Assembly (NCBI RefSeq): GCF_009649175.1
Contig: NZ_WJPO01000021.1
Span: 1-64,000 of the forward strand
Reading direction: 5' to 3'
Source of the DNA: Rhodovulum strictum
GTDB lineage: Bacteria; Pseudomonadota; Alphaproteobacteria; Rhodobacterales; Rhodobacteraceae
Length of the DNA stretch: 64,000 nucleotides
This document shows, piece after piece, positions 1 to 64,000 of the stretch; within the stretch, counting starts at the first letter, position 1, and the number at the start of each line of letters is the position of its first letter. The translations under genes were made by a program, and so were the position numbers. The notes beneath the pieces were generated by a model that was not told the DNA's origin, did no database searches, and was given only the letters and a program-made list of their open reading frames with translations.

Positions 1-1
1 C

Positions 2-283
2 TGGGACGGCCTGACCCGCTTCCTCGATGATGGCCGGCTCGAGATGGACACCAACGGCGTCGAGAATTCGATCAGGCCAATTCCCCTCACAAGGAAGAAC
101 GCGCTATTTGCGGGCTCTATCGACGGCGCGGAAACCTGGGCCCGTATCGCCTCGCTGATCGGAACCTGCCGCCTGAACGGCGTGAACCCCGAAGCCTATA
201 TCGCGGCAACCCTCCGCAAGATCCTCGACCAGCACATGCAGAGCGATATCGCCGAGCTTATGCCCTGGAACTTCGCTGAATAG
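2..283 (+). CDS. IS66-family transposase, C-terminal fragment (cut by window edge)
   Basis: The reading frame is open from the first base of the window and ends at a TAG at 283. The residues read WDGLTRFLDDGRLEMDTNGV, then ENSIRP, KNALFAGS and WARIASLIGTCRLNGVNP. This is the conserved C-terminal end of IS66-type DDE transposases, including the catalytic-Glu region around E-N-S-I-R-P. The N-terminal part lies outside the window, so intactness cannot be judged. The GC-rich composition fits the surroundings. Only the downstream end of the insertion sequence is in view, and its terminal inverted repeat was not located. Confidence 0.85.
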   Translation, partial: WDGLTRFLDDGRLEMDTNGVENSIRPIPLTRKNALFAGSIDGAETWARIASLIGTCRLNGVNPEAYIAATLRKILDQHMQSDIAELMPWNFAE

Positions 284-302
284 TCACGCGGCAAGCCGAA
301 GG

Positions 303-701
303 GTGGTCAGGCTGCGCTTACCGAAGATGATCGCGCCGAACAAGTGGCTTCCCGAGATCCTCGGCAGCGCCGTGGCCAGCCTGACGCCGGACAGCATCCA
401 GCGCTTCGCCGATCTGATCCTGATGCGCGCCAACGCTTGCGTGGAGCGGGCGGAGAACCCGGCCGAATTCGCCTTGGCGATGTCCGGGCGCAGCAGCATG
501 GCTGCACGCGACTGGGCGGCAGGTTTCAGCTATGCCTGTGGGCACTTCCGGTCATCCTGGCCAGCGAAGTCGACCACGCATGTCGACCGGGCGATGATGC
601 ATCGGATCTCGGACGCCATGTCGACGGGGTTCACCGCGTCAGGGGTGAAGACCCTTGGCCAGTGGATTTCCGCAAGGCACGAGGACAATTGCAGGACGTA
701 A
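303..701 (+). CDS. Possible UPF0149/YecA-like protein next to IS66
   Basis: A 132-residue ORF starts with GTG at 303, with an alternative ATG at 327 giving MIAPNKWLPEILGS. It follows the IS66 transposase by 19 bases. The pattern NKWLPEILGS followed by a helical stretch and AARDWAAGFSYACG resembles the UPF0149/YecA fold found beside some IS66 copies in Rhodobacterales. The metal-binding tail of YecA proteins is absent, so this may be a degenerate or short family member. No function can be assigned. The assignment rests on a weak pattern match. Confidence 0.35.
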   Translation: MVRLRLPKMIAPNKWLPEILGSAVASLTPDSIQRFADLILMRANACVERAENPAEFALAMSGRSSMAARDWAAGFSYACGHFRSSWPAKSTTHVDRAMMHRISDAMSTGFTASGVKTLGQWISARHEDNCRT

Positions 702-735
702 TGGAAGCGCGTCCTCGCGACCCCCGAAACGACGA

Positions 736-756
736 AAGCCCCCACGAGGGGGGCTT
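736..756 (+). terminator. GC-rich hairpin, probable bidirectional terminator
   Basis: The sequence AAGCCCCC-ACGA-GGGGGGCTT forms a strong stem with a 4-base loop just after the stop of the UPF0149-like ORF. T-tracts are short on both strands, so termination efficiency is uncertain. Confidence 0.5.
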
Positions 757-819
757 CTGTGGCGGCGGATGTTGGTGTGTGTCGTCGGGTGCTGCCGAAT
801 GTCAAAATTCGGTTGCGGT

Positions 820-838
820 GTTGATGTGGCGTTGATGT
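820..838 (+). repeat. Paired GTTGATGT direct repeats, left copy
   Basis: GTTGATGT occurs at 820-827 and 831-838, an 11-base period. The same pair with the same period recurs at 16819-16837 near the other tRNA fragment. These may be arm-type integrase sites belonging to neighbouring or earlier insertions, because both pairs lie outside the element bounded by the tRNA fragments. Confidence 0.4.
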
Positions 839-879
839 AAACGCGCTGACTTATATCCCCAGTGTTTCGCTCGGGATTG

Positions 880-949
880 AAGTCTTTGATAATATTGGAA
901 AAACTGGTTGCGGGGACAGGATTTGAACCTGTGACCTTCAGGTTATGAG
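880..949 (-). repeat. Left attachment repeat: 3' end of initiator tRNA-fMet plus flank
   Basis: On the minus strand, 949-905 reads from the CAT anticodon loop (CTCATAACCTGAAGGTC) through the T-arm GTTCAAATC to CCCCGCAACCA. This is the 3' half of a bacterial initiator tRNA. No 5' half is present: the acceptor partner TGCGGGG is missing upstream. The T-stem pairs as ACAGG/CCTGT. A downstream flank, AAGTCTTTGATA at 880-891, is shared with the right copy. It is best read as a displaced attachment-site remnant, not a functional tRNA. Confidence 0.75.
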
Positions 950-1079
950 GGCTACCCTGTAATCAGGAATAACTTTTTTATTTCTGACAGTTAGCGGATT
1001 CGCGACATCGCAACGTCGGCGTCGTGTCGCACGGAACAGCCGCAAACATCTGTGAAGAAACGGGAATCCGCGAGACGTG

Positions 1080-1547
1080 TCATCCGCGCTGGCTCTTGAA
1101 GCCTTCGTAGCGCGGTCGCAGGCGGCATTGCAGGAAGCTCTCCAGCAGCGTCAGGACCGGAACGCCGAGGTGGGCCGGAAGCAGGATGTTGACCCGATCC
1201 ACATTCGTCCGGATCCAGTTTCCGATCTCGGCCCGATCCGCCTCGCCCAGGCCGATATGGTCGGCATCGGCGATGATGGAGGCCGCGAGCGTGCTCTGTG
1301 CACTGCCGGGGTTGTAGTGCTGACTGGTATAGCGTGCTTGGCTCTTGGGGCCGACCTTCCCCACCTTCAGCACGTCAGACCCGTGGGTGAAGACATAGAC
1401 GGCCATGGTCCCCGCTGGCAGCCGCGTGGGCGGTGCGTGGGGCGCGGGTAACGCCTCAATGCGGATATCGCCAGCCGCGAGCATGACGCCAGCCAGCCGC
1501 GCAGCGGTGGCGAAATCAGCGAGGGTCTGTTCAGGCTTCCACGTCAT
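1080..1547 (-). CDS. GIY-YIG-like nuclease-family protein
   Basis: This 155-residue protein contains AVYVFTHGSDVLKVGKVGPKS near residue 49. That spacing fits the GIY...YIG core of GIY-YIG nucleases (VYVF, about ten residues, LKVGKVG), followed by R and a QHYNPGSAQSTLA segment. The family cuts or nicks DNA. The gene lies between the left attachment repeat and the integrase, on the same strand as the integrase and just downstream of it (the stops and starts are 10 bases apart). That edge position is typical for cargo. Catalytic residues were judged only by pattern, so nuclease activity is inferred. Confidence 0.45.
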   Translation of the reverse strand: MTWKPEQTLADFATAARLAGVMLAAGDIRIEALPAPHAPPTRLPAGTMAVYVFTHGSDVLKVGKVGPKSQARYTSQHYNPGSAQSTLAASIIADADHIGLGEADRAEIGNWIRTNVDRVNILLPAHLGVPVLTLLESFLQCRLRPRYEGFKSQRG

Positions 1548-1556
1548 GGCAACAGC

Positions 1557-2660
1557 TTAGCCGAGCAGCTTCGCCTCGACCATGGCCATGGCCTTCTGGT
1601 GGTCGGGCGAGGGGAACAGGTGGCCATAGCGTTCCATGGTCATCTGGATCGAGGAATGGCCGGCGAAGGTCATCACTTCCTTGATCGAGAAGCCCTGCTC
1701 GATCCATAGCGACACGGCGAAGTGGCGCAGGTCGTGCCAGCGCATCGTCACCTCGACCTGTTCCAGAAGCTTGCGGAAGCGGGCCTGCGTGTTGGTGTGC
1801 TGCAGGATGCCGCCCTTCGGCGCGGGAAACACCAGCCCCAGTTCGCTTTTCGGGCAGCGCAGTTTCCAGCGGCGCAGGGCGTTCAGCACCATCGGCCCGG
1901 CCGGAATGTCGCGGAACCCGGCCCGCGATTTCGGCTCGCCCATCTGGTTGTAGGCGTCAGCGCGCTGGCGGATGTGGATGAAGCCCTTCTCGAAATCCAC
2001 GTCCTGCCAGCGCAGGCCCCGCAGTTCTGACGCGCGCAACCCGCCGAGGGCCGAGACGATCAGGTGCGGTTTGAAACCCTCGTCGGCGGCCTCGATCAGG
2101 GCGCGGATCGCCTCCTTGGTCGGCACCGGGGCCTTATGCTCGATGCGGCTGGACTTGATCACCCGCACGCCTTGGGCGGCATTGGTGAACAGCTGGCCGT
2201 TGTCGATGGCGTGGTCCAGTGCCAACTTCAGCACTGACAGCGCGCGGCGGGTCAGGTGTTCGGATCTGCCGTTCAGCAGCAAGCGGTCGCGGAACTCGTT
2301 GACATGGCGGCGGGTCAGTTGGGCGATCAGCTTGTCGCCAATGCCGATCTCGGGCGCGGCGATGTGCAGGCGCACGTAGTCGCTGTAGCCGCGCAGGGTG
2401 GAGCGTTCCATCCGCCGCCCGGTCTTGCAGCGCACCTCGCAATGGTCGAGCCACGCCTTCGCAGCCTCGGCCACCGTCGTGCTGTCGCTGTCGGCCAGAT
2501 AGGTGTGGTTGGCGACCAGCGAGCGGACCTTGACCAGATAGACGTCCGCATCCTTTCGGCGCGGGAACAGCTTGGACCGCCGTTTCCCCGCCTGGTCGGT
2601 GAAGTCCACTTGCCAGCGGACAAGGCCCGAGGGCAGCGTGCGTTTGCGGATTGTGGCCAT
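1557..2660 (-). CDS. int: Tyrosine recombinase (satellite integrase)
   Basis: This 367-residue site-specific recombinase should integrate and excise the element. It has an N-terminal arm-binding part (MATIRKRTLPSGLVRWQVDF), a SAM-like core-binding region, and a catalytic domain. Box residues visible are LGGLRASELRGLRW (Arg I), MRWHDLRHFAVS (HxxR) and FAGHSSIQMTMERYGHLF (H, then Tyr). The ATG at 2660 was chosen because GGAGGG lies just upstream; the frame is open further upstream to 2789 but that extension has no family match. It lies close to the left attachment repeat and is divergent from the gene at 2788. The tRNA-fMet 3' end is the inferred target. Confidence 0.93.
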   Translation of the reverse strand: MATIRKRTLPSGLVRWQVDFTDQAGKRRSKLFPRRKDADVYLVKVRSLVANHTYLADSDSTTVAEAAKAWLDHCEVRCKTGRRMERSTLRGYSDYVRLHIAAPEIGIGDKLIAQLTRRHVNEFRDRLLLNGRSEHLTRRALSVLKLALDHAIDNGQLFTNAAQGVRVIKSSRIEHKAPVPTKEAIRALIEAADEGFKPHLIVSALGGLRASELRGLRWQDVDFEKGFIHIRQRADAYNQMGEPKSRAGFRDIPAGPMVLNALRRWKLRCPKSELGLVFPAPKGGILQHTNTQARFRKLLEQVEVTMRWHDLRHFAVSLWIEQGFSIKEVMTFAGHSSIQMTMERYGHLFPSPDHQKAMAMVEAKLLG

Positions 2661-2787
2661 CATTTCCCTCCGTGAGCGTAAGAAACGGGACCAGTTGTCA
2701 AAGCCCGTTAATGGCGATATGAACCGTCTCAGATGCACTTGCAACGGATTGTTGCGCGTGTAAAGCCCTAGTTCATGATCGGAGCCC
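2661..2787. promoter_or_regulatory. Divergent control region between integrase and early genes
   Basis: These 127 bases separate two divergently transcribed genes and are less GC-rich than their surroundings. They must hold the integrase ribosome-binding site (GGAGGG) and promoters for both directions. No clear -35/-10 pair or operator palindrome could be fixed by eye. By analogy with other satellites, this is where a helper-responsive or self-repressing regulator would act. Confidence 0.4.
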
Positions 2788-3510
2788 ATGACAATGACAG
2801 CCAGCGAACGGAGCGGTGCGGAAGCGCCCGAACCGCTCTTTCATGGCGACGCGGAAGCGGTGGCGGCATCGGGGATGCCCTTGCCGAGCCTACGTGTCCT
2901 GCAAGCTGCCGGTGCCATTCAGGCGCAGAAAACCCCAAAGGAGCACGGCGGCTTCAAGCGGATGTGGCGCGAGGAGGATGTGCTCATCGCCTCGATCGGT
3001 GCCGCGATCAGCGAGCACTTCGCCTGGAACATCCGGATCGTGGCCGAGGCCATGGCAAAGACGCAACGGAGCACATGGTCCGCGCTGACAGCCTCGATTG
3101 CGGGGACCATCTCGCCAGAATCAGGCGTGCTGATCCGATCATCGCCGGACGACTGGCATCTCGACCTGATCGACCGGAAGTTCCTGTTCCTGCGTGTGCC
3201 GCCTCTTTTCGCCACCATCTTCCCCGACGCGCCACCAGGAAGGGCAGACCTCATCATCGGTTACGCAAAATCGAAGGACACCTTCCAGATGCTGCCGTGG
3301 CTGCTTGGCCATCAACAGGGCCGACAGAAGCTAGCTGCGAACTACACGCCGGATCAGGTCGAACATTTTTCGAAGCTTTACAGATTCGCCATCGCGACCC
3401 GCGCCAACGCGCTGAGCATCGCAAGCATCAACATCAGCATGCAGGTTCGCGCGGCTTGGCGCCGCCTCCACGGACTTGACGCCCACTTCCTGCAGGAAGC
3501 CCTGCGCTAG
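2788..3510 (+). CDS. Putative MerR-like wHTH regulator of the satellite
   Basis: This 240-residue protein is not firmly recognised. Residues about 30-70 (MPLPSLRVLQAAGAIQAQKT, then GGFKRMWREEDVLIASI) resemble a MerR-type winged helix, with a helix-turn-helix followed by a wing ending in W-R-E-E-D-V. The rest is helical with no known domain. It is the first rightward gene, divergent from the integrase, and is followed 16 bases later by another small HTH protein. That is the usual place for the element's master regulator. The regulatory role is inferred from position and the HTH-like segment. Confidence 0.5.
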   Translation: MTMTASERSGAEAPEPLFHGDAEAVAASGMPLPSLRVLQAAGAIQAQKTPKEHGGFKRMWREEDVLIASIGAAISEHFAWNIRIVAEAMAKTQRSTWSALTASIAGTISPESGVLIRSSPDDWHLDLIDRKFLFLRVPPLFATIFPDAPPGRADLIIGYAKSKDTFQMLPWLLGHQQGRQKLAANYTPDQVEHFSKLYRFAIATRANALSIASINISMQVRAAWRRLHGLDAHFLQEALR

Positions 3511-3525
3511 AAAGGAGACCCAGCC

Positions 3526-3786
3526 ATGACCAAACACCCCGGCCCCGTCGAAAACCTTCAGCAGACCGCAACCGAAGTGACGCTCGGCGATGACCTCCTT
3601 CGCGGCGCGGACGAGATCGCGAGGTTCATGTTCGGCGACGTAAAGCACCGCCGCAAGGTCTATTACCTGACTGGCGAGGCCCCGAGGGGCATGCCGCACT
3701 TCAAGATGGGTTCGGTGATCTGCGCCCGCAAAAGCACGCTGCTGAACTGGATCGCGCAGCAGGAGCGTTTCACCCCGGGCGAGTGA
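3526..3786 (+). CDS. Small HTH DNA-binding protein (AlpA/excisionase-like)
   Basis: This 86-residue protein has a single winged-helix-like unit: GADEIARFMFGDVKHRRKVY, YLTGEAPRGMPHFKMGS, then ARKSTLLNWIAQQE. This resembles the short AlpA/Xis-type DNA-binding proteins that precede primase genes in P4-like satellites. There is a good ribosome-binding site (GAAAGGAGA) upstream of ATG 3526. In related elements such proteins activate integrase or excision and relieve repression. Its specific role here is inferred. Confidence 0.6.
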   Translation: MTKHPGPVENLQQTATEVTLGDDLLRGADEIARFMFGDVKHRRKVYYLTGEAPRGMPHFKMGSVICARKSTLLNWIAQQERFTPGE

Positions 3787-3865
3787 CGGCAGCCGCAAAT
3801 GTCCTGAGGTCCGCGATCCGGTCGCGGGCTCCATTTCCATCAGATGCACAGCGAACCCCCGCCCC

Positions 3866-6319
3866 ATGACCCTTCAGGACAATCCGCTCAACTTCAACAA
3901 CGTGCCGCCCAAGCGCAAAGGTCGTACATCCCGGCGCATATCTGTGGCCCGGGTGGCGGAACTGCTGAACGACCGGATCGCTGATCTTGCCGTGGAACTT
4001 CTCGGCACCCCGAACCGCGCCCTGTCCAGCGCGCAGCAGTTGCGCTTCGGGACCAAGGGCAGCATCGCGGTGGAAATCTCGGGGAAAGATGCCGGGCGCT
4101 GGTATGACCATGAGGCCGGAACGGGCGGCGCCGGGCCGGAACTGATCCGTCACCACTTCGGGATGGACGAAAAGGATGCATGGGACTGGGCGCGCAACTG
4201 GTTGGGCGATGCGGAAATGCCTGCCTCCTGGACCAGCGCCAAACCGGCCACGACCAAGGCCCCGACATCCGGCCCGGTCCGCACGGTGGAACTGTCGGAA
4301 GCCGAACTTGCCGCCAAGGTCGCCGAGATCCTGCGCCAGACCGAGGTTCCGAATGGCACACCCGTCCACAGCTATCTGGTCGGGCGCGGGATCGCCCTTC
4401 AGCCCCCCGACTGCATCCGCTTTCGCCGGAATGCTTATGGTAGCTATGGTGCGATGGTCGCGCTGGCAACCGATGCGGCGGGCGAGGTGCTGGCGATCCA
4501 GCAGGTCTATCTGACAGCCGAGGGCAAAAAGGCCCCGGTCAATCCGGTCAAGCGCACCAACAAGGCGGTCGAAGGCTGGGGCGAACGTTCCGCCGTGCGC
4601 CTGCCCGGCCGCGAACCTCTGGTGCTCTGCGAGGGTGTCGAAACCGCGCTGTCGGTCTGGCAGTCCACGGGTCAGGAGGTCTGGGCCTGCCTCGGCGTCT
4701 CGAACATCGGCCGCGCGCCCGTTCCCGAGAAGGCCACCGTGATCATCGCCCGCGATGGCGACGCGCCCGGCAGCAAGGCCGAGGGCATGATCACCCGCGC
4801 CGCCACCGCCCTCGCCCTGCGCGGGCTGACGGTGAGGGTCGCGACACCACCCGAGGATCAGGACTTCAACGACGTACTGCTGCGCGAGGGCGAGGAGGCC
4901 ATTCGCAACCGGATCGCCGGGGCTGACCTGTTCCGCCCGGACCAGGCCGAGCAGGGCCGCAAGCGCCTCTACATCGGGTCGGACGTGGAGATGGCGAAGC
5001 GTGTGCGCGAGGATTTGACCGAACGCCATGGCCGCATCGTGCATGCCGAGGGCGAGTTCTGGCGTTACATTGGCACCCATTGGGAGGCGATCCCGGCCCA
5101 CGAATTGCGCCTGCCCGTCCACACCTATGACGGCGCGAGCTTCGAGACGCCCGCGGGCGAGCCCTCGAACGTCAAGCTGACCCAGACCCGCGTCAACTCC
5201 GTCCTGAACGAATGTGCAGCCCTTTGCGCCGAACCCGGCTTCTTCGACACCCCGCCCGCTGGCATCAACTGCGCCTCGGGCTTCCTGCGCTTCGATGCGA
5301 CCGGCACGCCGCATCTGGAACCGCATCACCGCAATCACCGCTGCCGCCACACCCTGCCCGGCCGCTGGGCCCCCGGCACCGCTGGTATCCCGCCCGAAGG
5401 CTCGATGCTGCGCCGTCTGCTGACCGGCAGCTTCAAGGGCGATTCTGACGCGCAGGCCAAATGCGACCTTCTGGCCGAAGTCTGCGGATCGGCCGCGCTG
5501 GGCTATGCAACGCGCCTAGTCCAGCCGCGTGCCGTCGTCCTGCATGGCAAGACCGCCGAGAACGGCAAGAGCCAGATCCTCGATCTCGCGCGCGGCCTCT
5601 TGCCCGCCAGCGCCATCTGTTGCGTTCCTGCTGCCAAGATGGGCGACGAGCGGCATGTCACCGGGCTGGTCGGGAAACTCCTGAACGCCTCCGACGAATT
5701 GTCGCCGGAAGCCATCGCCTCCAACATCTTCAAATCCGTCGTCACCGGCGAGCCGATCGAGGGGCGCGATGTCTACAAGAGTCGGGTCGAGTTCCGCTCT
5801 GTGGCGCAGAACCTGTTCGCCGCGAACCAGTTGCCGAGCTTCAAGGGCGGCGTTGATCGGGGCGTGCAGCGCCGCCTGCTGCTGATCCCCTTCACCCGCA
5901 CCATCCCCCTCGAAGAACGCATCGAGGATATCGGCAAGCGCATCGCCTCCGAGGAAGCCGACCTGCTGCTGGCATGGGCGGTCGAGGGGGCTGCGCGGCT
6001 GATCCGCCAGCGCAACTTCGCCATCCCGGAAAGCTGCCGTGAGGCGCTGATCGAGTGGGTGCTGGGCGAGGACCCGGTGCTGGCATGGATCGACGCCTGC
6101 GTGAAGGTCGTGCCCATCGTGAACGGCGGCCCGATGCTCGCGACCCGCGATGCGCACCTCCGCTTCCAGAACTGGGCGCAGGCCGAGGGGTTCAAGCCCG
6201 AGAAGATCCCCGCGATCAACGGCTTCGTGCAGCGCGTCCAGGCGCAGGTGGCGGGGATCCAGCACAAGCGCACCAGCGCAGGCCGGTTCTTCCTCGGCAT
6301 CACAGTGACGCAGTGGTGA
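3866..6319 (+). CDS. P4-type primase/helicase replication protein
   Basis: This 817-residue protein should prime and unwind DNA at the element's own origin. The N-terminal part carries a primase-associated region. A TOPRIM unit follows, with E256 in LVLCEGVETALS and the D297/D299 pair in ARDGDAPGS. The C-terminal half has a D5_N region and a superfamily-3-like ATPase with Walker A GKTAENGKS (G561 to S569) and DELSPEA as a Walker B-like segment. Length and order match phage/plasmid P4-alpha-like primases. It is immediately followed by a repeat-rich intergenic region that is a natural candidate for its origin. Autonomous replication is inferred. Confidence 0.9.
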   Translation: MTLQDNPLNFNNVPPKRKGRTSRRISVARVAELLNDRIADLAVELLGTPNRALSSAQQLRFGTKGSIAVEISGKDAGRWYDHEAGTGGAGPELIRHHFGMDEKDAWDWARNWLGDAEMPASWTSAKPATTKAPTSGPVRTVELSEAELAAKVAEILRQTEVPNGTPVHSYLVGRGIALQPPDCIRFRRNAYGSYGAMVALATDAAGEVLAIQQVYLTAEGKKAPVNPVKRTNKAVEGWGERSAVRLPGREPLVLCEGVETALSVWQSTGQEVWACLGVSNIGRAPVPEKATVIIARDGDAPGSKAEGMITRAATALALRGLTVRVATPPEDQDFNDVLLREGEEAIRNRIAGADLFRPDQAEQGRKRLYIGSDVEMAKRVREDLTERHGRIVHAEGEFWRYIGTHWEAIPAHELRLPVHTYDGASFETPAGEPSNVKLTQTRVNSVLNECAALCAEPGFFDTPPAGINCASGFLRFDATGTPHLEPHHRNHRCRHTLPGRWAPGTAGIPPEGSMLRRLLTGSFKGDSDAQAKCDLLAEVCGSAALGYATRLVQPRAVVLHGKTAENGKSQILDLARGLLPASAICCVPAAKMGDERHVTGLVGKLLNASDELSPEAIASNIFKSVVTGEPIEGRDVYKSRVEFRSVAQNLFAANQLPSFKGGVDRGVQRRLLLIPFTRTIPLEERIEDIGKRIASEEADLLLAWAVEGAARLIRQRNFAIPESCREALIEWVLGEDPVLAWIDACVKVVPIVNGGPMLATRDAHLRFQNWAQAEGFKPEKIPAINGFVQRVQAQVAGIQHKRTSAGRFFLGITVTQW

Positions 6320-6530
6320 CGCAAGAATGACGGACTTTCAGCCGCAACCCATTGAAAGTGTTGAGATGACGCACTTGGCTTCAACCTTTTTGATAGAAGG
6401 GGAAAACCACCCAACCCTGAAGGGTCAGATTACCCCCTATATAGAATGTTCCCCGGACAGGTGCGTCATCTCAACACTATCAGAGACTTACGCCCCGCAG
6501 CCCGTCATTTCTGCGTCATTCTTGCGTCAT
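6306..6530. repeat. TGACGCA iterons in nested inverted repeats, candidate replication origin
   Basis: TGACGCA occurs at about 6306, 6317 and 6366 on the plus strand and in inverted form at about 6462, 6512 and 6523. Two perfect inverted pairs are nested: TGACGCAAGAATGACG at 6317-6332 with its complement at 6514-6529, and an 18-mer at 6357-6374 with its complement at 6461-6478. The 86 bases between the inner arms are AT-richer (tataga, ttttgatag). Iterons around an AT-rich core directly after a primase gene is the P4/PICI origin layout. Confidence 0.6.
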
Positions 6531-6589
6531 CCGCCGCACCGCGCGGACAGGCCTGACAGGCATCAATCGGGAAGGGTCGGGAAAGCGTT

Positions 6590-6647
6590 GGTTCCTCCCG
6601 GGCCAATTCGTATGCGGGGGAGCGCAGCGCATAAGCCCGCCAGCGTC
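6590..6647 (+). other. Cos-like site upstream of satellite terS
   Basis: This 58-base segment begins GGTTCCTCCCGGGCC, contains TCGTATGCGGGGG and ends CCAGCGTC, 11 bases before the terS ATG. A second, clearly related segment is found at 40990-41048 in the prophage (about three quarters of hand-aligned positions identical). Position next to terS and conservation between two terminase-bearing elements suggest the cohesive-end site cut by the terminase. Cleavage itself is not visible from sequence. Confidence 0.5.
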
Positions 6648-6658
6648 AGGGGGCGGAA

Positions 6659-7171
6659 ATGACTAAACTCGACAGCGCCGAGACCAAGACCGCCTTCGCC
6701 GCCCGCGTCGGCCTGACCAAGGGGCGCATCTCGCAGCTGGTGGCCGAGGGCCTGCCGGTGCGCGCGGACGGGCGGATCGACGTGGCGGTAGGCCTCGCCT
6801 GGATTGAGGACAACCTCGACCCCGCCCGCCGCAACAAAGGTGGTGTCAGCCCTACCCCTGCCCGCGTCTCCACCACGCTGGCCGAGGCCAAGCGGCTACA
6901 TGAGATCGTGAAGGTCCAACGCGCCAAGCTGGCCTTCGAGAAGGAACAGGGGCTGCTGGTGGAAACCGCCGCCGCCACCCGCACCGTCTTCGCCCGCGCG
7001 CGTGCCGAACGCGACGCGCACATGGCTTGGGTGCAGCGCACGGCGCCCCTGCTGGCGGCCGAGGTCGGGGCCGATCCGCGCGCCACCTTCGCCGCGCTGG
7101 ACCGGATGATGCGCGAGCATCTCGAACACCTGGCCGACCTGCCCTTGGGGAGCTTTGGCGATGGTGCCTGA
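6659..7171 (+). CDS. terS: Terminase small subunit, gpNu1-like (satellite)
   Basis: This 170-residue protein begins with a winged-helix DNA-binding unit (TKTAFAARVGLTKGRISQLV, then RADGRIDVAVGLAWIED) followed by a helical coiled segment (LAEAKRLHEIVKVQRAKLAF) and a C-terminal helical part. This is the organisation of lambda Nu1-type small subunits that recognise cos DNA and recruit the large subunit. It starts directly after the cos-like segment, and its end overlaps terL by 11 bases. Carrying its own terS lets the element package itself specifically. Confidence 0.85.
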   Translation: MTKLDSAETKTAFAARVGLTKGRISQLVAEGLPVRADGRIDVAVGLAWIEDNLDPARRNKGGVSPTPARVSTTLAEAKRLHEIVKVQRAKLAFEKEQGLLVETAAATRTVFARARAERDAHMAWVQRTAPLLAAEVGADPRATFAALDRMMREHLEHLADLPLGSFGDGA

Positions 7172-8948
7172 CATCGACCTTGCCTGGCGGCGCGGCATAC
7201 GCCCTGAACCGCCGATCCCGGTGTCGGACTGGGCCGACCGCCATCGCATCCTGCCGCCGACCTCGGCGGAACCGGGCCGGTGGCGCACGGATCGCACGCC
7301 TTATCTGCGCGCGGTGATGGACGCGCTGTCCACCTCCAGCCCCTACGAACGGGTTGTGCTGATGAAAGGCGCGCAGACCGGCGGGTCAGAGGCGGGGCTG
7401 AACTGGCTCGGCTACATCATCCAGAACGCCCCCGGCATCGCCATGCTGGTCATGCCCTCGCTCGATATGGTGCGGCGCAACACCACCGTGCGTATCGACC
7501 CGCTGATCGAGGCGACCCCTGCCCTACGCGATCTGGTCTCCGCGCCCCGTTCCCGTGATGCGGGGAACAGCCTGTTCCGCAAATCCTTTCCCGGCGGCCA
7601 GCTGGTGATGACCGGCGCCAACAGCGCGGTGGGGCTGCGATCCACCCCGGTGCGCTATCTGTTCCTCGACGAGGTGGACGGCTATCCCGGCGATGCCGAT
7701 GGCGAGGGTGATCCCGTCGATCTGGCCATTCAGCGCACCACCACCTTCCGGGGACGGCGCAAGATCTACATGGTGTCCACGCCGACCCTGAAAGGTCACT
7801 CCCGCATCGAGGCGGCCTATCTCGACAGCGATCAGCGGTATTTCCACGTCCCCTGCCAGCATTGCGGCGCCATGGCCCCGATCACCTGGGCGCGCATCCG
7901 GTGGCCCGAGGGGCAGCGCGACGGCGCCTATCTGGTCTGCGAAGCCTGCGGCGGCGTGCATCATGAACACGACAAGCCTCGCCTGCTGGCCGCTGGAGAA
8001 TGGCGCCCGACTGCGCTGGGCGATGGCCGCACGGCAGGGTTCCACCTGTCGTCGCTCTATTCCCCGTGGGAGACATGGGCCGAGATCGCGCAGGAGCACG
8101 CCCGCGTGGCCAAGGATCCCGCGCGCCTGCAGGTCTGGGTCAATACCAAGCTGGGCGAGTCCTGGGAGGACCAGGCGGGTGACACCGTTCCGGCTGATCC
8201 GTTGATGGCGCGACGCGAGGATTGGGGCAGCGATCTTGCCCCCGGCGTGGCCGTGCTGACGGCGGGCGTCGACGTACAGGGCGACCGGATTGAGGTGCAG
8301 ATCGTCGGCTGGGGCCGCGACGAGGAAGCATGGGTCACCGACTACCGCGTCCTGTGGGGCGATCCTTCGGGCCCGCGCCTCTGGTCTGATCTGGATAGCG
8401 TGCTCAACGGCACCTATGGCGACCTCCCCGTGCGCGCCGTGGCGGTGGACACCGGCGGGCATCACACCAAGATGGCCTACGAATTCTGCCGCACCCGCCT
8501 TGCTCGCCGCGTCTGGGCGATCAAGGGTCGCGGCGGCCCCGGCATCCCGGTCTGGCCGCGCCGCCCCACGCGCAGCAACAAGGCAAAGATCCCGCTCTTC
8601 ATCGTCGGCGTCGATGCCGTGAAGGACGCGGTCTATGCTCGCCTGAAACTGACCGAACCCGGCCCCGGCGCCATCCACTTCCCCCGCCGCCTCGACGCCG
8701 ACTACTTCCGGCAACTGACCGCCGAACGCATCGTCACCCGCTTCGAGAAGGGCCGCCCCATCCGCTCTTGGCAACCCAAGCGCGACGGCGAACGCAACGA
8801 GGCCCTCGACACCTTCGTCTACGCCCACGCCGCCCTGCATGGCCTGATCAGCATGGGGATGCGGTTGAACGAGGAGGTGGAGGCTCATGCGGGACGCGTT
8901 ACCGCATCAAACCGGGACATCATTCGATCACAATGGGTCCTACGCTGA
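7161..8948 (+). CDS. terL: Terminase large subunit, gpA family (satellite)
   Basis: This 595-residue packaging ATPase/nuclease belongs to the lambda gpA family. Visible landmarks are AWRRGIRP and YLRAVMDALS near the N terminus, KGAQTGGSEAG as the ATP-binding loop, RYLFLDEVDGYP as Walker B, YMVSTPTLKG, and a C4-type metal site (CQHCG ... CEACGG) before the nuclease half with AGVDVQGDRIEVQ. ATG 7161 was chosen over a TTG at 7155. It is similar in order and motifs to the prophage terL at 47192 but clearly diverged. Downstream genes switch abruptly to lower-GC restriction cargo. Confidence 0.95.
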   Translation: MVPDIDLAWRRGIRPEPPIPVSDWADRHRILPPTSAEPGRWRTDRTPYLRAVMDALSTSSPYERVVLMKGAQTGGSEAGLNWLGYIIQNAPGIAMLVMPSLDMVRRNTTVRIDPLIEATPALRDLVSAPRSRDAGNSLFRKSFPGGQLVMTGANSAVGLRSTPVRYLFLDEVDGYPGDADGEGDPVDLAIQRTTTFRGRRKIYMVSTPTLKGHSRIEAAYLDSDQRYFHVPCQHCGAMAPITWARIRWPEGQRDGAYLVCEACGGVHHEHDKPRLLAAGEWRPTALGDGRTAGFHLSSLYSPWETWAEIAQEHARVAKDPARLQVWVNTKLGESWEDQAGDTVPADPLMARREDWGSDLAPGVAVLTAGVDVQGDRIEVQIVGWGRDEEAWVTDYRVLWGDPSGPRLWSDLDSVLNGTYGDLPVRAVAVDTGGHHTKMAYEFCRTRLARRVWAIKGRGGPGIPVWPRRPTRSNKAKIPLFIVGVDAVKDAVYARLKLTEPGPGAIHFPRRLDADYFRQLTAERIVTRFEKGRPIRSWQPKRDGERNEALDTFVYAHAALHGLISMGMRLNEEVEAHAGRVTASNRDIIRSQWVLR

Positions 8949-9074
8949 GCATCAAGTCGCAAGCACTCGAAACGGCCACAAATCGTTAAGCGCCGATCAG
9001 AGCAAAGCCAAGACCTCTTGTGCCAGAACCTCGCTTCTGATTTCATCTTGGAGGACTACTAGAAAGGCGGAAGC

Positions 9075-9998
9075 ATGCGCTCGTCCGGCAAAGATATCGT
9101 AGAGATGTTCGGGTTTGCTCCTGATGACACAACCGCAGAAAGCATTTCTTTCTTTAAGGACCGCCAATGCCCATTTGTGCCTGGAGCCTGCACCAAAACA
9201 AATCACGATCGGTCTGAGACATATGGAACGTGCGCCGTTACGTTAGGGTCAGCTGAAGTCATAATCTGCCCAAAGCGCCTTTATGCCAATAACTATGAGC
9301 CGTTTCAGCACGTAAAGTCGAAGATCTGGGGTGATGCCATCCCGTTAATAGTTGGCGGGACAACAGACGACCTTCGGAGGAAGGCGCTCAAACATCAAGA
9401 ATGCGTAGTTGCATTTGGTCAAAACTCGGGGAGTGAAGTAACCATAAACTCAAATGGAAAGCTATCCATTGACTGGATTCTCCAACGATATCGCAACACT
9501 TCAGGTAGATTGGTTCCCATCGACTTTGCAGCGCTGGAGGTCCAAAGCATCGACATCACAGGAAACTACCGAGAAAACTTCACTGCTTACAAGAATTTGC
9601 GCGACGGAAGCCGTGTAAACTATATTCCGCCAGCCGGGCACGGCTTGAATTGGGCGAACGTTCATAAGCGACTCATCCCCCAAATTATTCGAAAAGGGAA
9701 CGTCTACCACCACATGAGCAGATGCATAGCATTTGTTTTTGTCCTACCAAAGATTGTCTATGAAAAATTTGACGAAATCCTGGGAGATGTTGAGGAAGAA
9801 TCAAACCACTCCAAGGATAATCTGACGGTATTCACATACTCCTTAGGAGGAAACGTCCCCGCTGGAAAAATACGCGGGTTAGTACTAAATGAGGTAAAGC
9901 ATCATTCGTTGGCAAACATCGTTTTTGCATTCTCAAGCAATACGGAAGATGGAGCACCTGCAGCACTTGAGAGCAAGCTAAAGTCTCTGCTCTATTAA
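9075..9998 (+). CDS. NotI-family type II restriction endonuclease
   Basis: This 307-residue protein opens with RSSGKDIVEMFGFAPDDTT, then CPFVPGACTKTNHD, YGTCAVT and VIICPKRLYANNYE. The Cys-rich N-terminal pattern (CPF...C.K...G.C...CP.R) is characteristic of the NotI restriction endonuclease family, which binds an iron/metal centre and cuts rare GC-rich sites. Base composition is markedly more AT-rich than the phage genes around it, so this is recent cargo. It is convergent with a C5 methyltransferase, their stop codons overlapping at TTAA (9995-9998). The recognition sequence cannot be read from the protein. Confidence 0.75.
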   Translation: MRSSGKDIVEMFGFAPDDTTAESISFFKDRQCPFVPGACTKTNHDRSETYGTCAVTLGSAEVIICPKRLYANNYEPFQHVKSKIWGDAIPLIVGGTTDDLRRKALKHQECVVAFGQNSGSEVTINSNGKLSIDWILQRYRNTSGRLVPIDFAALEVQSIDITGNYRENFTAYKNLRDGSRVNYIPPAGHGLNWANVHKRLIPQIIRKGNVYHHMSRCIAFVFVLPKIVYEKFDEILGDVEEESNHSKDNLTVFTYSLGGNVPAGKIRGLVLNEVKHHSLANIVFAFSSNTEDGAPAALESKLKSLLY

Positions 9999-11245
9999 AC
10001 CGCGAGAGACAATTGACTCGACATCCAAGGCGAGTTTTGACGCCCAGAATTATCGATGACCTCATCTCTGTAACCCAAACTTTCCTTCAATCTCAGACCT
10101 ATTTCGCAGGCGAACAACGGCGGGACTGCATTTCCAACTTGTTCATATTGCTCCGTTAGCGAACCAAAAAACCGAACATGGTCTGGAAAAGACTGGATTC
10201 TCGCGGCCTCTCTAACGCTCAACACTCGATCTTGGTTAGGATGGATGTATGTTCCCCAGTGCGGGTCGCACTTGGTGAGGATCGTGCTTCCAAGTTGCTC
10301 AGGATGAAGCCGTCCATAACGCTTGGTGTGATCCGAGCGGCGCGCTCGCTTCATGCCTTTTGGAAGAAGGTCATGGGGAATGTCCCTCCAAGAACCTCCT
10401 GGCGGAATATGTTTCAAGCGATCTAAGTTCACCTTACCAAGGCGCGCACATTGGTGATTTGAAACTTTCGAACCAGCGATTCTTAATCTTTCTTGAAAAT
10501 CACTTTGGGGACCAGTCAGATAATCACACAGCTCGTCACCACCGCCATTCTCAATTTGGGGAAGATCAGAGATCGCATCGCCTACGGTTACAAAGGAGCG
10601 ATTGGCCGTCGCCTTCACCAAAGCCAAATCAAGGACAACGGATCGCGAAAACAAGGTCGTTGTGAAGTTTGCTCTCCCCTCAGCGAAATGCTTCGGGATT
10701 GGAAATAGCTCTAATGGCTCGACGCCAATACGGTTCGCCAAGATTATTGTACGCCAGCGCGCTTGCGGAACCCCGTAGTGAGGAGCGAAAAGAACTCTAA
10801 CATCGGCGTGATAACCTAACGAGCGGAGGGCCGCTAGGATCTCCTGAACGGTTTGCCCACGCTCGAATGAAATCATGCCAGGAACGTTCTCAATTAGAAT
10901 AAGCTTAGGTGAGAACTCCTCAGCAAACCGCAAATAGTCTTTGAACAAGTGGTTACGCTCATCCTCAAGCGACCGCTTAGGAGCATTTATGCTGAAGCCT
11001 TGGCACGGTGGCCCGCCGGCCAACAGATCTAGCTCCCCTTTTGCAAGGCTCAGCCGACGACGAATCTTACCGGCATCGACTTCACGGATGTCGCCAGTCT
11101 CGACTTCGGTACCGGGATGCGAGTTCTTGAGCGTCTCTGCGTAGCTGGGTGAGATCTCGTTGGCGAAAAGGCTGCTAAACCCAGCCATTTCGAGCCCCGT
11201 CGACAGTCCACCTGCACCTGCAAAAAGATCAATATGGGTCAGCAA
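9995..11245 (-). CDS. C5-cytosine DNA methyltransferase of the NotI-like system
   Basis: This protein of about 416 residues has all main C5 motifs: HIDLFAGAGGLSTGLEMAGF (I), LAGGPPCQGFSINAPKR (IV, catalytic PCQ), LIENVPGMISF (VI), PQARWRTIILA (VIII) and YEQVGNAVPPLFA (X). A TTG start at 11245 is preferred: AGGAG lies 8 bases upstream and the protein begins right before motif I. The open frame continues upstream to 12010, but that part runs antisense to another gene and has no family match. It should protect host DNA from the convergent NotI-like nuclease. Confidence 0.9.
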   Translation of the reverse strand: MLTHIDLFAGAGGLSTGLEMAGFSSLFANEISPSYAETLKNSHPGTEVETGDIREVDAGKIRRRLSLAKGELDLLAGGPPCQGFSINAPKRSLEDERNHLFKDYLRFAEEFSPKLILIENVPGMISFERGQTVQEILAALRSLGYHADVRVLFAPHYGVPQARWRTIILANRIGVEPLELFPIPKHFAEGRANFTTTLFSRSVVLDLALVKATANRSFVTVGDAISDLPQIENGGGDELCDYLTGPQSDFQERLRIAGSKVSNHQCARLGKVNLDRLKHIPPGGSWRDIPHDLLPKGMKRARRSDHTKRYGRLHPEQLGSTILTKCDPHWGTYIHPNQDRVLSVREAARIQSFPDHVRFFGSLTEQYEQVGNAVPPLFACEIGLRLKESLGYRDEVIDNSGRQNSPWMSSQLSLAV

Positions 11246-11486
11246 ATGGTGCACTCCTCTACGACCGACCCCATCTGTAGCATGCCCCAGCGGCCCACCG
11301 CAACGCCAGACCAAGCACGGTGTCGATTCCAAAAGTACATCACGGGGCAGCGCTGGATGGCGATCAGTTCCTCGAAGCACGACACGCAACTCGCACCTGG
11401 CGCAAGCGTCCTGCAACGCGTAGACGACGGCGCAGATTCGCGATAGGTCTTCTGCTCGGAGGGAACAAGCCGAACGGAGGCTCCGG

Positions 11487-12095
11487 ATGCACCAAGACGC
11501 TCTCACGCACTTGTCCTTAAAGCTTCCCCATTTGCGTGAAATGTTTTCACAGCTATCACCAGTTGAACTTCCCACAAAGCAAGAGGTTGAAATTCCGCTG
11601 GCGGTAACTGAGATTATCGTTTCCCAGATGCTCTCCGGGCCATCTGCCGATGTCATTTTTTCAAGATTGATTGCAAAAGCTATCGGAACAGGGAATTCCA
11701 AGCCGTGGCATCTGACAGAGAAAGAGATTATGGAATGCGGAATCAGTAGGAGAAAAGCATTTGCAATTATTAATTTTGGAACTGCATTTGATTCTGATCC
11801 AGCCCGCTTCTCCGATTGGCCGACTCTCGCCCATGAAAGTCTGGTTCGTGAAGTAAGTGGCTTTTGGGGATTGTCGCGGTGGAGCGCTGATATCCTCGGG
11901 CTTTCATATTTCGGAAATCCTGATGTCTTTCCTGCTTCCGATGGCACTCTTGTTCGCGCAATAAAGGCTGCATGCGCAAACACTGAAGTGGGCGCAGAGG
12001 AGTGGGACATTGACGGTGCGAGTCCTTATCGTTCGCTCCTTGCCCGGTACCTTTGGAAGTCGATAGATACTGGCTTCTGGCAACAATCTGTGTGA
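11487..12095 (+). CDS. HhH-GPD DNA glycosylase-like repair protein of the restriction module
   Basis: This 202-residue protein shows the HhH-GPD superfamily pattern: EIIVSQMLSGPSADVIFSRL, MECGISRRKAFAI, then LVREVSGFWGLSRWSADIL for the helix-hairpin-helix, with D in FPASDGTLVRAI as the likely catalytic aspartate and SPYRSLLARYLW at the end. It is divergent from the C5 methyltransferase. Base excision glycosylases near C5 methyltransferases can remove thymine from T:G mismatches left by 5-methylcytosine deamination, the job Vsr does elsewhere. That role is inferred from family and neighbour. Composition is AT-rich like the rest of the cargo. Confidence 0.7.
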   Translation: MHQDALTHLSLKLPHLREMFSQLSPVELPTKQEVEIPLAVTEIIVSQMLSGPSADVIFSRLIAKAIGTGNSKPWHLTEKEIMECGISRRKAFAIINFGTAFDSDPARFSDWPTLAHESLVREVSGFWGLSRWSADILGLSYFGNPDVFPASDGTLVRAIKAACANTEVGAEEWDIDGASPYRSLLARYLWKSIDTGFWQQSV

Positions 12096-12291
12096 CTTTT
12101 TAAATACGCTGGCCAAGATTCTCAGCGCAACTCTGGCCTCAAGACATATCAGCATGTCTACCTTTCACTTCTACGTCACTATATCTCTTGGCAGTCTGCT
12201 GGGTGGTGATCGAAGGTTAGTTCCAATCATCCCCAGCCTTTCCCAACGGCTCTGATACCCCGGAGACGCCGCGCATGAGACACTCCGCGCA

Positions 12292-13701
12292 ATGCGGACG
12301 CTCCTTCATCGCCTTCTCGGTCTCACGCGCACGCGCGGCTTTGACGCTGCGGGTGGCGGTCGGCGTTGGGAGGGGGCGCGGACGGTCGACGGGCTGAACA
12401 CGGCGATCCTCGCGGGCGCGACCACGGCGGCGCGACGAGCCGGATGGTATGCGCGCAACAATCCGTGGGTCGCGGCAGCGGTGGACAGCCTGGTGGGCAA
12501 TGTCGTCGGCGCCGGGATCAAGCCGCAATCCACCCATCCCGACCGGGCGGTGCGGGAACGACTGCAAATGCTGTGGCTGCGCTGGACCGATCAAGCCGAT
12601 CCGGGCGGGCTGGCTGATTTCTACGGGCTACAGGCGATGGCCGTGCGGACGATGGTCGAGGGCGGCGAGAGTTTCGCGCGGCTGCGTGTGGTGCCCGACT
12701 CCCCTTCTGTTCCCCTCCACATCGACCTGCTGGACCGCGACCAGGTGCCGCTGGACCTGCACCGCGACCTCGGCGGCGGGGCGCGCATCCGAGCTGGCAT
12801 CGAGTTCAACGCCGTTGGGCAGCGCACCGCCTATTGGGTGATGCGCGACCGGCCCGGCGATCCGCTGACCTCCCTGCGGCTGGACCCGCTGCGCATCCCC
12901 GCCAGCGATTGTCTGCACCTGTTCAAGCCGCTCGCCGCGGGCCAGTTGCGCGGCATCACCTGGCTCGCTCCGGTCCTGCTGCGCCTGCACGAGCTCGACC
13001 AGTTCGAGGATGCCGCACTGGTCAAGGCCAAGGTCGGGGCGCTGTTCACAGGCTTCATCACCGATCCCGATGGCACGGCAGGCGGGCTTTCCGGGAGCAA
13101 CACCGGCGGCGCGCTCACCGTTGGCATGGAGCCCGGCAGCCTGATCCCGCTGCCGCCGGGCACCGACATCCGGTTTTCCAATCCGACCGAGCACGACGCC
13201 TATGCGCCCTTCGTGAAGAACCACCTGCGCGCCGTGGCCGCCGGGATGGGCCTGCCCTACGAACTGGTCTCGGGCGATCTGGAGGGCGTCACCTATTCCT
13301 CGATCCGCGCCGGACTGATCGAGTTCCGGCGCCGGGTCGAACAGTTGCAGCACAATGTCGTCGTGCATCTGTTCTGCCGCCCGGTCTGGGACCGCTTCGT
13401 GCGGCTGGCGGTGCTGACCGGCGATCTGCCCGCCCGCGACTTCGACCGCGATCCGGCCGCATATCTCGCCTGCGAATGGTTGCCGCCCAAATTCGACTAC
13501 GTCGATCCCAAGAAGGACGTCGAGGCCGAGATCCTCGCCATCAACGCCGGGCTCAAGAGCCGGTCCCAGGCGATTTCTGAACGGGGCTACGACGCCGAAC
13601 AGGTCGATGCCGAGATTGCCGCCGACAAGGCGCGCACCGACGCGCTGGGCCTGAGCTTTGGTGCGCCGCCTGTCGAGAAGGAGGACATCCCCGATGAATG
13701 A
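12292..13701 (+). CDS. Portal protein, lambda gpB family (satellite)
   Basis: This 469-residue portal forms the dodecameric DNA channel at one head vertex and the docking site for terminase and head-tail connector. Recognisable stretches are ARRAGWYARNNPWVAAAVDS, VVGAGIKPQSTHP, LADFYGLQAMAVRTMVEGGE, the AAGMGLPYELVSGDLEGVTYS motif and FRRRVEQLQHNVVVHLFCRP. The C terminus, SRSQAISERGYDAEQVDAEIA, matches the prophage portal at 49449. High GC returns here after the AT-rich cargo. Its end overlaps the start of the capsid gene by 8 bases. Confidence 0.93.
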   Translation: MRTLLHRLLGLTRTRGFDAAGGGRRWEGARTVDGLNTAILAGATTAARRAGWYARNNPWVAAAVDSLVGNVVGAGIKPQSTHPDRAVRERLQMLWLRWTDQADPGGLADFYGLQAMAVRTMVEGGESFARLRVVPDSPSVPLHIDLLDRDQVPLDLHRDLGGGARIRAGIEFNAVGQRTAYWVMRDRPGDPLTSLRLDPLRIPASDCLHLFKPLAAGQLRGITWLAPVLLRLHELDQFEDAALVKAKVGALFTGFITDPDGTAGGLSGSNTGGALTVGMEPGSLIPLPPGTDIRFSNPTEHDAYAPFVKNHLRAVAAGMGLPYELVSGDLEGVTYSSIRAGLIEFRRRVEQLQHNVVVHLFCRPVWDRFVRLAVLTGDLPARDFDRDPAAYLACEWLPPKFDYVDPKKDVEAEILAINAGLKSRSQAISERGYDAEQVDAEIAADKARTDALGLSFGAPPVEKEDIPDE

Positions 13702-15541
13702 CACCACGATCATCCCGACACCGATGGAATCAAACGTCGGGAACGGCAACGTTTGCCTACTCACCCGCCGCGCCGACCTGGCACCGGCCAGTGCCGATCG
13801 CGACGCTCGCACCGTGGAGGTGATCTGGTCCACCGGCGCGCCCGTGCGCCGCCGCGACATGGCTGGCCAGTACATCGAACGCCTCAGCCTTGCGCCCGAG
13901 GCAGTGGACCTGTCGCGCCTCCAAGGAGCCAGCGTGCTGGATGCACACCGGCAATCCGCCGTCCGCGATGTTCTGGGCAGCGTCCAGTCCGCCGCCGTCG
14001 ATGGCCAGCGCGGCACGGCGCTGATCCGCTTCTCGGCCCGACCAGAGGTGGAACCGCTCTGGCAGGACGTCCTGTCCGGGATCCTGCGCCATGTCTCGGT
14101 CGGCTATTCGGTCGAGGAATGGTCCGAGACCACCGAGAACGGCGCGCGCGTGCTGACTGCAGTGCACTGGACGCCCCACGAGATTTCCCTTGTCCCCACC
14201 CCGGCTGACCCGGGTGCCCGCATCCGCATGGAGACCCACATGACCGACACCACCATCACCCCCGCCCCGCCCGAGGCGCAGACCCGCGCCGCGATCAACA
14301 CCGAGATCCGCTCCATCGCCCGCATCGCCGGGCTTGACCAGTCCTGGATCGACGGCCAGATCGACGCTGCCGCCGATGCCGACACCGCGCGTCGTGCTGC
14401 CTTCGAGGCGCTGGCGACCCGCAGCGCACCCACGATCCGCACCGAACAGGTTCGCGTCGAGATGGGCGACAGCCACGATGACCCGGCCCTGCGCGCGCGC
14501 CAGATGGGCGAAGCTCTCTATGCCCGGATCAACCCACGCCATGACCTGAGCGAACCGGCGCGGCGCTATGCCTATGCCACGCCGGTGGACATGGCCAAGG
14601 AACTGCTGACCCTGCGCGGCGAGTCCACCATGGCGCTGTCGCCAGCGAGCCTCGTCACCCGAGCCCTGCACACGACCTCGGACTTCCCGATCATCCTCGG
14701 CAACACCGTGGGCCGGGTGCTGCGCGATGCTTACCAGGCCGCGCCCTCCGGCATCCGCCGCCTTGGTCGCCAAACCTCGGCTCGGGATTTCCGGGCTGTG
14801 AACAAGATCATGCTGGGCGAAGCCCCTCTGCTGGAAAAGCTGAACGAACACGGCGAGATCAAGGCCGGGACCATGGCCGAGGCGCGCGAGGCCTACAAGA
14901 TCGAGACCTGGGCCAGGAAGATCGGCATCACCAGGCAGGTGCTGGTGAACGACGATCTGGGAACCTTCTCGGACCTCGCCCGCCGCATGGGCCAAGGGGC
15001 GGCAGAAACGGAGGCGCGGATCCTCGTCACCCTGCTGGAGGCGAACAGCGGCAACGGCCCGACCCTGTCGGACACCAAGGCGCTGTTCCATGTCGATCAC
15101 GGCAACAAGGCGGCCAGTGGCGCGGTGATTTCCGATGCCACCCTGTCCGCAGCCCGGCTGGCGCTGCGCACCCAGAAGGGGATCGACGGTCGCATCATCC
15201 GCGTGACACCGAAGAACCTGCTGGTCCCGCCCGCGCTTGAGACGGTGGCCGAGAAGTGGCTGGCCACCATCGCGCCCGTCACCGCCGCCGATGTGAACCC
15301 GTTCTCGGGCGCGATGTCGCTGGTGGTCGAACCCCGCCTGACGAGTGCTACCCGCTGGTATGTCACTGCCGACCCCGGCGAGATCGACGGCCTGGAGTTC
15401 GCCTATCTCTCGGGCAACGAAGGGCCGCAGGTGGAAAGCCGGTCGGGTTGGGATGTCGACGGCGTGGAAATCCGGGTGATCCTCGATTTCGGCGCAGGCT
15501 TCATCGACCACCGCGGCTGGTTCCAGAACCCTGGGGCATAA
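13694..15541 (+). CDS. Prohead protease / major capsid protein fusion
   Basis: This 615-residue protein joins two head functions. The N-terminal third (about residues 20-180) resembles a prohead protease: IERLSLAPEAVDLSRL, GASVLDAHRQSAVRDVLGSV, RHVSVGYSVEEW and ALTAVHWTPHEISLVP-like segments, with H and S as likely catalytic residues. The C-terminal half is a gpT/HK97-like capsid protein (IILGNTVGRVLRDAYQA, KIGITRQVLVNDDLGTF, VTPKNLLVPPALE). Such fusions are known in some Mu-like and alphaproteobacterial phages. ATG 13694 overlaps the portal stop. The prophage in this window instead uses separate S49 protease and gpE genes, so the two heads are unrelated in design. Confidence 0.85.
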   Translation: MNDTTIIPTPMESNVGNGNVCLLTRRADLAPASADRDARTVEVIWSTGAPVRRRDMAGQYIERLSLAPEAVDLSRLQGASVLDAHRQSAVRDVLGSVQSAAVDGQRGTALIRFSARPEVEPLWQDVLSGILRHVSVGYSVEEWSETTENGARVLTAVHWTPHEISLVPTPADPGARIRMETHMTDTTITPAPPEAQTRAAINTEIRSIARIAGLDQSWIDGQIDAAADADTARRAAFEALATRSAPTIRTEQVRVEMGDSHDDPALRARQMGEALYARINPRHDLSEPARRYAYATPVDMAKELLTLRGESTMALSPASLVTRALHTTSDFPIILGNTVGRVLRDAYQAAPSGIRRLGRQTSARDFRAVNKIMLGEAPLLEKLNEHGEIKAGTMAEAREAYKIETWARKIGITRQVLVNDDLGTFSDLARRMGQGAAETEARILVTLLEANSGNGPTLSDTKALFHVDHGNKAASGAVISDATLSAARLALRTQKGIDGRIIRVTPKNLLVPPALETVAEKWLATIAPVTAADVNPFSGAMSLVVEPRLTSATRWYVTADPGEIDGLEFAYLSGNEGPQVESRSGWDVDGVEIRVILDFGAGFIDHRGWFQNPGA

Positions 15542-15543
15542 CC

Positions 15544-15753
15544 ATGGCCGACCTCGCCCAACTCACCGCCTGGCGCGATGCCCTGATGGCCGCCCGCTAT
15601 CAGGGCGTCCGCACCGTCGAATACGACGGCAAGCGGGTCACCTATGCCAGCGACGCGGAAATGGCGGCCGCGCTGGGCGACCTGAACCGCCAGATCACCG
15701 GCACCACGGCGCACATCGCCGTGGTCCGCATCCAATCTTCGAAAGGGCTCTGA
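15544..15753 (+). CDS. gpW-like head-tail joining protein (satellite)
   Basis: This 69-residue protein has LTAWRDALMAARYQGVRTVEYDGKR... AEMAAALGDLNRQI, the compact gpW pattern: an N-terminal helix, a short hairpin (V-x-Y-D-G-K), and a second helix. gpW-like proteins bind the portal after packaging and prepare the head for tail attachment. A homologue lies at 49225 in the prophage (AARYSGTRSVSYDGKS). A head-completion protein is kept while every tail gene is missing, which fits an element that borrows tails. It lies 2 bases after the capsid gene. Confidence 0.75.
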   Translation: MADLAQLTAWRDALMAARYQGVRTVEYDGKRVTYASDAEMAAALGDLNRQITGTTAHIAVVRIQSSKGL

Positions 15754-15755
15754 CC

Positions 15756-16100
15756 ATGCAGAACTTCATCCAGAATGGGCACATCATCCGCGTGACCGCA
15801 CCTGCGGGCGGCATCGCATCGGGCGAGGGATTGATCATCGGTGGCCTGTTCGGCATCGCCGCCTATTCCTCGGCCGAGGGCGATCCCGTCGAACTAGGGA
15901 CCACGGGAGTCTACCAACTTCCGAAGGCGTCAGCCGCCGTGGTGACGGTCGGCACGCGTGTCGCGTGGGACAACACGGCCAAGAACATCAACGTACCGGG
16001 CGCCGGGCGCTTCCCGGTGGGCATTGCGGCAGAGGCGGCGGGCAACGGCACGACCAGCGTTGCGGTGCGGCTGGATGGCGTCGGGACCGTGGCTGCGTAA
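15756..16100 (+). CDS. DUF2190-family capsid decoration/cement protein
   Basis: This 114-residue protein reads MQNFIQNGHIIRVTAPAGGI, then GEGLIIGGLFGIAAYSSAEG, PVELGTTGVYQLPKA, RVAWDNTAKNINVPG and VAVRLDG. This is the pattern of the DUF2190 family, found beside capsid genes and thought to stabilise or decorate heads. It is the last plus-strand morphogenesis gene of the element; nothing tail-related follows before the right attachment repeat. Confidence 0.75.
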   Translation: MQNFIQNGHIIRVTAPAGGIASGEGLIIGGLFGIAAYSSAEGDPVELGTTGVYQLPKASAAVVTVGTRVAWDNTAKNINVPGAGRFPVGIAAEAAGNGTTSVAVRLDGVGTVAA

Positions 16101-16166
16101 TCTGCCCACAACATCGCGTTGCGGATTACAACGCGTTCTCGGGAATGACGATCTCGCGCCTCAATG

Positions 16167-16382
16167 TCATTCTACGTGCTTGCCCTCGCGGAACGCCATG
16201 TCGGTGATTTCGCGGAGGGGGGCGCGGTGATGGTCCAGCGTGCCGACATGCCCCCAATTCACCTCCTCGGGGCTGTAGCCGAAGTGGTCGGCGCTGTGCG
16301 CCATCAGCCGGGCCAGCATGGCGTCGATCTCGATCTTGGCGGCGATGAAGGCGTCCGCCGCGGCGTCGTTTGTCTTGGGCAT
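16167..16382 (-). CDS. Small conserved protein of unknown function
   Basis: The ORF is open from 16598, but ATG 16382 gives a product of 71 residues starting MPKTNDAAADAFIAAKIEID. The core (IDAMLARLMAHSADHFGYSP, then EVNWGHVGTLDH) is clearly related to the small gene at 45175-45443 in the prophage region. No known domain is recognised; it is predicted helical and soluble. It is the only gene between the head module and the right attachment repeat, on the opposite strand, a typical cargo position. Confidence 0.55.
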   Translation of the reverse strand: MPKTNDAAADAFIAAKIEIDAMLARLMAHSADHFGYSPEEVNWGHVGTLDHHRAPLREITDMAFREGKHVE

Positions 16383-16575
16383 GATCGTCCCCGAGTCGGT
16401 TACGAGGACATGACGGCTCTGGTTTGCTCGGAGATCAAGTTCAATCGGACACGGAACGTCCCGCGAACATCTGATGGCTTCCATGTCGCATGGGTGTTGC
16501 ACGGAAGAAATCGGAACGGCTGTAAGCCTTTGGAATCGCGCGGAAAGATGTTGTTCGGTGTTGCAAACGCAAAAA

Positions 16576-16591
16576 GCGCCCCTTGGGGCGC
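16576..16591 (-). terminator. Rho-independent terminator, minus strand
   Basis: On the minus strand, GCGCCCC-AA-GGGGCGC is followed by TTTTTGCG. It lies just downstream of the tRNA-fMet 3' fragment and could be the tRNA's original terminator carried with the attachment region, or the end signal for leftward transcripts. Confidence 0.6.
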
Positions 16592-16604
16592 CCTGCATCG
16601 GCCT

Positions 16605-16679
16605 AAGTCTTTGATATCTTGTTAGAAAATTTGGTTGCGGGGGTAGGATTTGAACCTACGACCTTCAGGTTATGAGCCT
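16605..16679 (-). repeat. Right attachment repeat: 3' end of initiator tRNA-fMet plus flank
   Basis: On the minus strand, 16679-16632 reads AGGCTCATAACCTGAAGGTC, then GTAGGTTCAAATCCTAC and CCCCGCAACCA, matching the 3' part of alphaproteobacterial initiator tRNA from the anticodon stem to CCA. The 5' half is absent. The flank AAGTCTTTGATA at 16605-16616 is shared with the left copy at 880. The T-stem is GTAGG/CCTAC here against ACAGG/CCTGT on the left: a compensatory difference that keeps pairing, so the two copies descend from different tRNA alleles or elements. Confidence 0.8.
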
Positions 16680-17155
16680 ATATCCAAGCGATTCCAATAA
16701 CTTAGAGAATACAGCCACTTAGCCAGCAACCCTTTGATATCGCGAAAATTCTGGCCCAGCATTCAGATGCATTCGCCGACATTCAACCGCAAACCGGGTA
16801 CGAAACCAGCATTCGCGGGTTGATGTGGTGTTGATGTAGCGCCAACCCTATCCTGCCCGACCTTGATCGCGAGATGTCCTCTTCGTTATGACTGCCTCTT
16901 CGACGCACCCGGCCTTCAGGTGCCAATCGAACGTGCGGCCTGGATGCGGTGCCGATTTGTCAAGACCGTCCATTCGAACTTGCTGCGGCCACAGAGTCCA
17001 TTGGGAAGGCCCAGCGGCCAAGCTTGGTGCATTGACGATGCGCGAGCACAATCCTCCTCAACGCAATCTCGGCAACGCATGGTGACTGCCCAAGTTTCGA
17101 TACTCCGCGGGTGGCAATCGCTTTAACCCCAGCACACTGACGTTTCGGCAATCCG
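16680..17155. other. Intergenic stretch with a second GTTGATGT repeat pair
   Basis: No convincing gene is seen between the right attachment repeat and the Gabija-like operon. The only structure noted is the pair of GTTGATGT direct repeats at 16819-16826 and 16830-16837, with the same 11-base period as at 820-838. Short open frames on both strands here lack ribosome-binding sites and family features. Confidence 0.5.
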
Positions 17156-18937
17156 TCATGCTTCTCCCTTGCTACGGCGCGACAGCTCGGCGACCCATGG
17201 CGAATGGTTGCCTTCCTGAAAGACGATCGCGAGTTCTTTGCGTGGACGGGTGACGCCGACATAGAAGAGCCGTCGGGCCTCGCGCAACGCCGCGGGAGAC
17301 TTTCTGTCGCGATGGGACGGGATGTCGTCCGCATTCATGCCGTAGAGGATGGCCGCGTCGAACTCACGCCCCTTGGCACTGTGCAATGTACTGAGGCTCA
17401 CGCGCCCGCTGCCCTCTGTTCGCCCTGCGAAGATGTTGAGGGGCATGTCCTTGTCTTGCGCGGGGTCCGTCTTCGAGATGAGTTCGGCCAGCACCTCCCA
17501 CTCGTGCTGTGGGTTGCGCGCCACCGCGCGCCAAGGTGGGAGCAACTCGCGCGAAAATCGCTGCAGCCAAGCGTGCGCGCTCTCGCCGGCGCCGACGCCG
17601 CTGTGCAGAAAGGAGATAAGCTGACGTGAGACGGTTTGCTCCTCAGCGTCGCTCGCGCGTCCACCGAACACCAGAGCGAGCGCTTGGCCGAGTAGCCGCG
17701 CATAAGGTGGGTCCGCATCGCGCCAGCCGCCCGCAACCCAAGCAGCGCAGTTCTCGACGAAGCGCGCCAAGCGCGAGCTACGCTTGATTAACGCGTTGCC
17801 ATTGGTGCGAACATACGGGATGGCTTTCTCGTCGAGCGCAGCGGCGATCTTGTCGCCAAGCCAAGCAGCGCGATATAGAATTGCGACTTCTTCATGGGGA
17901 TGGCGCTCAAGCAATTTCGGGAGGATCGTGGTCGCAATCGCACCTGCTTGGGCGTCATGTCCGCCTTTGACCTTCCAGAAGGCGAGATCGCCCTCCGGTG
18001 CACCGTCGGGTCCGCGATAGTCGCGCTCCTCGCCCAAGGCCCCTAGCGAGGCGCGGATAATCTTTGCACCCGAGCGATAATTAAACCGAAGTCGTACTGC
18101 GCGGACACCCGGTCGCGCGAGCAAGCTTTGCAAGAGTTCGGGGTTGGCGCCAGCGAAGCCATAGATCGACTGATCGGCGTCACCCACCGCGAACAACCGC
18201 ATACCGCCCTCGAAACAGAGCAGCAGCACCAACTCATGGAGCGCGTGGCCTAGATCCTGATACTCGTCGACAAAGATGATGGGGAAGCGGGCGCGTAGCG
18301 CTTCGCGGATCCAAGGACGCGACTGAATCATGCGAAAGGCAATCAGCGGCATATCGTCGAAGTCAATGAGGCCGCGGCGGCGCAGATCAGCCTCGTAAGC
18401 TTCGATGAAGGATGCGAGCTCGGGGTTTCGCGCGCGCCACGCCTGCAGCGTTCGATCGATATCGCACCGCCGCTTCTCCTCGGCGAAACGCCAGCGTTCA
18501 TGGGGATCGAACTGATCCCCGAACACCGCACGGTAGGCTGTCTCGACAGCTGTGCGCCGCTCGGCCGTGTCAGCCACGCGAAACTCGGGCGGTAGCAGCC
18601 CCGGAATGCAGCGCGCATAGGGCATGATCACCTGATTAAGAGCAAAACTGTGGACGGTTCCGATGAAGCAGCGGTCGCTTGTATGGATGCCAAGACGGGC
18701 GAGCCGAGTCTCAAGCTCAATCGCGCACTCATTGTTGTAGGTGATGCAGGCGACCCCGCGCGGGTCAACCACGTCCTCGACGAGCGCCCGTGCCATAGCG
18801 GTTGTAAGCGTCTTAGTCTTACCGCTTCCGGGGCCGGCCAGTACGACGCAGTGCCCACGCTCGCGAACCGCGATGCTTTGTTCAGGATTAAGGTCGAGCT
18901 CGGCCAGAGCCTCGACGAGTGCTCGTTGATTAGACAC
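17156..18937 (-). CDS. gajB: UvrD/Rep-like helicase, GajB-like
   Basis: This superfamily-1 helicase has Walker A LAGPGSGKTKTL, GTVHSFALNQ, the motif II stretch IIFVDEYQDLGHAL, AVGDADQSIYGFAGANPELL (III), LRFNYRSGAKII (IV), LSTLHSAKGREFDAAILYG (V) and RRLFYVGVTRPRKELAIVF (VI). All helicase motifs are present, so it should be active. GTG 18937 overlaps the end of the upstream nuclease gene by 8 bases; a TTG at 18949 is an alternative. An OLD/TOPRIM nuclease followed by a UvrD helicase is the Gabija anti-phage arrangement. At 593 residues it is somewhat longer than the best-known GajB. Confidence 0.8.
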   Translation of the reverse strand: MSNQRALVEALAELDLNPEQSIAVRERGHCVVLAGPGSGKTKTLTTAMARALVEDVVDPRGVACITYNNECAIELETRLARLGIHTSDRCFIGTVHSFALNQVIMPYARCIPGLLPPEFRVADTAERRTAVETAYRAVFGDQFDPHERWRFAEEKRRCDIDRTLQAWRARNPELASFIEAYEADLRRRGLIDFDDMPLIAFRMIQSRPWIREALRARFPIIFVDEYQDLGHALHELVLLLCFEGGMRLFAVGDADQSIYGFAGANPELLQSLLARPGVRAVRLRFNYRSGAKIIRASLGALGEERDYRGPDGAPEGDLAFWKVKGGHDAQAGAIATTILPKLLERHPHEEVAILYRAAWLGDKIAAALDEKAIPYVRTNGNALIKRSSRLARFVENCAAWVAGGWRDADPPYARLLGQALALVFGGRASDAEEQTVSRQLISFLHSGVGAGESAHAWLQRFSRELLPPWRAVARNPQHEWEVLAELISKTDPAQDKDMPLNIFAGRTEGSGRVSLSTLHSAKGREFDAAILYGMNADDIPSHRDRKSPAALREARRLFYVGVTRPRKELAIVFQEGNHSPWVAELSRRSKGEA

Positions 18938-20711
18938 GGTCGGCGACAAAGGCGATGGCGGCGGAAATATAGGGCGGCGGGGTGACCCCTAACGGCATTT
19001 TCTTCGCGAGTTTGGCGCTGAGGCGCCCTTTACCTATGTCCGCGATCATGGCGAGCAGATACGCGGGCTCGACCGGAGTTCCCGCTCGCCATGCAGCTAT
19101 CCTATCTGTCCGAGTCTTCCCGAATTTTTGCTCATTGAGGATGTCGAGCAAAGCGGTCCGTAGGCCGGGTGTTGCTGCCACCGCGATCTCGAAGGTCCGG
19201 TCGTTCAGAAAATAGCCGAACTTTGCCCAGGCGGCGCTGAAGGCTTCGAAATCAGACTTTTCCCAGTGTGCCCGGTCGTCCAACGTCAACTTTGGCTGGC
19301 CCGTAACAAAACAGAGGTCATCGTGTATGTCGAGCACGCGTGTCAGGCCGAGTGGCACCTTGGTCCCATCGAGCGGATCCCAGTCAGTGATGACGGCGAA
19401 CGGGAGTCCAAGGCTGACCGCGAGCTTAACATAGGGGCTGAAATTGACGCCCGCGACGTTGCAAACGGTGATACCGAGCCGGTCCAGGTTTCTACCGAGC
19501 GCGTCTGCGAAAACCGGGACCAATGCCTCCTCGGCATCACCCTCGACGAAGAGCACGCCACGCGCAAACAGAAGCTCCGAGCGAGTCGCAGTCAGGTAGC
19601 GCTCAATATCGTCGAGCTCGTCAGGCGTAACCGGCAGTTGAGCAAGTGAATAGGCACATGTGGCACCGGCCTGCGCGCGCAACTGAACGATAGAGCGGAG
19701 CGGAGCGACGGCTGCTAGAGTCGGTGAGTGGCTGGTGACGATCAGCGCCTGAGCCGGATCGCTCGCGTTGAATAGCTTGTCGAACACAGCGCGCTGCAGC
19801 TGCGGATGTAGATGGGCTTCCGGTTCCTCAATGCTCAGCAGCGAATAGTTTCGCTCGTTCTTGGCGCGGCGCCACGCGAACTCGGCGAGCTTCAAAGCAA
19901 TGAGTGCTACATTGGCCGAACCGAGACTGGCTTCCGACAACGTCCGCTTGCCACCGTCGATGTACATAGCGATCGCGCGAAACAGCCGAAGCGGATCAGC
20001 GGGCGCGAAACGGAGACGTGCGTCAATGTCATGGGCATTTCCGGCAAGATCGAGGATGCCTGAACGCAATGAAGCCTCCAGCGCCTGAATCGAAGGAAAG
20101 CCCTCGAGCTTCCGCGTCGCGGTTTCGAGATCGCTCGCAACGCCCTCGAGTTCAGCGCGATTAACGGCGGCAACCGCATCCTCGAGCAGAGGTCGGAGCG
20201 GTGATGCGCGCCACGACCCCAGTTGACCCTCGGCGTCACGCAAGGCGTCGAGAAGATCGATCGCGATCCGTCGGCGCACACGCGGTTGCACTGCACGGGC
20301 TTCATCGCCGCCGCCATAGACCAGAAACTCGCAGTCCTCACTCGATTGTGGCGCTCCCGCGACCTCCGCCTTCTTCCGGTAAACATAGCTCAAACGGGCG
20401 ACGGTCGGATCGGCCGCCGTACGAAAGTCTGTCAGCAACGCAACCAAGGCATCGTCATCGTCGAAAGCTGCGAAGTCGAGATGCACTTCGATCACCGGAT
20501 TGGCGGCGAGATCGCAGCCATCCCAGAAGTCGGTGAGCTTGAGTTGGCGCGCAGCATCAGGAAGGGTCGCATCGAGGACAAGTCGAACGGCGTACAGGAG
20601 GTTGCTCTTTCCCACGCGGTTTTCGCCTAATAGTACTACATTCCCCGCCAGCGGAATATCGATCGCCTGAAAATTACGGAAATTTCGAATACTCAACTTA
20701 GCCAGTCGCAC
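18930..20711 (-). CDS. gajA: OLD-family ATPase/TOPRIM nuclease, GajA-like
   Basis: This 593-residue protein begins MRLAKLSIRNFRNFQAIDIP with Walker A GENRVGKSN (G29-N37). The ABC signature region and Walker B LLSIEEPEAHLHPQLQ follow, then the H-loop VTSHSPTLA. The C-terminal TOPRIM domain has E390 in GVLFVEGDAEEALVPV and acidic residues in AVITDWDPLDG. This is the order of OLD-type nucleases and GajA, which nicks phage DNA when nucleotide levels drop. It is upstream of and overlapping gajB, and 22 bases downstream of a WYL regulator, forming one leftward operon. Confidence 0.85.
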   Translation of the reverse strand: MRLAKLSIRNFRNFQAIDIPLAGNVVLLGENRVGKSNLLYAVRLVLDATLPDAARQLKLTDFWDGCDLAANPVIEVHLDFAAFDDDDALVALLTDFRTAADPTVARLSYVYRKKAEVAGAPQSSEDCEFLVYGGGDEARAVQPRVRRRIAIDLLDALRDAEGQLGSWRASPLRPLLEDAVAAVNRAELEGVASDLETATRKLEGFPSIQALEASLRSGILDLAGNAHDIDARLRFAPADPLRLFRAIAMYIDGGKRTLSEASLGSANVALIALKLAEFAWRRAKNERNYSLLSIEEPEAHLHPQLQRAVFDKLFNASDPAQALIVTSHSPTLAAVAPLRSIVQLRAQAGATCAYSLAQLPVTPDELDDIERYLTATRSELLFARGVLFVEGDAEEALVPVFADALGRNLDRLGITVCNVAGVNFSPYVKLAVSLGLPFAVITDWDPLDGTKVPLGLTRVLDIHDDLCFVTGQPKLTLDDRAHWEKSDFEAFSAAWAKFGYFLNDRTFEIAVAATPGLRTALLDILNEQKFGKTRTDRIAAWRAGTPVEPAYLLAMIADIGKGRLSAKLAKKMPLGVTPPPYISAAIAFVADRV

Positions 20712-20732
20712 AAGTTTTCCTTTCTCCGAGCG

Positions 20733-21737
20733 TCATGGCAGCACCCCCAAATCCTCCCGCTGAAACCCATCCACCATCGCGCGCAGCGCTTCCGGCGCGA
20801 CCACCTCGACCTGATTCCCCCATTTGTACAGGTGCCAGACCATCTCGATCCAGCCTGAAGCGGTGAACTCGACGCGCAGGCTGCCGTCGGGTTCTTCGGT
20901 CAGCTGCTGGGTGGGGTGGAACTCGAACTCGCGCGCGACGGGCGCCGCGCTGGGCGTGAACCGCCAAGTGACAGGACCGAACTCCGCATCCGCATGGAAC
21001 GATCCGAACGCCTCGGCCGCGAAGGCATCGAGGTCGAAGTCGGGATCGCGGACGAAGGATTGCCCCGTGATCGTGGCCTCGACGATCCGGTCGAAGCGAA
21101 ACCGCCGATAGGCCCGTCCGTTGTCGATGTCACGAGCGATGAGATACTGCCGCGTGCCGAGCAGGAGACCATAGGGTTCGACCCTGCGCGGCTTGGGCGT
21201 GCCATCCTTCGCCCCCTTGTAGACCATCTCCAGCGAGAACGGCGCCTTGATGCCGGCAGCGATGTTGCCGAGGATCATCGGTGCAATCCGGATGCGGGGG
21301 CCTGGACGACAGGCGAAGCCTTGCGCCTCGAGGAGCGCGCCCGCATCCGCTTCCGCACGCCGGGCATGCGACGATGGCATCAGGGCGAGCAGCCTGTCGC
21401 GCAGCGCCGTCAAAGCCTTCGCGTCAAGGTCGGCCCCGTCGCGCTGCGCGCGGCGGATGCTCATGTCCAGTGCTGCGAGTTCGCTGTCACGGATGCCCTG
21501 CATGCGGACCAGCGTGGTGTCGCCGAGCTTCCACCAGCGGCGACGCTCTCGATCCGTGGTGTATCTGACACTCGGGAACGCCATCTCGAGGCCGCGGATC
21601 ATGCGCTGGGCCGTGCGCTGATTGACCCTGAACTCCTCGACGACATCGGCCAGGCTGATCCCCTGGTGGCGGGCGGCCGCCATCTCGGCAAGGCGGATCA
21701 GATCAAGACTCTTCTCGAAGGCCATCGGCGCGCCCAT
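20733..21737 (-). CDS. HTH-WYL domain transcriptional regulator
   Basis: This 334-residue protein has an N-terminal winged helix (ISLADVVEEFRVNQRTAQRM, then IRGLEMAF) and a C-terminal WYL domain (RRVEPYGLLLGTRQYLIARD, NGRAYRRFRFDRI) with a WCX-like tail. WYL proteins sense ligands, possibly nucleic acid or nucleotides, and frequently control defence operons. It is first in the leftward operon with gajA and gajB, so it most likely regulates them. An alternative start is ATG 21725. Confidence 0.88.
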   Translation of the reverse strand: MGAPMAFEKSLDLIRLAEMAAARHQGISLADVVEEFRVNQRTAQRMIRGLEMAFPSVRYTTDRERRRWWKLGDTTLVRMQGIRDSELAALDMSIRRAQRDGADLDAKALTALRDRLLALMPSSHARRAEADAGALLEAQGFACRPGPRIRIAPMILGNIAAGIKAPFSLEMVYKGAKDGTPKPRRVEPYGLLLGTRQYLIARDIDNGRAYRRFRFDRIVEATITGQSFVRDPDFDLDAFAAEAFGSFHADAEFGPVTWRFTPSAAPVAREFEFHPTQQLTEEPDGSLRVEFTASGWIEMVWHLYKWGNQVEVVAPEALRAMVDGFQREDLGVLP

Positions 21738-21849
21738 CCACGGCAGGTTCTGACAGGGAGGCTAGGTCATAATAAACCGGAGCGCGAGTCGTTTGACGAT
21801 TCGACTCCCATAAATCGCAACGGCGGCGCTCTTGATGACAACAAGCACC

Positions 21850-21886
21850 CCCACACCCGGCCCCCATCGGGCTTTCAAGGTGTGGG
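21850..21886 (+). repeat. Inverted repeat in leader of the 21907 gene
   Basis: CCCACACC at 21850-21857 pairs with GGTGTGGG at 21879-21886, enclosing a smaller CCCG/CGGG stem. It ends 20 bases before ATG 21907 and could be an operator or an RNA hairpin in the leader. Confidence 0.35.
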
Positions 21887-21906
21887 TCCAAGAGAATGGA
21901 GCGCAC

Positions 21907-22512
21907 ATGAAGCTGCCACAAAGAGAGTTCTTCACCGTTCACGAGGTCGCCGCGCGCTGGGGCTGCACCATCGCCGACATCGCAGGCTGGTCCGCCACCG
22001 GGAACATCGACATCGTCACCGGGATCCCGCCGGCCAGCTGCGGGGAACGGATCGTCGCGGGCGAGGTGATCGTCTCGGCCTTCGACATCCTGCCGATGTT
22101 CCGCCGGTGCGGGACCGGGCCACAATACTCCCGGGTTCGTCGCGTCCGAACCAGGGGCGAGACCGAATGGCTGCTGATCACGGACCCGGTCGACGGGATG
22201 GAGGTATCGGTCGCCGACCTTCTGATCGCCGGGCCGCAGGTCCAGCGCTTCGAGGAGAAGAACCAGCTGTTCCCGCGCGTGAGCGGCGGCACCGGCTCGG
22301 TCTCGCCCTATGATTGGGAGGGCATGCTGCAGGCTCTCACGCTCCGTATTCACGAGAATGGCCTGCCCGCCTCGCAGGGCGAGCTTGTGGCCGAAATGCA
22401 GGAATGGTTCGTGGCGCAGTCGGAGGGCGGGGAGGTGCCGGACGAGCGCTCGATCCGCCGCCGGATCACACCGGTCTGGCGCGGGCTCACAAGGGCACCC
22501 GCGAAGACCTGA
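21907..22512 (+). CDS. Hypothetical protein with HTH-like N terminus
   Basis: This 201-residue protein starts at ATG 21907 (MKLPQREFFTVHEVAARWGC). Residues 8-35 (FFTVHEVAARWGCTIADIAG) resemble an excisionase/MerR-type helix-turn-helix. The C-terminal part (YDWEGMLQALTLRIHENGLP, PDERSIRRRITPVWRGL) is also helical and could be a second DNA-contacting unit. The middle has no known domain. It faces the integrase at 22527 tail to tail. It could be a regulator of the prophage edge or host-side cargo; no firm function. Confidence 0.55.
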   Translation: MKLPQREFFTVHEVAARWGCTIADIAGWSATGNIDIVTGIPPASCGERIVAGEVIVSAFDILPMFRRCGTGPQYSRVRRVRTRGETEWLLITDPVDGMEVSVADLLIAGPQVQRFEEKNQLFPRVSGGTGSVSPYDWEGMLQALTLRIHENGLPASQGELVAEMQEWFVAQSEGGEVPDERSIRRRITPVWRGLTRAPAKT

Positions 22513-22526
22513 CGGCCCGGCTACTC

Positions 22527-23786
22527 TCAGGCAGATTTCCGATCAGCTTCCTGATCATGCACGATCTTCAGCCGTGGTCGCACCGCGCTGGCCACGGCGT
22601 CCAGCCCGGCGCGCAGGGGCGCATCAAGAAGATGCGCGTAGCGCTGGGTGGTCTGCATCTGGGTGTGCCCCAGCAGCTTGCCGATCATCTCGAGCGAAGC
22701 CCCGCCGCTGACCAGCAGCGAGGCGAAGGTGTGCCGCAGGTCATGGATGCGGACATCCTTGATCTGCGCCGCCTTCTGGATCCTGATCCAGAAGCGGCGG
22801 ATTTCCTTGACGGGCTGCCCCGGCACATCGCCGGGAAAGAGCCACGGGCTGCCCTTCAGCACGAGCAGCTGGCGCTGCCGGACGATCGCAGCAACATCCT
22901 CCGAGATCGGCACGCGATGGACCTTGCGCTGCTTGGTGGTCGAGGCGGGCTTCGACCAGACGCCCAGCTCCAGATTGAACTGCTCGAAGCGCGCCTGGCG
23001 CACTTCCCCTACACGCGCGCCCGTAAGCATGCAGATCCGGATGATGCCGGCAGCGCGCTGATCGGGGTCGGCGTCCAGCGCGGCAGCGAGCCGGTCGATC
23101 TCGTCCTTGTTCAGGAACCGCTCGCGCGGGTTCTCGATGCGCCGATGGAAGCCGTTGGCGGGGTTGTCAGGGCGCATCCCCCACTCGATGGCGAGGTTGA
23201 ACATCTTGCGCAGGGCTTCGCCTACGCGGTTGGCGCGCACGGGTGTGGGCTTATGGGGTTGCAGCTTGCGGGCCCGGTTGTTGGGCTTGGCCTTGTGGGG
23301 CCGCGCCCTACCCTCGGCGATCTTGGCCAGCAGCTTCTCGACATCGGCCTTCGTGATCTCGGCGACCAGCTTCCTGCCCCAGTGCGGCGCGACCAGCTTG
23401 GTCATCATGGATTTCTGATCGGCAGCATTCAGTTCCGCGAGCCGCGAGACATGCTCCCTGATGTAACGGTCGATCAGATCCTGCACGCGGGGCGCGGCTC
23501 GGATCTGGTCACGTTCGGCGAGTGGGTCGCGGCCAAGATCGACATCGCGCCGCAATTCCCGCGCGCGGTCGCGCGCGGCCGTCACCGTCCATTCCGGCCA
23601 GCGTGCAAATGTCATACGCCGCTGCCGTCCGGCAAAGCGGTAGTCGAAGGTGAAGGCGCGCCCACCGCCGCGATAGACGCAGACCGCGAAGCCCCGGATA
23701 TCGTCATCGAAGATCTGGTAATCACGCCCCTCGGCAGGAATGGCGTCGCGCAGCACCTTCTCGGTCAGACGAACCCGTTTCGGCAT
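22527..23786 (-). CDS. int: P4-type tyrosine integrase with DUF4102 N terminus (prophage)
   Basis: This 419-residue integrase starts at ATG 23786 behind GGAGGTGCC. The N terminus (MPKRVRLTEKVLRDA, IFDDDIRGFAVCVYRGGGRA, QRRMTFARWPEWTV) is the DUF4102 domain typical of P4-like integrases. The catalytic domain shows LTGARVGEVRQARFEQF (Arg), IHDLRHTFASLLVSGGAS (HxxR) and LLGHTQMQTTQRYAHL (H, Tyr). It marks the left part of the prophage. Its attachment core was not found; the partner site should lie beyond the right edge. Confidence 0.93.
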   Translation of the reverse strand: MPKRVRLTEKVLRDAIPAEGRDYQIFDDDIRGFAVCVYRGGGRAFTFDYRFAGRQRRMTFARWPEWTVTAARDRARELRRDVDLGRDPLAERDQIRAAPRVQDLIDRYIREHVSRLAELNAADQKSMMTKLVAPHWGRKLVAEITKADVEKLLAKIAEGRARPHKAKPNNRARKLQPHKPTPVRANRVGEALRKMFNLAIEWGMRPDNPANGFHRRIENPRERFLNKDEIDRLAAALDADPDQRAAGIIRICMLTGARVGEVRQARFEQFNLELGVWSKPASTTKQRKVHRVPISEDVAAIVRQRQLLVLKGSPWLFPGDVPGQPVKEIRRFWIRIQKAAQIKDVRIHDLRHTFASLLVSGGASLEMIGKLLGHTQMQTTQRYAHLLDAPLRAGLDAVASAVRPRLKIVHDQEADRKSA

Positions 23787-23857
23787 CGAGGCACCTCCTT
23801 TCCCTGTCCATGACGCGTAGATTCGCGGCACAGGCAAGGTAATCCTCGCGCCCGACC

Positions 23858-24291
23858 GGCAGGGTGGCGCTGACCGGCAATGGCTCCGCCCCACCGTGCC
23901 ACCCCTTGTTTCATTGGGGTTTCGCGGCGGCGCCCCCAAGCCTGGCCGGATCGATGGCGTGGCCTTAAGCGGGGCAGCGTGGCACGATAAGGCCTTTCAT
24001 GAAAATTCCCGTTTGAAATCAGAGACCGGCACGGAAACCGGCATGTCACTGCCGGCCATTGCCACCCTTGCCACCCCTGAATGCGCCTGAACGTGGGCCA
24101 GCATCGCCGATTGTCCGCGAAATCGATGGATTCGGCTCCTGGCCTGGTCCGGGCACCCGGCAAAGGCGCAACTTCCCAATGCGACCGCTCCGCTGCACCG
24201 CAGCAAGAAAATCGCCAAAGCCAATAAAACAAGGGGTGGCACGGGGTCCGGCAGGTCACTGCCGGTCACTGCCGGTCAGTGCCACCCTGCC
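23858..24291. repeat. Nested long inverted repeats between integrase and early operon
   Basis: The outer arms are 23858-23879 and 24270-24291 (22 bases, one mismatch; GGCAGGGTGGCGCTGACCGG). The inner arms are 23894-23911 and 24227-24244 (18 bases, perfect; CCGTGCCACCCCTTGTTT), and similarity continues weakly inward. The 10-base unit GTCACTGCCG is also tandem at 24255-24283, with one copy at 24045. This 574-base gene-free stretch could be an operator array, an origin, or part of the attachment region. No gene is seen in it. Confidence 0.65.
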
Positions 24292-24360
24292 ACCCCGAGG
24301 CCTGTGCTTCTGCTGGGAAACCACGTTCGCCCGCTCCGGGCGACAATCGGGAGAGAGCAG

Positions 24361-24621
24361 ATGACACATCCTGAAGGGAGTACCGTCGCGCCTGGCACCC
24401 CGGGCGGCACGCTGTTGCAAGGCTGGATCAGCCGCACAGACCTCGCGCGCGAACTTGGCGTCTGCGAGGAAACGCTTCGTCGCTGGGCAGACGCAAGGCG
24501 CGGCCCGCCTTTCGTGAAGGCCGGCAGGAAGATCCTCTATCGGCGCACAACCGTCCTCGAATGGCTGGAGAAGCAGGAGGATGCGGCGCCCCGCCGCGCC
24601 CGCGCCGGAGGCCGGCGATGA
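24361..24621 (+). CDS. AlpA-like small HTH regulator
   Basis: This 86-residue protein contains ISRTDLARELGVCEETLRRW, GPPFVKAGRKILYRRTTVLE and WLEKQE, the classic AlpA/excisionase helix-turn-helix plus wing. These proteins act as excisionases or early activators in prophages. It is the first gene of the rightward early operon, directly after the nested inverted repeats that may be its target. It overlaps the next gene by 4 bases (ATGA). Confidence 0.8.
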   Translation: MTHPEGSTVAPGTPGGTLLQGWISRTDLARELGVCEETLRRWADARRGPPFVKAGRKILYRRTTVLEWLEKQEDAAPRRARAGGRR

Positions 24622-24896
24622 CCTCGCATCTCTCTGGCACGTGCGCCCCCACCGACAGCCAGCGAGCCTGGCCCGCGGCACGCATCGCCGAGGCGCGCGC
24701 CGTCATCGCCGACGTTGCGCATCACTCGGACCACCTGGTCCGGCTCGCTTGCAATGTGCTGAGCGCGCATGGCGAGACCGAGGCCGAGCGTCGCGACGCC
24801 CGCGCCCTCCTGTTCGTGATCGAGGCCCGCTGCCCGGCTAGGCATCGCCGTGCCCATCGCGCCGACCACGATGATGCGCCGGAGGTGCGCCGATGA
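24618..24896 (+). CDS. Hypothetical early phage protein
   Basis: This 92-residue protein is predicted helical (AARIAEARAVIADVAHHSDH, LVRLACNVLSAHGETEAERR). No domain is recognised. It overlaps both the AlpA-like gene and the VRR-NUC gene by 4 bases, so it is translationally coupled in the early operon. A role in replication or lysogeny control is only a guess from position. Confidence 0.6.
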   Translation: MTSHLSGTCAPTDSQRAWPAARIAEARAVIADVAHHSDHLVRLACNVLSAHGETEAERRDARALLFVIEARCPARHRRAHRADHDDAPEVRR

Positions 24897-25288
24897 AGCG
24901 CCGTGGCACACCCGAGGCCGATCTGCAGCGCGCGGTGTTGCAGGCGCTGCGCTTTGCCTTGCCCCGCACTGCCATCATCCACCATTGCGCTAACGAAGTG
25001 ACCGAGGCCGGACCGCGCGGCGCGAAACGCCAGGCCATCCTCGTCGGCATGGGCGTCCATCCGGGCTTCGCCGATCTGATGATCCTCTGCGAGGGCCACG
25101 TCCTGTTCCTCGAGTTGAAATCCCTCAAGGGGCGGCTCAGCCCGAGCCAGGAGGCGTTTCGCGATGCCGTGCTGGCGCAGGGGCACGGCTGGGCAATGGT
25201 GCGCTCGCTCGACGATGCGCTGGGCGCGCTGGCGGATCATGGGTTCACCACGCGTGTCGCAGCCCCGGTGCGGAGGCCTGCGCCATGA
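24893..25288 (+). CDS. VRR-NUC domain nuclease
   Basis: This 131-residue protein has TPEADLQRAVLQALR at the start, then KRQAILVGMGVHPGFADLMI and HVLFLELKSLKGRLSPSQ. The combination of PGFADL (Asp) and FLELKS (E-x-K) is the PD-(D/E)XK core of the small VRR-NUC family, which process branched DNA such as Holliday junctions. In phage early operons they probably resolve recombination intermediates. It overlaps its neighbours by 4 bases on each side. Confidence 0.85.
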   Translation: MKRRGTPEADLQRAVLQALRFALPRTAIIHHCANEVTEAGPRGAKRQAILVGMGVHPGFADLMILCEGHVLFLELKSLKGRLSPSQEAFRDAVLAQGHGWAMVRSLDDALGALADHGFTTRVAAPVRRPAP

Positions 25289-26322
25289 GCCACGAGGCCA
25301 CCAACTGGGCCATCAAGCAGCGCGGGCTGAAACCGACCACCAAGATCGTGCTCTGGCATCTCTGCGACCGGTTCAACCCGGATTACGGCTGCTTCCCTTC
25401 ACAGGACCGGCTGGCCGAGGATTGCGAGATCAGCCGGTCGACACTGAACGAGCATCTCGGTCAGCTCGAGGCGGCAGGGCTCCTGCGCCGTGTCCCGCGC
25501 CTGCATCCCGTCACCAAGCGGCAGATGCCCACCCGCTACATTCTGGGCTTCGAGCCGGGCTTCACACCGCATGTGCCAGACCCGTGTCCGGAAATAGGAC
25601 ACGGAAATCTGGACGGCGGAGAAACTTGTTCGGAACCAGCGCCTTTCGAGGACGATGCGCCCGTCGAGCCAGAGCCGTGTCTGAATTCCGGACACGGTTG
25701 TTCAGCCCGAACCGTGTCCGATTTTCCGGCCGAGCCGTGTCCGGAAAATGCCGAAAGCCGTGTCCGGAATCCGGACACTAACCCTGTAAGGGAACCTCTA
25801 AGAAAACCAGTAAAGGAGGAGGAGGGCGCGCAGGCGCGCGAGGCCATCTCCGAGGAATTCTTCGGGGAGTTGATCCGGGCGCTGGGCCTAGACCCCGCCG
25901 CCCTGCCCGGTTGGTGGCAGGGCTGGCCGCCCCGCGAACATATCCGGCGCTGGCGCGACGATCTGGGGCTCGACGAGGACGCGATCCTCGCTGTCGCCGA
26001 AGCCTCTCGGCGCGATCATCCCGAACCGCCCGATGGGCCCAAGGCGCTCGACCGCGCGATGCAGCGCGCCGCCCAGCGCCTGAAGCAGACCGGCGCGGCG
26101 GTTGCGAAGAAGGGTCCGGCAACCGGCAACGGAGAGACCCGGCGCCGGAAGCGCGACGATGGCCCCAGGCCGAGCGATGACGAACTGGCGGCATTCTACG
26201 CCGATCTGGTGAACTCCGACCGTTTCCTGCCGCCCAGCACGATCAGCAACACCATGCGCGACGCCATGCTGACCCGCGGGCTCGTGACAGTCGAACGCCT
26301 GCGCGAGCGCGGGGTGCGGTGA
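25285..26322 (+). CDS. Replication initiator-like protein with wHTH (lambda O type)
   Basis: This 345-residue protein carries an N-terminal helix-turn-helix (KPTTKIVLWHLCDRFNPDYG, EDCEISRSTLNEHLGQLEAA), the replication-protein fold used to bind iterons. The middle, residues about 95-170, is low in structure and rich in repeated PCPE/SGHG motifs because the DNA there consists of iterons. The C-terminal part (FFGELIRALGLDPAALPGW, PKALDRAMQRAAQRL) may contact host replication proteins. An initiator with the origin inside its own gene is the lambda O plan. GTGA overlap with the next gene. Confidence 0.7.
   Translation: MSHEATNWAIKQRGLKPTTKIVLWHLCDRFNPDYGCFPSQDRLAEDCEISRSTLNEHLGQLEAAGLLRRVPRLHPVTKRQMPTRYILGFEPGFTPHVPDPCPEIGHGNLDGGETCSEPAPFEDDAPVEPEPCLNSGHGCSARTVSDFPAEPCPENAESRVRNPDTNPVREPLRKPVKEEEGAQAREAISEEFFGELIRALGLDPAALPGWWQGWPPREHIRRWRDDLGLDEDAILAVAEASRRDHPEPPDGPKALDRAMQRAAQRLKQTGAAVAKKGPATGNGETRRRKRDDGPRPSDDELAAFYADLVNSDRFLPPSTISNTMRDAMLTRGLVTVERLRERGVR
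25582..25778. repeat. CCGTGTCCGGA iterons inside the replication gene: probable phage origin
   Basis: Forward copies of CCGTGTCC(GG) or close variants start at 25582, 25675, 25712, 25735 and 25758. The last three are exactly 23 bases apart. Inverted copies (GGACACGG or CCGGACAC) lie at 25597-25604, 25688-25697 and 25771-25778. An A-rich stretch (AAGAAAACCAGTAAAGGAGG) follows at about 25800. Iterons embedded in an initiator gene next to an AT-rich stretch match the lambda ori layout. Confidence 0.75.
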
Positions 26323-27476
26323 ATGGCATGGTGTCTCGTCCCCGGCACGGATTGTCCCTCTGCGCAGGCGGCGGAGGCCTGGATATGGGCCTCATGCTCG
26401 CCGAGCCCGGCTATCACACCCGGTGCTTCGTCGAATGGGAGGACTGGCCGCACGCTGTCCTCGTCGCAGCCCAGCGCGCGGGGTACTTCGCTCCGGCGCC
26501 GATCTGGACCGACCTGCGCAGCTTTGACGCCAAGCCCTTCCGAGGGGCGTTCGACATCGTCCTCGCCGGATATCCCTGCCAGCCCTTCAGCGCCGCAGGG
26601 AAACGCGGCGGCGCCGATGATCCGCGCCATCTCTGGCCCGACGTTGCCCGGGTCATCGGGGACTGCCGCCCAGCATGGGTCTTCCTCGAAAACGTCCCCG
26701 GTCACGTCACCCTCGGGCTCGAGACCGTCCTGCGAGAGCTTTGGGGCATGGGCTACACGCCTGCGGCGGGTCTGTTCAGCGCGGCAGAAGTTGGTGCGCC
26801 GCACCAGCGGCTGCGCATCTTCATCCTGGCCCACACCGATGAGCCTGCATCCCGGCACCGCAAGCTACAACCCGGCGGGGAACAGCGACTTCACCCGCAA
26901 GGCCGAGGCACTGGCGCTGGGCATCACCAGCTGGTCGACGCCAAAGGCGACGGACGGGGCGAAGGGCGGGCCCGGCCAGAGCTATGGCTCGGGCGGGACA
27001 CCACCCCTGCCCGCGCAGGCAGCGCAATGGCCGACGCCGGCCGCGCAGAACTGGAAGGGCAGCTCGGAGGCGAGCATCACCCGCACGGATGGCAAGTCCC
27101 GGATGGACATCCTGCATTACCGGGCGGAGCAGGGCTTCACCCACCCGGACCCGGCGACCACGAGGCATGGCGCACGATCCTCGCTGCACGCCCCGATCTC
27201 GCGCCGGCTCTGGGCTTCGATGACTGCCTCGCATGGGCGCGTCGTCTCGCGGCGGATCCTGAAGGGTCGCGCGCGGCGCCGGCTGAACCCGCTCTTCGTC
27301 GGATGGCTGATGGGCTGGCCCATCGGGCACGCGCTCTGCGCCTGCTCGGCAACGGAGTTCACCCTCTGGCAGCAGCACATGCGTGGCGCTCTCTCGCAGC
27401 TGCCCATGGCCTCGGGCCCGTGGATCTGGCGGCCGACGGATGCGGCTCCGCGCCCGGCGCAGATGGATTTCCTTGA
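26319..27476 (+). CDS. C5-cytosine DNA methyltransferase (frame A)
   Basis: This 385-residue frame begins at GTG 26319, overlapping the replication gene stop. The N-terminal half has clear C5 motifs: LSLCAGGGGLDMGLMLAEPG (I), IVLAGYPCQPFSAAGKRGG (IV, catalytic Cys), VFLENVPGHV (VI) and VGAPHQRLRIFILAHT (VIII). The same frame ends with RALRLLGNGVHPLAAAHAW, a plausible motif X. However, third-position GC drops sharply after about 26840, and the better codon bias passes to the +1 frame (see 26839-27492). The product may be this frame, a frameshifted fusion, or both. It probably modifies phage DNA to escape restriction. Confidence 0.75.
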   Translation: MNGMVSRPRHGLSLCAGGGGLDMGLMLAEPGYHTRCFVEWEDWPHAVLVAAQRAGYFAPAPIWTDLRSFDAKPFRGAFDIVLAGYPCQPFSAAGKRGGADDPRHLWPDVARVIGDCRPAWVFLENVPGHVTLGLETVLRELWGMGYTPAAGLFSAAEVGAPHQRLRIFILAHTDEPASRHRKLQPGGEQRLHPQGRGTGAGHHQLVDAKGDGRGEGRARPELWLGRDTTPARAGSAMADAGRAELEGQLGGEHHPHGWQVPDGHPALPGGAGLHPPGPGDHEAWRTILAARPDLAPALGFDDCLAWARRLAADPEGSRAAPAEPALRRMADGLAHRARALRLLGNGVHPLAAAHAWRSLAAAHGLGPVDLAADGCGSAPGADGFP

Positions 27477-27492
27477 AGGATTGCAGCCGTGA
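26839..27492 (+). CDS. Overlapping frame B: methyltransferase C-terminal-like segment
   Basis: From ATG 26839 this frame gives 217 residues with phage-methyltransferase-like C-terminal patterns: SWSTPKATDGAKGGPG, QWPTPAAQNWKGSS, LNPLFVGWLMGWPIG, CSATEFTLWQQHMRGALSQL. Third-base GC is typical of coding DNA here (for example 19 of 20 codons at 27241-27300, against 10 of 20 in frame A). Its stop overlaps the next gene's GTG (GTGA at 27489-27492), as is usual in this operon. No ribosome-binding site precedes the ATG, so it may be expressed by frameshifting from frame A. A sequencing or natural frameshift is possible. Confidence 0.5.
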   Translation: MSLHPGTASYNPAGNSDFTRKAEALALGITSWSTPKATDGAKGGPGQSYGSGGTPPLPAQAAQWPTPAAQNWKGSSEASITRTDGKSRMDILHYRAEQGFTHPDPATTRHGARSSLHAPISRRLWASMTASHGRVVSRRILKGRARRRLNPLFVGWLMGWPIGHALCACSATEFTLWQQHMRGALSQLPMASGPWIWRPTDAAPRPAQMDFLEGLQP

Positions 27493-28160
27493 GTTTCCAC
27501 AGCAGGATTGGCCGCGCTGGCGGCACCAAGATCAAGCGCGCGCTGGGCGTACAGGCGGCGCTGGAATGGGCGTTCCGGGTCGAGAAGGCGCAGCTGGAGC
27601 TTCCGCTGCCCCAGGACGTGACCGAGGACGGCTTCGGCTTTGGTCTCGAATACGTCCTCCTCCAACGCGCCGCGCTGGGCTGCAAGGTCGACGGCGGCCA
27701 GCACAAGATCGGCGGCTACACCCACGAGGACGCCGAAGTGATCGCCGCCACCGTCGCCGGGATCCCCGACAGCCTCGGCGGCAAGCGCATGGCGATCCGC
27801 GTGGCCGAACTGGCCCGTGCCGGGCTGACACCGGACTGGATGCCGGGTGCGGTGCCACGCTGTCTGCCCGTTGAGGTGAAGCGCAACCAGCATGGCGAAC
27901 GGGCCAGCACAATCGTGGTCGGCACCGAGCGCGTCCTCACCCGTGGCAAGTGGCGCACTGTCGAGGTTCTGGCCTGTCCCGTGACCTTCTCCCCGCATCC
28001 CCACCAGATCGACACCGCGCGTCGGGCCTATGACGACTGGTGGCAGGCGCTGGGCTGGATCCGGGACGGGCTGATCTCAGGCGAGATGCTGCGAGATGTG
28101 GAGGTAACATCGGCGATGCCGGTGCCACAGCCCTGGACGCGGGGGCGTGCGCCCGGATAG
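27489..28160 (+). CDS. Hypothetical phage protein
   Basis: This 223-residue protein starts with GTG 27489. Segments such as KRALGVQAALEWAFRVEKAQ, QRAALGCKVDGGQHKIGGYT and RTVEVLACPVTFSPHPHQI are seen, but no domain is recognised. The overlap with the upstream methyltransferase frame suggests translational coupling. It ends the early operon; a promoter-like AT-rich region follows. Confidence 0.6.
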   Translation: MSFHSRIGRAGGTKIKRALGVQAALEWAFRVEKAQLELPLPQDVTEDGFGFGLEYVLLQRAALGCKVDGGQHKIGGYTHEDAEVIAATVAGIPDSLGGKRMAIRVAELARAGLTPDWMPGAVPRCLPVEVKRNQHGERASTIVVGTERVLTRGKWRTVEVLACPVTFSPHPHQIDTARRAYDDWWQALGWIRDGLISGEMLRDVEVTSAMPVPQPWTRGRAPG

Positions 28161-28173
28161 GAGAACATCATTG

Positions 28174-28209
28174 CCTTTTGGCACACAATAATTATATTGA
28201 TGCCAAAGG
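28174..28209. promoter_or_regulatory. Operator-like inverted repeat before the RES toxin-antitoxin pair
   Basis: CCTTTTGGCA (28174-28183) and TGCCAAAGG (28201-28209) flank an AT-rich centre (ACACAATAATTATATTGA). It overlaps the ribosome-binding site (AAAGGAG) of the antitoxin gene. Such a palindrome is the expected autoregulatory site for an Xre antitoxin. Confidence 0.6.
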
Positions 28210-28217
28210 AGAAAGTC

Positions 28218-28631
28218 ATGCAGTTCGCCACGGTCCAACCGATCATCGCCCGCCCCGACCTTCCCGTCATCACGGATGAGGAAGCGGCAGCGCTGGCGCG
28301 GGCCACGGTGAACCTGTTCCGCGCCTGGGGCCTGACCGACGCGGAAGCCCGCACCCTGCTCGGCGACATGGCCCAGCGCACATGGGCACGCTGGAAAACC
28401 GGCGACATCGGCCGCATCGACCGTGATCTGCGTGCCCGGATGGCCATCCTGATGGGGATCCACAAGGCGCTGCGCTACCTCTTCACCGAGCCTGCCCGGG
28501 GCTATGCGTGGATCCGCAAACCCAGCGAAGCCTTTGGCGGTCACAGTGCTCTGGACATCATGCTGCGCGGCGAGATCACCGACCTGATCGACCTGCGCGC
28601 GTATCTGGATGCCGAACGGGGTGCCTGGTGA
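28218..28631 (+). CDS. MbcA/ParS/Xre-type antitoxin
   Basis: This 137-residue protein has an N-terminal Xre-like helical part (FRAWGLTDAEARTLLGDMAQ, TWARWKTGDIGRIDRDLRAR) and a C-terminal toxin-binding DUF2384 region (GIHKALRYLFTEPARGYAWI, PSEAFGGHSALDIMLRGEIT, DLIDLRAYLDAERG). ATG 28218 has AAAGGAG 6-7 bases upstream. The family neutralises RES-domain toxins and represses its own promoter. It overlaps the toxin gene by 4 bases (GTGA), the typical antitoxin-first order. Confidence 0.88.
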   Translation: MQFATVQPIIARPDLPVITDEEAAALARATVNLFRAWGLTDAEARTLLGDMAQRTWARWKTGDIGRIDRDLRARMAILMGIHKALRYLFTEPARGYAWIRKPSEAFGGHSALDIMLRGEITDLIDLRAYLDAERGAW

Positions 28632-29317
28632 ATGTGCCTGCCCGCCGCGTGACATGGCCCCGCACTGTCCGCATCATCCGCTCGATCCACCCGCCCATCG
28701 ACCTCTTCGAGGACATCGCCGACCCCGCTGACTGGGAGGCGCTCGCCTCGGCCGAGGCCAAGTTCAACCCGCGCATCCGCGACAGTATCGGCGATCTCTC
28801 CAAGGTGCCGGTGGCACGCCGCGTGACCGGGCCGGGCGCGAGCTGGGTCATGGCGCCCTTCGTCCACTGCTCGCCACTGCGCCCCGGGCGCTTCTCGGAC
28901 GGCAACTTCGGCCTCTACTATGCGGGTGACCGTACCGAGGTGGCCATCGCCGAGACAATTCATCACCACGCCCGCTTCATGCGGGCTACGGAGGAGGCTC
29001 CCGGCTGGACCTCGCAGTTCCGCGAGCTGATCGGGTCCATCGATGCCGATCTGGACGACGCCACCGGGCGCGCCGCTCTGCTCGACCCCGACGACTACCG
29101 CCCCTCGCAGATCTTCGGCGCCGAGCGCCGGGCGGCCGGATCGAACGGCATCACCTGGCCCAGCGTCCGCTATCCGGGCGGGCACTGCATCGCGGTTTTC
29201 TGGCCCGACGTTATCCCGATCCCGACGCAGGGGGGACATTTCGCCTACCACTGGAACGGAGCCACCGTCGATTACGTCAAGCGGCTGGAGACAGGCGAGG
29301 TGATGGCCGTGATCTGA
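28628..29317 (+). CDS. RES-domain toxin
   Basis: This protein of about 229 residues (GTG 28628) has [20 protein letters not shown], then [20 protein letters not shown] with [11 protein letters not shown], and [12 protein letters not shown] near the C terminus. R (in GRFSDG), the Y's and E (in AIAETI) match the RES fold. RES toxins deplete NAD+ and stop growth. Together with the Xre antitoxin it is a type II addiction module, here cargo that also may abort infection. Confidence 0.88.
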
Positions 29318-29426
29318 TCACACATTTAACATGCACCGCAACCCGTTCATCTGGCGCGCGAATTTCTGGATTTCCCGATCCGGCTGGAATACGGTCGGGT
29401 CAACGGCAAGAAGAGGCGAATACCCC

Positions 29427-30965
29427 ATGGCATCCATCGACAACGGCTCCGACCTCGGGATCGAGGCCAGCCTGTTCAAGGCCGCCGACAAGCTGCGCGG
29501 CAACATGGAGCCGTCGGATTACAAGCACGTCGCCCTCGGCTTTATCTTCCTCAAGCACATCTCGGACGGTTTCGAGATGAAACGCCAGGCCCTGCTGGCC
29601 GAATACCCGGAGGGCGCCGAGGATCCCGACGAATACCTCGCCGACAACATCTTCTGGGTGCCGCAGGAGGCGCGCTGGTCCCACCTGCAAGCCAGTGCGA
29701 AGCAGCCCAGCATCGGCAAACTGATCGACGAAGCGATGATCGCCATCGAGAAGGTCAACCCGTCGCTCAAGGGCGTCCTGCCCAAGGACTACGGCCGTCC
29801 CGCGCTCAACGCCGTCATGCTGGGGGAACTGATCGACCTGATCTCGGGCATCGCGCTGGGCGAGGGCAAGGACAAGGCCCGCGATCTGCTGGGCCGGGTC
29901 TACGAATACTTCCTCGGCCAGTTCGCGGGCAGCGAGGGCAAACGCGGGGGTGAGTTCTACACCCCCCGCTCGGTCGTCCGCACCATGGTCGAGATGCTGG
30001 AACCCTACAAGGGCCGCGTCTACGACCCCTGCTGCGGATCGGGCGGCATGTTCGTGCAGTCGGAGAAGTTCGTCGAGGCCCACGGCGGCCGCCTGGGCGA
30101 CATCGCCATCTACGGGCAGGAGTCGAACTACACCACTTGGCGGCTGTGCAAGATGAACCTAGCCGTGCGCGGGATCGACGCCGACATCCGCTGGAACTCC
30201 GAAGGCACCTTCCACAAGAACGAACTGCCCGACCTGCGCGCCGATGTGATCCTGGCCAACCCGCCCTTCAACATCTCGGACTGGGGCGGTGAGCGGCTGC
30301 GCGAGGATGCGCGCTGGAAATACGGGCCACCCCCCGCGGGCAACGCCAACTTCGCCTGGCTGCAGCACATCCTGCATCATCTGTCGCCCACCGGCACGGC
30401 GGGGGTGGTGCTGGCCAATGGCTCGATGTCCTCGACCCAGTCGGGCGAAGGCGAGATCAGGAAAGCCATGATCGAGGGCGAGGTCGTGGATTGCATGATC
30501 GCCCTGCCGGGGCAGCTGTTCTATTCCACCCAGATCCCGGCCTGCCTGTGGTTTCTGGCCAAGGACAAGTCGAACGGCATAGCCCGCGACCGCCGTTTGC
30601 GCGACCGGCGGGGAGAGGTACTGTTCATCGACGCCCGCAAGCTGGGCCATATGGTGGACCGCACGCGGCGCGAGTTCTCGGACACCGACATCGCGCGGAT
30701 CGCCGACACCTATCACGCCTGGCGGCTGGGCGAGGGCTATGCCGACGTGCCGGGCTTCTGCAAATCGGCGAGCCTCGAGGAAATCCAGTCCCACGGCCAC
30801 GTCCTGACCCCGGGCCGCTATGTGGGCGCCGAGGCGGCGGAGGAAGACGAGACGCCCTTCGCCGAGCGTTTCGCCGCCTTGCAGGAGCAACTGGAGGCGC
30901 AGTTCGCCGAGGCCGAGGACCTTACGGCAACCATCCGGGCGCGGCTGGCGGGGGTTGGGGTGTGA
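29427..30965 (+). CDS. hsdM: Type I restriction system methyltransferase HsdM
   Basis: This 512-residue N6-adenine methyltransferase starts at ATG 29427. The N-terminal HsdM helical domain ([34 protein letters not shown]) is followed by the catalytic domain with motif [14 protein letters not shown] and motif [13 protein letters not shown]. The C terminus ([18 protein letters not shown]) fits HsdM. It pairs with HsdS to methylate the target. An upstream in-frame ATG at 29331 exists but adds a stretch without family match. GTGA overlap with hsdS. Confidence 0.95.
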
Positions 30966-32287
30966 AGTGGGCCGTGCTTCCGCTCGGTGAACTAGCCGCC
31001 AGCTCAGACGGGGCCATTTCGATTGGTCCTTTCGGGTCAGCCATGAAAGCGGACACTTATACTGAACTTGGCGTCCCGGTGGTTCGCGGGACCAACATTT
31101 CCGATACACGTGCATGGAAAGGAGACTGGGTACATATCCCCGAGGAACTGGCAGAACGCATGAAGCGCTGTTTGGTCTTTGCGGGCGACTTGGTGCTCCC
31201 GCATAGGGGATCAATCGGCGAAGTCGCAATAATTCCCGATGACGAGCGAGGAAGATACTTCATCTCCTCCAGTTTGATGAAAATCACATTGGACAGGGAA
31301 AAAATCGAGCCCCTTTTCTGCTATTATTTTCTTCGGTCCGCTGAAGGTCGCTCCGAAATTCTTCGGTTCTCCTCCTCGGTTGGCACTCCCGGAATAGGAC
31401 AGCCCTTAACGTCCCTGCGACAATTCAAGGTTCCGGTCCCACCACTCCCCGAACAGCGCGCCATTGCCGCCACCCTCGGGGCGCTGGATGACAAAATCGA
31501 GTTGAACCGGAAGATGAACGCCACGCTGGAGGCCATGGCGCGGGCGCTGTTCCGCGACTGGTTTGTCGATTTCGGCCCCACCCGCGCCAAGGCCGAAGGC
31601 CGCGCCCCCTACCTCTCCCCCGACCTCTGGTCCCTCTTCCCCGACCGCCTCGACGCCGAGGGCAAGCCGGAGGGGTGGGAGACGGGTACCTTATCTGGCC
31701 TCGTGTCGTTCAATCCGAAGGAGGCTTTGAGGAAGGGCACCGAAGCTCCCTACCTCGACATGGCCGCATTGCCGACCCAAGGCGCGAACCACGCTGAACC
31801 GACCCAGCGTGCCTTTGCCTCAGGGTCGAAGTTTCGGGATGGCGACACACTGTTGGCTCGGATCACTCCGTGTCTCGAGAATGGGAAGACCTGCCTGGTT
31901 CATGGGTTGGGGCAGGAAACCGTCGCGTGGGGATCGACCGAGTTCATTGTCATGCGTACAAGGCCCCCCCTGCCGCCTGCCTTCGGCTACCTTCTGGCAC
32001 GCGACGAAGATTTCCGAAGCGCTGCAATAAGATCCATGACTGGCACCTCGGGCCGGCAGCGAGCAACCGTGGATGCCATCGCAAACCGTCCCTTCACGGT
32101 GCCGCCACAAGAAATCATGTTCGCCTTCGGAGCCTGCGTGAACGCCCTTTTCGAGCGCATAGCCAGGAACGAACGCGAATCCCGCACCCTCGCCCAGACC
32201 CGCGACCTCTTGCTGCCAAAGCTGATGTCGGGCGAGTTTCGGGTGACCGAGACCGAGACCGAGCAACCTGTCGCAATCAAAGCCTGA
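30962..32287 (+). CDS. hsdS: Type I restriction specificity subunit HsdS
   Basis: This protein of about 441 residues (GTG 30962) has two target-recognition domains. The first (residues 5-170) includes [20 protein letters not shown] and VVRGTNIS, ending in [20 protein letters not shown]. The second (about 240-420) ends in [12 protein letters not shown]. Each is followed by a helical spacer ([40 protein letters not shown]). This is the usual circular HsdS design, setting the DNA sequence of the system. It is slightly less GC-rich than hsdM, as expected for exchangeable recognition domains. Confidence 0.93.
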
Positions 32288-32303
32288 CACAAGGAGATCG
32301 GCC

Positions 32304-32693
32304 ATGCCGTTCATCGCCAAGACCGCTCCGATCCCCTCGCTAGCCGACGAGCATATTCGCATCGAGGAGCGCCCGATGTATGGCGGGCGGGACATTCGGG
32401 TCGGGTCGGAGGTTTTCCTGTGGTCATCCGAAACGCAGGGCGGCGTCGGGTTGTGGGGCAAGGGAACCGTCACTGCGATTGACCCTGGTGGCCCAAAACC
32501 GGCGATCACCGTCCGCATCGATCAGCGTGTGAATTCCGGCAACTTCGGCCTCATCGAGATCGCGCCGCATCGGGACAGCACGCAGGACACACCAATCGTC
32601 GGCCTGGCCCGCAAGCTCTACAAGCATGCCCACAACAAGATTGCCGGACTGACGAACGCCGAAGCAGAATTGCTGCAACAGAATTTCGAGTAG
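32304..32693 (+). CDS. Uncharacterised protein in Type I locus, between hsdS and hsdR
   Basis: This 129-residue protein begins MPFIAKTAPIPSLADEHIRI, then RPMYGGRDIRVGSEVFLWSS, GLWGKGTVTAI and AITVRIDQRVNSGNFGLIEI. The pattern resembles a small beta-barrel of EVE/PUA type but key residues cannot be confirmed. AAGGAG precedes ATG 32304. Its place inside the restriction operon suggests an accessory role such as sensing modified DNA; that is conjecture. Confidence 0.6.
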   Translation: MPFIAKTAPIPSLADEHIRIEERPMYGGRDIRVGSEVFLWSSETQGGVGLWGKGTVTAIDPGGPKPAITVRIDQRVNSGNFGLIEIAPHRDSTQDTPIVGLARKLYKHAHNKIAGLTNAEAELLQQNFE

Positions 32694-32739
32694 TCGGGCC
32701 GGGCATCATTCATCCCACCCAATTTAGAGGTAAAACCGC

Positions 32740-33167
32740 ATGAGCATACCCGAAATCGATCTGCCCAACCTGAAACGCGCCATCGTCATGCGGCTCGACC
32801 GCGAGGCGAAAGAGCATTCCAAGGGCCACCAGAAGAGTTACGCAAACCGCTATTCGATGCGATCCTCCGACGGCGCACTGGTGGAGCTTATCTTCGAGAA
32901 GGGCGACAAGTCTCCGGCCAATCTGTGGGTCAAAGAGGATTTCGTGCGGGACCTTCTGGATGGCAGCATCCCGTTCACGATTTCTCCCGCATCGCAGCTG
33001 TACCAGACCGTCGGCAAGACTGGCGAGAAGCAGTACGGACGTCACTCGGCGCTTGAGGACATGATGCAACTCGGGAAGGCCGACCTCGTGTGTTTCGCGT
33101 TGCGCAACATGGCGGATCTGGACCGGGTTCTGGCGGCGCTGGCACAGGTCACGAGGCCAATCCGCGC

Positions 33168-33171
<4 letters not shown>
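32740..33171 (+). CDS. Uncharacterised protein in Type I locus, upstream of hsdR
   Basis: This 143-residue protein has [40 protein letters not shown] and [20 protein letters not shown], followed by [20 protein letters not shown]. No domain is recognised. It overlaps hsdR by 4 bases (ATGA), implying coupled translation. Could regulate HsdR level or assembly; unproven. Confidence 0.6.
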
Positions 33172-36299
<3,128 letters not shown>

Positions 36300-36335
36300 T
36301 GGATATCGCCAAGCGTTTGAAAGGGTGCGTCTGAA

Positions 36336-36989
36336 GTGTCAGGAATTGCTGTTGCCAGCGAAAGACAGACCGCCGTACGCTTGCTCGCCTGCATTCAGGC
36401 GGCGGGGGAAACAATTGACGCTAGCCGCTGGGGACAAGATGTTGTTTGCGTACTGCACTCCCAGTCGCGCCTCCAAGCTCTCGACTTCTGGATGCGTAAT
36501 CCTGACTACCTCGCCAATGAACTCCTAACGGAGTTTGAGACCTCCGGCGAACGCGATCTTCTGACGGTCGCGCAGCGCATATTCGATGAACGTGAACCTG
36601 ATCTCCGACGCTTACCGATGGTGCGCTATCTTTTTGGGGCGTTCGAACCGCTCGACAATGCGCTGGCGATCCTGCGGGCAGCAGACCTCATTCGGATCAA
36701 GCGCGACGGTGTTCCCGGAGGCAAGATCCGCGAGCACGTCTATCTGTTGACTACCGCAGGCGAAGACGCGCTGGGCCGGATCGCCGCTGCGGCCCCCGAA
36801 CTTGGCTGGTATCGTGATCGTGCCCGTATCGTGGCGCGGGTGGCAGGCGCACAGGGTGGCAAGGCGCTGAAGGACCGGCAGTATCTGCAGGCCGAATATG
36901 CTGGAACTGAGCTTAGCCATGTAATCCAACCGATCACTGATCGGGTGCTGGCACGGCTCGCAGCAATCTTGGAAGGGCTCGACGAATGA
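36336..36989 (+). CDS. Small subunit of SMC-like defence module (unknown fold)
   Basis: This 217-residue protein starts with GTG 36336. It is largely helical (ERQTAVRLLACIQAAGETID, SQSRLQALDFWMRNPDYLAN) with a possible winged-helix part (LAILRAADLIRIKRD, KIREHVYLLTTAGEDALGRI). The last segment could be a dimerisation helix. It overlaps the ATPase gene by 4 bases, so the two are likely subunits of one complex, much as small partner proteins accompany SMC-like ATPases in Lamassu-type systems. No direct family recognition. Confidence 0.6.
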   Translation: MSGIAVASERQTAVRLLACIQAAGETIDASRWGQDVVCVLHSQSRLQALDFWMRNPDYLANELLTEFETSGERDLLTVAQRIFDEREPDLRRLPMVRYLFGAFEPLDNALAILRAADLIRIKRDGVPGGKIREHVYLLTTAGEDALGRIAAAAPELGWYRDRARIVARVAGAQGGKALKDRQYLQAEYAGTELSHVIQPITDRVLARLAAILEGLDE

Positions 36990-38914
36990 GCGGAAGTTGG
37001 CTGGAGGCGATCGCAGAAGAAGCCGGAGTGCGCCCCGTGCAGGCGGAACTAGCTCTTCGCAAACGAGGAATTGTGGCTGACAGACCTCTGCGCCCGGCGC
37101 GTACGCTGACGATACGCCGTATCGCCTTCAAGGGAGAAAAGCGCGGAACCGCACAAGGTGCGATCGACTTCGACTGGTCGGAGCTGACCGCCGGCGTCTG
37201 GGCTGTGACGAGCGAGCGAAACCTCCGTGGCAAATCGACCGTGCTGGAAATCCTGCTGTGGGCGTTACGAGGTAGGCCCAAGGGCTTGCAGGACGATGTG
37301 CGCCGGTGGTTGTCTTGGGTGTGCGTCGAATTCGATGTCGATGATCAGCGTTACGTAGTGGAGTTCGCGGTTGATGAGCGTGCTCCACATGGCAATTTGG
37401 TGCGTCGTCGCGTGTCAGGAGAAACGGACGAGCTGGATAGCTTCATTTCGGACGAGGGCTTCGAAGCCACAATGTCACGCTTCATGATGAACACGCTCGA
37501 TCTCGACCCGATCACGGCGATGCAAGGCAAGGAGGACGAGCGCCAGGTCGTAGAGCATGGCTGGGCCGCGCTTTCGGGTGGTCTCTACTTCGGCGGCGAC
37601 CACAAGCAGTTGCTCGGCGATGTACAGATGGCGGGCCTGCCAGCGCGTATGCTGCAGATGTATATCGGAATACCTTGGGCGACAACGGTGATGCAGGCGG
37701 GCACCGTCAAGCGCGAGCTTGAGCAAGAAGCCGAGAAAGCGTCCAAGGCTGCGAAGGCAGCGGCGAGAGAGGAGGAGACGGCACGCGCACGGATTGACGG
37801 TGAACTCCAGGCAGCGAAGAAGATTCTCGACAGCTTCGCGCAGGTGACGGGAACAGCCACCGAACTCGAACGTCTTGCTGGTGAGGTCGCTCGTCTTTCT
37901 CCGATCGCGCTCGATCTCGCTCAACGATTTGCCCGTGCCGGGACCGAAGCTACCGAACTGGAACGCCTCGCCGCGGCGGACGAGCGTGCGGTTCGTGATC
38001 TGCGCGAGAACATCGTCGCAACGCAATTCTTCAACGGCCTTCAGCCTGTTTGCTGCCCGCGCTGCGAGGCGCGCGTGTCGAGCGAACGGCTGAAGCGCGA
38101 AAGCGCTGATCTAAGTTGTTCGCTCTGTGCCGAGGAGATTCCGATCGATGCAATGGAGGGCGCGAGCGACGGGCTTGAAGCGATCGAGCAGCGTTTCGCG
38201 GCCGCCAAAGCTGCCGCCGATCGCGCGCGCGCGTATGCCAAGACACTCGGAGACAAGTCGAAGGTGAGTAGCGACGAGCTCGAGAAGGCACGCCAGGAGC
38301 TCTCCACGGCGGCGGCGAGCGCCACATTCGAAGAACGTCGAAAAGCTGAACTTGATGTCGCACGGCTGGAGGGCGCTCTGAAGGAGCGCCAGGCGCCCGC
38401 GACATCCCCCATTATTCCGCCTGACTTAGCGCTTGTCAGCGCGGCCCATGCAGAGGCAGACAAAGCCTACAAGGCTGGTCGCGGCGACATACTTGAGCGA
38501 TTGAACACGGAGATTCTCTCACTGGGAAAGCAGCTTGGCGTGCAGATGCTCGAGGAAGTCAAGTTGAACACCAATGCTTCTCTTCTCCTTACCAAGGGCG
38601 GCGTGCCTACCAGCTTCAGCAAGGTGACGGCAGGCGAGCGACTGCGGTTGCGGATCGCGACTGCGGTGGCTTTGCTTCGGGTGGGAAAAGAACGTGGCCT
38701 TGGCCGCCATCCCGGACTCTTGATCGTCGATTCCCCTGCCGCTGAAGAGGTTAGTCCCGATGACCTAGCCGCCGTACTGAGCGAGCTTCAGGCGATTTCG
38801 CGTGAAACCGCTGGACTGCAGATCATCATCGGAAGCGCCAATGCCCGCGCGATTATCGATCAGCTCGGCGAGCAATGGTGCCGGTCCACGACAGGCGACG
38901 ATTATCTATGGTAA
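36986..38914 (+). CDS. SMC/Rad50-like ATPase with CxxC pairs (putative defence)
   Basis: This 642-residue protein has LTIRRIAFKGEKRGTAQGAI near the start and a variant Walker A ERNLRGKST (GKST 82-85; the first Gly of the classic loop is missing). Long coiled coils (KRELEQEAEKASKAAKAAAR; ELEKARQELSTAAAS) surround two CxxC pairs, C357/C360 and C378/C381, which may form a zinc site like a hook. The signature-like KVTAGERLRLRIATAVALL is followed by Walker B GLLIVDSPAAEEV with D then S where E is usual. ATPase rate may therefore be low or gated. It lies between a small protein and a nuclease gene. Confidence 0.75.
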   Translation: MSGSWLEAIAEEAGVRPVQAELALRKRGIVADRPLRPARTLTIRRIAFKGEKRGTAQGAIDFDWSELTAGVWAVTSERNLRGKSTVLEILLWALRGRPKGLQDDVRRWLSWVCVEFDVDDQRYVVEFAVDERAPHGNLVRRRVSGETDELDSFISDEGFEATMSRFMMNTLDLDPITAMQGKEDERQVVEHGWAALSGGLYFGGDHKQLLGDVQMAGLPARMLQMYIGIPWATTVMQAGTVKRELEQEAEKASKAAKAAAREEETARARIDGELQAAKKILDSFAQVTGTATELERLAGEVARLSPIALDLAQRFARAGTEATELERLAAADERAVRDLRENIVATQFFNGLQPVCCPRCEARVSSERLKRESADLSCSLCAEEIPIDAMEGASDGLEAIEQRFAAAKAAADRARAYAKTLGDKSKVSSDELEKARQELSTAAASATFEERRKAELDVARLEGALKERQAPATSPIIPPDLALVSAAHAEADKAYKAGRGDILERLNTEILSLGKQLGVQMLEEVKLNTNASLLLTKGGVPTSFSKVTAGERLRLRIATAVALLRVGKERGLGRHPGLLIVDSPAAEEVSPDDLAAVLSELQAISRETAGLQIIIGSANARAIIDQLGEQWCRSTTGDDYLW

Positions 38915-38939
38915 CGCGGTCACCATCGCGCTTCACGGC

Positions 38940-40856
38940 ATGAGCGCGCTTGCTCTTCTCGAGGCGCGTCTGGCTAACAACCAGCCGATCACGATCGACG
39001 ATCTTGGTGGCGTGGAGGAAATCCTCGCTGACGCTGATCAACTCTATGCAGCGCCTTTTCTCGACATCCTAGCTGACGTGATCAGTGCGGCCCCACCCCC
39101 CGAAAGCGCGCAGCTCCATGATTTCCTAGTTGGCGGCTTTGATGTCGCACGCGATCCGCAATCTTTCCGAGACGCAATCGACCGGCTCATCAGGAACGCG
39201 ACGCTGCGCGCTGCCATAGCACAGTCGGTCGTCCCGATCTTCACGCGGCGAATTAGGCAACACGCGACAGAGCGCGAGGCACTTATCGCCGCCTATGCGC
39301 TAGAAGGACTTTTCCGTTTCGCGCTGGAAGGCGATGTAAGTCGTCACCGCCCCCTGCTCGAACTCGCCGAGGTCGCGCCCGATGTGCCGGGCCCTTTCGC
39401 CCAGCATATCGCGAAGATTGGCGGTGCCGCCTTCCATGCATGGGGCGATGACGAACTGCTGACGATGCTCCACCGGCTTCTCGACAATGAGGAAGCAGAA
39501 GGCGAAGCGGCTTTCGAACTCGGCCTGGCACATCTGGCACGCGCGCTCGATGGCGAAGATATGGCGACGATCCTTGTCGGCCTAGGCACGGCGCGGCTGG
39601 TGTTCGAGCGCGCGTGCGAGGCGGATGATGATCGGTCGGACGCGCGGGCCTATCGCTCGGCGATTGATCTCGTTCTCGGCTTTGCGGCGAACCGGAGTGC
39701 CGCTGATATGCAAGGGACGCTGACTGATCTGGTCACCGCCGCACGGGATCATTCAGCAGTTCTGCGCACCGGCAGCGTGGCACCATGGCTTGCGCCCCGT
39801 CAGGACGTGGATCTTGAATGGTTTGAACTCGCGCGCACGGTCCAGCGCGCGACCGACGATCTTGGCCGTCCGAGCTGGATCAATGCCGCCACGACCATGG
39901 ATCGCATTCTCGCCGTCTATGACGCAAGCTGCACAATCGCGCACGGCGACGGACTGCGATCAGTGCTGCGGCCCCGGGTCGAGGCTTCTTTCTTACGCGA
40001 ACGCGGCCTCGCCGCCCATCTCGACGATCTACTCAGTGAGGGCCAATGGCCCGATGCACAGCGAACGATCGCGCAAAATCTTCGCACCCGATTGGATGAG
40101 GCCTACCGTGCCGGTGCCGGACCGGGAAAAGCCGGGGAGAATGAGCAATATCCTCTGCTCGCGCGCATTCTCCCTGAGGGAACTTCGACTGAGCAGATTC
40201 CTTCTGACATGGTACGAGCTCTCGAGGCCAGGCTCGCAAGCCATGCCGCGCGTGGCCCTGAGCTTGCCAATCCAGTCCTGCAACGAGTGTTAGCGACGTT
40301 ACGTTGTCAGTTGTCCGCCAGCAGCGAGTATACAGGCGAGGTCAAGCAGGCGTTCGACGCCATCCTCCAACAAATACTGATTTTCTGTAGTGACCGTCAA
40401 AATGCAGGGGTTCGCGATCTTGGTTCGCGAGGAGCCTATTTGCGCGCTCACGATCCGAGTGAGGCCGAGTTCCAGTCAGACCTCCGCGACTTCCTCAAGG
40501 GCAATCTGCTGGGCGCCGAGGTCTTGTCCGAAGTTAGCGGTATCGCGACCGGAAGGACCGACCTCTACATCACCCACGGCGGCCTCGCCTTCGTTATCGA
40601 ACTCAAGAAGCACGATGGCGCATTTTCCCGTGTGACCGCCAACCGCTACAATGCGCAGGCAACCAGTTATCAGGCGGCCAATGTCCGACTCGGATTTCTC
40701 GGCGCACTCGAACTTGTTGATCGCCCCGGGCCGGTGCCAAGCATCGAAGAATGTCTCTGGCACAGCGCCTTTGTTCCCGAAGGTGGCTCGCTCCCCCGGC
40801 ACCTCATCGTCTTCAGGGTTCCCGGCCGATTGAAATCCCCATCTGCGCTTCGCTAG
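38940..40856 (+). CDS. Large helical protein with C-terminal PD-(D/E)XK nuclease (putative effector)
   Basis: This protein of about 638 residues starts at ATG 38940, 25 bases after the ATPase stop. The first 500 residues are helical and unrecognised. The C-terminal part has EFQSDLRDFLKGNLLGAEVL, then GRTDLYITHGGLAFVIELKK (D541, E554, K556), the core of restriction-like nucleases, followed by NAQATSYQAANVRLGFLGAL. It is probably the DNA-cutting effector controlled by the SMC-like ATPase. Whether the long N-terminal part senses something is unknown. An upstream extension of the frame into the ATPase gene is unlikely. Confidence 0.7.
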   Translation: MSALALLEARLANNQPITIDDLGGVEEILADADQLYAAPFLDILADVISAAPPPESAQLHDFLVGGFDVARDPQSFRDAIDRLIRNATLRAAIAQSVVPIFTRRIRQHATEREALIAAYALEGLFRFALEGDVSRHRPLLELAEVAPDVPGPFAQHIAKIGGAAFHAWGDDELLTMLHRLLDNEEAEGEAAFELGLAHLARALDGEDMATILVGLGTARLVFERACEADDDRSDARAYRSAIDLVLGFAANRSAADMQGTLTDLVTAARDHSAVLRTGSVAPWLAPRQDVDLEWFELARTVQRATDDLGRPSWINAATTMDRILAVYDASCTIAHGDGLRSVLRPRVEASFLRERGLAAHLDDLLSEGQWPDAQRTIAQNLRTRLDEAYRAGAGPGKAGENEQYPLLARILPEGTSTEQIPSDMVRALEARLASHAARGPELANPVLQRVLATLRCQLSASSEYTGEVKQAFDAILQQILIFCSDRQNAGVRDLGSRGAYLRAHDPSEAEFQSDLRDFLKGNLLGAEVLSEVSGIATGRTDLYITHGGLAFVIELKKHDGAFSRVTANRYNAQATSYQAANVRLGFLGALELVDRPGPVPSIEECLWHSAFVPEGGSLPRHLIVFRVPGRLKSPSALR

Positions 40857-40989
40857 AGTTTCTATACCTTTGGCATCGCGCGTTCCTGCACAATGCGGGC
40901 TATACTTCTCTTGGGACAGCCGCTCGGTGTCGACTTCTGCGTTTTCAGTGAGCTGCCCCTAGGGCCGAACACATCGCCCCCCTGCCCAT

Positions 40990-41048
40990 GGTTCCTCCCC
41001 GGCCCGATCCGTATACGGGGGGGCTGAGCGCGGCAGTTTTCCAGCGTC
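40990..41048 (+). other. Cos-like site of the prophage
   Basis: It starts GGTTCCTCCCCGGCC, contains the perfect palindrome CCGTATACGG followed by a G-run, and ends CCAGCGTC. It is related to the segment at 6590-6647 before the satellite terS. It lies 5.7 kb upstream of the prophage terS, just before the ParB-methyltransferases. It would be where terminase makes cohesive ends; not proven. Confidence 0.5.
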
Positions 41049-41074
41049 TGGCCATTTCGCCGGGGAATCCACCC

Positions 41075-41209
41075 GGAAGCCACCTTCGCCCGCGCGTCTG
41101 AAATTCTGACTCAGGTTCAAAGACTTACGCGCCGGGGTCGCTGCCGCGGTGGATTCCAGGCCGGAAGCCAGGGAAGCCACCTCCGGGGAAGCCAGGCGAC
41201 GGGAAGCCA
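41075..41209 (+). repeat. GGAAGCCA repeat array beside the cos-like site
   Basis: Five copies of GGAAGCCA lie at 41075, 41163, 41172, 41187 and 41202, with a partial copy at 41230. A GGAATCCACC/GGTGGATTCC inverted pair is also present. The shared word AGACTTACGC at 41121 recurs at 6484 in the satellite. The gene-free stretch 40857-41372 thus holds cos-like sequence, this array and a terminator. The array could be terminase-binding (cosB-like) or an origin. Confidence 0.55.
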
Positions 41210-41307
41210 CCCTCGGGATGTGACCCACCGGAAGCTGCTGAATCCACGTCGCTTTTCCGGTTGACAGACCTGCCCCCATTGACCTACCCCTTGATCATCG
41301 AAGAATT

Positions 41308-41339
41308 GCGCCCGGAGGAGCCCCCTCGCGGGCGCTTTT
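41308..41339 (+). terminator. Rho-independent terminator before the ParB-methyltransferases
   Basis: GCGCCCG (41308-41314) pairs with CGGGCGC (41329-41335) and is followed by TTTTC. It separates the defence block from the modification/late region. Confidence 0.75.
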
Positions 41340-41372
41340 CATTTTCCTCCCCCACATCTCGAGCCCCATCCC

Positions 41373-42635
41373 ATGGACCTGGTCTTCTCGCCGAGCCAGA
41401 TCGAAACCTGGCCGATCGACCGGCTGCGCCCCTATGCCCGCAATGCCAAGATGCATGGCGACGACCAGGTGGCGAAGATCGCCGCCAGCATGGCCAAGTT
41501 CGGCTGGACCGTGCCCTGCATGGTGGCCGACGACGGCGAGCTGATCGCGGGCCATGGGCGCGTGCTGGCGGCCACGATGCTGGGGCTGACCGAGGTGCCG
41601 GTGATCCGGCTCAGCCACCTCGACGATGCCGAGCGCCGGGCTTACCGGATCGCCGACAACAAGCTCACCGAGTTGGGGGAGTGGGACGAGGCGCTGCTGC
41701 GCGACGAGATCGCGGGGCTGCTGGCCGAGGATTTCGACTTGACGCTGCTTGGCATCAGCGATGATGACCTCGACGCGCTGTTGCGGGATCACGAAGCGCT
41801 GGGCGGCGATGGCCCCGTCGAGGGCGAGGACGATGTCCCGGAGCTGCCGGTCACGCCGGTGTCGGTGGCGGGCGACCTTTGGCAGCTTGGATCGCACCGG
41901 TTGATCTGCGGCGACAGCACCTCGGCCGATGTGGCCGGGCGGCTGCTGGGTGACGTGCGCCCCCTGCTCATGGTCACCGATCCCCCCTATGGCGTGGAGT
42001 ATGACCCAAGCTGGCGCAACCAGGCAGGGGCCGCGAAGACGAAACGCACCGGCAAGGTGCTTAACGACGACCGGGCAGACTGGCGCGAGGCTTGGGCGCT
42101 GTTCCCGGGTGACGTCGCCTATGTCTGGCACGGCGCGCTCCATGCGGCGACCGTGGCTGACAGCCTGATAGCGGCGGGCTTCGCGATCCGCTCGCAGATC
42201 ATCTGGGCCAAGGACCGGCTGGTCCTCAGCCGCGGCGATTACCACTGGCAGCATGAACCCTGCTGGTATGCGGTGCGCGCGAAGGGCAAGGGCCATTGGG
42301 CCGGAGACCGCAAGCAGACCACGCTGTGGCAGATCGCCAACCGGGATCAGGACGCCGACACCGTGCATGGCACGCAGAAGCCGGTTGAATGCATGCGCCG
42401 CCCGATCCTGAACAACTCCAGCCCCGGCCAGGCGGTCTATGAACCCTTCATGGGATCCGGCACCACGCTGATCGCGGCCGAGACCACGGGCCGCGTCTGC
42501 TTCGGGATCGAATTGAACCCGGCCTACGTTGATGTCGCCATCGAGCGCTGGCAGTCCTTCACCGGACTGGAGGCCGTGCTGGCGGAAACCGGCGAGACCT
42601 TCGCCGCCCTCAAGGCGAAGCGGCTCGCGGCATGA
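41373..42635 (+). CDS. ParB-domain DNA methyltransferase, DPPY type
   Basis: This 420-residue protein has an N-terminal ParB/Srx-like domain (LRPYARNAKMHGDDQVAKIA, GELIAGHGRVLAATMLGLTE, AYRIADNKLTELGEWDEALL). A beta-class methyltransferase follows: LMVTDPPYGVEYDPSW (motif IV, DPPY, N6-adenine or N4-cytosine) and YEPFMGSGTTLIAAETTGRV (motif I). Such ParB-methylases are common upstream of terS in phages and protect phage DNA from host restriction or control packaging. It overlaps the paralogue downstream by 4 bases. Confidence 0.9.
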   Translation: MDLVFSPSQIETWPIDRLRPYARNAKMHGDDQVAKIAASMAKFGWTVPCMVADDGELIAGHGRVLAATMLGLTEVPVIRLSHLDDAERRAYRIADNKLTELGEWDEALLRDEIAGLLAEDFDLTLLGISDDDLDALLRDHEALGGDGPVEGEDDVPELPVTPVSVAGDLWQLGSHRLICGDSTSADVAGRLLGDVRPLLMVTDPPYGVEYDPSWRNQAGAAKTKRTGKVLNDDRADWREAWALFPGDVAYVWHGALHAATVADSLIAAGFAIRSQIIWAKDRLVLSRGDYHWQHEPCWYAVRAKGKGHWAGDRKQTTLWQIANRDQDADTVHGTQKPVECMRRPILNNSSPGQAVYEPFMGSGTTLIAAETTGRVCFGIELNPAYVDVAIERWQSFTGLEAVLAETGETFAALKAKRLAA

Positions 42636-44005
42636 ACGCGCCCCTCCTGCCCGGTCGGATCGAACACTGGCCGCTTGCGCGCCTTCGCCCCTATGCCCGC
42701 AATGCGAAAACCCACGATGCCGATCAGGTCACGAAGATCGCCGCCAGCATGGCCGAATTCGGATGGACCGTTCCCTGCCTCGTCGCGGCCGACGGCGAAT
42801 TGATCGCGGGCCATGGCCGCGTCCTGGCCGCAGCGAAGCTCGGGCTGGCGGAGGCGCCGGTCATCGTGCTCGGCCACCTGACCGAGGCGCAACGTCGTGC
42901 CTATCGCATCGCCGACAACAAGCTTACCGAACTAGGCGGGTGGGACGAGGCACTCCTGCTCGAGGAACTGCGGGGCCTGCTGGCCGAGGATTTCGACCTC
43001 GGGCTGATCGGGATCCCCGAGGACGAGCTGGACGCGCTGCTGAACGATACCGATGACCGCGCGCCCATCGACGATGACGCGGCCGACACCATCCCGGAGG
43101 CCCCGGCTGACCCGATCACCCGCCCCGGCGATATCTGGGCGCTGGGCGACCACCGGCTGATCTGCGGCGATGCGACCGACCCGGCCGTGGTGGCGCGGCT
43201 GATGGATGGGGCGCAGGCAGCGCTGATGTTCACCTCCCCGCCCTACGCCCAGCAGCGCGACTATGGCGCGGCGAAGGAGAAGGTCGGTGATTGGGATGCG
43301 TTGATGCAGGGCGTCTTCGCCGCCGCGCCCGTCGCCGCCGATGCCCAGTTGCTCGTCAACCTCGGCCTCATCCATCGCGATGGCGAGTGGATCCCTTATT
43401 GGGAGGGCTGGGTCGACTGGATGCGGGCGCAGGGCTTGCGGCGGTTCGGCTGGTATGTGTGGGATCAGGGGCCCGGCCTGCCGGGTGACTGGAACGGGCG
43501 GCTGGCGCCGTCGCACGAATTCATCTTCCACTTCAACCGCCAGCCCCGCAAACCGCACAAGACGGTCGAGAGCAAGCACGCAGGCGAAACCCTCGGCGGC
43601 GGTGGTCTGCGCGGGGCCGACGGCACGGTCCATCGCAAGACCGGTTTCGGCAACGCGATCCAGAGCCACCGCATCCCCGACAGCGTCTTCCGCATCATGC
43701 GCCACAAGGGCGGGTTGGGCGCCGCCGGATCGCACCCGGCTGTCTTCCCTGTGGCGCTGGTCGAGGCGGTACTGGACGCGTTTAGCGATCCAGGCGACCT
43801 GGTGTTCGAGCCCTTCTGCGGTTCTGGTACCCAGTTGATCGCCGCACAACGCACCGGGCGGCGCTGCTGCGCGGTGGAGCTGGATCCCGTCTATTGCGAC
43901 GTCGCCATGCGGCGGTGGGAGATGGCGACGGGGCGAGCGTCCCACCGGATCACCGAACAGGAGGAGGCGAGGAAACCAGCGCGCCGGTCGAGGAAGCGGG
44001 CATGA
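42632..44005 (+). CDS. ParB-domain DNA methyltransferase, SPPY type
   Basis: This 457-residue protein is a paralogue of the previous one. The ParB part is nearly the same (LRPYARNAKTHDADQVTKIA, GELIAGHGRVLAAAKLGLAE). The catalytic loop reads LMFTSPPYAQQRDYG, with SPPY typical of N4-cytosine methyltransferases, and motif I is FEPFCGSGTQLIAAQRTGRR. Tandem duplication followed by change of base specificity is the simplest reading. It overlaps the small membrane protein gene by 4 bases. Confidence 0.9.
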   Translation: MNAPLLPGRIEHWPLARLRPYARNAKTHDADQVTKIAASMAEFGWTVPCLVAADGELIAGHGRVLAAAKLGLAEAPVIVLGHLTEAQRRAYRIADNKLTELGGWDEALLLEELRGLLAEDFDLGLIGIPEDELDALLNDTDDRAPIDDDAADTIPEAPADPITRPGDIWALGDHRLICGDATDPAVVARLMDGAQAALMFTSPPYAQQRDYGAAKEKVGDWDALMQGVFAAAPVAADAQLLVNLGLIHRDGEWIPYWEGWVDWMRAQGLRRFGWYVWDQGPGLPGDWNGRLAPSHEFIFHFNRQPRKPHKTVESKHAGETLGGGGLRGADGTVHRKTGFGNAIQSHRIPDSVFRIMRHKGGLGAAGSHPAVFPVALVEAVLDAFSDPGDLVFEPFCGSGTQLIAAQRTGRRCCAVELDPVYCDVAMRRWEMATGRASHRITEQEEARKPARRSRKRA

Positions 44006-44217
44006 CGCAGTCGCGCCGCATGTCCATGGTCGAGGCCATCACCAATGTCGTCGTGGGCTACGCGCTGGCGATCGTCACGCAGATCGTCGTGTTCCCATGG
44101 TTCGGCCTGCACCCCAGCCTCGGCGAGAACCTGGCGCTGGGCGCGATCTTCACCGGTATCTCCCTGATCCGGGGCTACACCCTGCGCAGGCTGTTCGAGC
44201 GCTGGCGCGCGCCCTGA
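44002..44217 (+). CDS. Small two-helix membrane protein, DUF7220-like
   Basis: This 71-residue protein has two hydrophobic helices: VEAITNVVVGYALAIVTQIV with VFPWF, and ENLALGAIFTGISLIRGYTL with a basic C-terminal tail (RRLFERWRAP). It matches the pattern of small membrane proteins common near phage terminase genes in Rhodobacterales. Coupled to the methyltransferase by ATGA. Function unknown. Confidence 0.75.
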   Translation: MTQSRRMSMVEAITNVVVGYALAIVTQIVVFPWFGLHPSLGENLALGAIFTGISLIRGYTLRRLFERWRAP

Positions 44218-44261
44218 GCGGATCGCTGGCATGTCCATGCGCTGGCTGGTAACCTCAAGAC

Positions 44262-44459
44262 ATGTCCGAAGGCTGGCAGCATATCGAGATCACCGATCAC
44301 GGGACCATTGTTGTCCTGCGTCCGGTTTCGGACGAGGGGCGGGCATGGCTCGAAGAGCATGTCGGCGAGCCGGGGCCGGGCGGGGTCTACAGCTGCGAGC
44401 CACGCATGGCGCAAGACATCCTGCAGGCGGCCGCCCGCGATCTGCTGTCGTGGCAATGA
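44262..44459 (+). CDS. Small hypothetical protein
   Basis: This 65-residue protein has GWQHIEITDHGTIVVLRPVS, then DEGRAWLEEHVGEPGPGGVY and AQDILQAAARDLL. A beta hairpin plus helices is predicted; no domain recognised. It is followed by a strong hairpin and a convergent gene. Confidence 0.6.
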   Translation: MSEGWQHIEITDHGTIVVLRPVSDEGRAWLEEHVGEPGPGGVYSCEPRMAQDILQAAARDLLSWQ

Positions 44460-44463
44460 GCAA

Positions 44464-44486
44464 CCGCCGCCCTTGCGGGGCGGCGG
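44464..44486. terminator. Hairpin between convergent genes
   Basis: CCGCCGCCC and GGGCGGCGG form a 9-base stem with a 5-base loop between the stops of the plus-strand gene at 44459 and the minus-strand gene at 44511. T-tracts are weak on both sides. Confidence 0.55.
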
Positions 44487-44510
44487 CATGGCAAGGCAAT
44501 CCGGACCTGC

Positions 44511-45080
44511 TCAGGCGGTCAGCTTGTAGACGGTCCCCCTGCCCTCGACTTTCTCGGCGGTGACAGGCAGGCCCAGCTTCTTCTTGAGCGCCCCGGAGAT
44601 GGCACCCCTCGCGGTGTGAGCTTGCCACGACGTCGCCTCGACGATCTCGGCAATGGACGCACCCTCGGGGCGCTGAAGGAGCGCGATGATCTGCGCCTGC
44701 TTGGTGCCTGCGCGGATGGCGACGGGCTTTGGTGCCTCGGTGACCTCGGTCGTAGGTGCGACTTCCGCTCCCGTCTGTGGCTTCGCCTTCCGCGCGCTGG
44801 CGACGGCGCTGGTCACCACCGGCTCGATCCCGATGGCTTCCAGCCCGGCTTCGGTGGCGATCAGCGTGGTGCCGTGGCCGTCGCCGGTCTCGCGCCAGAG
44901 CGGCTCGCCCCGGCGGAGGTCGGCATCGACCTCCTCCAGCCAGCCGCGCTTGATCATCGCGGTGACGGCCTTCTGTGCGGCGGCGCCGTGCAGGCCTTCG
45001 GGCAGCGGCATGGCCAGATTGCCAGGGCGGGTCGCCGCGCGGCTGAGGATGAGGCTCTGGGTGTCGGTGAGCTTGGACAT
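44511..45080 (-). CDS. DUF3489-domain protein
   Basis: This 189-residue protein has an N-terminal helical part (TDTQSLILSRAATRPGNLAM, AVTAMIKRGWLEEVDADLRR). Its C-terminal DUF3489 domain (GTKQAQIIALLQRPEGASIA, EIVEATSWQAHTARGAISGA, LKKKLGLPVTAEKVEGRGTV) looks like a winged helix. Linked by a low-complexity region. Common on mobile elements; possibly DNA-binding. Last gene of a leftward cluster of small genes. Confidence 0.8.
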   Translation of the reverse strand: MSKLTDTQSLILSRAATRPGNLAMPLPEGLHGAAAQKAVTAMIKRGWLEEVDADLRRGEPLWRETGDGHGTTLIATEAGLEAIGIEPVVTSAVASARKAKPQTGAEVAPTTEVTEAPKPVAIRAGTKQAQIIALLQRPEGASIAEIVEATSWQAHTARGAISGALKKKLGLPVTAEKVEGRGTVYKLTA

Positions 45081-45174
45081 GGGTCGTCTCCGTGATCAGG
45101 GCCGCGATCATCGCCGGCCTTCTACGACCCCAGGCCGCGCTGGCGCGCGGCAGGAGTTCCGGCGGTGCCGGAGA

Positions 45175-45443
45175 TCAGCGGGCGTGTTCGCCCTCGCCGA
45201 AGGCGCTGTCGGTAATGCGCTTCAGGAGGCTGGCATAGTGCTCAAGCGTGCCGACCATGGCCCAGCCGACCTCGTCGGGGTGGCAGTCGAAGTGTTCGTC
45301 GCTGAGCGCCTGCAGGCGGGCGAGCATCTCGTCGATCTCGGCCTTCTTGCCGATGAAGGCGGCCAATGCGGCTTCGGATTGCGGCGCGCCTTCTTGGCGC
45401 CGAGTTCATGGCGCGGGGTGGTGATCGGGTTGAGGCGGGTCAT
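45175..45443 (-). pseudogene. Frameshifted small conserved gene (homologue of 16167-16382)
   Basis: ATG 45443 opens MTRLNPITTPRHELGAKKAR then RNPKP in one frame. The conserved remainder (AALAAFIGKKAEIDEMLARL, HFDCHPDEVGW) is in another frame from about 45387 to the TGA at 45175. A one- or two-base indel near 45385 explains it. The satellite copy keeps the C-terminal part intact. If the second frame is started independently at TTG 45366, a 63-residue product is possible. Confidence 0.6.
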
Positions 45444-45573
45444 AGGGGTGGCTCCGTGGTGAGTTGCATCGTTTCCGTGAAACGACCATCGCTCCGGTGC
45501 GGCGATTATCGTAGCGAATTCAGAGTAATAGGATTGCTATCTGATCGCCACGTAGCGCGCCTGCGCGACGGGA

Positions 45574-45879
45574 TCATGGCCGCAGCGCTTCGGGCTGCGC
45601 AGCCTCGGGATCCAGTTCGACCCACGCCCCATCCTGCCAGACATAGAGATGGCAGAGTTCACGGGTCGGGCGCGACAGGATCGGGGGCTCGCGAGGCGGA
45701 TCGAAGCAGTCGAGCTCGTCCACCCGGACCTGCCGGACTTCCTTTGCCGCAAGGATGTCCTCAGGCGTCCACGGGGCCAGCGCGGGCAGCATGTGCGAGG
45801 GGTAGCCGTCGTAGTGGCAATAGATGTGGGCCCATTCTTCGGGCCCAAGCTGGATGGCGATCTGTGCGCGGGTGCTCAT
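45574..45879 (-). CDS. Hypothetical protein of the small-gene cluster
   Basis: This 101-residue protein (STRAQIAIQLGPEEWAHIYC, HYDGYPSHMLPALAPWTPED, then RELCHLYVWQDGAWVELDPE) looks like a mixed alpha/beta protein often seen on plasmids and prophages. AAGGGGAA precedes its ATG. No function known. Confidence 0.7.
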   Translation of the reverse strand: MSTRAQIAIQLGPEEWAHIYCHYDGYPSHMLPALAPWTPEDILAAKEVRQVRVDELDCFDPPREPPILSRPTRELCHLYVWQDGAWVELDPEAAQPEALRP

Positions 45880-45891
45880 GGTGGTTCCCCT

Positions 45892-46110
45892 TCAGATCAG
45901 CTGCAGGCTGGCCAGCATCGTGCTGGCAGCGGCAAGCTGGGTGGTCGGCAGTTCGATCTTGATGTGCGAGATGACGTCCGAGGCCTCGGCCGCGATCCCC
46001 TCGTCGCGCAGCGCGGCCTCGATCATGCGGGCGGCGGCGTCGGGGCCCTTGAGGTTCAGCGGGTCCGGCAGTGCTGTGTGATCGATGCGGATGGTGGCGA
46101 TGGCGGTCGT
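45892..46110 (-). CDS. Small conserved protein with a non-canonical ACG start
   Basis: A 72-residue frame (TAIATIRIDHTALPDPLNLK, then GPDAAARMIEAALRDEGIAA and SDVISHIKIELPTTQLAAAS) lies exactly between two genes of the leftward cluster. The only start in place is ACG at 46110, 12 bases after the upstream gene's TGA, with AAAGGA at correct distance. Internal ATG gives only a fragment. This is either a rare ACG start or a start-codon mutation (ATG to ACG) that lowers expression. Confidence 0.5.
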   Translation of the reverse strand, partial: TTAIATIRIDHTALPDPLNLKGPDAAARMIEAALRDEGIAAEASDVISHIKIELPTTQLAAASTMLASLQLI

Positions 46111-46122
46111 GGGCCTGTCCTT

Positions 46123-46344
46123 TCAGGGTCGGGTTTCGGAGGGAACGGTTGCGACGCCCGCGCGGCGTCCCGCCTCGAAGGCTTCTTCGAGCGCGGCGCG
46201 TATGGCCCAGACGGCGACGTCGTGGAAATCCAGCCGGTCCCAGTTCCGGGTCTCCAGCGTCTCGAGGTGGAACTGGCGCTGGGCGATCTCGAGAAGCTGT
46301 GCGTCGCGCTGGGCGGTCGGGTCGGTGTTCTTGCGGCGCGCCAT
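46123..46344 (-). CDS. DUF6900-like small protein
   Basis: This 73-residue protein reads ARRKNTDPTAQRDAQLLEIA, FHLETLETRNWDRLDFHDVA and VWAIRAALEEAFEAGRRAG. The LETLETRN...LDFHDVAVW core is a conserved small-protein family of mobile elements. Function unknown. Two bases separate it from the upstream gene's stop. Confidence 0.7.
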   Translation of the reverse strand: MARRKNTDPTAQRDAQLLEIAQRQFHLETLETRNWDRLDFHDVAVWAIRAALEEAFEAGRRAGVATVPSETRP

Positions 46345-46346
46345 GG

Positions 46347-46565
46347 TCAGTCCTCCCAGCGGTGTTCGGGGTAGGTGGTCCGCGCGCGGGCTTCCTCGCG
46401 CATCATCTCATGGGCCTTGGCCATCTCGACCATCCCGTCCTCCTGGCTCATCCGCCCGGACATCACCTCGTCCATCACCCAGTTCACCCGCTCCTGCGCG
46501 GGGCTGGTGTGGTTGCGCCACCCCTCGCTCATCGAGCTGTGCCCCATTCTCTCCTGTGCGCGCAT
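46347..46565 (-). CDS. Small hypothetical protein, first of leftward cluster
   Basis: This 72-residue protein (RMGHSSMSEGWRNHTSPAQE, RVNWVMDEVMSGRMSQEDGM, VEMAKAHEMMREEARAR) is helical and Met-rich. It is divergent from terS; the 139 bases between them are AT-richer (TTTCCGTTTAATTCCAATAT) and probably hold promoters for both directions. Confidence 0.6.
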   Translation of the reverse strand: MRAQERMGHSSMSEGWRNHTSPAQERVNWVMDEVMSGRMSQEDGMVEMAKAHEMMREEARARTTYPEHRWED

Positions 46566-46704
46566 GGCTCTCTCCGATCCTTGTCCAAGGGGTGCGATGC
46601 ACCCGTTTCGTTGGGATCAGACTCGCTCTATCCGGGAGTGTAATCAACTGAATAAGAAGAGTATTTCCGTTTAATTCCAATATCTTGAGGATCGCCAAAG
46701 CGCC

Positions 46705-47244
46705 ATGGAAGGCATGTCCGAACGCGCCTATGCCGCCCATTCCGGCCTCTCGCGCGGGGCGGTGCAGAAGGCGCGGAAGAACGGGCGGCTGGTGCTCTTT
46801 GCCGACGGGTCGATCAACGCCGCCGCCTCGGATGCTCGGCGCGGCACGATGACCGATCCCGACCAGAAGATGCGGTCGCGCGGCGGTGGCGAGGGGATGA
46901 TCAGCGGGCCGGGAGAGACATCGTCCTACATCAAGGCCCGCACTGCGCTGACCGTCTACATGGCGCAGGACAAGCAGATCGCCATCCAGAAGAAGAAGGG
47001 CGTGCTGGTCGACCGCGCGCGCGCCGAGACGCTGGTGTTTCGCCTTGCGCGCCAAGAGCGTGATACATGGGTCACATGGCCCACCCGCGTGGCCGCGCTG
47101 ATGGCCGCGCAGTTGTCCGCAGAGATGGAGAAGGCCTCGGGGGTGCCCGTGACGATCGAGACTGCGATCCTGCAGAGGGTGCTGGAAACCCATGTCCGAG
47201 AGCAGCTCGACGCCCTCGCAGACCTCCGGGTCAGCATTGCATGA
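46705..47244 (+). CDS. terS: Terminase small subunit (prophage)
   Basis: This 179-residue protein starts with a winged helix (MSERAYAAHSGLSRGAVQKA, RKNGRLVLFADGSINAAASD), then SYIKARTALTVYMAQDKQIA and IQKKKGVLVDRARAETLVFR. This is the gpNu1 plan but with little similarity to the satellite terS beyond fold. It overlaps terL by 53 bases. Its DNA target may be the GGAAGCCA array near the cos-like site, which is untested. Confidence 0.8.
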   Translation: MEGMSERAYAAHSGLSRGAVQKARKNGRLVLFADGSINAAASDARRGTMTDPDQKMRSRGGGEGMISGPGETSSYIKARTALTVYMAQDKQIAIQKKKGVLVDRARAETLVFRLARQERDTWVTWPTRVAALMAAQLSAEMEKASGVPVTIETAILQRVLETHVREQLDALADLRVSIA

Positions 47245-49228
47245 AGGAGAACAGGAACACGACCTGACAGAAGACCTCGGCTTCGACGGCGCGGAAGACA
47301 TCCTGCGCGCCTGGCGGCGGGGCATCCGCCCGGACGCCGATCTGACGGTGTCGGAATGGGCCGACGCGCATCGCTGGCTCAGCTCGCGGGCCTCGGCCGA
47401 GCCCGGGCGGTATCGCACCGCGCGTACGCCCTATCTGCGCGCCATCATGGATGCGCTCTCGCCCGGTCATCCCGCCCAGCGCATCTCCTTCATGAAGGCC
47501 GCGCAGGTCGGCGCGACCGAAGCCGGCAACAACTGGATCGGCTTCGTGATCCATCACGCGCCGGGGCCCATGCTGGCGGTGCTGCCCACGGTCGAGATGG
47601 CCAAGCGCACCTCGCGCGGCCGGATCGATCCGCTGATCGCAGACAGCCCGGCGCTGCGTGAACGCGTAAGCCCCGCCCGCTCGCGCGATGCCGGGAATTC
47701 CATGCTCTCGAAGGAATTCCCGGGCGGCATTCTGGTGCTGACCGGGGCTAACAGCGCGACCGGCCTGCGGTCGATGCCCGCGCGCTATGTGTTTCTGGAC
47801 GAGGTCGATGCCTACCCGGCCTCGGCCGACGAGGAGGGTGACCCGGTCACGCTGGCCGAGGCCCGGACCACCACCTTCGCGCATCGGCGCAAGGTGTTCA
47901 TGGTCTCGACGCCCACGATCCGGGGGCTGTCGCGCATCGAGCGGGAGTTCGAGGCCAGTGATCAGCGGCGGTTCTTCGTGCCCTGCCCGCATTGCGGCCA
48001 CAGGCAATGGCTGCAGTTCGAGCGGCTGCGCTGGGCGAAGGGCCGACCGGAAACGGCGACGTACCATTGCGAAGGGTGCGAGCGCTCCATTGCCGAGCAC
48101 CACAAGACGGAGATGCTGGCGCGCGGCGAATGGCGTGCAACGGCGGTGTCGGCGGACCCGGCTGCAATCGGCTTCCACCTTTCGGCGCTCTATTCGCCGA
48201 TCGGGTGGAAGAGCTGGGAACAGATCGCGCGTGACTGGCTGGCCGCCCAAGGCTCGGACGAGATGCTGCGCGCGGCGCGCAACACGCTGCTGGGCGAGAC
48301 CTGGATCGAGAGCGGCGAGGCCCCGGAATGGCAGCGGCTGGCGGACCGGCGCATCGCCTTCCCGGCGCAGATCCCCGCGGGCGGTCTGTTCCTGACCGCT
48401 GGGGCGGATGTGCAGAAGGACCGCATCGAGGTTGATGTCTGGGCCTGGGGCCGTGGGCTGGAAAGCTGGCTCGTCGATCACATCGTCATTCCCGGCGGGC
48501 CGGATGATCCGGCCTGCTGGGACAAGCTGACCACCCTGCTGAACCAGACATGGGCGCACGAGAACGGCGCGTTCATGACGCTGGCCAAGCTCGCCATCGA
48601 CACGGGCTACGAGTCGGCGGCCGTCTATGCGTGGGCGCGCAAGCAGGGCATCGCGCAGGTGGCACCGGTGAAGGGCTTGGAAGGCTTCAACCGGGCCACG
48701 CCGGTATCCGGGCCGACCTTCGTCGATGCCACGGTGAACGGGCGGAAGCTGAAGCGCGGGGCACGGCTCTGGACGGTGGCCACCGCCACCTTCAAGGCCG
48801 AAACCTATCGCTATCTGCGCATCGAGCGGCCGACGGACGAAGACATCGCGCTGGGCGCGCCGCATCCGGCAGGGACGATCCACCTGCCCGACTGGGCCGA
48901 CAGCGAATGGCTGAAGCAGCTGGTGGCCGAGCAGCTGGTCACGGTCCGCGACCGGCGTGGCTATGCCCGCCAGGAATGGCAGAAGCTCCGCGAGCGCAAC
49001 GAAGCGCTGGACGCCCGGGTCTATGCACGCGCCGCAGCGTGGATCCTCGGTGCCGACCGGTTCGATGAGCGTATGTGGCGGCAGCTGGAGAAGCAGGCCG
49101 GCATCGACAGCGCGGCTGTCGCGGCTGTCCCGGCAGAGCAAGTAAAACCTGATGCGCCAGAAGCCGGGCGCATCACCGCACCCCGGCGGCGCGGCTGGAA
49201 GATCAGCACGCCCCGATACATGGAATGA
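47192..49228 (+). CDS. terL: Terminase large subunit, gpA family (prophage)
   Basis: This 678-residue protein has AWRRGIRPDADLTVSEWADA, FMKAAQVGATEAGNNWIGFV (ATP loop), RYVFLDEVDAYPASADEEGD (Walker B), FMVSTPTIRGLSRIEREFEA, a CPHCG ... CEGCER metal site and GADVQKDRIEVDVWAWGRGL (nuclease). It aligns along its whole length with the satellite terL at 7161. It should package prophage DNA into heads built from the genes downstream. Confidence 0.95.
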   Translation: MSESSSTPSQTSGSALHEGEQEHDLTEDLGFDGAEDILRAWRRGIRPDADLTVSEWADAHRWLSSRASAEPGRYRTARTPYLRAIMDALSPGHPAQRISFMKAAQVGATEAGNNWIGFVIHHAPGPMLAVLPTVEMAKRTSRGRIDPLIADSPALRERVSPARSRDAGNSMLSKEFPGGILVLTGANSATGLRSMPARYVFLDEVDAYPASADEEGDPVTLAEARTTTFAHRRKVFMVSTPTIRGLSRIEREFEASDQRRFFVPCPHCGHRQWLQFERLRWAKGRPETATYHCEGCERSIAEHHKTEMLARGEWRATAVSADPAAIGFHLSALYSPIGWKSWEQIARDWLAAQGSDEMLRAARNTLLGETWIESGEAPEWQRLADRRIAFPAQIPAGGLFLTAGADVQKDRIEVDVWAWGRGLESWLVDHIVIPGGPDDPACWDKLTTLLNQTWAHENGAFMTLAKLAIDTGYESAAVYAWARKQGIAQVAPVKGLEGFNRATPVSGPTFVDATVNGRKLKRGARLWTVATATFKAETYRYLRIERPTDEDIALGAPHPAGTIHLPDWADSEWLKQLVAEQLVTVRDRRGYARQEWQKLRERNEALDARVYARAAAWILGADRFDERMWRQLEKQAGIDSAAVAAVPAEQVKPDAPEAGRITAPRRRGWKISTPRYME

Positions 49229-49449
49229 CCGGAACACCGATGACCCTCGATGATCTGAAGGCACGCCATTCTGCGCTGCTGGCCGCGCGCTACAGCGGCA
49301 CGCGGTCGGTCAGCTATGACGGCAAGAGCATCAATTATGGCTCCGACGCCGAACTGGCCGCCGCCATCGCCGATATCGAGCGCCGGATCGCGGCGCTGGA
49401 ACGGACCAGCAGGCGCGTGTTGCGCCCCTTCGCCGTGAAGGATCTTTGA
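49225..49449 (+). CDS. gpW-like head-tail joining protein (prophage)
   Basis: This 74-residue protein (MTLDDLKARHSALLAARYSG, TRSVSYDGKSINYGSDAELA, AAIADIERRIAALE) is the gpW family, homologous to 15544 in the satellite. It sits between terL and portal as in lambda. Start may also be ATG 49240. Its stop overlaps the portal ATG by one base. Confidence 0.8.
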   Translation: MTGTPMTLDDLKARHSALLAARYSGTRSVSYDGKSINYGSDAELAAAIADIERRIAALERTSRRVLRPFAVKDL

Positions 49450-50948
49450 TGGGCGGCGCGATGAACTGGCGGCAGCGCCTCGGGGCCTTCATCGGCGGGT
49501 TCGATGCCGGCCAGCATCATCGGCGCCTGCGCGGGTTCCGCGCGACGCGGGCTCATGTCAACGCGCTGATCGCGGCTGCCGGGCCCGACATCACGGCCCG
49601 CGCGCGCTGGCTGGTGCGCAACAATGGCTATGCGGTGAATGCGGTCGAGAGCTGGGCGGCGAACACCGTGGGGGACGGGATCAAGCCGATCTCGAAGATC
49701 GGTGATGCCGCGCGCAAGGAAGAGCTGCAGCGGCTCTGGCTCGCCTGGACCGACGAGGCCGATGCCGAAGGGCTGACCGACTTCTACGGGCTCCAGCGCC
49801 GCGCCGCCCGCGAGGTATTCATGGCGGGCGAGGTGTTCTTCCGGATCCGCATGCGCCGAGCGGGTGACGGGCTGACAGTGCCGCTGCAACTGCAGATGCT
49901 GCCTGCCGAGATGCTGCCGCTCGAGCAGACCGGCACGGCGGCCAATGGCAATGCCATCCGCCAGGGGATCGAATTCGACCGGATCGGGCGGCGCGTTGCC
50001 TATCACTTCCTGCGCCGCCACCCCGGCGACAGCACCGATCCGGGGCTGGCGGGCGAGGTGGTGCGGGTGCCGGCCGCCGAGGTCATCCATGTGATCGACC
50101 CGGTCGAGGGCGGCCAGCTGCGCGGAGTCTCGAAACTGGCCCCGGCCATCGTGAAGCTGTTCCTTCTGGACCAGTATGATGATGCCGAGCTGGACCGCAA
50201 AAAGGTCGCGGCCATGTACGCGATGTTCGTGACCTCGCCCGCGCCCGAGAACCCGCTCGCGCAGGCGGAGGACGAGGACGCCCCTGCAAGTGTCGAGCTG
50301 AGCCCCGGTCAGATCGTGCGGCTGGATCCGGGCGAGGATGTGACTGTGGGCCAGCCTGCCGACAGCGGAGCAACCTATGAGCCGTTCCAGTACCGGACGC
50401 TGCTGCAGATCTCGGCCGCGCTGGGCATCCCCTACCCGTACCTCGCCAACGACATGGTGAAGGGCAACTTCTCGAACTCGCGCCTGGCGCTGATCGAATT
50501 CCGGCGCCGCGTCTCGGCCTGGCAGCATTCGGTCATGGTCTGGCAGCTCTGCCGACCTGTCTATGCCCGCTGGATGGATGCGGCCGTGCTTTCCGGTGTG
50601 CTGACGCTCCCTGGCTACGAGGCGAACCGCGCGCGGCTGCTCACTGCGGACTGGTTGCCCACGAAATGGGACTGGGTCGATCCGCTGAAGGACGCCAATG
50701 CCGAGATCGCCCAGATCGAGGCGGGGCTCAAATCCCGCACGCAGGCCATCGCCGAGCGCGGCTACGACGCCGAACAGGTCGACCGCGAGATCGCCGCGGA
50801 ACGGGCGCGCGAGCGGTTGCTCGGCCTCGACTTCCGCCGCCCCGGATCGCCCGCGCAGGGCGTGCAGGCCGTGCCGCAAAGCGACGACGACACCGACACA
50901 ACCGATGACGCGGAGGACCGCCCGCGCCCAGACGAGGACCGGACCTGA
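49449..50948 (+). CDS. Portal protein, lambda gpB family (prophage)
   Basis: This 499-residue portal has ARARWLVRNNGYAVNAVESW, AANTVGDGIKPISKIG, LTDFYGLQRRAAREVFMAGE, PYPYLANDMVKGNFSNSRLA and FRRRVSAWQHSVMVWQLCRP. It matches the satellite portal in motif order. It forms the DNA channel and docks terminase and gpW. The C-terminal 50 residues are acidic and low in structure. Confidence 0.93.
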   Translation: MGGAMNWRQRLGAFIGGFDAGQHHRRLRGFRATRAHVNALIAAAGPDITARARWLVRNNGYAVNAVESWAANTVGDGIKPISKIGDAARKEELQRLWLAWTDEADAEGLTDFYGLQRRAAREVFMAGEVFFRIRMRRAGDGLTVPLQLQMLPAEMLPLEQTGTAANGNAIRQGIEFDRIGRRVAYHFLRRHPGDSTDPGLAGEVVRVPAAEVIHVIDPVEGGQLRGVSKLAPAIVKLFLLDQYDDAELDRKKVAAMYAMFVTSPAPENPLAQAEDEDAPASVELSPGQIVRLDPGEDVTVGQPADSGATYEPFQYRTLLQISAALGIPYPYLANDMVKGNFSNSRLALIEFRRRVSAWQHSVMVWQLCRPVYARWMDAAVLSGVLTLPGYEANRARLLTADWLPTKWDWVDPLKDANAEIAQIEAGLKSRTQAIAERGYDAEQVDREIAAERARERLLGLDFRRPGSPAQGVQAVPQSDDDTDTTDDAEDRPRPDEDRT

Positions 50949-52387
50949 TGCTCCACGCCCGGATTGCCGCGCGCGCCTTCAACACGCCGCTGCTGGTGGA
51001 ACCCTCCAAGGCCATGGCCTTCCTGTCCGGCCTCGGTCCCCGCATCTTGGGGCGACGGGTCGAGACGGTCGATACCGTTGAAGCCGCCGATGCCACCCCC
51101 ACGACCGCCCTGCCCGCTCGCGCCAGCTTGCTGGCGGGCGGTCTGGCGGCCAGCTACCGCCATCATGGCGAAGCGCCCTACCCGGTCGTCGACGGCATCG
51201 CCGTGATCGAGATCGCGGGCGTGTTGATCCATCGCGGCAGCTGGATCGGGCAATCCTCGGGCCAGACCAGCTACGAGGGGATCGCCGCACAGATCGAGGC
51301 GGCGGCCAGCGATCCGGCAGTGCGCGGCCTGGCATTGGAAATTGACAGCTTTGGCGGCGAGGTTGCCGGGGTTTTTGATCTCGCAGATCGCATTCGTGCA
51401 ATTCGCACCCAAAAACCGGTCTGGGCCTTTGTCGCCGAACACGCCTTCTCGGCAGGCTATGCGCTGGCGAGCCAGGCGGATCGTATCCTGCTGCCGCGCA
51501 CCGGCGCGCTGGGCAGCATCGGGGTCGTGGTGCTCCATGCCGACCTCAGCGGCCAGCTCGATCAGGACGGGGTGCGCGTGACGCTGATCCACTCGGGCCA
51601 GCACAAGGTCGATGGCAATCCGTATCAGCCGCTGCCCGAGGGCGTGCAGGGCGACATCCAGCGCGAGATCGACGTGCTGAGGTTTCTCTTCGCGGAGACC
51701 GTGGCGGCTGGGCGTTCCGGCAAGTTCAGCCATGAAGCAGCGCTGGCCACAGAGGCCGCGACATATCGCGGGGCGGATGCTGTCGCCGCAGGTCTCGCCG
51801 ACGAGGTCACCGATCTGACGCGCGGCTTCGCGGCGTTCCGGCAGATGCTGTCCCGCACCGCGACACTCTCTCCCATGCGCACCACGCGCGCATCCCTTCC
51901 CCACCCCAGACAGGAGGCAATCATGGCCACCGAAAACGAACCCGACGACAGCCCGAAGGACACCGACATCGACCTGAATGATGCGGAGGACGGTGGCAGC
52001 GATGATATCGTTGCCCCACCTGACCTACCGGCTCCGCCCCCCGCAGCAGCTGTCCCAGCCGAAGCCGCCGCGCCAGCTTCCACCCAAGTCACGCCACAAC
52101 CCGGCAATCTGGCCGAGCTCTCGGCGCAGCTTCGCGAGGCGGCGGCGGAGATTGCCGAGATCGCGGCGCAGGCGGGCCGCCTCGGCATCGCCATCGACGC
52201 GGCGAAGGCGCTGCGCGAGGGCACCACCCCCGAGGCCCTGCGCCGCCTGGTGCTCGAGCGCGCCAGCGCGGCCGCCGACGCGCGCGACATCGTTGCCGCT
52301 CCGCGCTCGCCGGTCCTGCCGCTGGCGAAGGAAAGCCCCATCGTCGCCGCCGCGAAGCGCGCCGCAGCATCGGGTAATCGGGCCTGA
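50948..52387 (+). CDS. S49-family prohead protease (gpC-like) with scaffold tail
   Basis: This 479-residue protein has the S49 peptidase core in residues about 80-290: IAVIEIAGVLIHRGSW, GLALEIDSFGGEVAGVFDLA, VWAFVAEHAFSAGYALASQA with the catalytic Ser in FSAGYA, then ALGSIGVVVLHADLSGQLDQ and the Lys in SGQHKVDGNPY. The C-terminal 155 residues are a separate low-complexity and helical scaffold-like part that also has its own start at 51923. This is the lambda C/Nu3 arrangement. Confidence 0.93.
   Translation: MLHARIAARAFNTPLLVEPSKAMAFLSGLGPRILGRRVETVDTVEAADATPTTALPARASLLAGGLAASYRHHGEAPYPVVDGIAVIEIAGVLIHRGSWIGQSSGQTSYEGIAAQIEAAASDPAVRGLALEIDSFGGEVAGVFDLADRIRAIRTQKPVWAFVAEHAFSAGYALASQADRILLPRTGALGSIGVVVLHADLSGQLDQDGVRVTLIHSGQHKVDGNPYQPLPEGVQGDIQREIDVLRFLFAETVAAGRSGKFSHEAALATEAATYRGADAVAAGLADEVTDLTRGFAAFRQMLSRTATLSPMRTTRASLPHPRQEAIMATENEPDDSPKDTDIDLNDAEDGGSDDIVAPPDLPAPPPAAAVPAEAAAPASTQVTPQPGNLAELSAQLREAAAEIAEIAAQAGRLGIAIDAAKALREGTTPEALRRLVLERASAAADARDIVAAPRSPVLPLAKESPIVAAAKRAAASGNRA
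51923..52387 (+). CDS. Nested in-frame scaffold protein (Nu3-like)
   Basis: Inside the protease gene, CAGGAGGCAATC precedes ATG 51923 in the same frame, a strong internal ribosome-binding site. The product (154 residues) is MATENEPDDSPKDTDIDLND..., acidic, then Pro/Ala rich, then helical (AELSAQLREAAAEIAEIAAQ). In lambda, Nu3 is made the same way from the end of C and guides capsid assembly. Internal initiation is inferred. Confidence 0.6.
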   Translation: MATENEPDDSPKDTDIDLNDAEDGGSDDIVAPPDLPAPPPAAAVPAEAAAPASTQVTPQPGNLAELSAQLREAAAEIAEIAAQAGRLGIAIDAAKALREGTTPEALRRLVLERASAAADARDIVAAPRSPVLPLAKESPIVAAAKRAAASGNRA

Positions 52388-52430
52388 AGCCCGACAGCCC
52401 CCACCGCTCCCCCTGAAACCCGCCCCTCGC

Positions 52431-52454
52431 CCCCGCCGCATCCCTGCGGCGGGG
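52431..52454 (+). terminator. Strong hairpin between protease and decoration genes
   Basis: CCCCGCCGCA and TGCGGCGGGG form a perfect 10-base stem with a 4-base loop, followed by TTCGTC. It may attenuate or protect the abundant downstream head-gene transcripts. Confidence 0.55.
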
Positions 52455-52489
52455 TTCGTCCCCTGCATCCCTGAGAAAGGCACCCCGCC

Positions 52490-52870
52490 ATGACCGTCCT
52501 TCATCAGCCCGCCACGATGGGCGATGTCCTCAAATACGAGGTCAACCCGAACTTCAATCGCGAGACCGTCACGCTGCTCGAGGGCACGAATTATCCCGTC
52601 GGTGCCGTGCTTGGCAGGATCACTGCCAGCGGCAAGTACAAGCTCGCCACCTCGGGCGGCTCGGACGGCGCGCAGACCGCGAGCGCCGTGCTGCTCTACG
52701 CGGTCGATGCCAGCGCGACGGACGCCATCGGCGTGGTGGTCGCGCGCGGCCCGGCCATCGTCTCGAAGGCGGCGCTGATCTTCGACGCCACCGTCGATGA
52801 CGCGCCCAAGACCGCCACCAAGCATGGCGAGCTTGCCGCGCTCGGTATCGTCCCCCGCGACACCGCCTGA
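52490..52870 (+). CDS. Head decoration protein, lambda gpD-like
   Basis: This 126-residue protein (DVLKYEVNPNFNRETVTLLE, GTNYPVGAVLGRITASGKYK, LLYAVDASATDAIGVVVARG, PAIVSKAALIFDA) has the gpD pattern. gpD trimers stabilise the expanded capsid. It lies between protease and capsid genes as in lambda. Confidence 0.85.
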   Translation: MTVLHQPATMGDVLKYEVNPNFNRETVTLLEGTNYPVGAVLGRITASGKYKLATSGGSDGAQTASAVLLYAVDASATDAIGVVVARGPAIVSKAALIFDATVDDAPKTATKHGELAALGIVPRDTA

Positions 52871-52957
52871 GCAGTCCTGCCGCGGCAGATTGCCTGAACC
52901 CGCCCCGCGCACAGCAAACCCAACCTCCCTGCCCCCCTCTTAACCCCGGAGTTCCCC

Positions 52958-53980
52958 ATGACCATCACTCGCAACCCATTTGACGCGGGCGGCTATTCGC
53001 TCGCCGAGATGACGCAGGCCATCAACATCCTGCCCAATCTCTACACCCGGCTGGGCCAGATCGGCCTCTTCCGCTTCGAGGGCGTGACCCAACGCTCCAT
53101 TGTTATCGAGCAGCGCGAGGGGGTGCTGAGCCTCCTGCCCTCGGTCCCGCTGGGCGCGCCCGCCACCGTCGGCAATCGCGAGGCGCGCTCGATGCGCAGC
53201 TTCGCGCTGCCGTGGATCCCGCATGACGACGTCATCCTGCCCGCCGATATCCAGGGAATGCCCGCGCTGGGCGTCTCGGATGCGGCCGATCCGCTGGTCG
53301 AGGTCATGAACCGCAAGCTGACGCTCATGCGCCGCAAGCATGCCCAGACCCGCGAATACATGGAGATGAATGCCCTGCGCGGCATCGTGAAGGATGGGGC
53401 AGGCACCACCCTCTACAACTACTTCACCGAATTCGGGCTCGACCAGATCTCGGTCGACTTCGTCTTCGGCACCGCCGGCACCAACATCCAGGGCAAGGTC
53501 CGCACCACGCTGCGCGCGATCGAGGACAATCTGCTCGGCGAGACCATGACCACCGCCCATGCGCTGGTCAGCTCCGAATTCTTCGACAAGCTGATCAGCC
53601 ATCCCAAGACCGAGGACGCCTACAAGTTCTTCTCCGCCACCGGCGGCCAGCCCCTGCGCGAGGACATGCGCCGCGCCTTCCCCTTCGCGGGCATCCTCTT
53701 CGAGGAGTACAACGGCTCGGTCACGCTTTCGAACGGCACATCCGAACGCCTGATCCCCACCGGCGAGGGCATCGCCTTCCCCATGGGCACGTTCGACACC
53801 TTCACCACCTATGGTGGCCCGGCGAACCTGCTGGAAACCGCCAACACCGTCGGCCTGCCGCTCTACGCCCGGCAGATGATGGACGCCAAGGGCCGCTGGA
53901 TCGACCTGATGACCGAGGCCTCGATCCTGCCGGTAAACAAGCGGCCCCGGCTGGCCATCCGCCTGCACAGCTCGAACTGA
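52958..53980 (+). CDS. Major capsid protein, lambda gpE family
   Basis: This 340-residue capsid protein has FDAGGYSLAEMTQAINILPN, LYTRLGQIGLFRFEGVTQRS, IVIEQREGVLSLLP, RRKHAQTREYMEMNALRGIV, FFDKLISHPKTEDAYKFFSA and FEEYNG. This is the gpE pattern, unlike the protease-fused capsid of the satellite. GGAG precedes ATG 52958. Confidence 0.93.
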   Translation: MTITRNPFDAGGYSLAEMTQAINILPNLYTRLGQIGLFRFEGVTQRSIVIEQREGVLSLLPSVPLGAPATVGNREARSMRSFALPWIPHDDVILPADIQGMPALGVSDAADPLVEVMNRKLTLMRRKHAQTREYMEMNALRGIVKDGAGTTLYNYFTEFGLDQISVDFVFGTAGTNIQGKVRTTLRAIEDNLLGETMTTAHALVSSEFFDKLISHPKTEDAYKFFSATGGQPLREDMRRAFPFAGILFEEYNGSVTLSNGTSERLIPTGEGIAFPMGTFDTFTTYGGPANLLETANTVGLPLYARQMMDAKGRWIDLMTEASILPVNKRPRLAIRLHSSN

Positions 53981-53991
53981 CGGGCGCGCGC

Positions 53992-54303
53992 ATGTCGGTC
54001 TTCGCCGCCGCCATCGACAACCTGTTCGCGGATCCCAATATCGCCCGCGATGCCACCTACGTCGCGGACGGTGGCGCACCGAAACTCGTCCGCGTGGTCA
54101 CCCGCCGCTCGGACGAGGTCACCGGCTTCGGTGATGCCCGCCTCTGGTCTGAAACTACCCGCATTGACCTGCGCGTGGCCGAGGTGCCGAACCCGCGACC
54201 CGGCGACCGGATTGAAATCGAGGGCGATGCTTTCCTCATCCAGGGCGAGCCGGTCCGTGATCGCGAGCGGCTCATCTGGACTGTAGATCTGAGGCCGGCA
54301 TGA
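53992..54303 (+). CDS. Head-tail joining protein, gpFII-like
   Basis: This 103-residue protein (SVFAAAIDNLFADPNIARDA, PKLVRVVTRRSDEVTGFGDA, PRPGDRIEIEGDAFLIQGEP) resembles the phage attachment/FII family, which completes the head-tail interface. Short overlap (4 bases) with the next gene. Confidence 0.7.
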   Translation: MSVFAAAIDNLFADPNIARDATYVADGGAPKLVRVVTRRSDEVTGFGDARLWSETTRIDLRVAEVPNPRPGDRIEIEGDAFLIQGEPVRDRERLIWTVDLRPA

Positions 54304-54932
54304 GATTGCAGCTCGACATCACGCCGGACCTCGTCGCCTTGATGGCCGCCGAGATCAAGGCAGGCGAGCAGGCCGTCAGTCAGGCGGTCGGCGAGGCCGG
54401 CAACAGCGTGAAATCCTCCTGGCGCGCGCAGATCACCGGCGCAGGCCTCGGCCAGCGCCTCGCCAACACCATCCGCTCCGAGCAGTTCCCGAAAGGCCGA
54501 CCCAGCCTCAGCGCGGCCGCGGTGGTCTGGTCGAAGGCCCCGGTCATCATCGGTGCCCACGACACCGGCCCGTTGATCCGCTCCCGCAACGGCTTCTGGC
54601 TGGCGATCCCCACGCCCGCCGCCGGGAAGTCCGCACGCGGTGGGCGCATCACCCCCGGCGAGTGGGAGCGGCGCTCGGGCCTGCGCCTGCGCTTCGTCTA
54701 TCGCCGCACCGGCCCGAGCCTTCTGGTGGCCGAGGGGCGGCTGAATGCCCGCGGGCGCGCTGTCGCCAGCCGGTCGCGAACCGGCCGGGGCGTGACCACC
54801 GTGCCGATCTTCCTGCTCGTCCCGCAGGTGCAGCTCCGCAAGCGGCTGGACCTCGCTCGCGATGCAGCGCGGGCGCAGGAGGCGATCCCGGGCGCGATCG
54901 TTGCAAACTGGGTCGAAGGAAAGATCGGATGA
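54300..54932 (+). CDS. Minor tail/neck protein, DUF6441-like
   Basis: This 210-residue protein (LVALMAAEIKAGEQAVSQAV, SWRAQITGAGLGQRLANTIR, PVIIGAHDTGPLIRSRNGFW, LRFVYRRTGPSLLVAEGRLN) matches the DUF6441 family seen at this position in many prophages, functionally like gpZ/HK97 gp10 neck proteins. It overlaps both neighbours by 4 bases. Confidence 0.7.
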   Translation: MRLQLDITPDLVALMAAEIKAGEQAVSQAVGEAGNSVKSSWRAQITGAGLGQRLANTIRSEQFPKGRPSLSAAAVVWSKAPVIIGAHDTGPLIRSRNGFWLAIPTPAAGKSARGGRITPGEWERRSGLRLRFVYRRTGPSLLVAEGRLNARGRAVASRSRTGRGVTTVPIFLLVPQVQLRKRLDLARDAARAQEAIPGAIVANWVEGKIG

Positions 54933-55348
54933 CACCCCGCGAAACCATCCTCTCGGCGCTGGCGGATCTGTTGCGCACGGTGCCGCATGTGCCGGTGCTG
55001 CGCAGCGAGGTGCTGCCCGAGCGCGTGCCCGCCGCTGGTTTGATGATCCTACGCGATGGCGATCCGGGTGAGCCTGGCGTCACGCTCTCGCCGCTGCGCT
55101 ACCATTACCAGCACCGCGCCGAGATCGAGGCGGTCGTACAGGGCAATGATCGCGACACGACCTTCGCCGCGCTTTGCGCCAGCATTGGTGCCGTCATTGC
55201 GGGCGACCGCACTCTGGGCGGCCGCTGCGACTGGATCGAGGCGGAGGCTCCGCGCCCAGTCGATCTACCCATCGAGGGCGCGACCAGCCTTAAGGCGGCG
55301 GTGATCCCGGTGGTGCTGCATTATTCCACGGCCGACCAACTGGCCTGA
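54929..55348 (+). CDS. Tail terminator protein, gpU-like
   Basis: This 139-residue protein (TPRETILSALADLLRTVPHV, LPERVPAAGLMILRDGDPGE, RYHYQHRAEIEAVVQGNDRD, GGRCDWIEAEAPRP) has the alpha/beta minor tail U pattern. gpU caps the tail tube and sets its end. Position just before the tail tube gene supports this. Confidence 0.7.
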   Translation: MTPRETILSALADLLRTVPHVPVLRSEVLPERVPAAGLMILRDGDPGEPGVTLSPLRYHYQHRAEIEAVVQGNDRDTTFAALCASIGAVIAGDRTLGGRCDWIEAEAPRPVDLPIEGATSLKAAVIPVVLHYSTADQLA

Positions 55349-55372
55349 TCCCGACAACCCGAGGAGAAAACA

Positions 55373-56314
55373 ATGGCACGAGCCCAGGGGGCGCGGGCGC
55401 TGATGGCGCTTGCGTTCGAGACGACCTATGGAACGCCGCCCGCGAGCGGCTTCACCCGCATGCCCTTCGCCAGCACCTCGCTCGGCGCCGAGCAGCCGCT
55501 CCTCAACTCCGAGCTTCTCGGCTACGGCCGCGATCCGCTGGCACCGATCAAGGATGCGGTGACTGCCGATGGCGATGTCGTCGTGCCGCTCGATGCGGAG
55601 GCCTTCGGCTTCTGGCTGAAGGCGGCGTTCGGTGCGCCGACGACCACGGGCGTGGAAGCGCCGTACACCCATGAGTTCCAGTCCGGCTCCTGGACGCTGC
55701 CCAGCATGTCGATCGAGACCGGCATGCCCGAGGTGCCGCGCTACGCGATGTATTCCGGCTGCGTGCTCGACCAGATCACCTGGCGGATGCAGCGCTCCGG
55801 CTTGCTGACGGCAACGGCGCGGCTGGTAGCGCAGGGCGAGACGGTCGGCACCACGACAAGTGCGGGCACACCGGCGGCGCTGGAGCTGAAGCGTTTCGGC
55901 CATTTCAACGGGGCGATCACCCGCAACGGCTCGGCGCTCGGTAACGTGGTCTCGGCCGAGATCACCTATGCCAACAACCTCGACCGGATCGAGACCATCC
56001 GCTCGGACGGGCGCATCGACGGGGCGGACCCCTCCATCGCCGCGCTGACCGGCCGGATCGAGGTGCGGTTCGCCGACCAGACGCTGGTGACGCAGGCGAT
56101 CAACGGCGAGGCCTGCGAGATGGAATTCGCCTACGTCCTGCCCTCGGGCGAGAGCTTCACCTTCACCGTGCACGCCGTCTACCTGCCGCGCCCGCGGATC
56201 GAGGTTTCCGGGCCGCAGGGCGTTCAGGCCACCTTCGACTGGCAGGCGGCCCGCGACAGCGTCGTTGGCCGGATGTGCACCGCCACCCTCGTGAACGACG
56301 TGGAGACCTATTGA
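55373..56314 (+). CDS. Major tail tube protein
   Basis: This 313-residue protein (GARALMALAFETTYGTPPAS, ELLGYGRDPLAPIKDAVTAD, GDVVVPLDAEAFGFWLKAAF, APYTHEFQSGSWTLPSMSIE, LTGRIEVRFADQTLVTQAIN) fits the tail tube family of siphoviruses. Polymerises around the tape measure. Ends one base into the next ATG. Confidence 0.88.
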   Translation: MARAQGARALMALAFETTYGTPPASGFTRMPFASTSLGAEQPLLNSELLGYGRDPLAPIKDAVTADGDVVVPLDAEAFGFWLKAAFGAPTTTGVEAPYTHEFQSGSWTLPSMSIETGMPEVPRYAMYSGCVLDQITWRMQRSGLLTATARLVAQGETVGTTTSAGTPAALELKRFGHFNGAITRNGSALGNVVSAEITYANNLDRIETIRSDGRIDGADPSIAALTGRIEVRFADQTLVTQAINGEACEMEFAYVLPSGESFTFTVHAVYLPRPRIEVSGPQGVQATFDWQAARDSVVGRMCTATLVNDVETY

Positions 56315-56769
56315 TGCTGACGCTTGATCTGACGAACGCGCCGCGCTGGCATGACCTCGGCCCTGGGGTGCGGGTGCAGCTGCGTTCGCTGACCACCGCG
56401 CTGATGGTGGCAACGCGCAGCGATCCCGCCGTCGAGGACGTGCCCGAGGAGGCTTCCGACGAGGAGCGCGCCGTCGCCTTCGCCAAGGCGCTGGCCCGCC
56501 GCGCGGTGCTCGCCTGGGAGGGCATCGGCGATGCCGACGGCAACGCTATCGACCCCAGCCCCGAGACCATCGACGCGCTGCTCGACGTCTGGCCAATCTT
56601 CGAGGCCTTCCAGCTGACCTACGTCTCGAGGGGCCTGCTGCTGGAACAGGAAAAAAACGCCTCCGCGCTCTCGCCGAATGGTCCTTCGGAGGGGGCGAGC
56701 GATACTGTCAAGCCTGCGCACCCTACGAGGGCCGCGAGCAAGCCTGCCCGGACTGCCCGGCGCGGCTGA
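56314..56769 (+). CDS. Tail assembly chaperone, gpG-like (frame 0)
   Basis: The 151-residue product (MLTLDLTNAPRWHDLGPGVR, VQLRSLTTALMVATRS, RRAVLAWEGIGDADGNAIDP, TIDALLDVWPIFEAFQLTYV) is a tail assembly chaperone that coats the tape measure. After CTGGAACAGGAA it meets the slippery A AAA AAC. Most ribosomes read on to TGA 56769, giving the short form. Confidence 0.75.
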   Translation: MLTLDLTNAPRWHDLGPGVRVQLRSLTTALMVATRSDPAVEDVPEEASDEERAVAFAKALARRAVLAWEGIGDADGNAIDPSPETIDALLDVWPIFEAFQLTYVSRGLLLEQEKNASALSPNGPSEGASDTVKPAHPTRAASKPARTARRG

Positions 56770-57011
56770 ACCGTCCGGAAACGCCGGAGGGTTGGCAGAT
56801 CTGGGACCTGGTCGGCCGTCTCGGCGGCCAGCTGCGCGTGCTGCCCGGCGCGGTGATCGGCTGGGACATGTCGGCGGCGCTCGCGCTCGGTGACGCCCTC
56901 GGCGTGCCGCCGCTCGCCATGGCCGAACTGCTGCCCGTCATCGAAGCGGTGATGGTGCGGAAGCTGAACGAGGAGCTGGCGGCAAATGGCGCCCCGGGTT
57001 TCAGGCCTTGA
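56314..57011 (+). CDS. Tail assembly chaperone -1 frameshift fusion, gpGT-like
   Basis: A -1 shift at the heptamer 56652-56658 continues as KKRLRALAEWSFGGGERYCQ, then ACAPYEGREQACPDCPARLN, PEGWQIWDLVGRLGGQLRVL and MAELLPVIEAVMVRKLNEEL, ending at TGA 57009-57011 (about 232 residues total). The shifted part has two Cys pairs (CQAC, CPDC) like a zinc ribbon and then the DUF7697-type helical segment. In lambda the G/GT pair works this way to load chaperone on the tape measure. No independent start with a ribosome-binding site is seen for the second part. Confidence 0.7.
56652..56658 (+). promoter_or_regulatory. Slippery heptamer A AAA AAC for -1 frameshifting
   Basis: The zero frame reads CAG GAA AAA AAC GCC. 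The canonical X XXY YYZ heptamer A AAA AAC lies exactly at the point where zero and -1 frames both look coding. The GC-rich region just downstream could fold as a stimulator. Confidence 0.7.
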
Positions 57012-57381
57012 TCTTCTCGATCAGGGTGACGCCGGGCAGCCCCTGGAAATGTGCGTCGCAGGTCAGGAGCGTCGCGCTTTGCGCGCGCGCAGTTGCGAAG
57101 ATGATGGCGTCTGCGGTTGCCAGCTTATGCTCCCGGCAAGCCTCCGCTGCCGCCAGCGCGATCTCGGTGTCGAGCGGCACCACATGGCAGACCTGCGTGA
57201 AGGCGATCACCTGATCGGCCTTGTCCTCGCCGACCTCGCGGGTCAGCCATTTCGCCAGCTCGAGCTGGACCATGGTCGGGACCAGCCATTCGCCCTGTTC
57301 GGGCAGGTGTTCGGACAGCTTCTCGCCGGTCGGCGAGCCGATGAGCCACTCGATCCACGCCGACGTGTCGACGAGGATCAT
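57001..57381 (-). CDS. vapC: VapC-family PIN toxin
   Basis: This 126-residue protein (MILVDTSAWIEWLIGSPTGE, VPTMVQLELAKWLTREVGED, HKLATADAIIFATARAQSAT, LLTCDAHFQGLPGV) shows the PIN acidic residues: D5, E in VQLELAK, D in TADAII and D in TCDAHF. VapC toxins cleave tRNA or rRNA. Runs antisense inside the tail operon; its 3' end overlaps the end of the chaperone fusion by 11 bases. Confidence 0.9.
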   Translation of the reverse strand: MILVDTSAWIEWLIGSPTGEKLSEHLPEQGEWLVPTMVQLELAKWLTREVGEDKADQVIAFTQVCHVVPLDTEIALAAAEACREHKLATADAIIFATARAQSATLLTCDAHFQGLPGVTLIEKIKA

Positions 57382-57593
57382 CAGAACCGATCCGTCCGGT
57401 CGCGATAATCGGTGGCGGACGCGCCGCGCGCGAGCCCCTTCAGCGCCTCCCGCTTGGGCACCGGCACAAGCAGGACGCCCGTGCCTTTCGGGATGAAGGC
57501 AAAGGTCAGCCCGGCCTCCCAGTGCTGGGCGGCCCGGATCGCCTTGGGAATCGAGATCTGGAACTTCGAGGACAGGGTCGCAGTCTCGGCCAT
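57381..57593 (-). CDS. vapB: AbrB-type antitoxin (VapB)
   Basis: This 70-residue protein (MAETATLSSKFQISIPKAIR, AAQHWEAGLTFAFIPKGTGV, LLVPVPKREALKGL) has the SpoVT/AbrB swapped-hairpin DNA-binding fold and a C-terminal toxin-binding tail. ATG 57593 has GAGGG at 8 bases; ATG 57599 is too close. Overlaps vapC by one base. It likely represses its own promoter, located just before the tape measure gene. Confidence 0.88.
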   Translation of the reverse strand: MAETATLSSKFQISIPKAIRAAQHWEAGLTFAFIPKGTGVLLVPVPKREALKGLARGASATDYRDRTDRF

Positions 57594-57662
57594 GGTCATA
57601 CCCTCACTTGATCGATGGCACAAACGTAAGATGCCCATCAAGCGAAAGCAAGGACTCCGAGC

Positions 57663-60080
57663 ATGGCAGAAAAACGGGTCAGCGTCCGCCTCGCGGCCGT
57701 GGGCGGACGGCAGGTGCGCGCCGAGCTGGAAGGCGTGGGCGAAGCCGGGTCGCGCGGCTTCGGACGGCTCAGCCGCGAGATGGAAGCGGCCAACGCCCGG
57801 CTCGCGGCTTTCTCGCGCCGGGTCCGGGTCGCGGCAGCCGCCGCCGTGGCCGCTGCTGCAGCCGCGGGCGTGGCGATGATCCGGTCCGGCCTACAGACAG
57901 TGGATACGCAGGCCAAGCTCGCGCAGTCGCTGGGAACCACAGTCGCCTCGATCCAGACGCTCGAGCGCGCGGGCGAGCTGGCGGGCGTTTCCATGTCCGG
58001 CATCGAGCAGGCCACCAAGGACCTGACGCGCCGTCTCAGCCAGGCAGCCGTCGGGACCGGCCCTGCCGCCGACGCGCTCGACCGGCTCGGACTGTCCGCC
58101 ACCGACCTGATCGCGTTGCCGCTGGACCAGCGCGTGGGTGCGATCAACGCGGCCATCGAGAACTTCGTGCCTGCCGCCGAGCGCGCGGCCGTGGCAGGTC
58201 AGCTTTTCGGCGAGGAAGGCTCCATCGCCATGTCGCGGATCGACACCGCGACGCTGCGCCAGGCGACGGAGGACGTGCTCGCCTTCGGCGTCGTCGTCTC
58301 GGAGCAGGATGCCGATCAGATCGAGCGGACGAACGATGCGATCTCCCGGCTTGGGCTGATCTGGCGCGGTCTGTCGAACCAGCTGGCCGTTGCCGCGGCT
58401 CCGGCGTTGGAAGCCGTCGCCAACGCGATGGCGGCGGTCGCCAGCCGCACCGGCCCGCTTGGCATCGCGATCCGCGGTCTCTTCGACAACATCGGCCGCC
58501 TGACCACCTATGCCGCCACCTTCGCGGCCTTCCTCGCGGGCCGTTGGGTCGCTGGCATGGCCGCTGCTGCGCTCTCCGTGCGCGGCCTCGCCACGGCGCT
58601 GGTCGTCCTGCGTGGGGCGCTGATCCGCACCGGCATCGGGGCGCTGATCGTCGGCGCGGGCGAACTCGTCTACCAGCTCACCCGTCTCGTCTCCGGCGCG
58701 GGCGGCTTTGGCGAGGCCATGTCGCTCCTGAAGGAGGTTGCCGTCGAGGTCTGGGAGCGGATCAGGATGGGCGCGGCTGCGGCGGGCGCTGCGGCAACGG
58801 CGATGTTCTTCGACCTGAAGGCCGATGCCGCCTCGGGCATGCAGAGCGCCATCGAGAGCGTCGTCGGATTCGGCAACACCGCCGCCAACACGTTCGAGGG
58901 TGCCTACGAGGCGATCAAGGCGATCTGGGGCCTGCTGCCGGCCGCCATCGGCGATCTGGCGTTCCAGGCGGCGAACAGCCTCGTCGACGGCGTCGAGGCG
59001 ATGCTGAACGGCGTGGTCTCGCGCATCAACGGCTTCATCGGCGGCATCAACCAAGGGCTGGAAGCGCTCGGGTCCGAGCGCCGCATCTCGCTGGTGCCCG
59101 ACCTCGACCTTGGCGAGATCGAGAACCGCTTCGCGGGCGCGGCCAGTGCTGCCACGACAGCTGCGCAGGCGGCGTTCGACCGTGCGTTCGAGGACAACCC
59201 GCTCACCGCGCCCGATCTCGGTCTGACCGATGCGGCGAACCGCGCGCTCGACTCCGCGAACCTCTATCGCGGGGCCGCGCGCGATCTGGCGGAAGGGGCA
59301 CGTGCACCCCTCGAAAGCTGGCAGGCGCTCCGCGACGCGGTCCGCGGCACCGACCAGGACAGTGCCGATGCGCTGACCGAGGCCACGGGTGCTGCCGAGC
59401 GGCTGGAGACCGCGCTTGGCGATGCCGGGCGCGCCGCAACAGGTGCAGGCGCGGCGGCCGGAGCTGCCGCCGCTGCAGCGGAGCCCGCGACCGAGGCCGC
59501 CGTCACCGGGTGGCAGGCGGTCACGGCAGCGCTGTCGGATTACGCCAGCAAGGCCCGCGACATCGGTGGCGACATCGGCCAGAGCCTCGTCGGCGCTTTC
59601 CAGTCGGCCGAGAACGCGGTGGGCCAGTTCGTGAAGACCGGCAAGCTGAACTTCCGCGATCTGGTCACCTCGCTGCTCGCCGACCTCGCCCAACTGGCCG
59701 CGCGGCGGTTCATCCTCGGGCCAATCGCCAATGCGCTGTCGGGCGTCTTCGCCGGCGCGGGCGGCATCTTCGCCAACGTCCTGCATGCGGGCGGGATGGT
59801 GGGGTCCGCGGGGTCCTCGCGCATGGTCCCGGCCATGGCCTTCGCCGCCGCGCCCCGGATGCATTCCGGCGGGATGGCCGGGCTTCGGCATGATGAGGTG
59901 CCCGCAATCCTGCAGCGCGGCGAGCGGGTGCTGTCGCGGCGCGAGGCGCAGAGCTACGGCGCGGGCGGCGGCGTCAACGTCACGATCATGGCCCGCGACG
60001 CCGAAAGCTTTCGGCAGTCCCGCACGCAGGTCGCGGCGGATATCGCCCGCGCCGTGTCGCTCGGGCGGAGGGGCATGTGA
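57663..60080 (+). CDS. Tape measure protein
   Basis: This 805-residue protein sets tail length. The N-terminal part (GGRQVRAELEGVGEAGSRGF, SLGTTVASIQTLERAGELAG) is typical, followed by hydrophobic transmembrane-like segments (VAAAAAVAAAAAAGVAMI; LIRTGIGALIVGAGELVYQL), long helices, and a Gly/Ala-rich C terminus (GLRHDEVPAILQRGERVLSR) characteristic of tape measure proteins. At about 1.5 angstrom per residue the tail should be roughly 120 nm; an estimate only. Confidence 0.9.
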   Translation: MAEKRVSVRLAAVGGRQVRAELEGVGEAGSRGFGRLSREMEAANARLAAFSRRVRVAAAAAVAAAAAAGVAMIRSGLQTVDTQAKLAQSLGTTVASIQTLERAGELAGVSMSGIEQATKDLTRRLSQAAVGTGPAADALDRLGLSATDLIALPLDQRVGAINAAIENFVPAAERAAVAGQLFGEEGSIAMSRIDTATLRQATEDVLAFGVVVSEQDADQIERTNDAISRLGLIWRGLSNQLAVAAAPALEAVANAMAAVASRTGPLGIAIRGLFDNIGRLTTYAATFAAFLAGRWVAGMAAAALSVRGLATALVVLRGALIRTGIGALIVGAGELVYQLTRLVSGAGGFGEAMSLLKEVAVEVWERIRMGAAAAGAAATAMFFDLKADAASGMQSAIESVVGFGNTAANTFEGAYEAIKAIWGLLPAAIGDLAFQAANSLVDGVEAMLNGVVSRINGFIGGINQGLEALGSERRISLVPDLDLGEIENRFAGAASAATTAAQAAFDRAFEDNPLTAPDLGLTDAANRALDSANLYRGAARDLAEGARAPLESWQALRDAVRGTDQDSADALTEATGAAERLETALGDAGRAATGAGAAAGAAAAAAEPATEAAVTGWQAVTAALSDYASKARDIGGDIGQSLVGAFQSAENAVGQFVKTGKLNFRDLVTSLLADLAQLAARRFILGPIANALSGVFAGAGGIFANVLHAGGMVGSAGSSRMVPAMAFAAAPRMHSGGMAGLRHDEVPAILQRGERVLSRREAQSYGAGGGVNVTIMARDAESFRQSRTQVAADIARAVSLGRRGM

Positions 60081-60706
60081 TGGCGTTTCACGAGGTCCGT
60101 TTTCCCGACAACATCAGCCGCGGCGCGCGGGGCGGCCCGGAGCGGCGCACCCAGATCGTCGAGCTCGCCTCGGGCGACGAGGAACGCAACGCCAGCTGGG
60201 CCAACTCGCGCCGCCGTTATGACGTCGCCTATGGCATCCGCCGCGCCGACGATCTGGCGGCCGTCGTGGCTTTCTTCGAGGCGCGGAACGGTCGGCTGCA
60301 CGGCTTCCGCTTCAAGGACTGGGGCGACCACAAGTCCTGCCTGCCCTCGGGAACGCCGTCGCCCACCGATCAGTCGATCGGCACCGGCGACGGCACGACC
60401 ACCGCCTTCCAACTAGTGAAGCGCTACGCCTCGGGCGCGCACTCCTGGACGCGCGCCATCGCCAAGCCGGTGGCGGGGACTGTGCGCATCGCGCTTGGCG
60501 GGGTCGAGCAGCCCTCCGGCTGGTCGGCCGACACCGCCACCGGCGTCGTCACCTTCAGCGCCGCGCCGGGCGCTGGCGTCGCGATCACTGCAGGCTTCGA
60601 GTTCGACGTGCCCGTCCGCTTCGACACCGACGAGCTCGATGTGACGCTCGACCTCGAGCGGCTCGGCTCGATCACCTCCATCCCGCTTCTGGAACTGCGC
60701 CGATGA
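60080..60706 (+). CDS. Distal tail protein, DUF2460 (GTA gp12-like)
   Basis: This 208-residue protein (MAFHEVRFPDNISRGARGGP, ERRTQIVELASGDEERNASW, RLHGFRFKDWGDHKSC) is the DUF2460 family, the distal tail protein of gene transfer agents and related siphoviruses. ATG 60080 overlaps the tape measure stop. Starts the GTA-like tip cassette. Confidence 0.9.
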   Translation: MAFHEVRFPDNISRGARGGPERRTQIVELASGDEERNASWANSRRRYDVAYGIRRADDLAAVVAFFEARNGRLHGFRFKDWGDHKSCLPSGTPSPTDQSIGTGDGTTTAFQLVKRYASGAHSWTRAIAKPVAGTVRIALGGVEQPSGWSADTATGVVTFSAAPGAGVAITAGFEFDVPVRFDTDELDVTLDLERLGSITSIPLLELRR

Positions 60707-61587
60707 AAAACCTTGATCCCGACCTGCAGGCCCATCTCGAAGATGGCACGACGACGCTCGCCTGGTGCTGGCGGATCGCGCGGGCTGATGGTGCAAGTTT
60801 CGGCTTTACCGATCACGACCGCACGCTGGGCTTCGATGGGACTGACTTCGAGCCCGAAAGCGGGCTCACGGCCTCCGAGGTCCGAACGGGCTCGGACTTG
60901 TCGGTCGATGCGCAGGATGCCGAAGGCGTGCTGACCTCCGACCGGATCACCGAGACCGACATTCTCGACGGCCGCTGGGACAACGCCGAGGTCGAGGTCT
61001 GGCGGGTGAACTGGTCTGATCCCGGCCAACGCGTGCTGATGCGGCGGGGCGCCATCGGTCAGATCCGGCGCGGGCGGCTCGCCTTCGTCGCCGAGGTTCG
61101 CTCGCTCGCGCATGTCCTCGGCCAGACGGTGGGGCGGACCTTCCAGGCGACCTGCGATGCCGCACTCGGCGATGCGCGCTGCGGTGTCGATCTGGAGGCC
61201 CCCGCATTCAAGGGTACGGGCGCCGTCATCGACATGCTGCGCGACCGGGCCTTCACCGCCTCGGGCCTCGGCGGCTTCGCCTCCGGCTGGTTCACCTTCG
61301 GCACGCTGGATTGGACGAGCGGCGCGAACACGGGACGGCGCACCGAGGTGCTTGGCCATGACGTCACGGATGGCATTGCCGTGCTGACGCTGCTCGAGGC
61401 GCCGGTTCGCGCGATCGCCGAGGGCGACGGTTTCACGATCCGCGCGGGCTGCGACAAGCGCATGGAGACCTGCGGCGCCAAGTTCGCGAACACCCCCAAC
61501 TTCCGCGGCTTCCCGCACATCCCCGGCCAGGACGCCGTGCTGCGCTACGCCACCAAGGACGGCGGCCACGAGGGAGGCGTGCTGTGA
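60703..61587 (+). CDS. Tail hub protein, DUF2163 (GTA gp13-like)
   Basis: This 294-residue protein (LQAHLEDGTTTLAWCWRIAR, DHDRTLGFDGTDFEPESGLT, QTVGRTFQATCDAALGDARC, GCDKRMETCGAKFANTPNFR) is the DUF2163/phage hub family with several conserved Cys that may bind an iron-sulfur or zinc centre. Overlaps neighbours by 4 bases on both sides. Confidence 0.9.
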   Translation: MKNLDPDLQAHLEDGTTTLAWCWRIARADGASFGFTDHDRTLGFDGTDFEPESGLTASEVRTGSDLSVDAQDAEGVLTSDRITETDILDGRWDNAEVEVWRVNWSDPGQRVLMRRGAIGQIRRGRLAFVAEVRSLAHVLGQTVGRTFQATCDAALGDARCGVDLEAPAFKGTGAVIDMLRDRAFTASGLGGFASGWFTFGTLDWTSGANTGRRTEVLGHDVTDGIAVLTLLEAPVRAIAEGDGFTIRAGCDKRMETCGAKFANTPNFRGFPHIPGQDAVLRYATKDGGHEGGVL

Positions 61588-62030
61588 CGCAACCTCCGGC
61601 ATCGGCCGACCCGGCGCGCGTCATTGCCATAGCGCGCTGCTGGCTCGGCACGCCGTACCACGACCAGGCCAGCCTGCGCGGCGTCGGCTGCGATTGCCTC
61701 GGGCTGGCCCGGGGCGTCTGGCGCGAGGTGGTGGGCCCCGAGCCGTTCCCGATCCCGCCCTACAGCCGCGACTGGGGCGAGGCCGGTCCGCGCGAAGTTC
61801 TGGCCGAGGGAGCGCGCACCATGATGATCGAGGTGTCGCCCGCCGAGGCCGGTCCCGGCGCGCTGGTGCTCTTCCGCATGAAGCCCCGCGCCATCGCAAA
61901 GCATGTCGGGATTCTGACCGGCCCAGATACCTTCCTCCACGCCTATGAGCGGCTCGGCGTGATCGAGGAGGCGCTCACCCAATCCTGGCGGCGGCGGATC
62001 GCCTTCGCCTTCCTCTTCCCGCAACGCTGA
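61584..62030 (+). CDS. NlpC/P60-type tail peptidase (GTA gp14-like)
   Basis: This 148-residue protein (VIAIARCWLGTPYHDQASLR, GVGCDCLGLARGVWREVVGP, RAIAKHVGILTGPDTFLHAY) has the Cys-His NlpC/P60 catalytic set: C in GCDCLG and H in AKHVGI. It cleaves peptidoglycan peptides during DNA entry. GTG 61584 overlaps the hub gene. Confidence 0.9.
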   Translation: MTQPPASADPARVIAIARCWLGTPYHDQASLRGVGCDCLGLARGVWREVVGPEPFPIPPYSRDWGEAGPREVLAEGARTMMIEVSPAEAGPGALVLFRMKPRAIAKHVGILTGPDTFLHAYERLGVIEEALTQSWRRRIAFAFLFPQR

Positions 62031-62040
62031 GACCTAAACA

Positions 62041-64000
62041 TGGCAACGCTTGTCCTCGGCGCGGCCGGCGCCGCCATTGGCGGTTCGATCGGCGGCGCGA
62101 TCCTTGGTGTCAGCGCCGCCACCATCGGCGGCTTCATCGGCTCGAGCATCGGCTCTGTCGTCGACAGCTGGATCATCTCCTCTCTGGCGCCCACGCAGCG
62201 CATCGAGGGCGCGCGGCTCGACACGCTGCGCGTCACCTCGGCCACCGAGGGCGCGGTCATCCCGCGGCTCCATGGCCGGATGCGAATGGGCGGCAACATC
62301 ATCTGGGCGACCGATTTCCGCGAGGAGACGAAGACCACCACCCAGGGCCGCGGCAAGGGCGGCGGAGGCGGCAAGGTCAAGACGACCGAGTATCTCTACT
62401 ACGCCAGCTTCGCCGTGGCGCTCTGCGAAGGCCCGATCACGGGCATCGGGCGCATCTGGGCCGACGGCAAGCCGATGGACCTCTCCGGCGTCACGTGGCG
62501 CTGGTATCCCGGCGACGAGGTGCAGAGCCCCGATCCGTTCATCGCGGCCAGGATGGGCGCCGCCAACACCCCAGCCTATCGCGGCACGGCCTATGTCGTC
62601 TTCGAGGAGCTGGCGCTGTCCACCTACGGCAACCGCCTGCCGCAGCTCTCGTTCGAGGTGTTTCGCCCGCTTGCCGATCCCGACACTGCCGAGGGGCTGA
62701 CCCGCGCCGTCACCATGATCCCGGCATCGGGCGAATTCACCTACGCCACGCAGGCGATCCGCAAGACCGATGGCGGCGCGACACAGGCTGAGAACCTGAA
62801 CGCGCTGGCCGACTCCACCGACATGGTGGAGGCGCTGGACCGCCTTCAGGCGATGGCCCCCGCGGTCGAGAGCGTCAGCCTCGTGGTGGCCTGGTTCGGC
62901 GACGATCTGCGCGCAGGATGGTGCAAGGTGCGGCCCGGCGTCGAGGTGTCGGCCAAGTCGACCACCCCCGCCAGCTGGTCGGTCAATGGCGTCAGCCGCG
63001 CCAACGCCTTCCTCGTCAGCCGTGACGAACAGGACCGCCCGGTCTACGGCGGCACGCCGTCCGACTTCGCGGTGGTGCAGGCGATCCAGGAGATGAAGGC
63101 GCGCGGGCTGCGGGTGACCTTCTATCCCTTTATCTTGATGGACGTCCCGCCCGGCAACACGCTGCCGAACCCCTATTCCGACAACGCCGCCGGGACCGGT
63201 CAGCCCGCGTTCCCCTGGCGGGGGCGGATCACCTGCTCTCCGGCGGCAGGTTTCGCCGGGACCGTGAACAAGACCGCCACGGCCGCAAGCCAGGTCGCGG
63301 CGCTGTTCGGCGCAGCCACGCCCGCGAGCTTCAGCGTCTCGGGTCAGACGGTTTCGTGGACCGGCACGCCCGGCGACTGGGGCCTGCGGCGCATGGTGTT
63401 GCACTACGCCCATCTCTGTGCGGCGGCGGGCGGGGTGGACGCCTTTCTCATCGGCACCGAGATGCCGGGGCTGACGACGATCCGCTCGGGCGCCAGCACC
63501 TATCCGGCGGTGCAGGCCTACCGGGATCTGCTCGCGGATGTGCGCTCGATCCTCGGGTCCGGGACGAAGATCGGCTACGCCGCGGACTGGAGCGAGTATT
63601 TCGGCCACCAACCGGGTGACGGATCGGGCGATGTGTTCTTCCACCTCGATCCGCTCTGGGCGGATCCGGAGACCGATTTCGTCGGGATCGACAACTACAT
63701 GCCGCTCTCCGACTGGCGGGACGGCTTCGAGCATCTCGACGCGGCCGAGGGTTGGCCCGCGATCTACGACCGCGCCTACCTGCAGGGGAACATCGCGGGC
63801 GGCGAAGGTTTCGACTGGTTCTATGCCAGTGCGGCGGACCGGTCGGTGCAAGTGCGCACGCCGATCACGGACGGCGCCGCCAGCAAGCCGTGGGTCTTCC
63901 GCTACAAGGATCTGCGCGCCTGGTGGTCGAACGCGCATTACGACCGCCCGGGCGGGGTGGAGAGCGGCACGCCGACGGCGTGGGCGCCGCAGTCAAAGCC
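62041..64000 (+). CDS. Host-specificity/GTA TIM-barrel tail tip protein (3' end outside window)
   Basis: The frame is open from ATG 62041 to the window edge (over 650 residues seen). The N-terminal part has hydrophobic Gly-rich helices (VLGAAGAAIGGSIGGAILGV) and SLAPTQRIEGARLDTLRVTS. A GTA TIM-barrel-like region follows (FYPFILMDVPPGNTLPNPYS, KIGYAADWSEYFGHQPGDGS, TDFVGIDNYMPLSDWRDGFE), typical of the GTA gp15/phage tail hydrolase family. It should contact the host surface. The receptor-binding end is beyond the window. Confidence 0.9.

Follow-up and report, generated by a model that had tools for sequence, protein, structure and literature searches.

A bounded element, probably a phage satellite, with its own head-building genes and no recognisable tail genes in Rhodovulum strictum

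We analyzed the first 64,000 nucleotides of Rhodovulum strictum contig NZ_WJPO01000021.1 (the window) and confirmed that it contains a bounded element of ~15.8 kb (895-16676) with head-building genes and no recognisable tail genes. Very probably this is an intact integrated satellite that produces and fills its own head, with the remaining parts taken from a tailed helper; excision, particle formation and tail use are what we infer. The bounds are a direct repeat of 55 nt, 87% identical, at 895-949 and 16622-16676, representing the 3' part of tRNA-fMet. Within the window the core of this repeat is matched at the two att copies and nowhere else, where none is expected by chance. The attL copy (895-949) is the chromosomal and the attR copy (16622-16676) the element variant, and by eye the sequence left of 895 is near-identical to what flanks a complete tRNA-fMet gene on its 3' side in another contig (C50) of the same genome. 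What comes after attR is not the tRNA 5' half; the sequence there looks like the left end of a further element, so satellite and prophage lie in tandem.

The first-pass annotation of this DNA had listed an integrase, a primase, iterons, a cos-like site, both terminase subunits, a portal, a protease-capsid fusion and head-completion genes, and all of these were found within 895-16676 by Pfam and PHROG searches and sequence inspection. Its description of the frames as intact also held, all 15 element frames checked being open. Among 17 scanned element ORFs, no tail, tape-measure or lysis family was matched at E<=0.01 (Pfam/PHROG), in line with the absence of such genes noted earlier. Thus, the att sites do not enclose the tail and lysis modules of a complete temperate phage.

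The packaging genes encode TerS (6659-7171, + strand; phrog_57, 4.7e-31) and a GpA-type TerL (7155-8948, +; PF20454, 5.3e-94; PF05876, 1.6e-91). The head genes encode a lambda-family portal (12292-13701, +; PF05136, 4.6e-103), a prohead protease fused to the major capsid protein (13658-15541, +; PF25209, 6.9e-51; PF04586, 3.2e-5; phrog_4523, 8.7e-231), a gpW-like head-completion adaptor (15544-15753, +; phrog_2545, 'head-tail adaptor Ad1', 1.3e-20) and a cement/decoration protein (15756-16100, +; PF09956, 1.1e-26). The capsid matched PF25209, PF10124 and PF04586 at E<=0.01, and a PDB sequence search returned a gpT-domain protein at E=0.009 besides three weaker rows. For the adaptor, Pfam gpW (PF02831) scored below cut-off (E=0.05) and the PDB sequence search gave no meaningful match. 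Directly before terS lies a cos-like site (~6588-6650, +) related to a site in the neighbouring prophage and resembling, by sequence comparison, the physical genome ends of RcKemmy, described in the available text of PMC8601537 as a cos phage with an 11-base 5' overhang. Six copies of TGACGCA, three per strand, lie at 6306-6529 inside a strong palindrome (z -7.5); the 64 kb hold 12 copies in total. This association suggests that the iterons may serve as replication origin.

Outside the head module, the minus strand carries a tyrosine integrase (1557-2789; PF00589, 3.6e-21; phrog_1, 4.7e-69) and an ORF of 155 aa (1080-1547) that matched neither Pfam nor PHROG and whose look we take to be GIY-YIG-like. 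A primase-helicase of Toprim/D5 type (3866-6319, +) matched Toprim_3 and DUF5906, with D5_N below cut-off. A 240-aa protein of unknown function (2788-3510, +) was assigned by PHROG profile to phrog_37409; phage records gave no match to it at E<=1e-5, although PHROGs include its family, and its structure model was unusable (pLDDT 38). The 86-aa protein phrog_18541 (3526-3786, +) resembles an excisionase/AlpA-type HTH protein by eye only; the same holds for the element's candidate regulators in general, none of which had a Pfam match at E<=1. A conserved 71-aa orphan, phrog_14596 (16167-16382, -), is also carried by tailed prophages; its model comprises two helices (pLDDT 75) and suggests no function. 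The overlapping plus-strand ORF 16164-16625 was rejected as probably spurious, the conserved gene there being the orphan.

Another explanation of the same gene content would be the degenerating remnant of a lambda-like prophage whose tail genes were deleted. The head genes are indeed homologous to those of local prophages (45% identity for TerL, 43% for the portal), a decayed hybrid exists in which a 47-aa tape-measure stub adjoins half a satellite portal (genome G133, locus L122), and some relatives, such as L058, L066 and L069, are truncated. The relatives considered are 70 loci (902,758 bases), each carrying a related capsid gene. The first-pass annotation had proposed that tail genes directly after the DUF2190 gene in the closest relatives would reveal a deleted prophage. 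What follows the last detected head gene is an fMet att copy in 50 of the 70 loci, at 159-2943 bp in 49 of them and at 6.9 kb in L030, and in none of the 70 was a tail module seen after the cement gene and before attR. In 15 of the remaining 20 loci a contig or locus edge lies within 2 kb; L013 is interrupted by Ns, the capsids of L058 and L066 are truncated, and in the Pseudovibrio loci L067 and L068 a tRNA-Ser lies ~1.3 kb past the cement gene, with an integrase in between in L067. A tblastn search of the 70 loci with 22 ORFs from the tail region of the neighbouring prophage yielded one 23-aa match (L054) and nothing else, while the control prophages L121 and L123 gave strong matches.

The tail-less layout is found again in relatives from many genera. 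All of terL, portal, capsid and gpW were detected in 33 of the 70 loci, and gene order is unbroken in every locus that has terL and portal. Values of dN/dS for six genes against nine relatives (0.02-0.39) point to purifying selection on the head genes. A second lineage of 9.9-12.5 kb, with one member in this same genome, looks equally tail-less. A 60-capsid tree places the two satellite lineages in one group (support 0.755, with 1.0 and 0.996 for its halves), apart from Rhodobacteraceae prophages and RcKemmy-type phages. Given the att position after the head genes, the empty tail search, the capsid tree, the low dN/dS and the narrow size range, we rejected a decayed prophage, which we regard as very improbable; the earlier argument against simple decay is thereby upheld. 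Even less credible is a head cluster that is GTA-like or domesticated, retained by the host and not mobile. In its favor, Rhodobacterales are the group best known for GTAs, and the structural genes considered here are conserved among them. Such a cluster does not account for an integrase, attachment repeats, an own cos and origin, or for a patchy distribution (at least 18 of 295 genomes at >=78% identity, among the matches listed) with several copies within one genome and replication modules exchanged among relatives. A check of IMG/VR for excised or cos-ended forms of the satellite gave none: 80 loci of 202 matches, not always whole contigs, contained no exact terminal repeat of 16-200 nt, and the only two flagged as possibly permuted were set aside, as they rest on 24-27% integrase matches that we read as other integrases.

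The satellite also carries cargo. A low-GC stretch at 9-12 kb corresponds to a restriction-modification module in slot 1, comprising a NotI-like type II restriction endonuclease (9075-9998, +; PF12183, 3.7e-9; PADLOC REase_II, 1.2e-68; GC 47%), a C5 cytosine methylase (9995-12010, -; PF00145, 1.9e-63) whose true start may be near 11254 because the methylase domain begins at residue 258, and a possible HhH-GPD mismatch glycosylase (11487-12095, +; weak, E=0.007, below the Pfam cut-off). Across relatives, slot 1 mostly holds restriction-modification modules and slot 2, in many of them, other defence matches. The window element and 17 complete relatives, whose att copies were paired by hand from the att-site listing, measure 15.0-18.5 kb (mean 17,172 bp, SD 888). 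The lengths of the two slots compensate each other (Spearman -0.61, p=0.0012, 25 loci, ignoring phylogeny), and the SD of their sum is 678 versus 1276 expected under independence. Such compensation is expected if head volume caps the genome near 17 kb.

We wondered which phage might supply the tail. The lambda-like prophage that follows in tandem (16677-64000, contig end at 71537) is a candidate donor: it has a cos-like site (40988-41056, +) with a core in common with the satellite cos, a homologue of the 71-aa orphan (45184-45378, -; 55% identical) and a gpW-like gene (49240-49449, +) located between TerL and portal. Between the gpW-like proteins of satellite and this prophage, identity is 56% over 48 aa; with those of fused-capsid prophages it is only 31-35%, so that the fit of the tail can only be presumed. 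Lambda-like prophages and satellites share the fMet site and form alternating arrays in one genome (G002). Tape-measure matches were found in 13 of 18 satellite genomes versus 55 of 277 others (Fisher p=6e-6, phylogeny ignored). The prophages of G133 and G301 combine a related head (37-46% for the capsid where the sequences align) with the same tail module (97% and 91% for the tape measure), and in nine of another 12 capsid loci of prophage type a tape-measure match (54-97%) lies within ~8 kb. Misfits are a terminase orientation opposite to the att copies in G013 and in one fMet interval of G027, and a 50-kb fMet interval in G028 gave no match. On these sequence comparisons, the tail donors are likely lambda-like prophages sharing the fMet site, cos core, gpW-like gene and orphan gene. 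Use of another phage's tail, or spread without any tail, is unlikely, if less so than the two readings above. It would agree with the five of 18 satellite genomes that lack a tape-measure match at E<=1e-50 (three candidates scored per genome) and with the diverse tails with which cf-PICIs are reported to interact (PMC13345588, in the text available); the features shared with lambda-like prophages, and natural phages that join a related head to that very tail module, argue against it.

Among known systems, the first-pass annotation had likened the element to capsid-forming PICIs. The likeness in working holds: as in EcCIEDL933, an integrated element of similar size has terminases, portal, protease, capsid and connector without tail genes, the set by which the consulted part of PMC10690885 defines cf-PICIs, whose average size is given as 14 kb (PMC10803314, in part). 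Membership of the PICI family we do not adopt, capsid and terminase being of another kind. PF05065 served to collect the published cf-PICI capsids (PMC13230959, as far as accessible), whereas the capsid here is PF25209/gpT-like, fused to the protease and without PF05065 among its Pfam matches at E<=0.01. An HNH endonuclease belongs to the cf-PICI packaging module (PMC10690885, same portion), but no HNH family was matched at E<=0.01 among the 17 scanned element ORFs, very short ORFs left out. Of the integrase and AlpA/Stl-type regulator typical of PICIs, the integrase is present and the regulator candidates are HTH-like by eye only. The hosts are alphaproteobacterial, a class outside the main hosts named in the available text of PMC10803314. 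Lacking both a PF05065 capsid and an HNH gene, the element is therefore read as an independent, lambda-type family.

The Streptomyces phage satellites Mulch and Flayer likewise have their own capsid and packaging genes, and MulchRoom appears to use a helper tail; they are described with virulent helpers, direct terminal repeats and no key replication genes (PMC10690885, in part), whereas a cos-like site, a primase and integration at a tRNA are found here. P4 redirects capsid assembly of its helper (same source), while the present element encodes a capsid of its own and thus differs from satellites that use and resize a helper capsid. P2 and P4 carry hotspots of antiviral systems (PMC9122126, in part). 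The RcC-cluster phages of Rhodobacter capsulatus, such as RcKemmy, are similar in cos and in their head operon, which includes the terminases, a gpW-like protein, the portal and a fused capsid-protease; they differ as 41-kb tailed siphoviruses (PMC8601537, in part), with capsids elsewhere in the tree. A primase-helicase, an iteron origin, tRNA integration and cos packaging characterize P4-like satellites, and the present element resembles them in its primase-helicase, iterons, tRNA-fMet att and cos-like site.

We propose the following cycle. Repression may be lifted by helper activity or damage, a guess since no family match identifies a regulator. The integrase would then excise the element from tRNA-fMet, at the sites described, and the primase-helicase would replicate it from the putative TGACGCA iteron origin. 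TerS and TerL would cut the cos-like site before terS and fill heads built from the element's own portal, fused protease-capsid and cement protein, as the genes and the similarity of the cos suggest. The gpW-like protein might close the head and take the tail of a lambda-like phage, for example the prophage that occupies the following att interval, a step for which homology and co-occurrence speak. Upon lysis by the helper, the chimeric particle would carry the DNA to a new cell for integration at tRNA-fMet. In the lysogen, protection may come from the restriction-modification module of slot 1 and, for many relatives, from a further defence gene that slot 2 carries.

Most reports of self-capsid satellites concern enteric and Gram-positive groups (PMC10803314, in part), with an unrelated case in Streptomyces (PMC10690885, in part). 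A search of titles and abstract starts, with subscription journals and bioRxiv mostly outside its coverage, returned no description of such satellites for Rhodobacteraceae or Alphaproteobacteria. The window element belongs to a widespread satellite group that often adjoins tailed phages as probable tail source. Somewhat more tentatively, we favor an old, independent origin of capsid-forming satellites in two alphaproteobacterial lineages, with head genes unrelated to those of cf-PICIs. If true, this would be a third, lambda-type solution, common in an aquatic alphaproteobacterial family, and separation of head and tail a repeated route to satellite life. It is usually difficult to identify a helper; in one strain none of 17 prophages is reported to have mobilised the cf-PICI at detectable frequency (PMC11389934, in part). 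Here, the helper is indicated by the att site, cos core and adaptor it has in common with the satellite and by the arrays, so that tail piracy can be put to the test in strains that grow in culture. The compensating lengths of the two cargo slots would offer a direct measure of the head-volume limit on cargo. On the same favored reading, one lineage shares its att site with helper phages and alternates with them in arrays; the satellite, its helper and the defence cargo would thus be inherited, and perhaps induced, as a consortium, in which the satellite's genome size would be set by its own head.

The satellite is flanked by repeats of the tRNA-fMet 3' part, at 895-949 (attL) and 16622-16676 (attR). 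Two places in the window match their core pattern, where none is expected; the rest of the genome adds two more, in the complete tRNA-fMet gene on contig C50 and on contig C35. Because the sequence left of attL is, by eye, almost the same as the one that flanks the C50 gene on its 3' side, we regard attL as the chromosomal side. The copies at 895-949 and 16622-16676 vary at paired T-arm positions (GGGACAGG/CCTGTG versus GGGGTAGG/CCTACG), and the element therefore brings a tRNA arm with compensating changes. Directly outside attL, at 1-300, lies an ORF that we take to resemble the end of an IS66-type transposase. The element itself carries an integrase, two small PHROG-family proteins without known function and a Toprim/D5-type primase, followed by TerS, a GpA-type TerL and a restriction-modification module; the head genes encode a lambda-type portal, a protease-capsid fusion, a gpW-like adaptor and a cement protein. 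The 15 frames checked are all open, as the first-pass annotation had described them. The predicted ORF 16164-16625(+) is probably spurious; on the other strand, the frame 16167-16382(-) shows high third-position GC in relatives. This frame (a 71-aa orphan, phrog_14596) matched 64 places among the loci examined, giving 55 distinct sequences, with overlapping loci counted twice. The orphan is common to satellites and presumed helpers (in the window, 16167-16382(-) and 45184-45378(-)) and could be a common switch.

If the element were a decayed prophage, close relatives would be expected to carry tail genes directly after the DUF2190 gene, as had been pointed out in the first-pass annotation. Scanning genome contigs with the satellite capsid gave 70 distinct loci (902,758 bases), by title mostly from Rhodobacteraceae but also from Pararhizobium, Zavarzinia, Devosia and others. 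TerL, portal, capsid and gpW were all detected in 33 of the 70; a portal match was absent from 15, many of them short contigs, and gene order was unbroken in every locus having both terL and portal. Downstream of the head genes, 50 loci carry an fMet att copy; in 49 of them it lies 159-2943 bp beyond the last head gene detected, and in locus L030 the distance is 6.9 kb. Among the other 20, the contig or locus ends within 2 kb in 15, L013 continues into a stretch of Ns, and the capsids of L058 and L066 are truncated. The Pseudovibrio loci L067 and L068 (43-44% identity) have a tRNA-Ser about 1.3 kb past the cement gene, in L067 with an integrase in between. Tblastn with 22 ORFs from the tail region of the window prophage found no tail genes in the 70 loci except a 23-aa match in L054, and control prophages gave strong matches. 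These queries represent one phage group and could miss an unrelated tail, and the short distance from head genes to att is the stronger argument for a tail-less layout. With 50 of 70 loci reaching att and the tail search near-empty, relatives of the tailed kind did not emerge among these loci. From att start to att start, the window element and 17 relatives, with att pairs assigned by hand around capsid loci, average 17,172 bp (SD 888, range 15,002-18,462), and dN/dS for six genes in nine relatives is 0.02-0.39, the highest value being gpW in one pair. We conclude that the window element belongs to a family, and reject the reading as a prophage remnant.

Some individual loci stand apart. L122 (G133:C1:2970000-2989999) is a decayed hybrid: the first 47 aa of a tape-measure gene directly adjoin the portal from residue 231 on, which looks like the product of a deletion between a prophage and a satellite in tandem. 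A 326-kb Paracoccus replicon (plasmid NZ_CP102356.1:51681-53471) encodes a capsid with 90% identity to that of the satellite, and an IMG/VR contig has a satellite capsid on one strand and a 97% identical tape-measure fragment (L231:2-811) on the other.

The left end of the lambda-like window prophage abuts the right end of the satellite. This prophage has its own integrase, only 29% identical to the satellite's, a GpA TerL, a minor tail protein and a tape measure; its separate protease and different major head protein bear out the earlier claim that the two capsid plans differ. Within the window, at 17156-20711, a UvrD-type helicase adjoins an OLD-family ATPase/Toprim protein, which is presumably the make-up of a Gabija system, with a WYL-domain regulator (20733-21737) beside it. 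A prophage of similar type, with TerL, portal and tape measure, lies on contig C25, and a related tail region on C35 ends at an fMet att copy. In the MAG AG16 (G002), one contig reads satellite, 55.8-kb interval, satellite, 55.5-kb and 54.6-kb intervals, satellite, all separated by fMet repeats. All three long intervals match a GpA terminase (the middle one in part) and have a tape measure with 66-67% identity to the window's. Of the att copies, three were read across: the first joins satellite to phage integrase, the second phage tail to satellite integrase, and the third has a phage integrase on its right. As exceptions, the terminase has the opposite orientation in genome G013 and in one G027 interval, and a 50-kb fMet interval in G028 had no match in the terminase and tape-measure comparison. 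Among the matches listed, at least 18 of 295 family genomes carry the satellite capsid at ≥78% identity, some copies being truncated; counted irrespective of kinship, a tape-measure match at E≤1e-50 is present in 13 of these 18, versus 55 of the 277 others. Prophages in G133 and G301 show the order orphan gene, terS, terL, gpW, portal, fused capsid, cement and the same tail module, with tape measures 97% and 91% identical. Of 12 further capsid loci of the prophage type, nine have a tape-measure match (54-97%) no more than about 8 kb away on their contig. Heads related to the satellite's thus do mate with window-type tails, and, by the G133/G301 gene order, the satellite gene set ends where the tail module begins. 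However, the gpW-like protein of G133 and G301 is only 31-35% identical to the satellite's, whereas that of the window prophage reaches 56% over 48 aa.

Relatives carry cargo in two slots. For slot 1, between terL and portal, we scanned 63 proteins, three of them from the window and the others a selection of 60 from 128 predicted ORFs. DNA methylases led the Pfam and PADLOC tallies, with various restriction enzymes, and the commonest single PADLOC name was mad2 (17/63). Methylase motifs, which miss some C5 enzymes, occurred in ORFs of ≥120 aa in 24 of 37 slot 1 loci (two from Pseudovibrio) versus none of 38 slot 2 loci. PADLOC matches for slot 2 (31 of 99 predicted ORFs scanned) include ThsB, AriA/AriAB, type IV restriction, HEC-07, PDC-S11 and HicA-like proteins. 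In 25 loci with complete flanks, after dropping five partial loci and subtracting 350 bp in four without a cement match, the lengths of the two slots were negatively correlated (Spearman -0.61; 20,000 permutations gave no result as tight). Such compensation fits a head of fixed volume.

Six of the 12 TGACGCA sites in the window fall within 6306-6529, as origin-like iterons. Among 18 relatives examined, 11 carry five or six copies upstream of terS, and each of these matched the satellite's primase; of the seven without copies, six gave no match to that primase, and the L010 match was partial (57%). In L010 and L014, whose replication module is a different one, the word CCCGGACC occurs in 11 copies upstream of terS. 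In an alignment of 31 sequences, the cos-like stretch 6588-6650 has 40 of its 63 positions conserved at ≥90% identity, versus 43 of 268 in 6320-6587. The pattern GGTTCCTCCCSGGCC, allowing one mismatch, has two matches in the window versus 0.05 expected, one in the cos-like site of the satellite and one in the prophage at 40990, some 380 bp ahead of a ParB-like/methylase gene. These two sites align locally with a score of 44, against 26 for the best of 2000 shuffles and likewise 26 for the next independent place in a scan of 17-64 kb. Against the joined physical ends of phage RcKemmy, for which PMC8601537 reports 11-base 5' overhangs, the satellite site scored 29 (best shuffle 24).

In the same genome, contig C28 (L081:2551-12451) holds another tail-less capsid-forming element, a distant relative that measures 9,878 bp and sits at tRNA-Trp, with 36% identity to the window satellite in terL, 41% in portal, 49% in capsid, 55% in gpW and 39% in cement. 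Its head genes are followed by an integrase and tRNA-Trp, and a perfect 23-nt repeat bounds it. In 20 further loci with 40-52% capsid identity, hand-picked among the matches listed in the family search, portal and capsid matches were always present, an integrase match (17/20) and a tRNA (16/20) lay right of the head genes, and no tail match was found except 84 nt at the edge of L144. Together with C28 and the two Pseudovibrio elements, 16 of 23 have a direct repeat in a tRNA or of ≥49 nt and measure 9.85-12.5 kb; with a length of just 14-19 nt, seven of the repeats are weak, and L134 and L137, whose loci begin inside the element, fall outside this result. Primase and O-like initiator families led the tallies for 44 proteins picked from these elements. 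In a FastTree phylogeny of 60 capsids (L036, with a split frame, and L131, not recovered, were dropped; the cyanophage root was placed by hand), 15 satellites of the window lineage (clade A) and 22 of the second (clade B) form one group with support 0.755, in which clade A joins part of clade B (1.0) and the remaining clade B is supported at 0.996. Outside this group are the Rhodobacteraceae prophages and RcKemmy-type phages; the tips nearest to the satellites are Microcystis and Vibrio/Shewanella phages. Given this grouping, it is likely, though not certain, that all satellites go back to a single origin.

The first-pass annotation had matched the element to capsid-forming PICIs (cf-PICIs). 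The satellite does work like one; the PF05065 capsid and HNH gene that the cited papers report for cf-PICIs were both looked for in it and neither was found, and we therefore keep it apart. No prior description of such satellites was found in the open-access literature, a scope without the founding cf-PICI paper, so that novelty is provisional and an earlier description elsewhere possible. From the genomic evidence, we infer that these satellites excise, form particles, depend on a helper and confer protection through their cargo.
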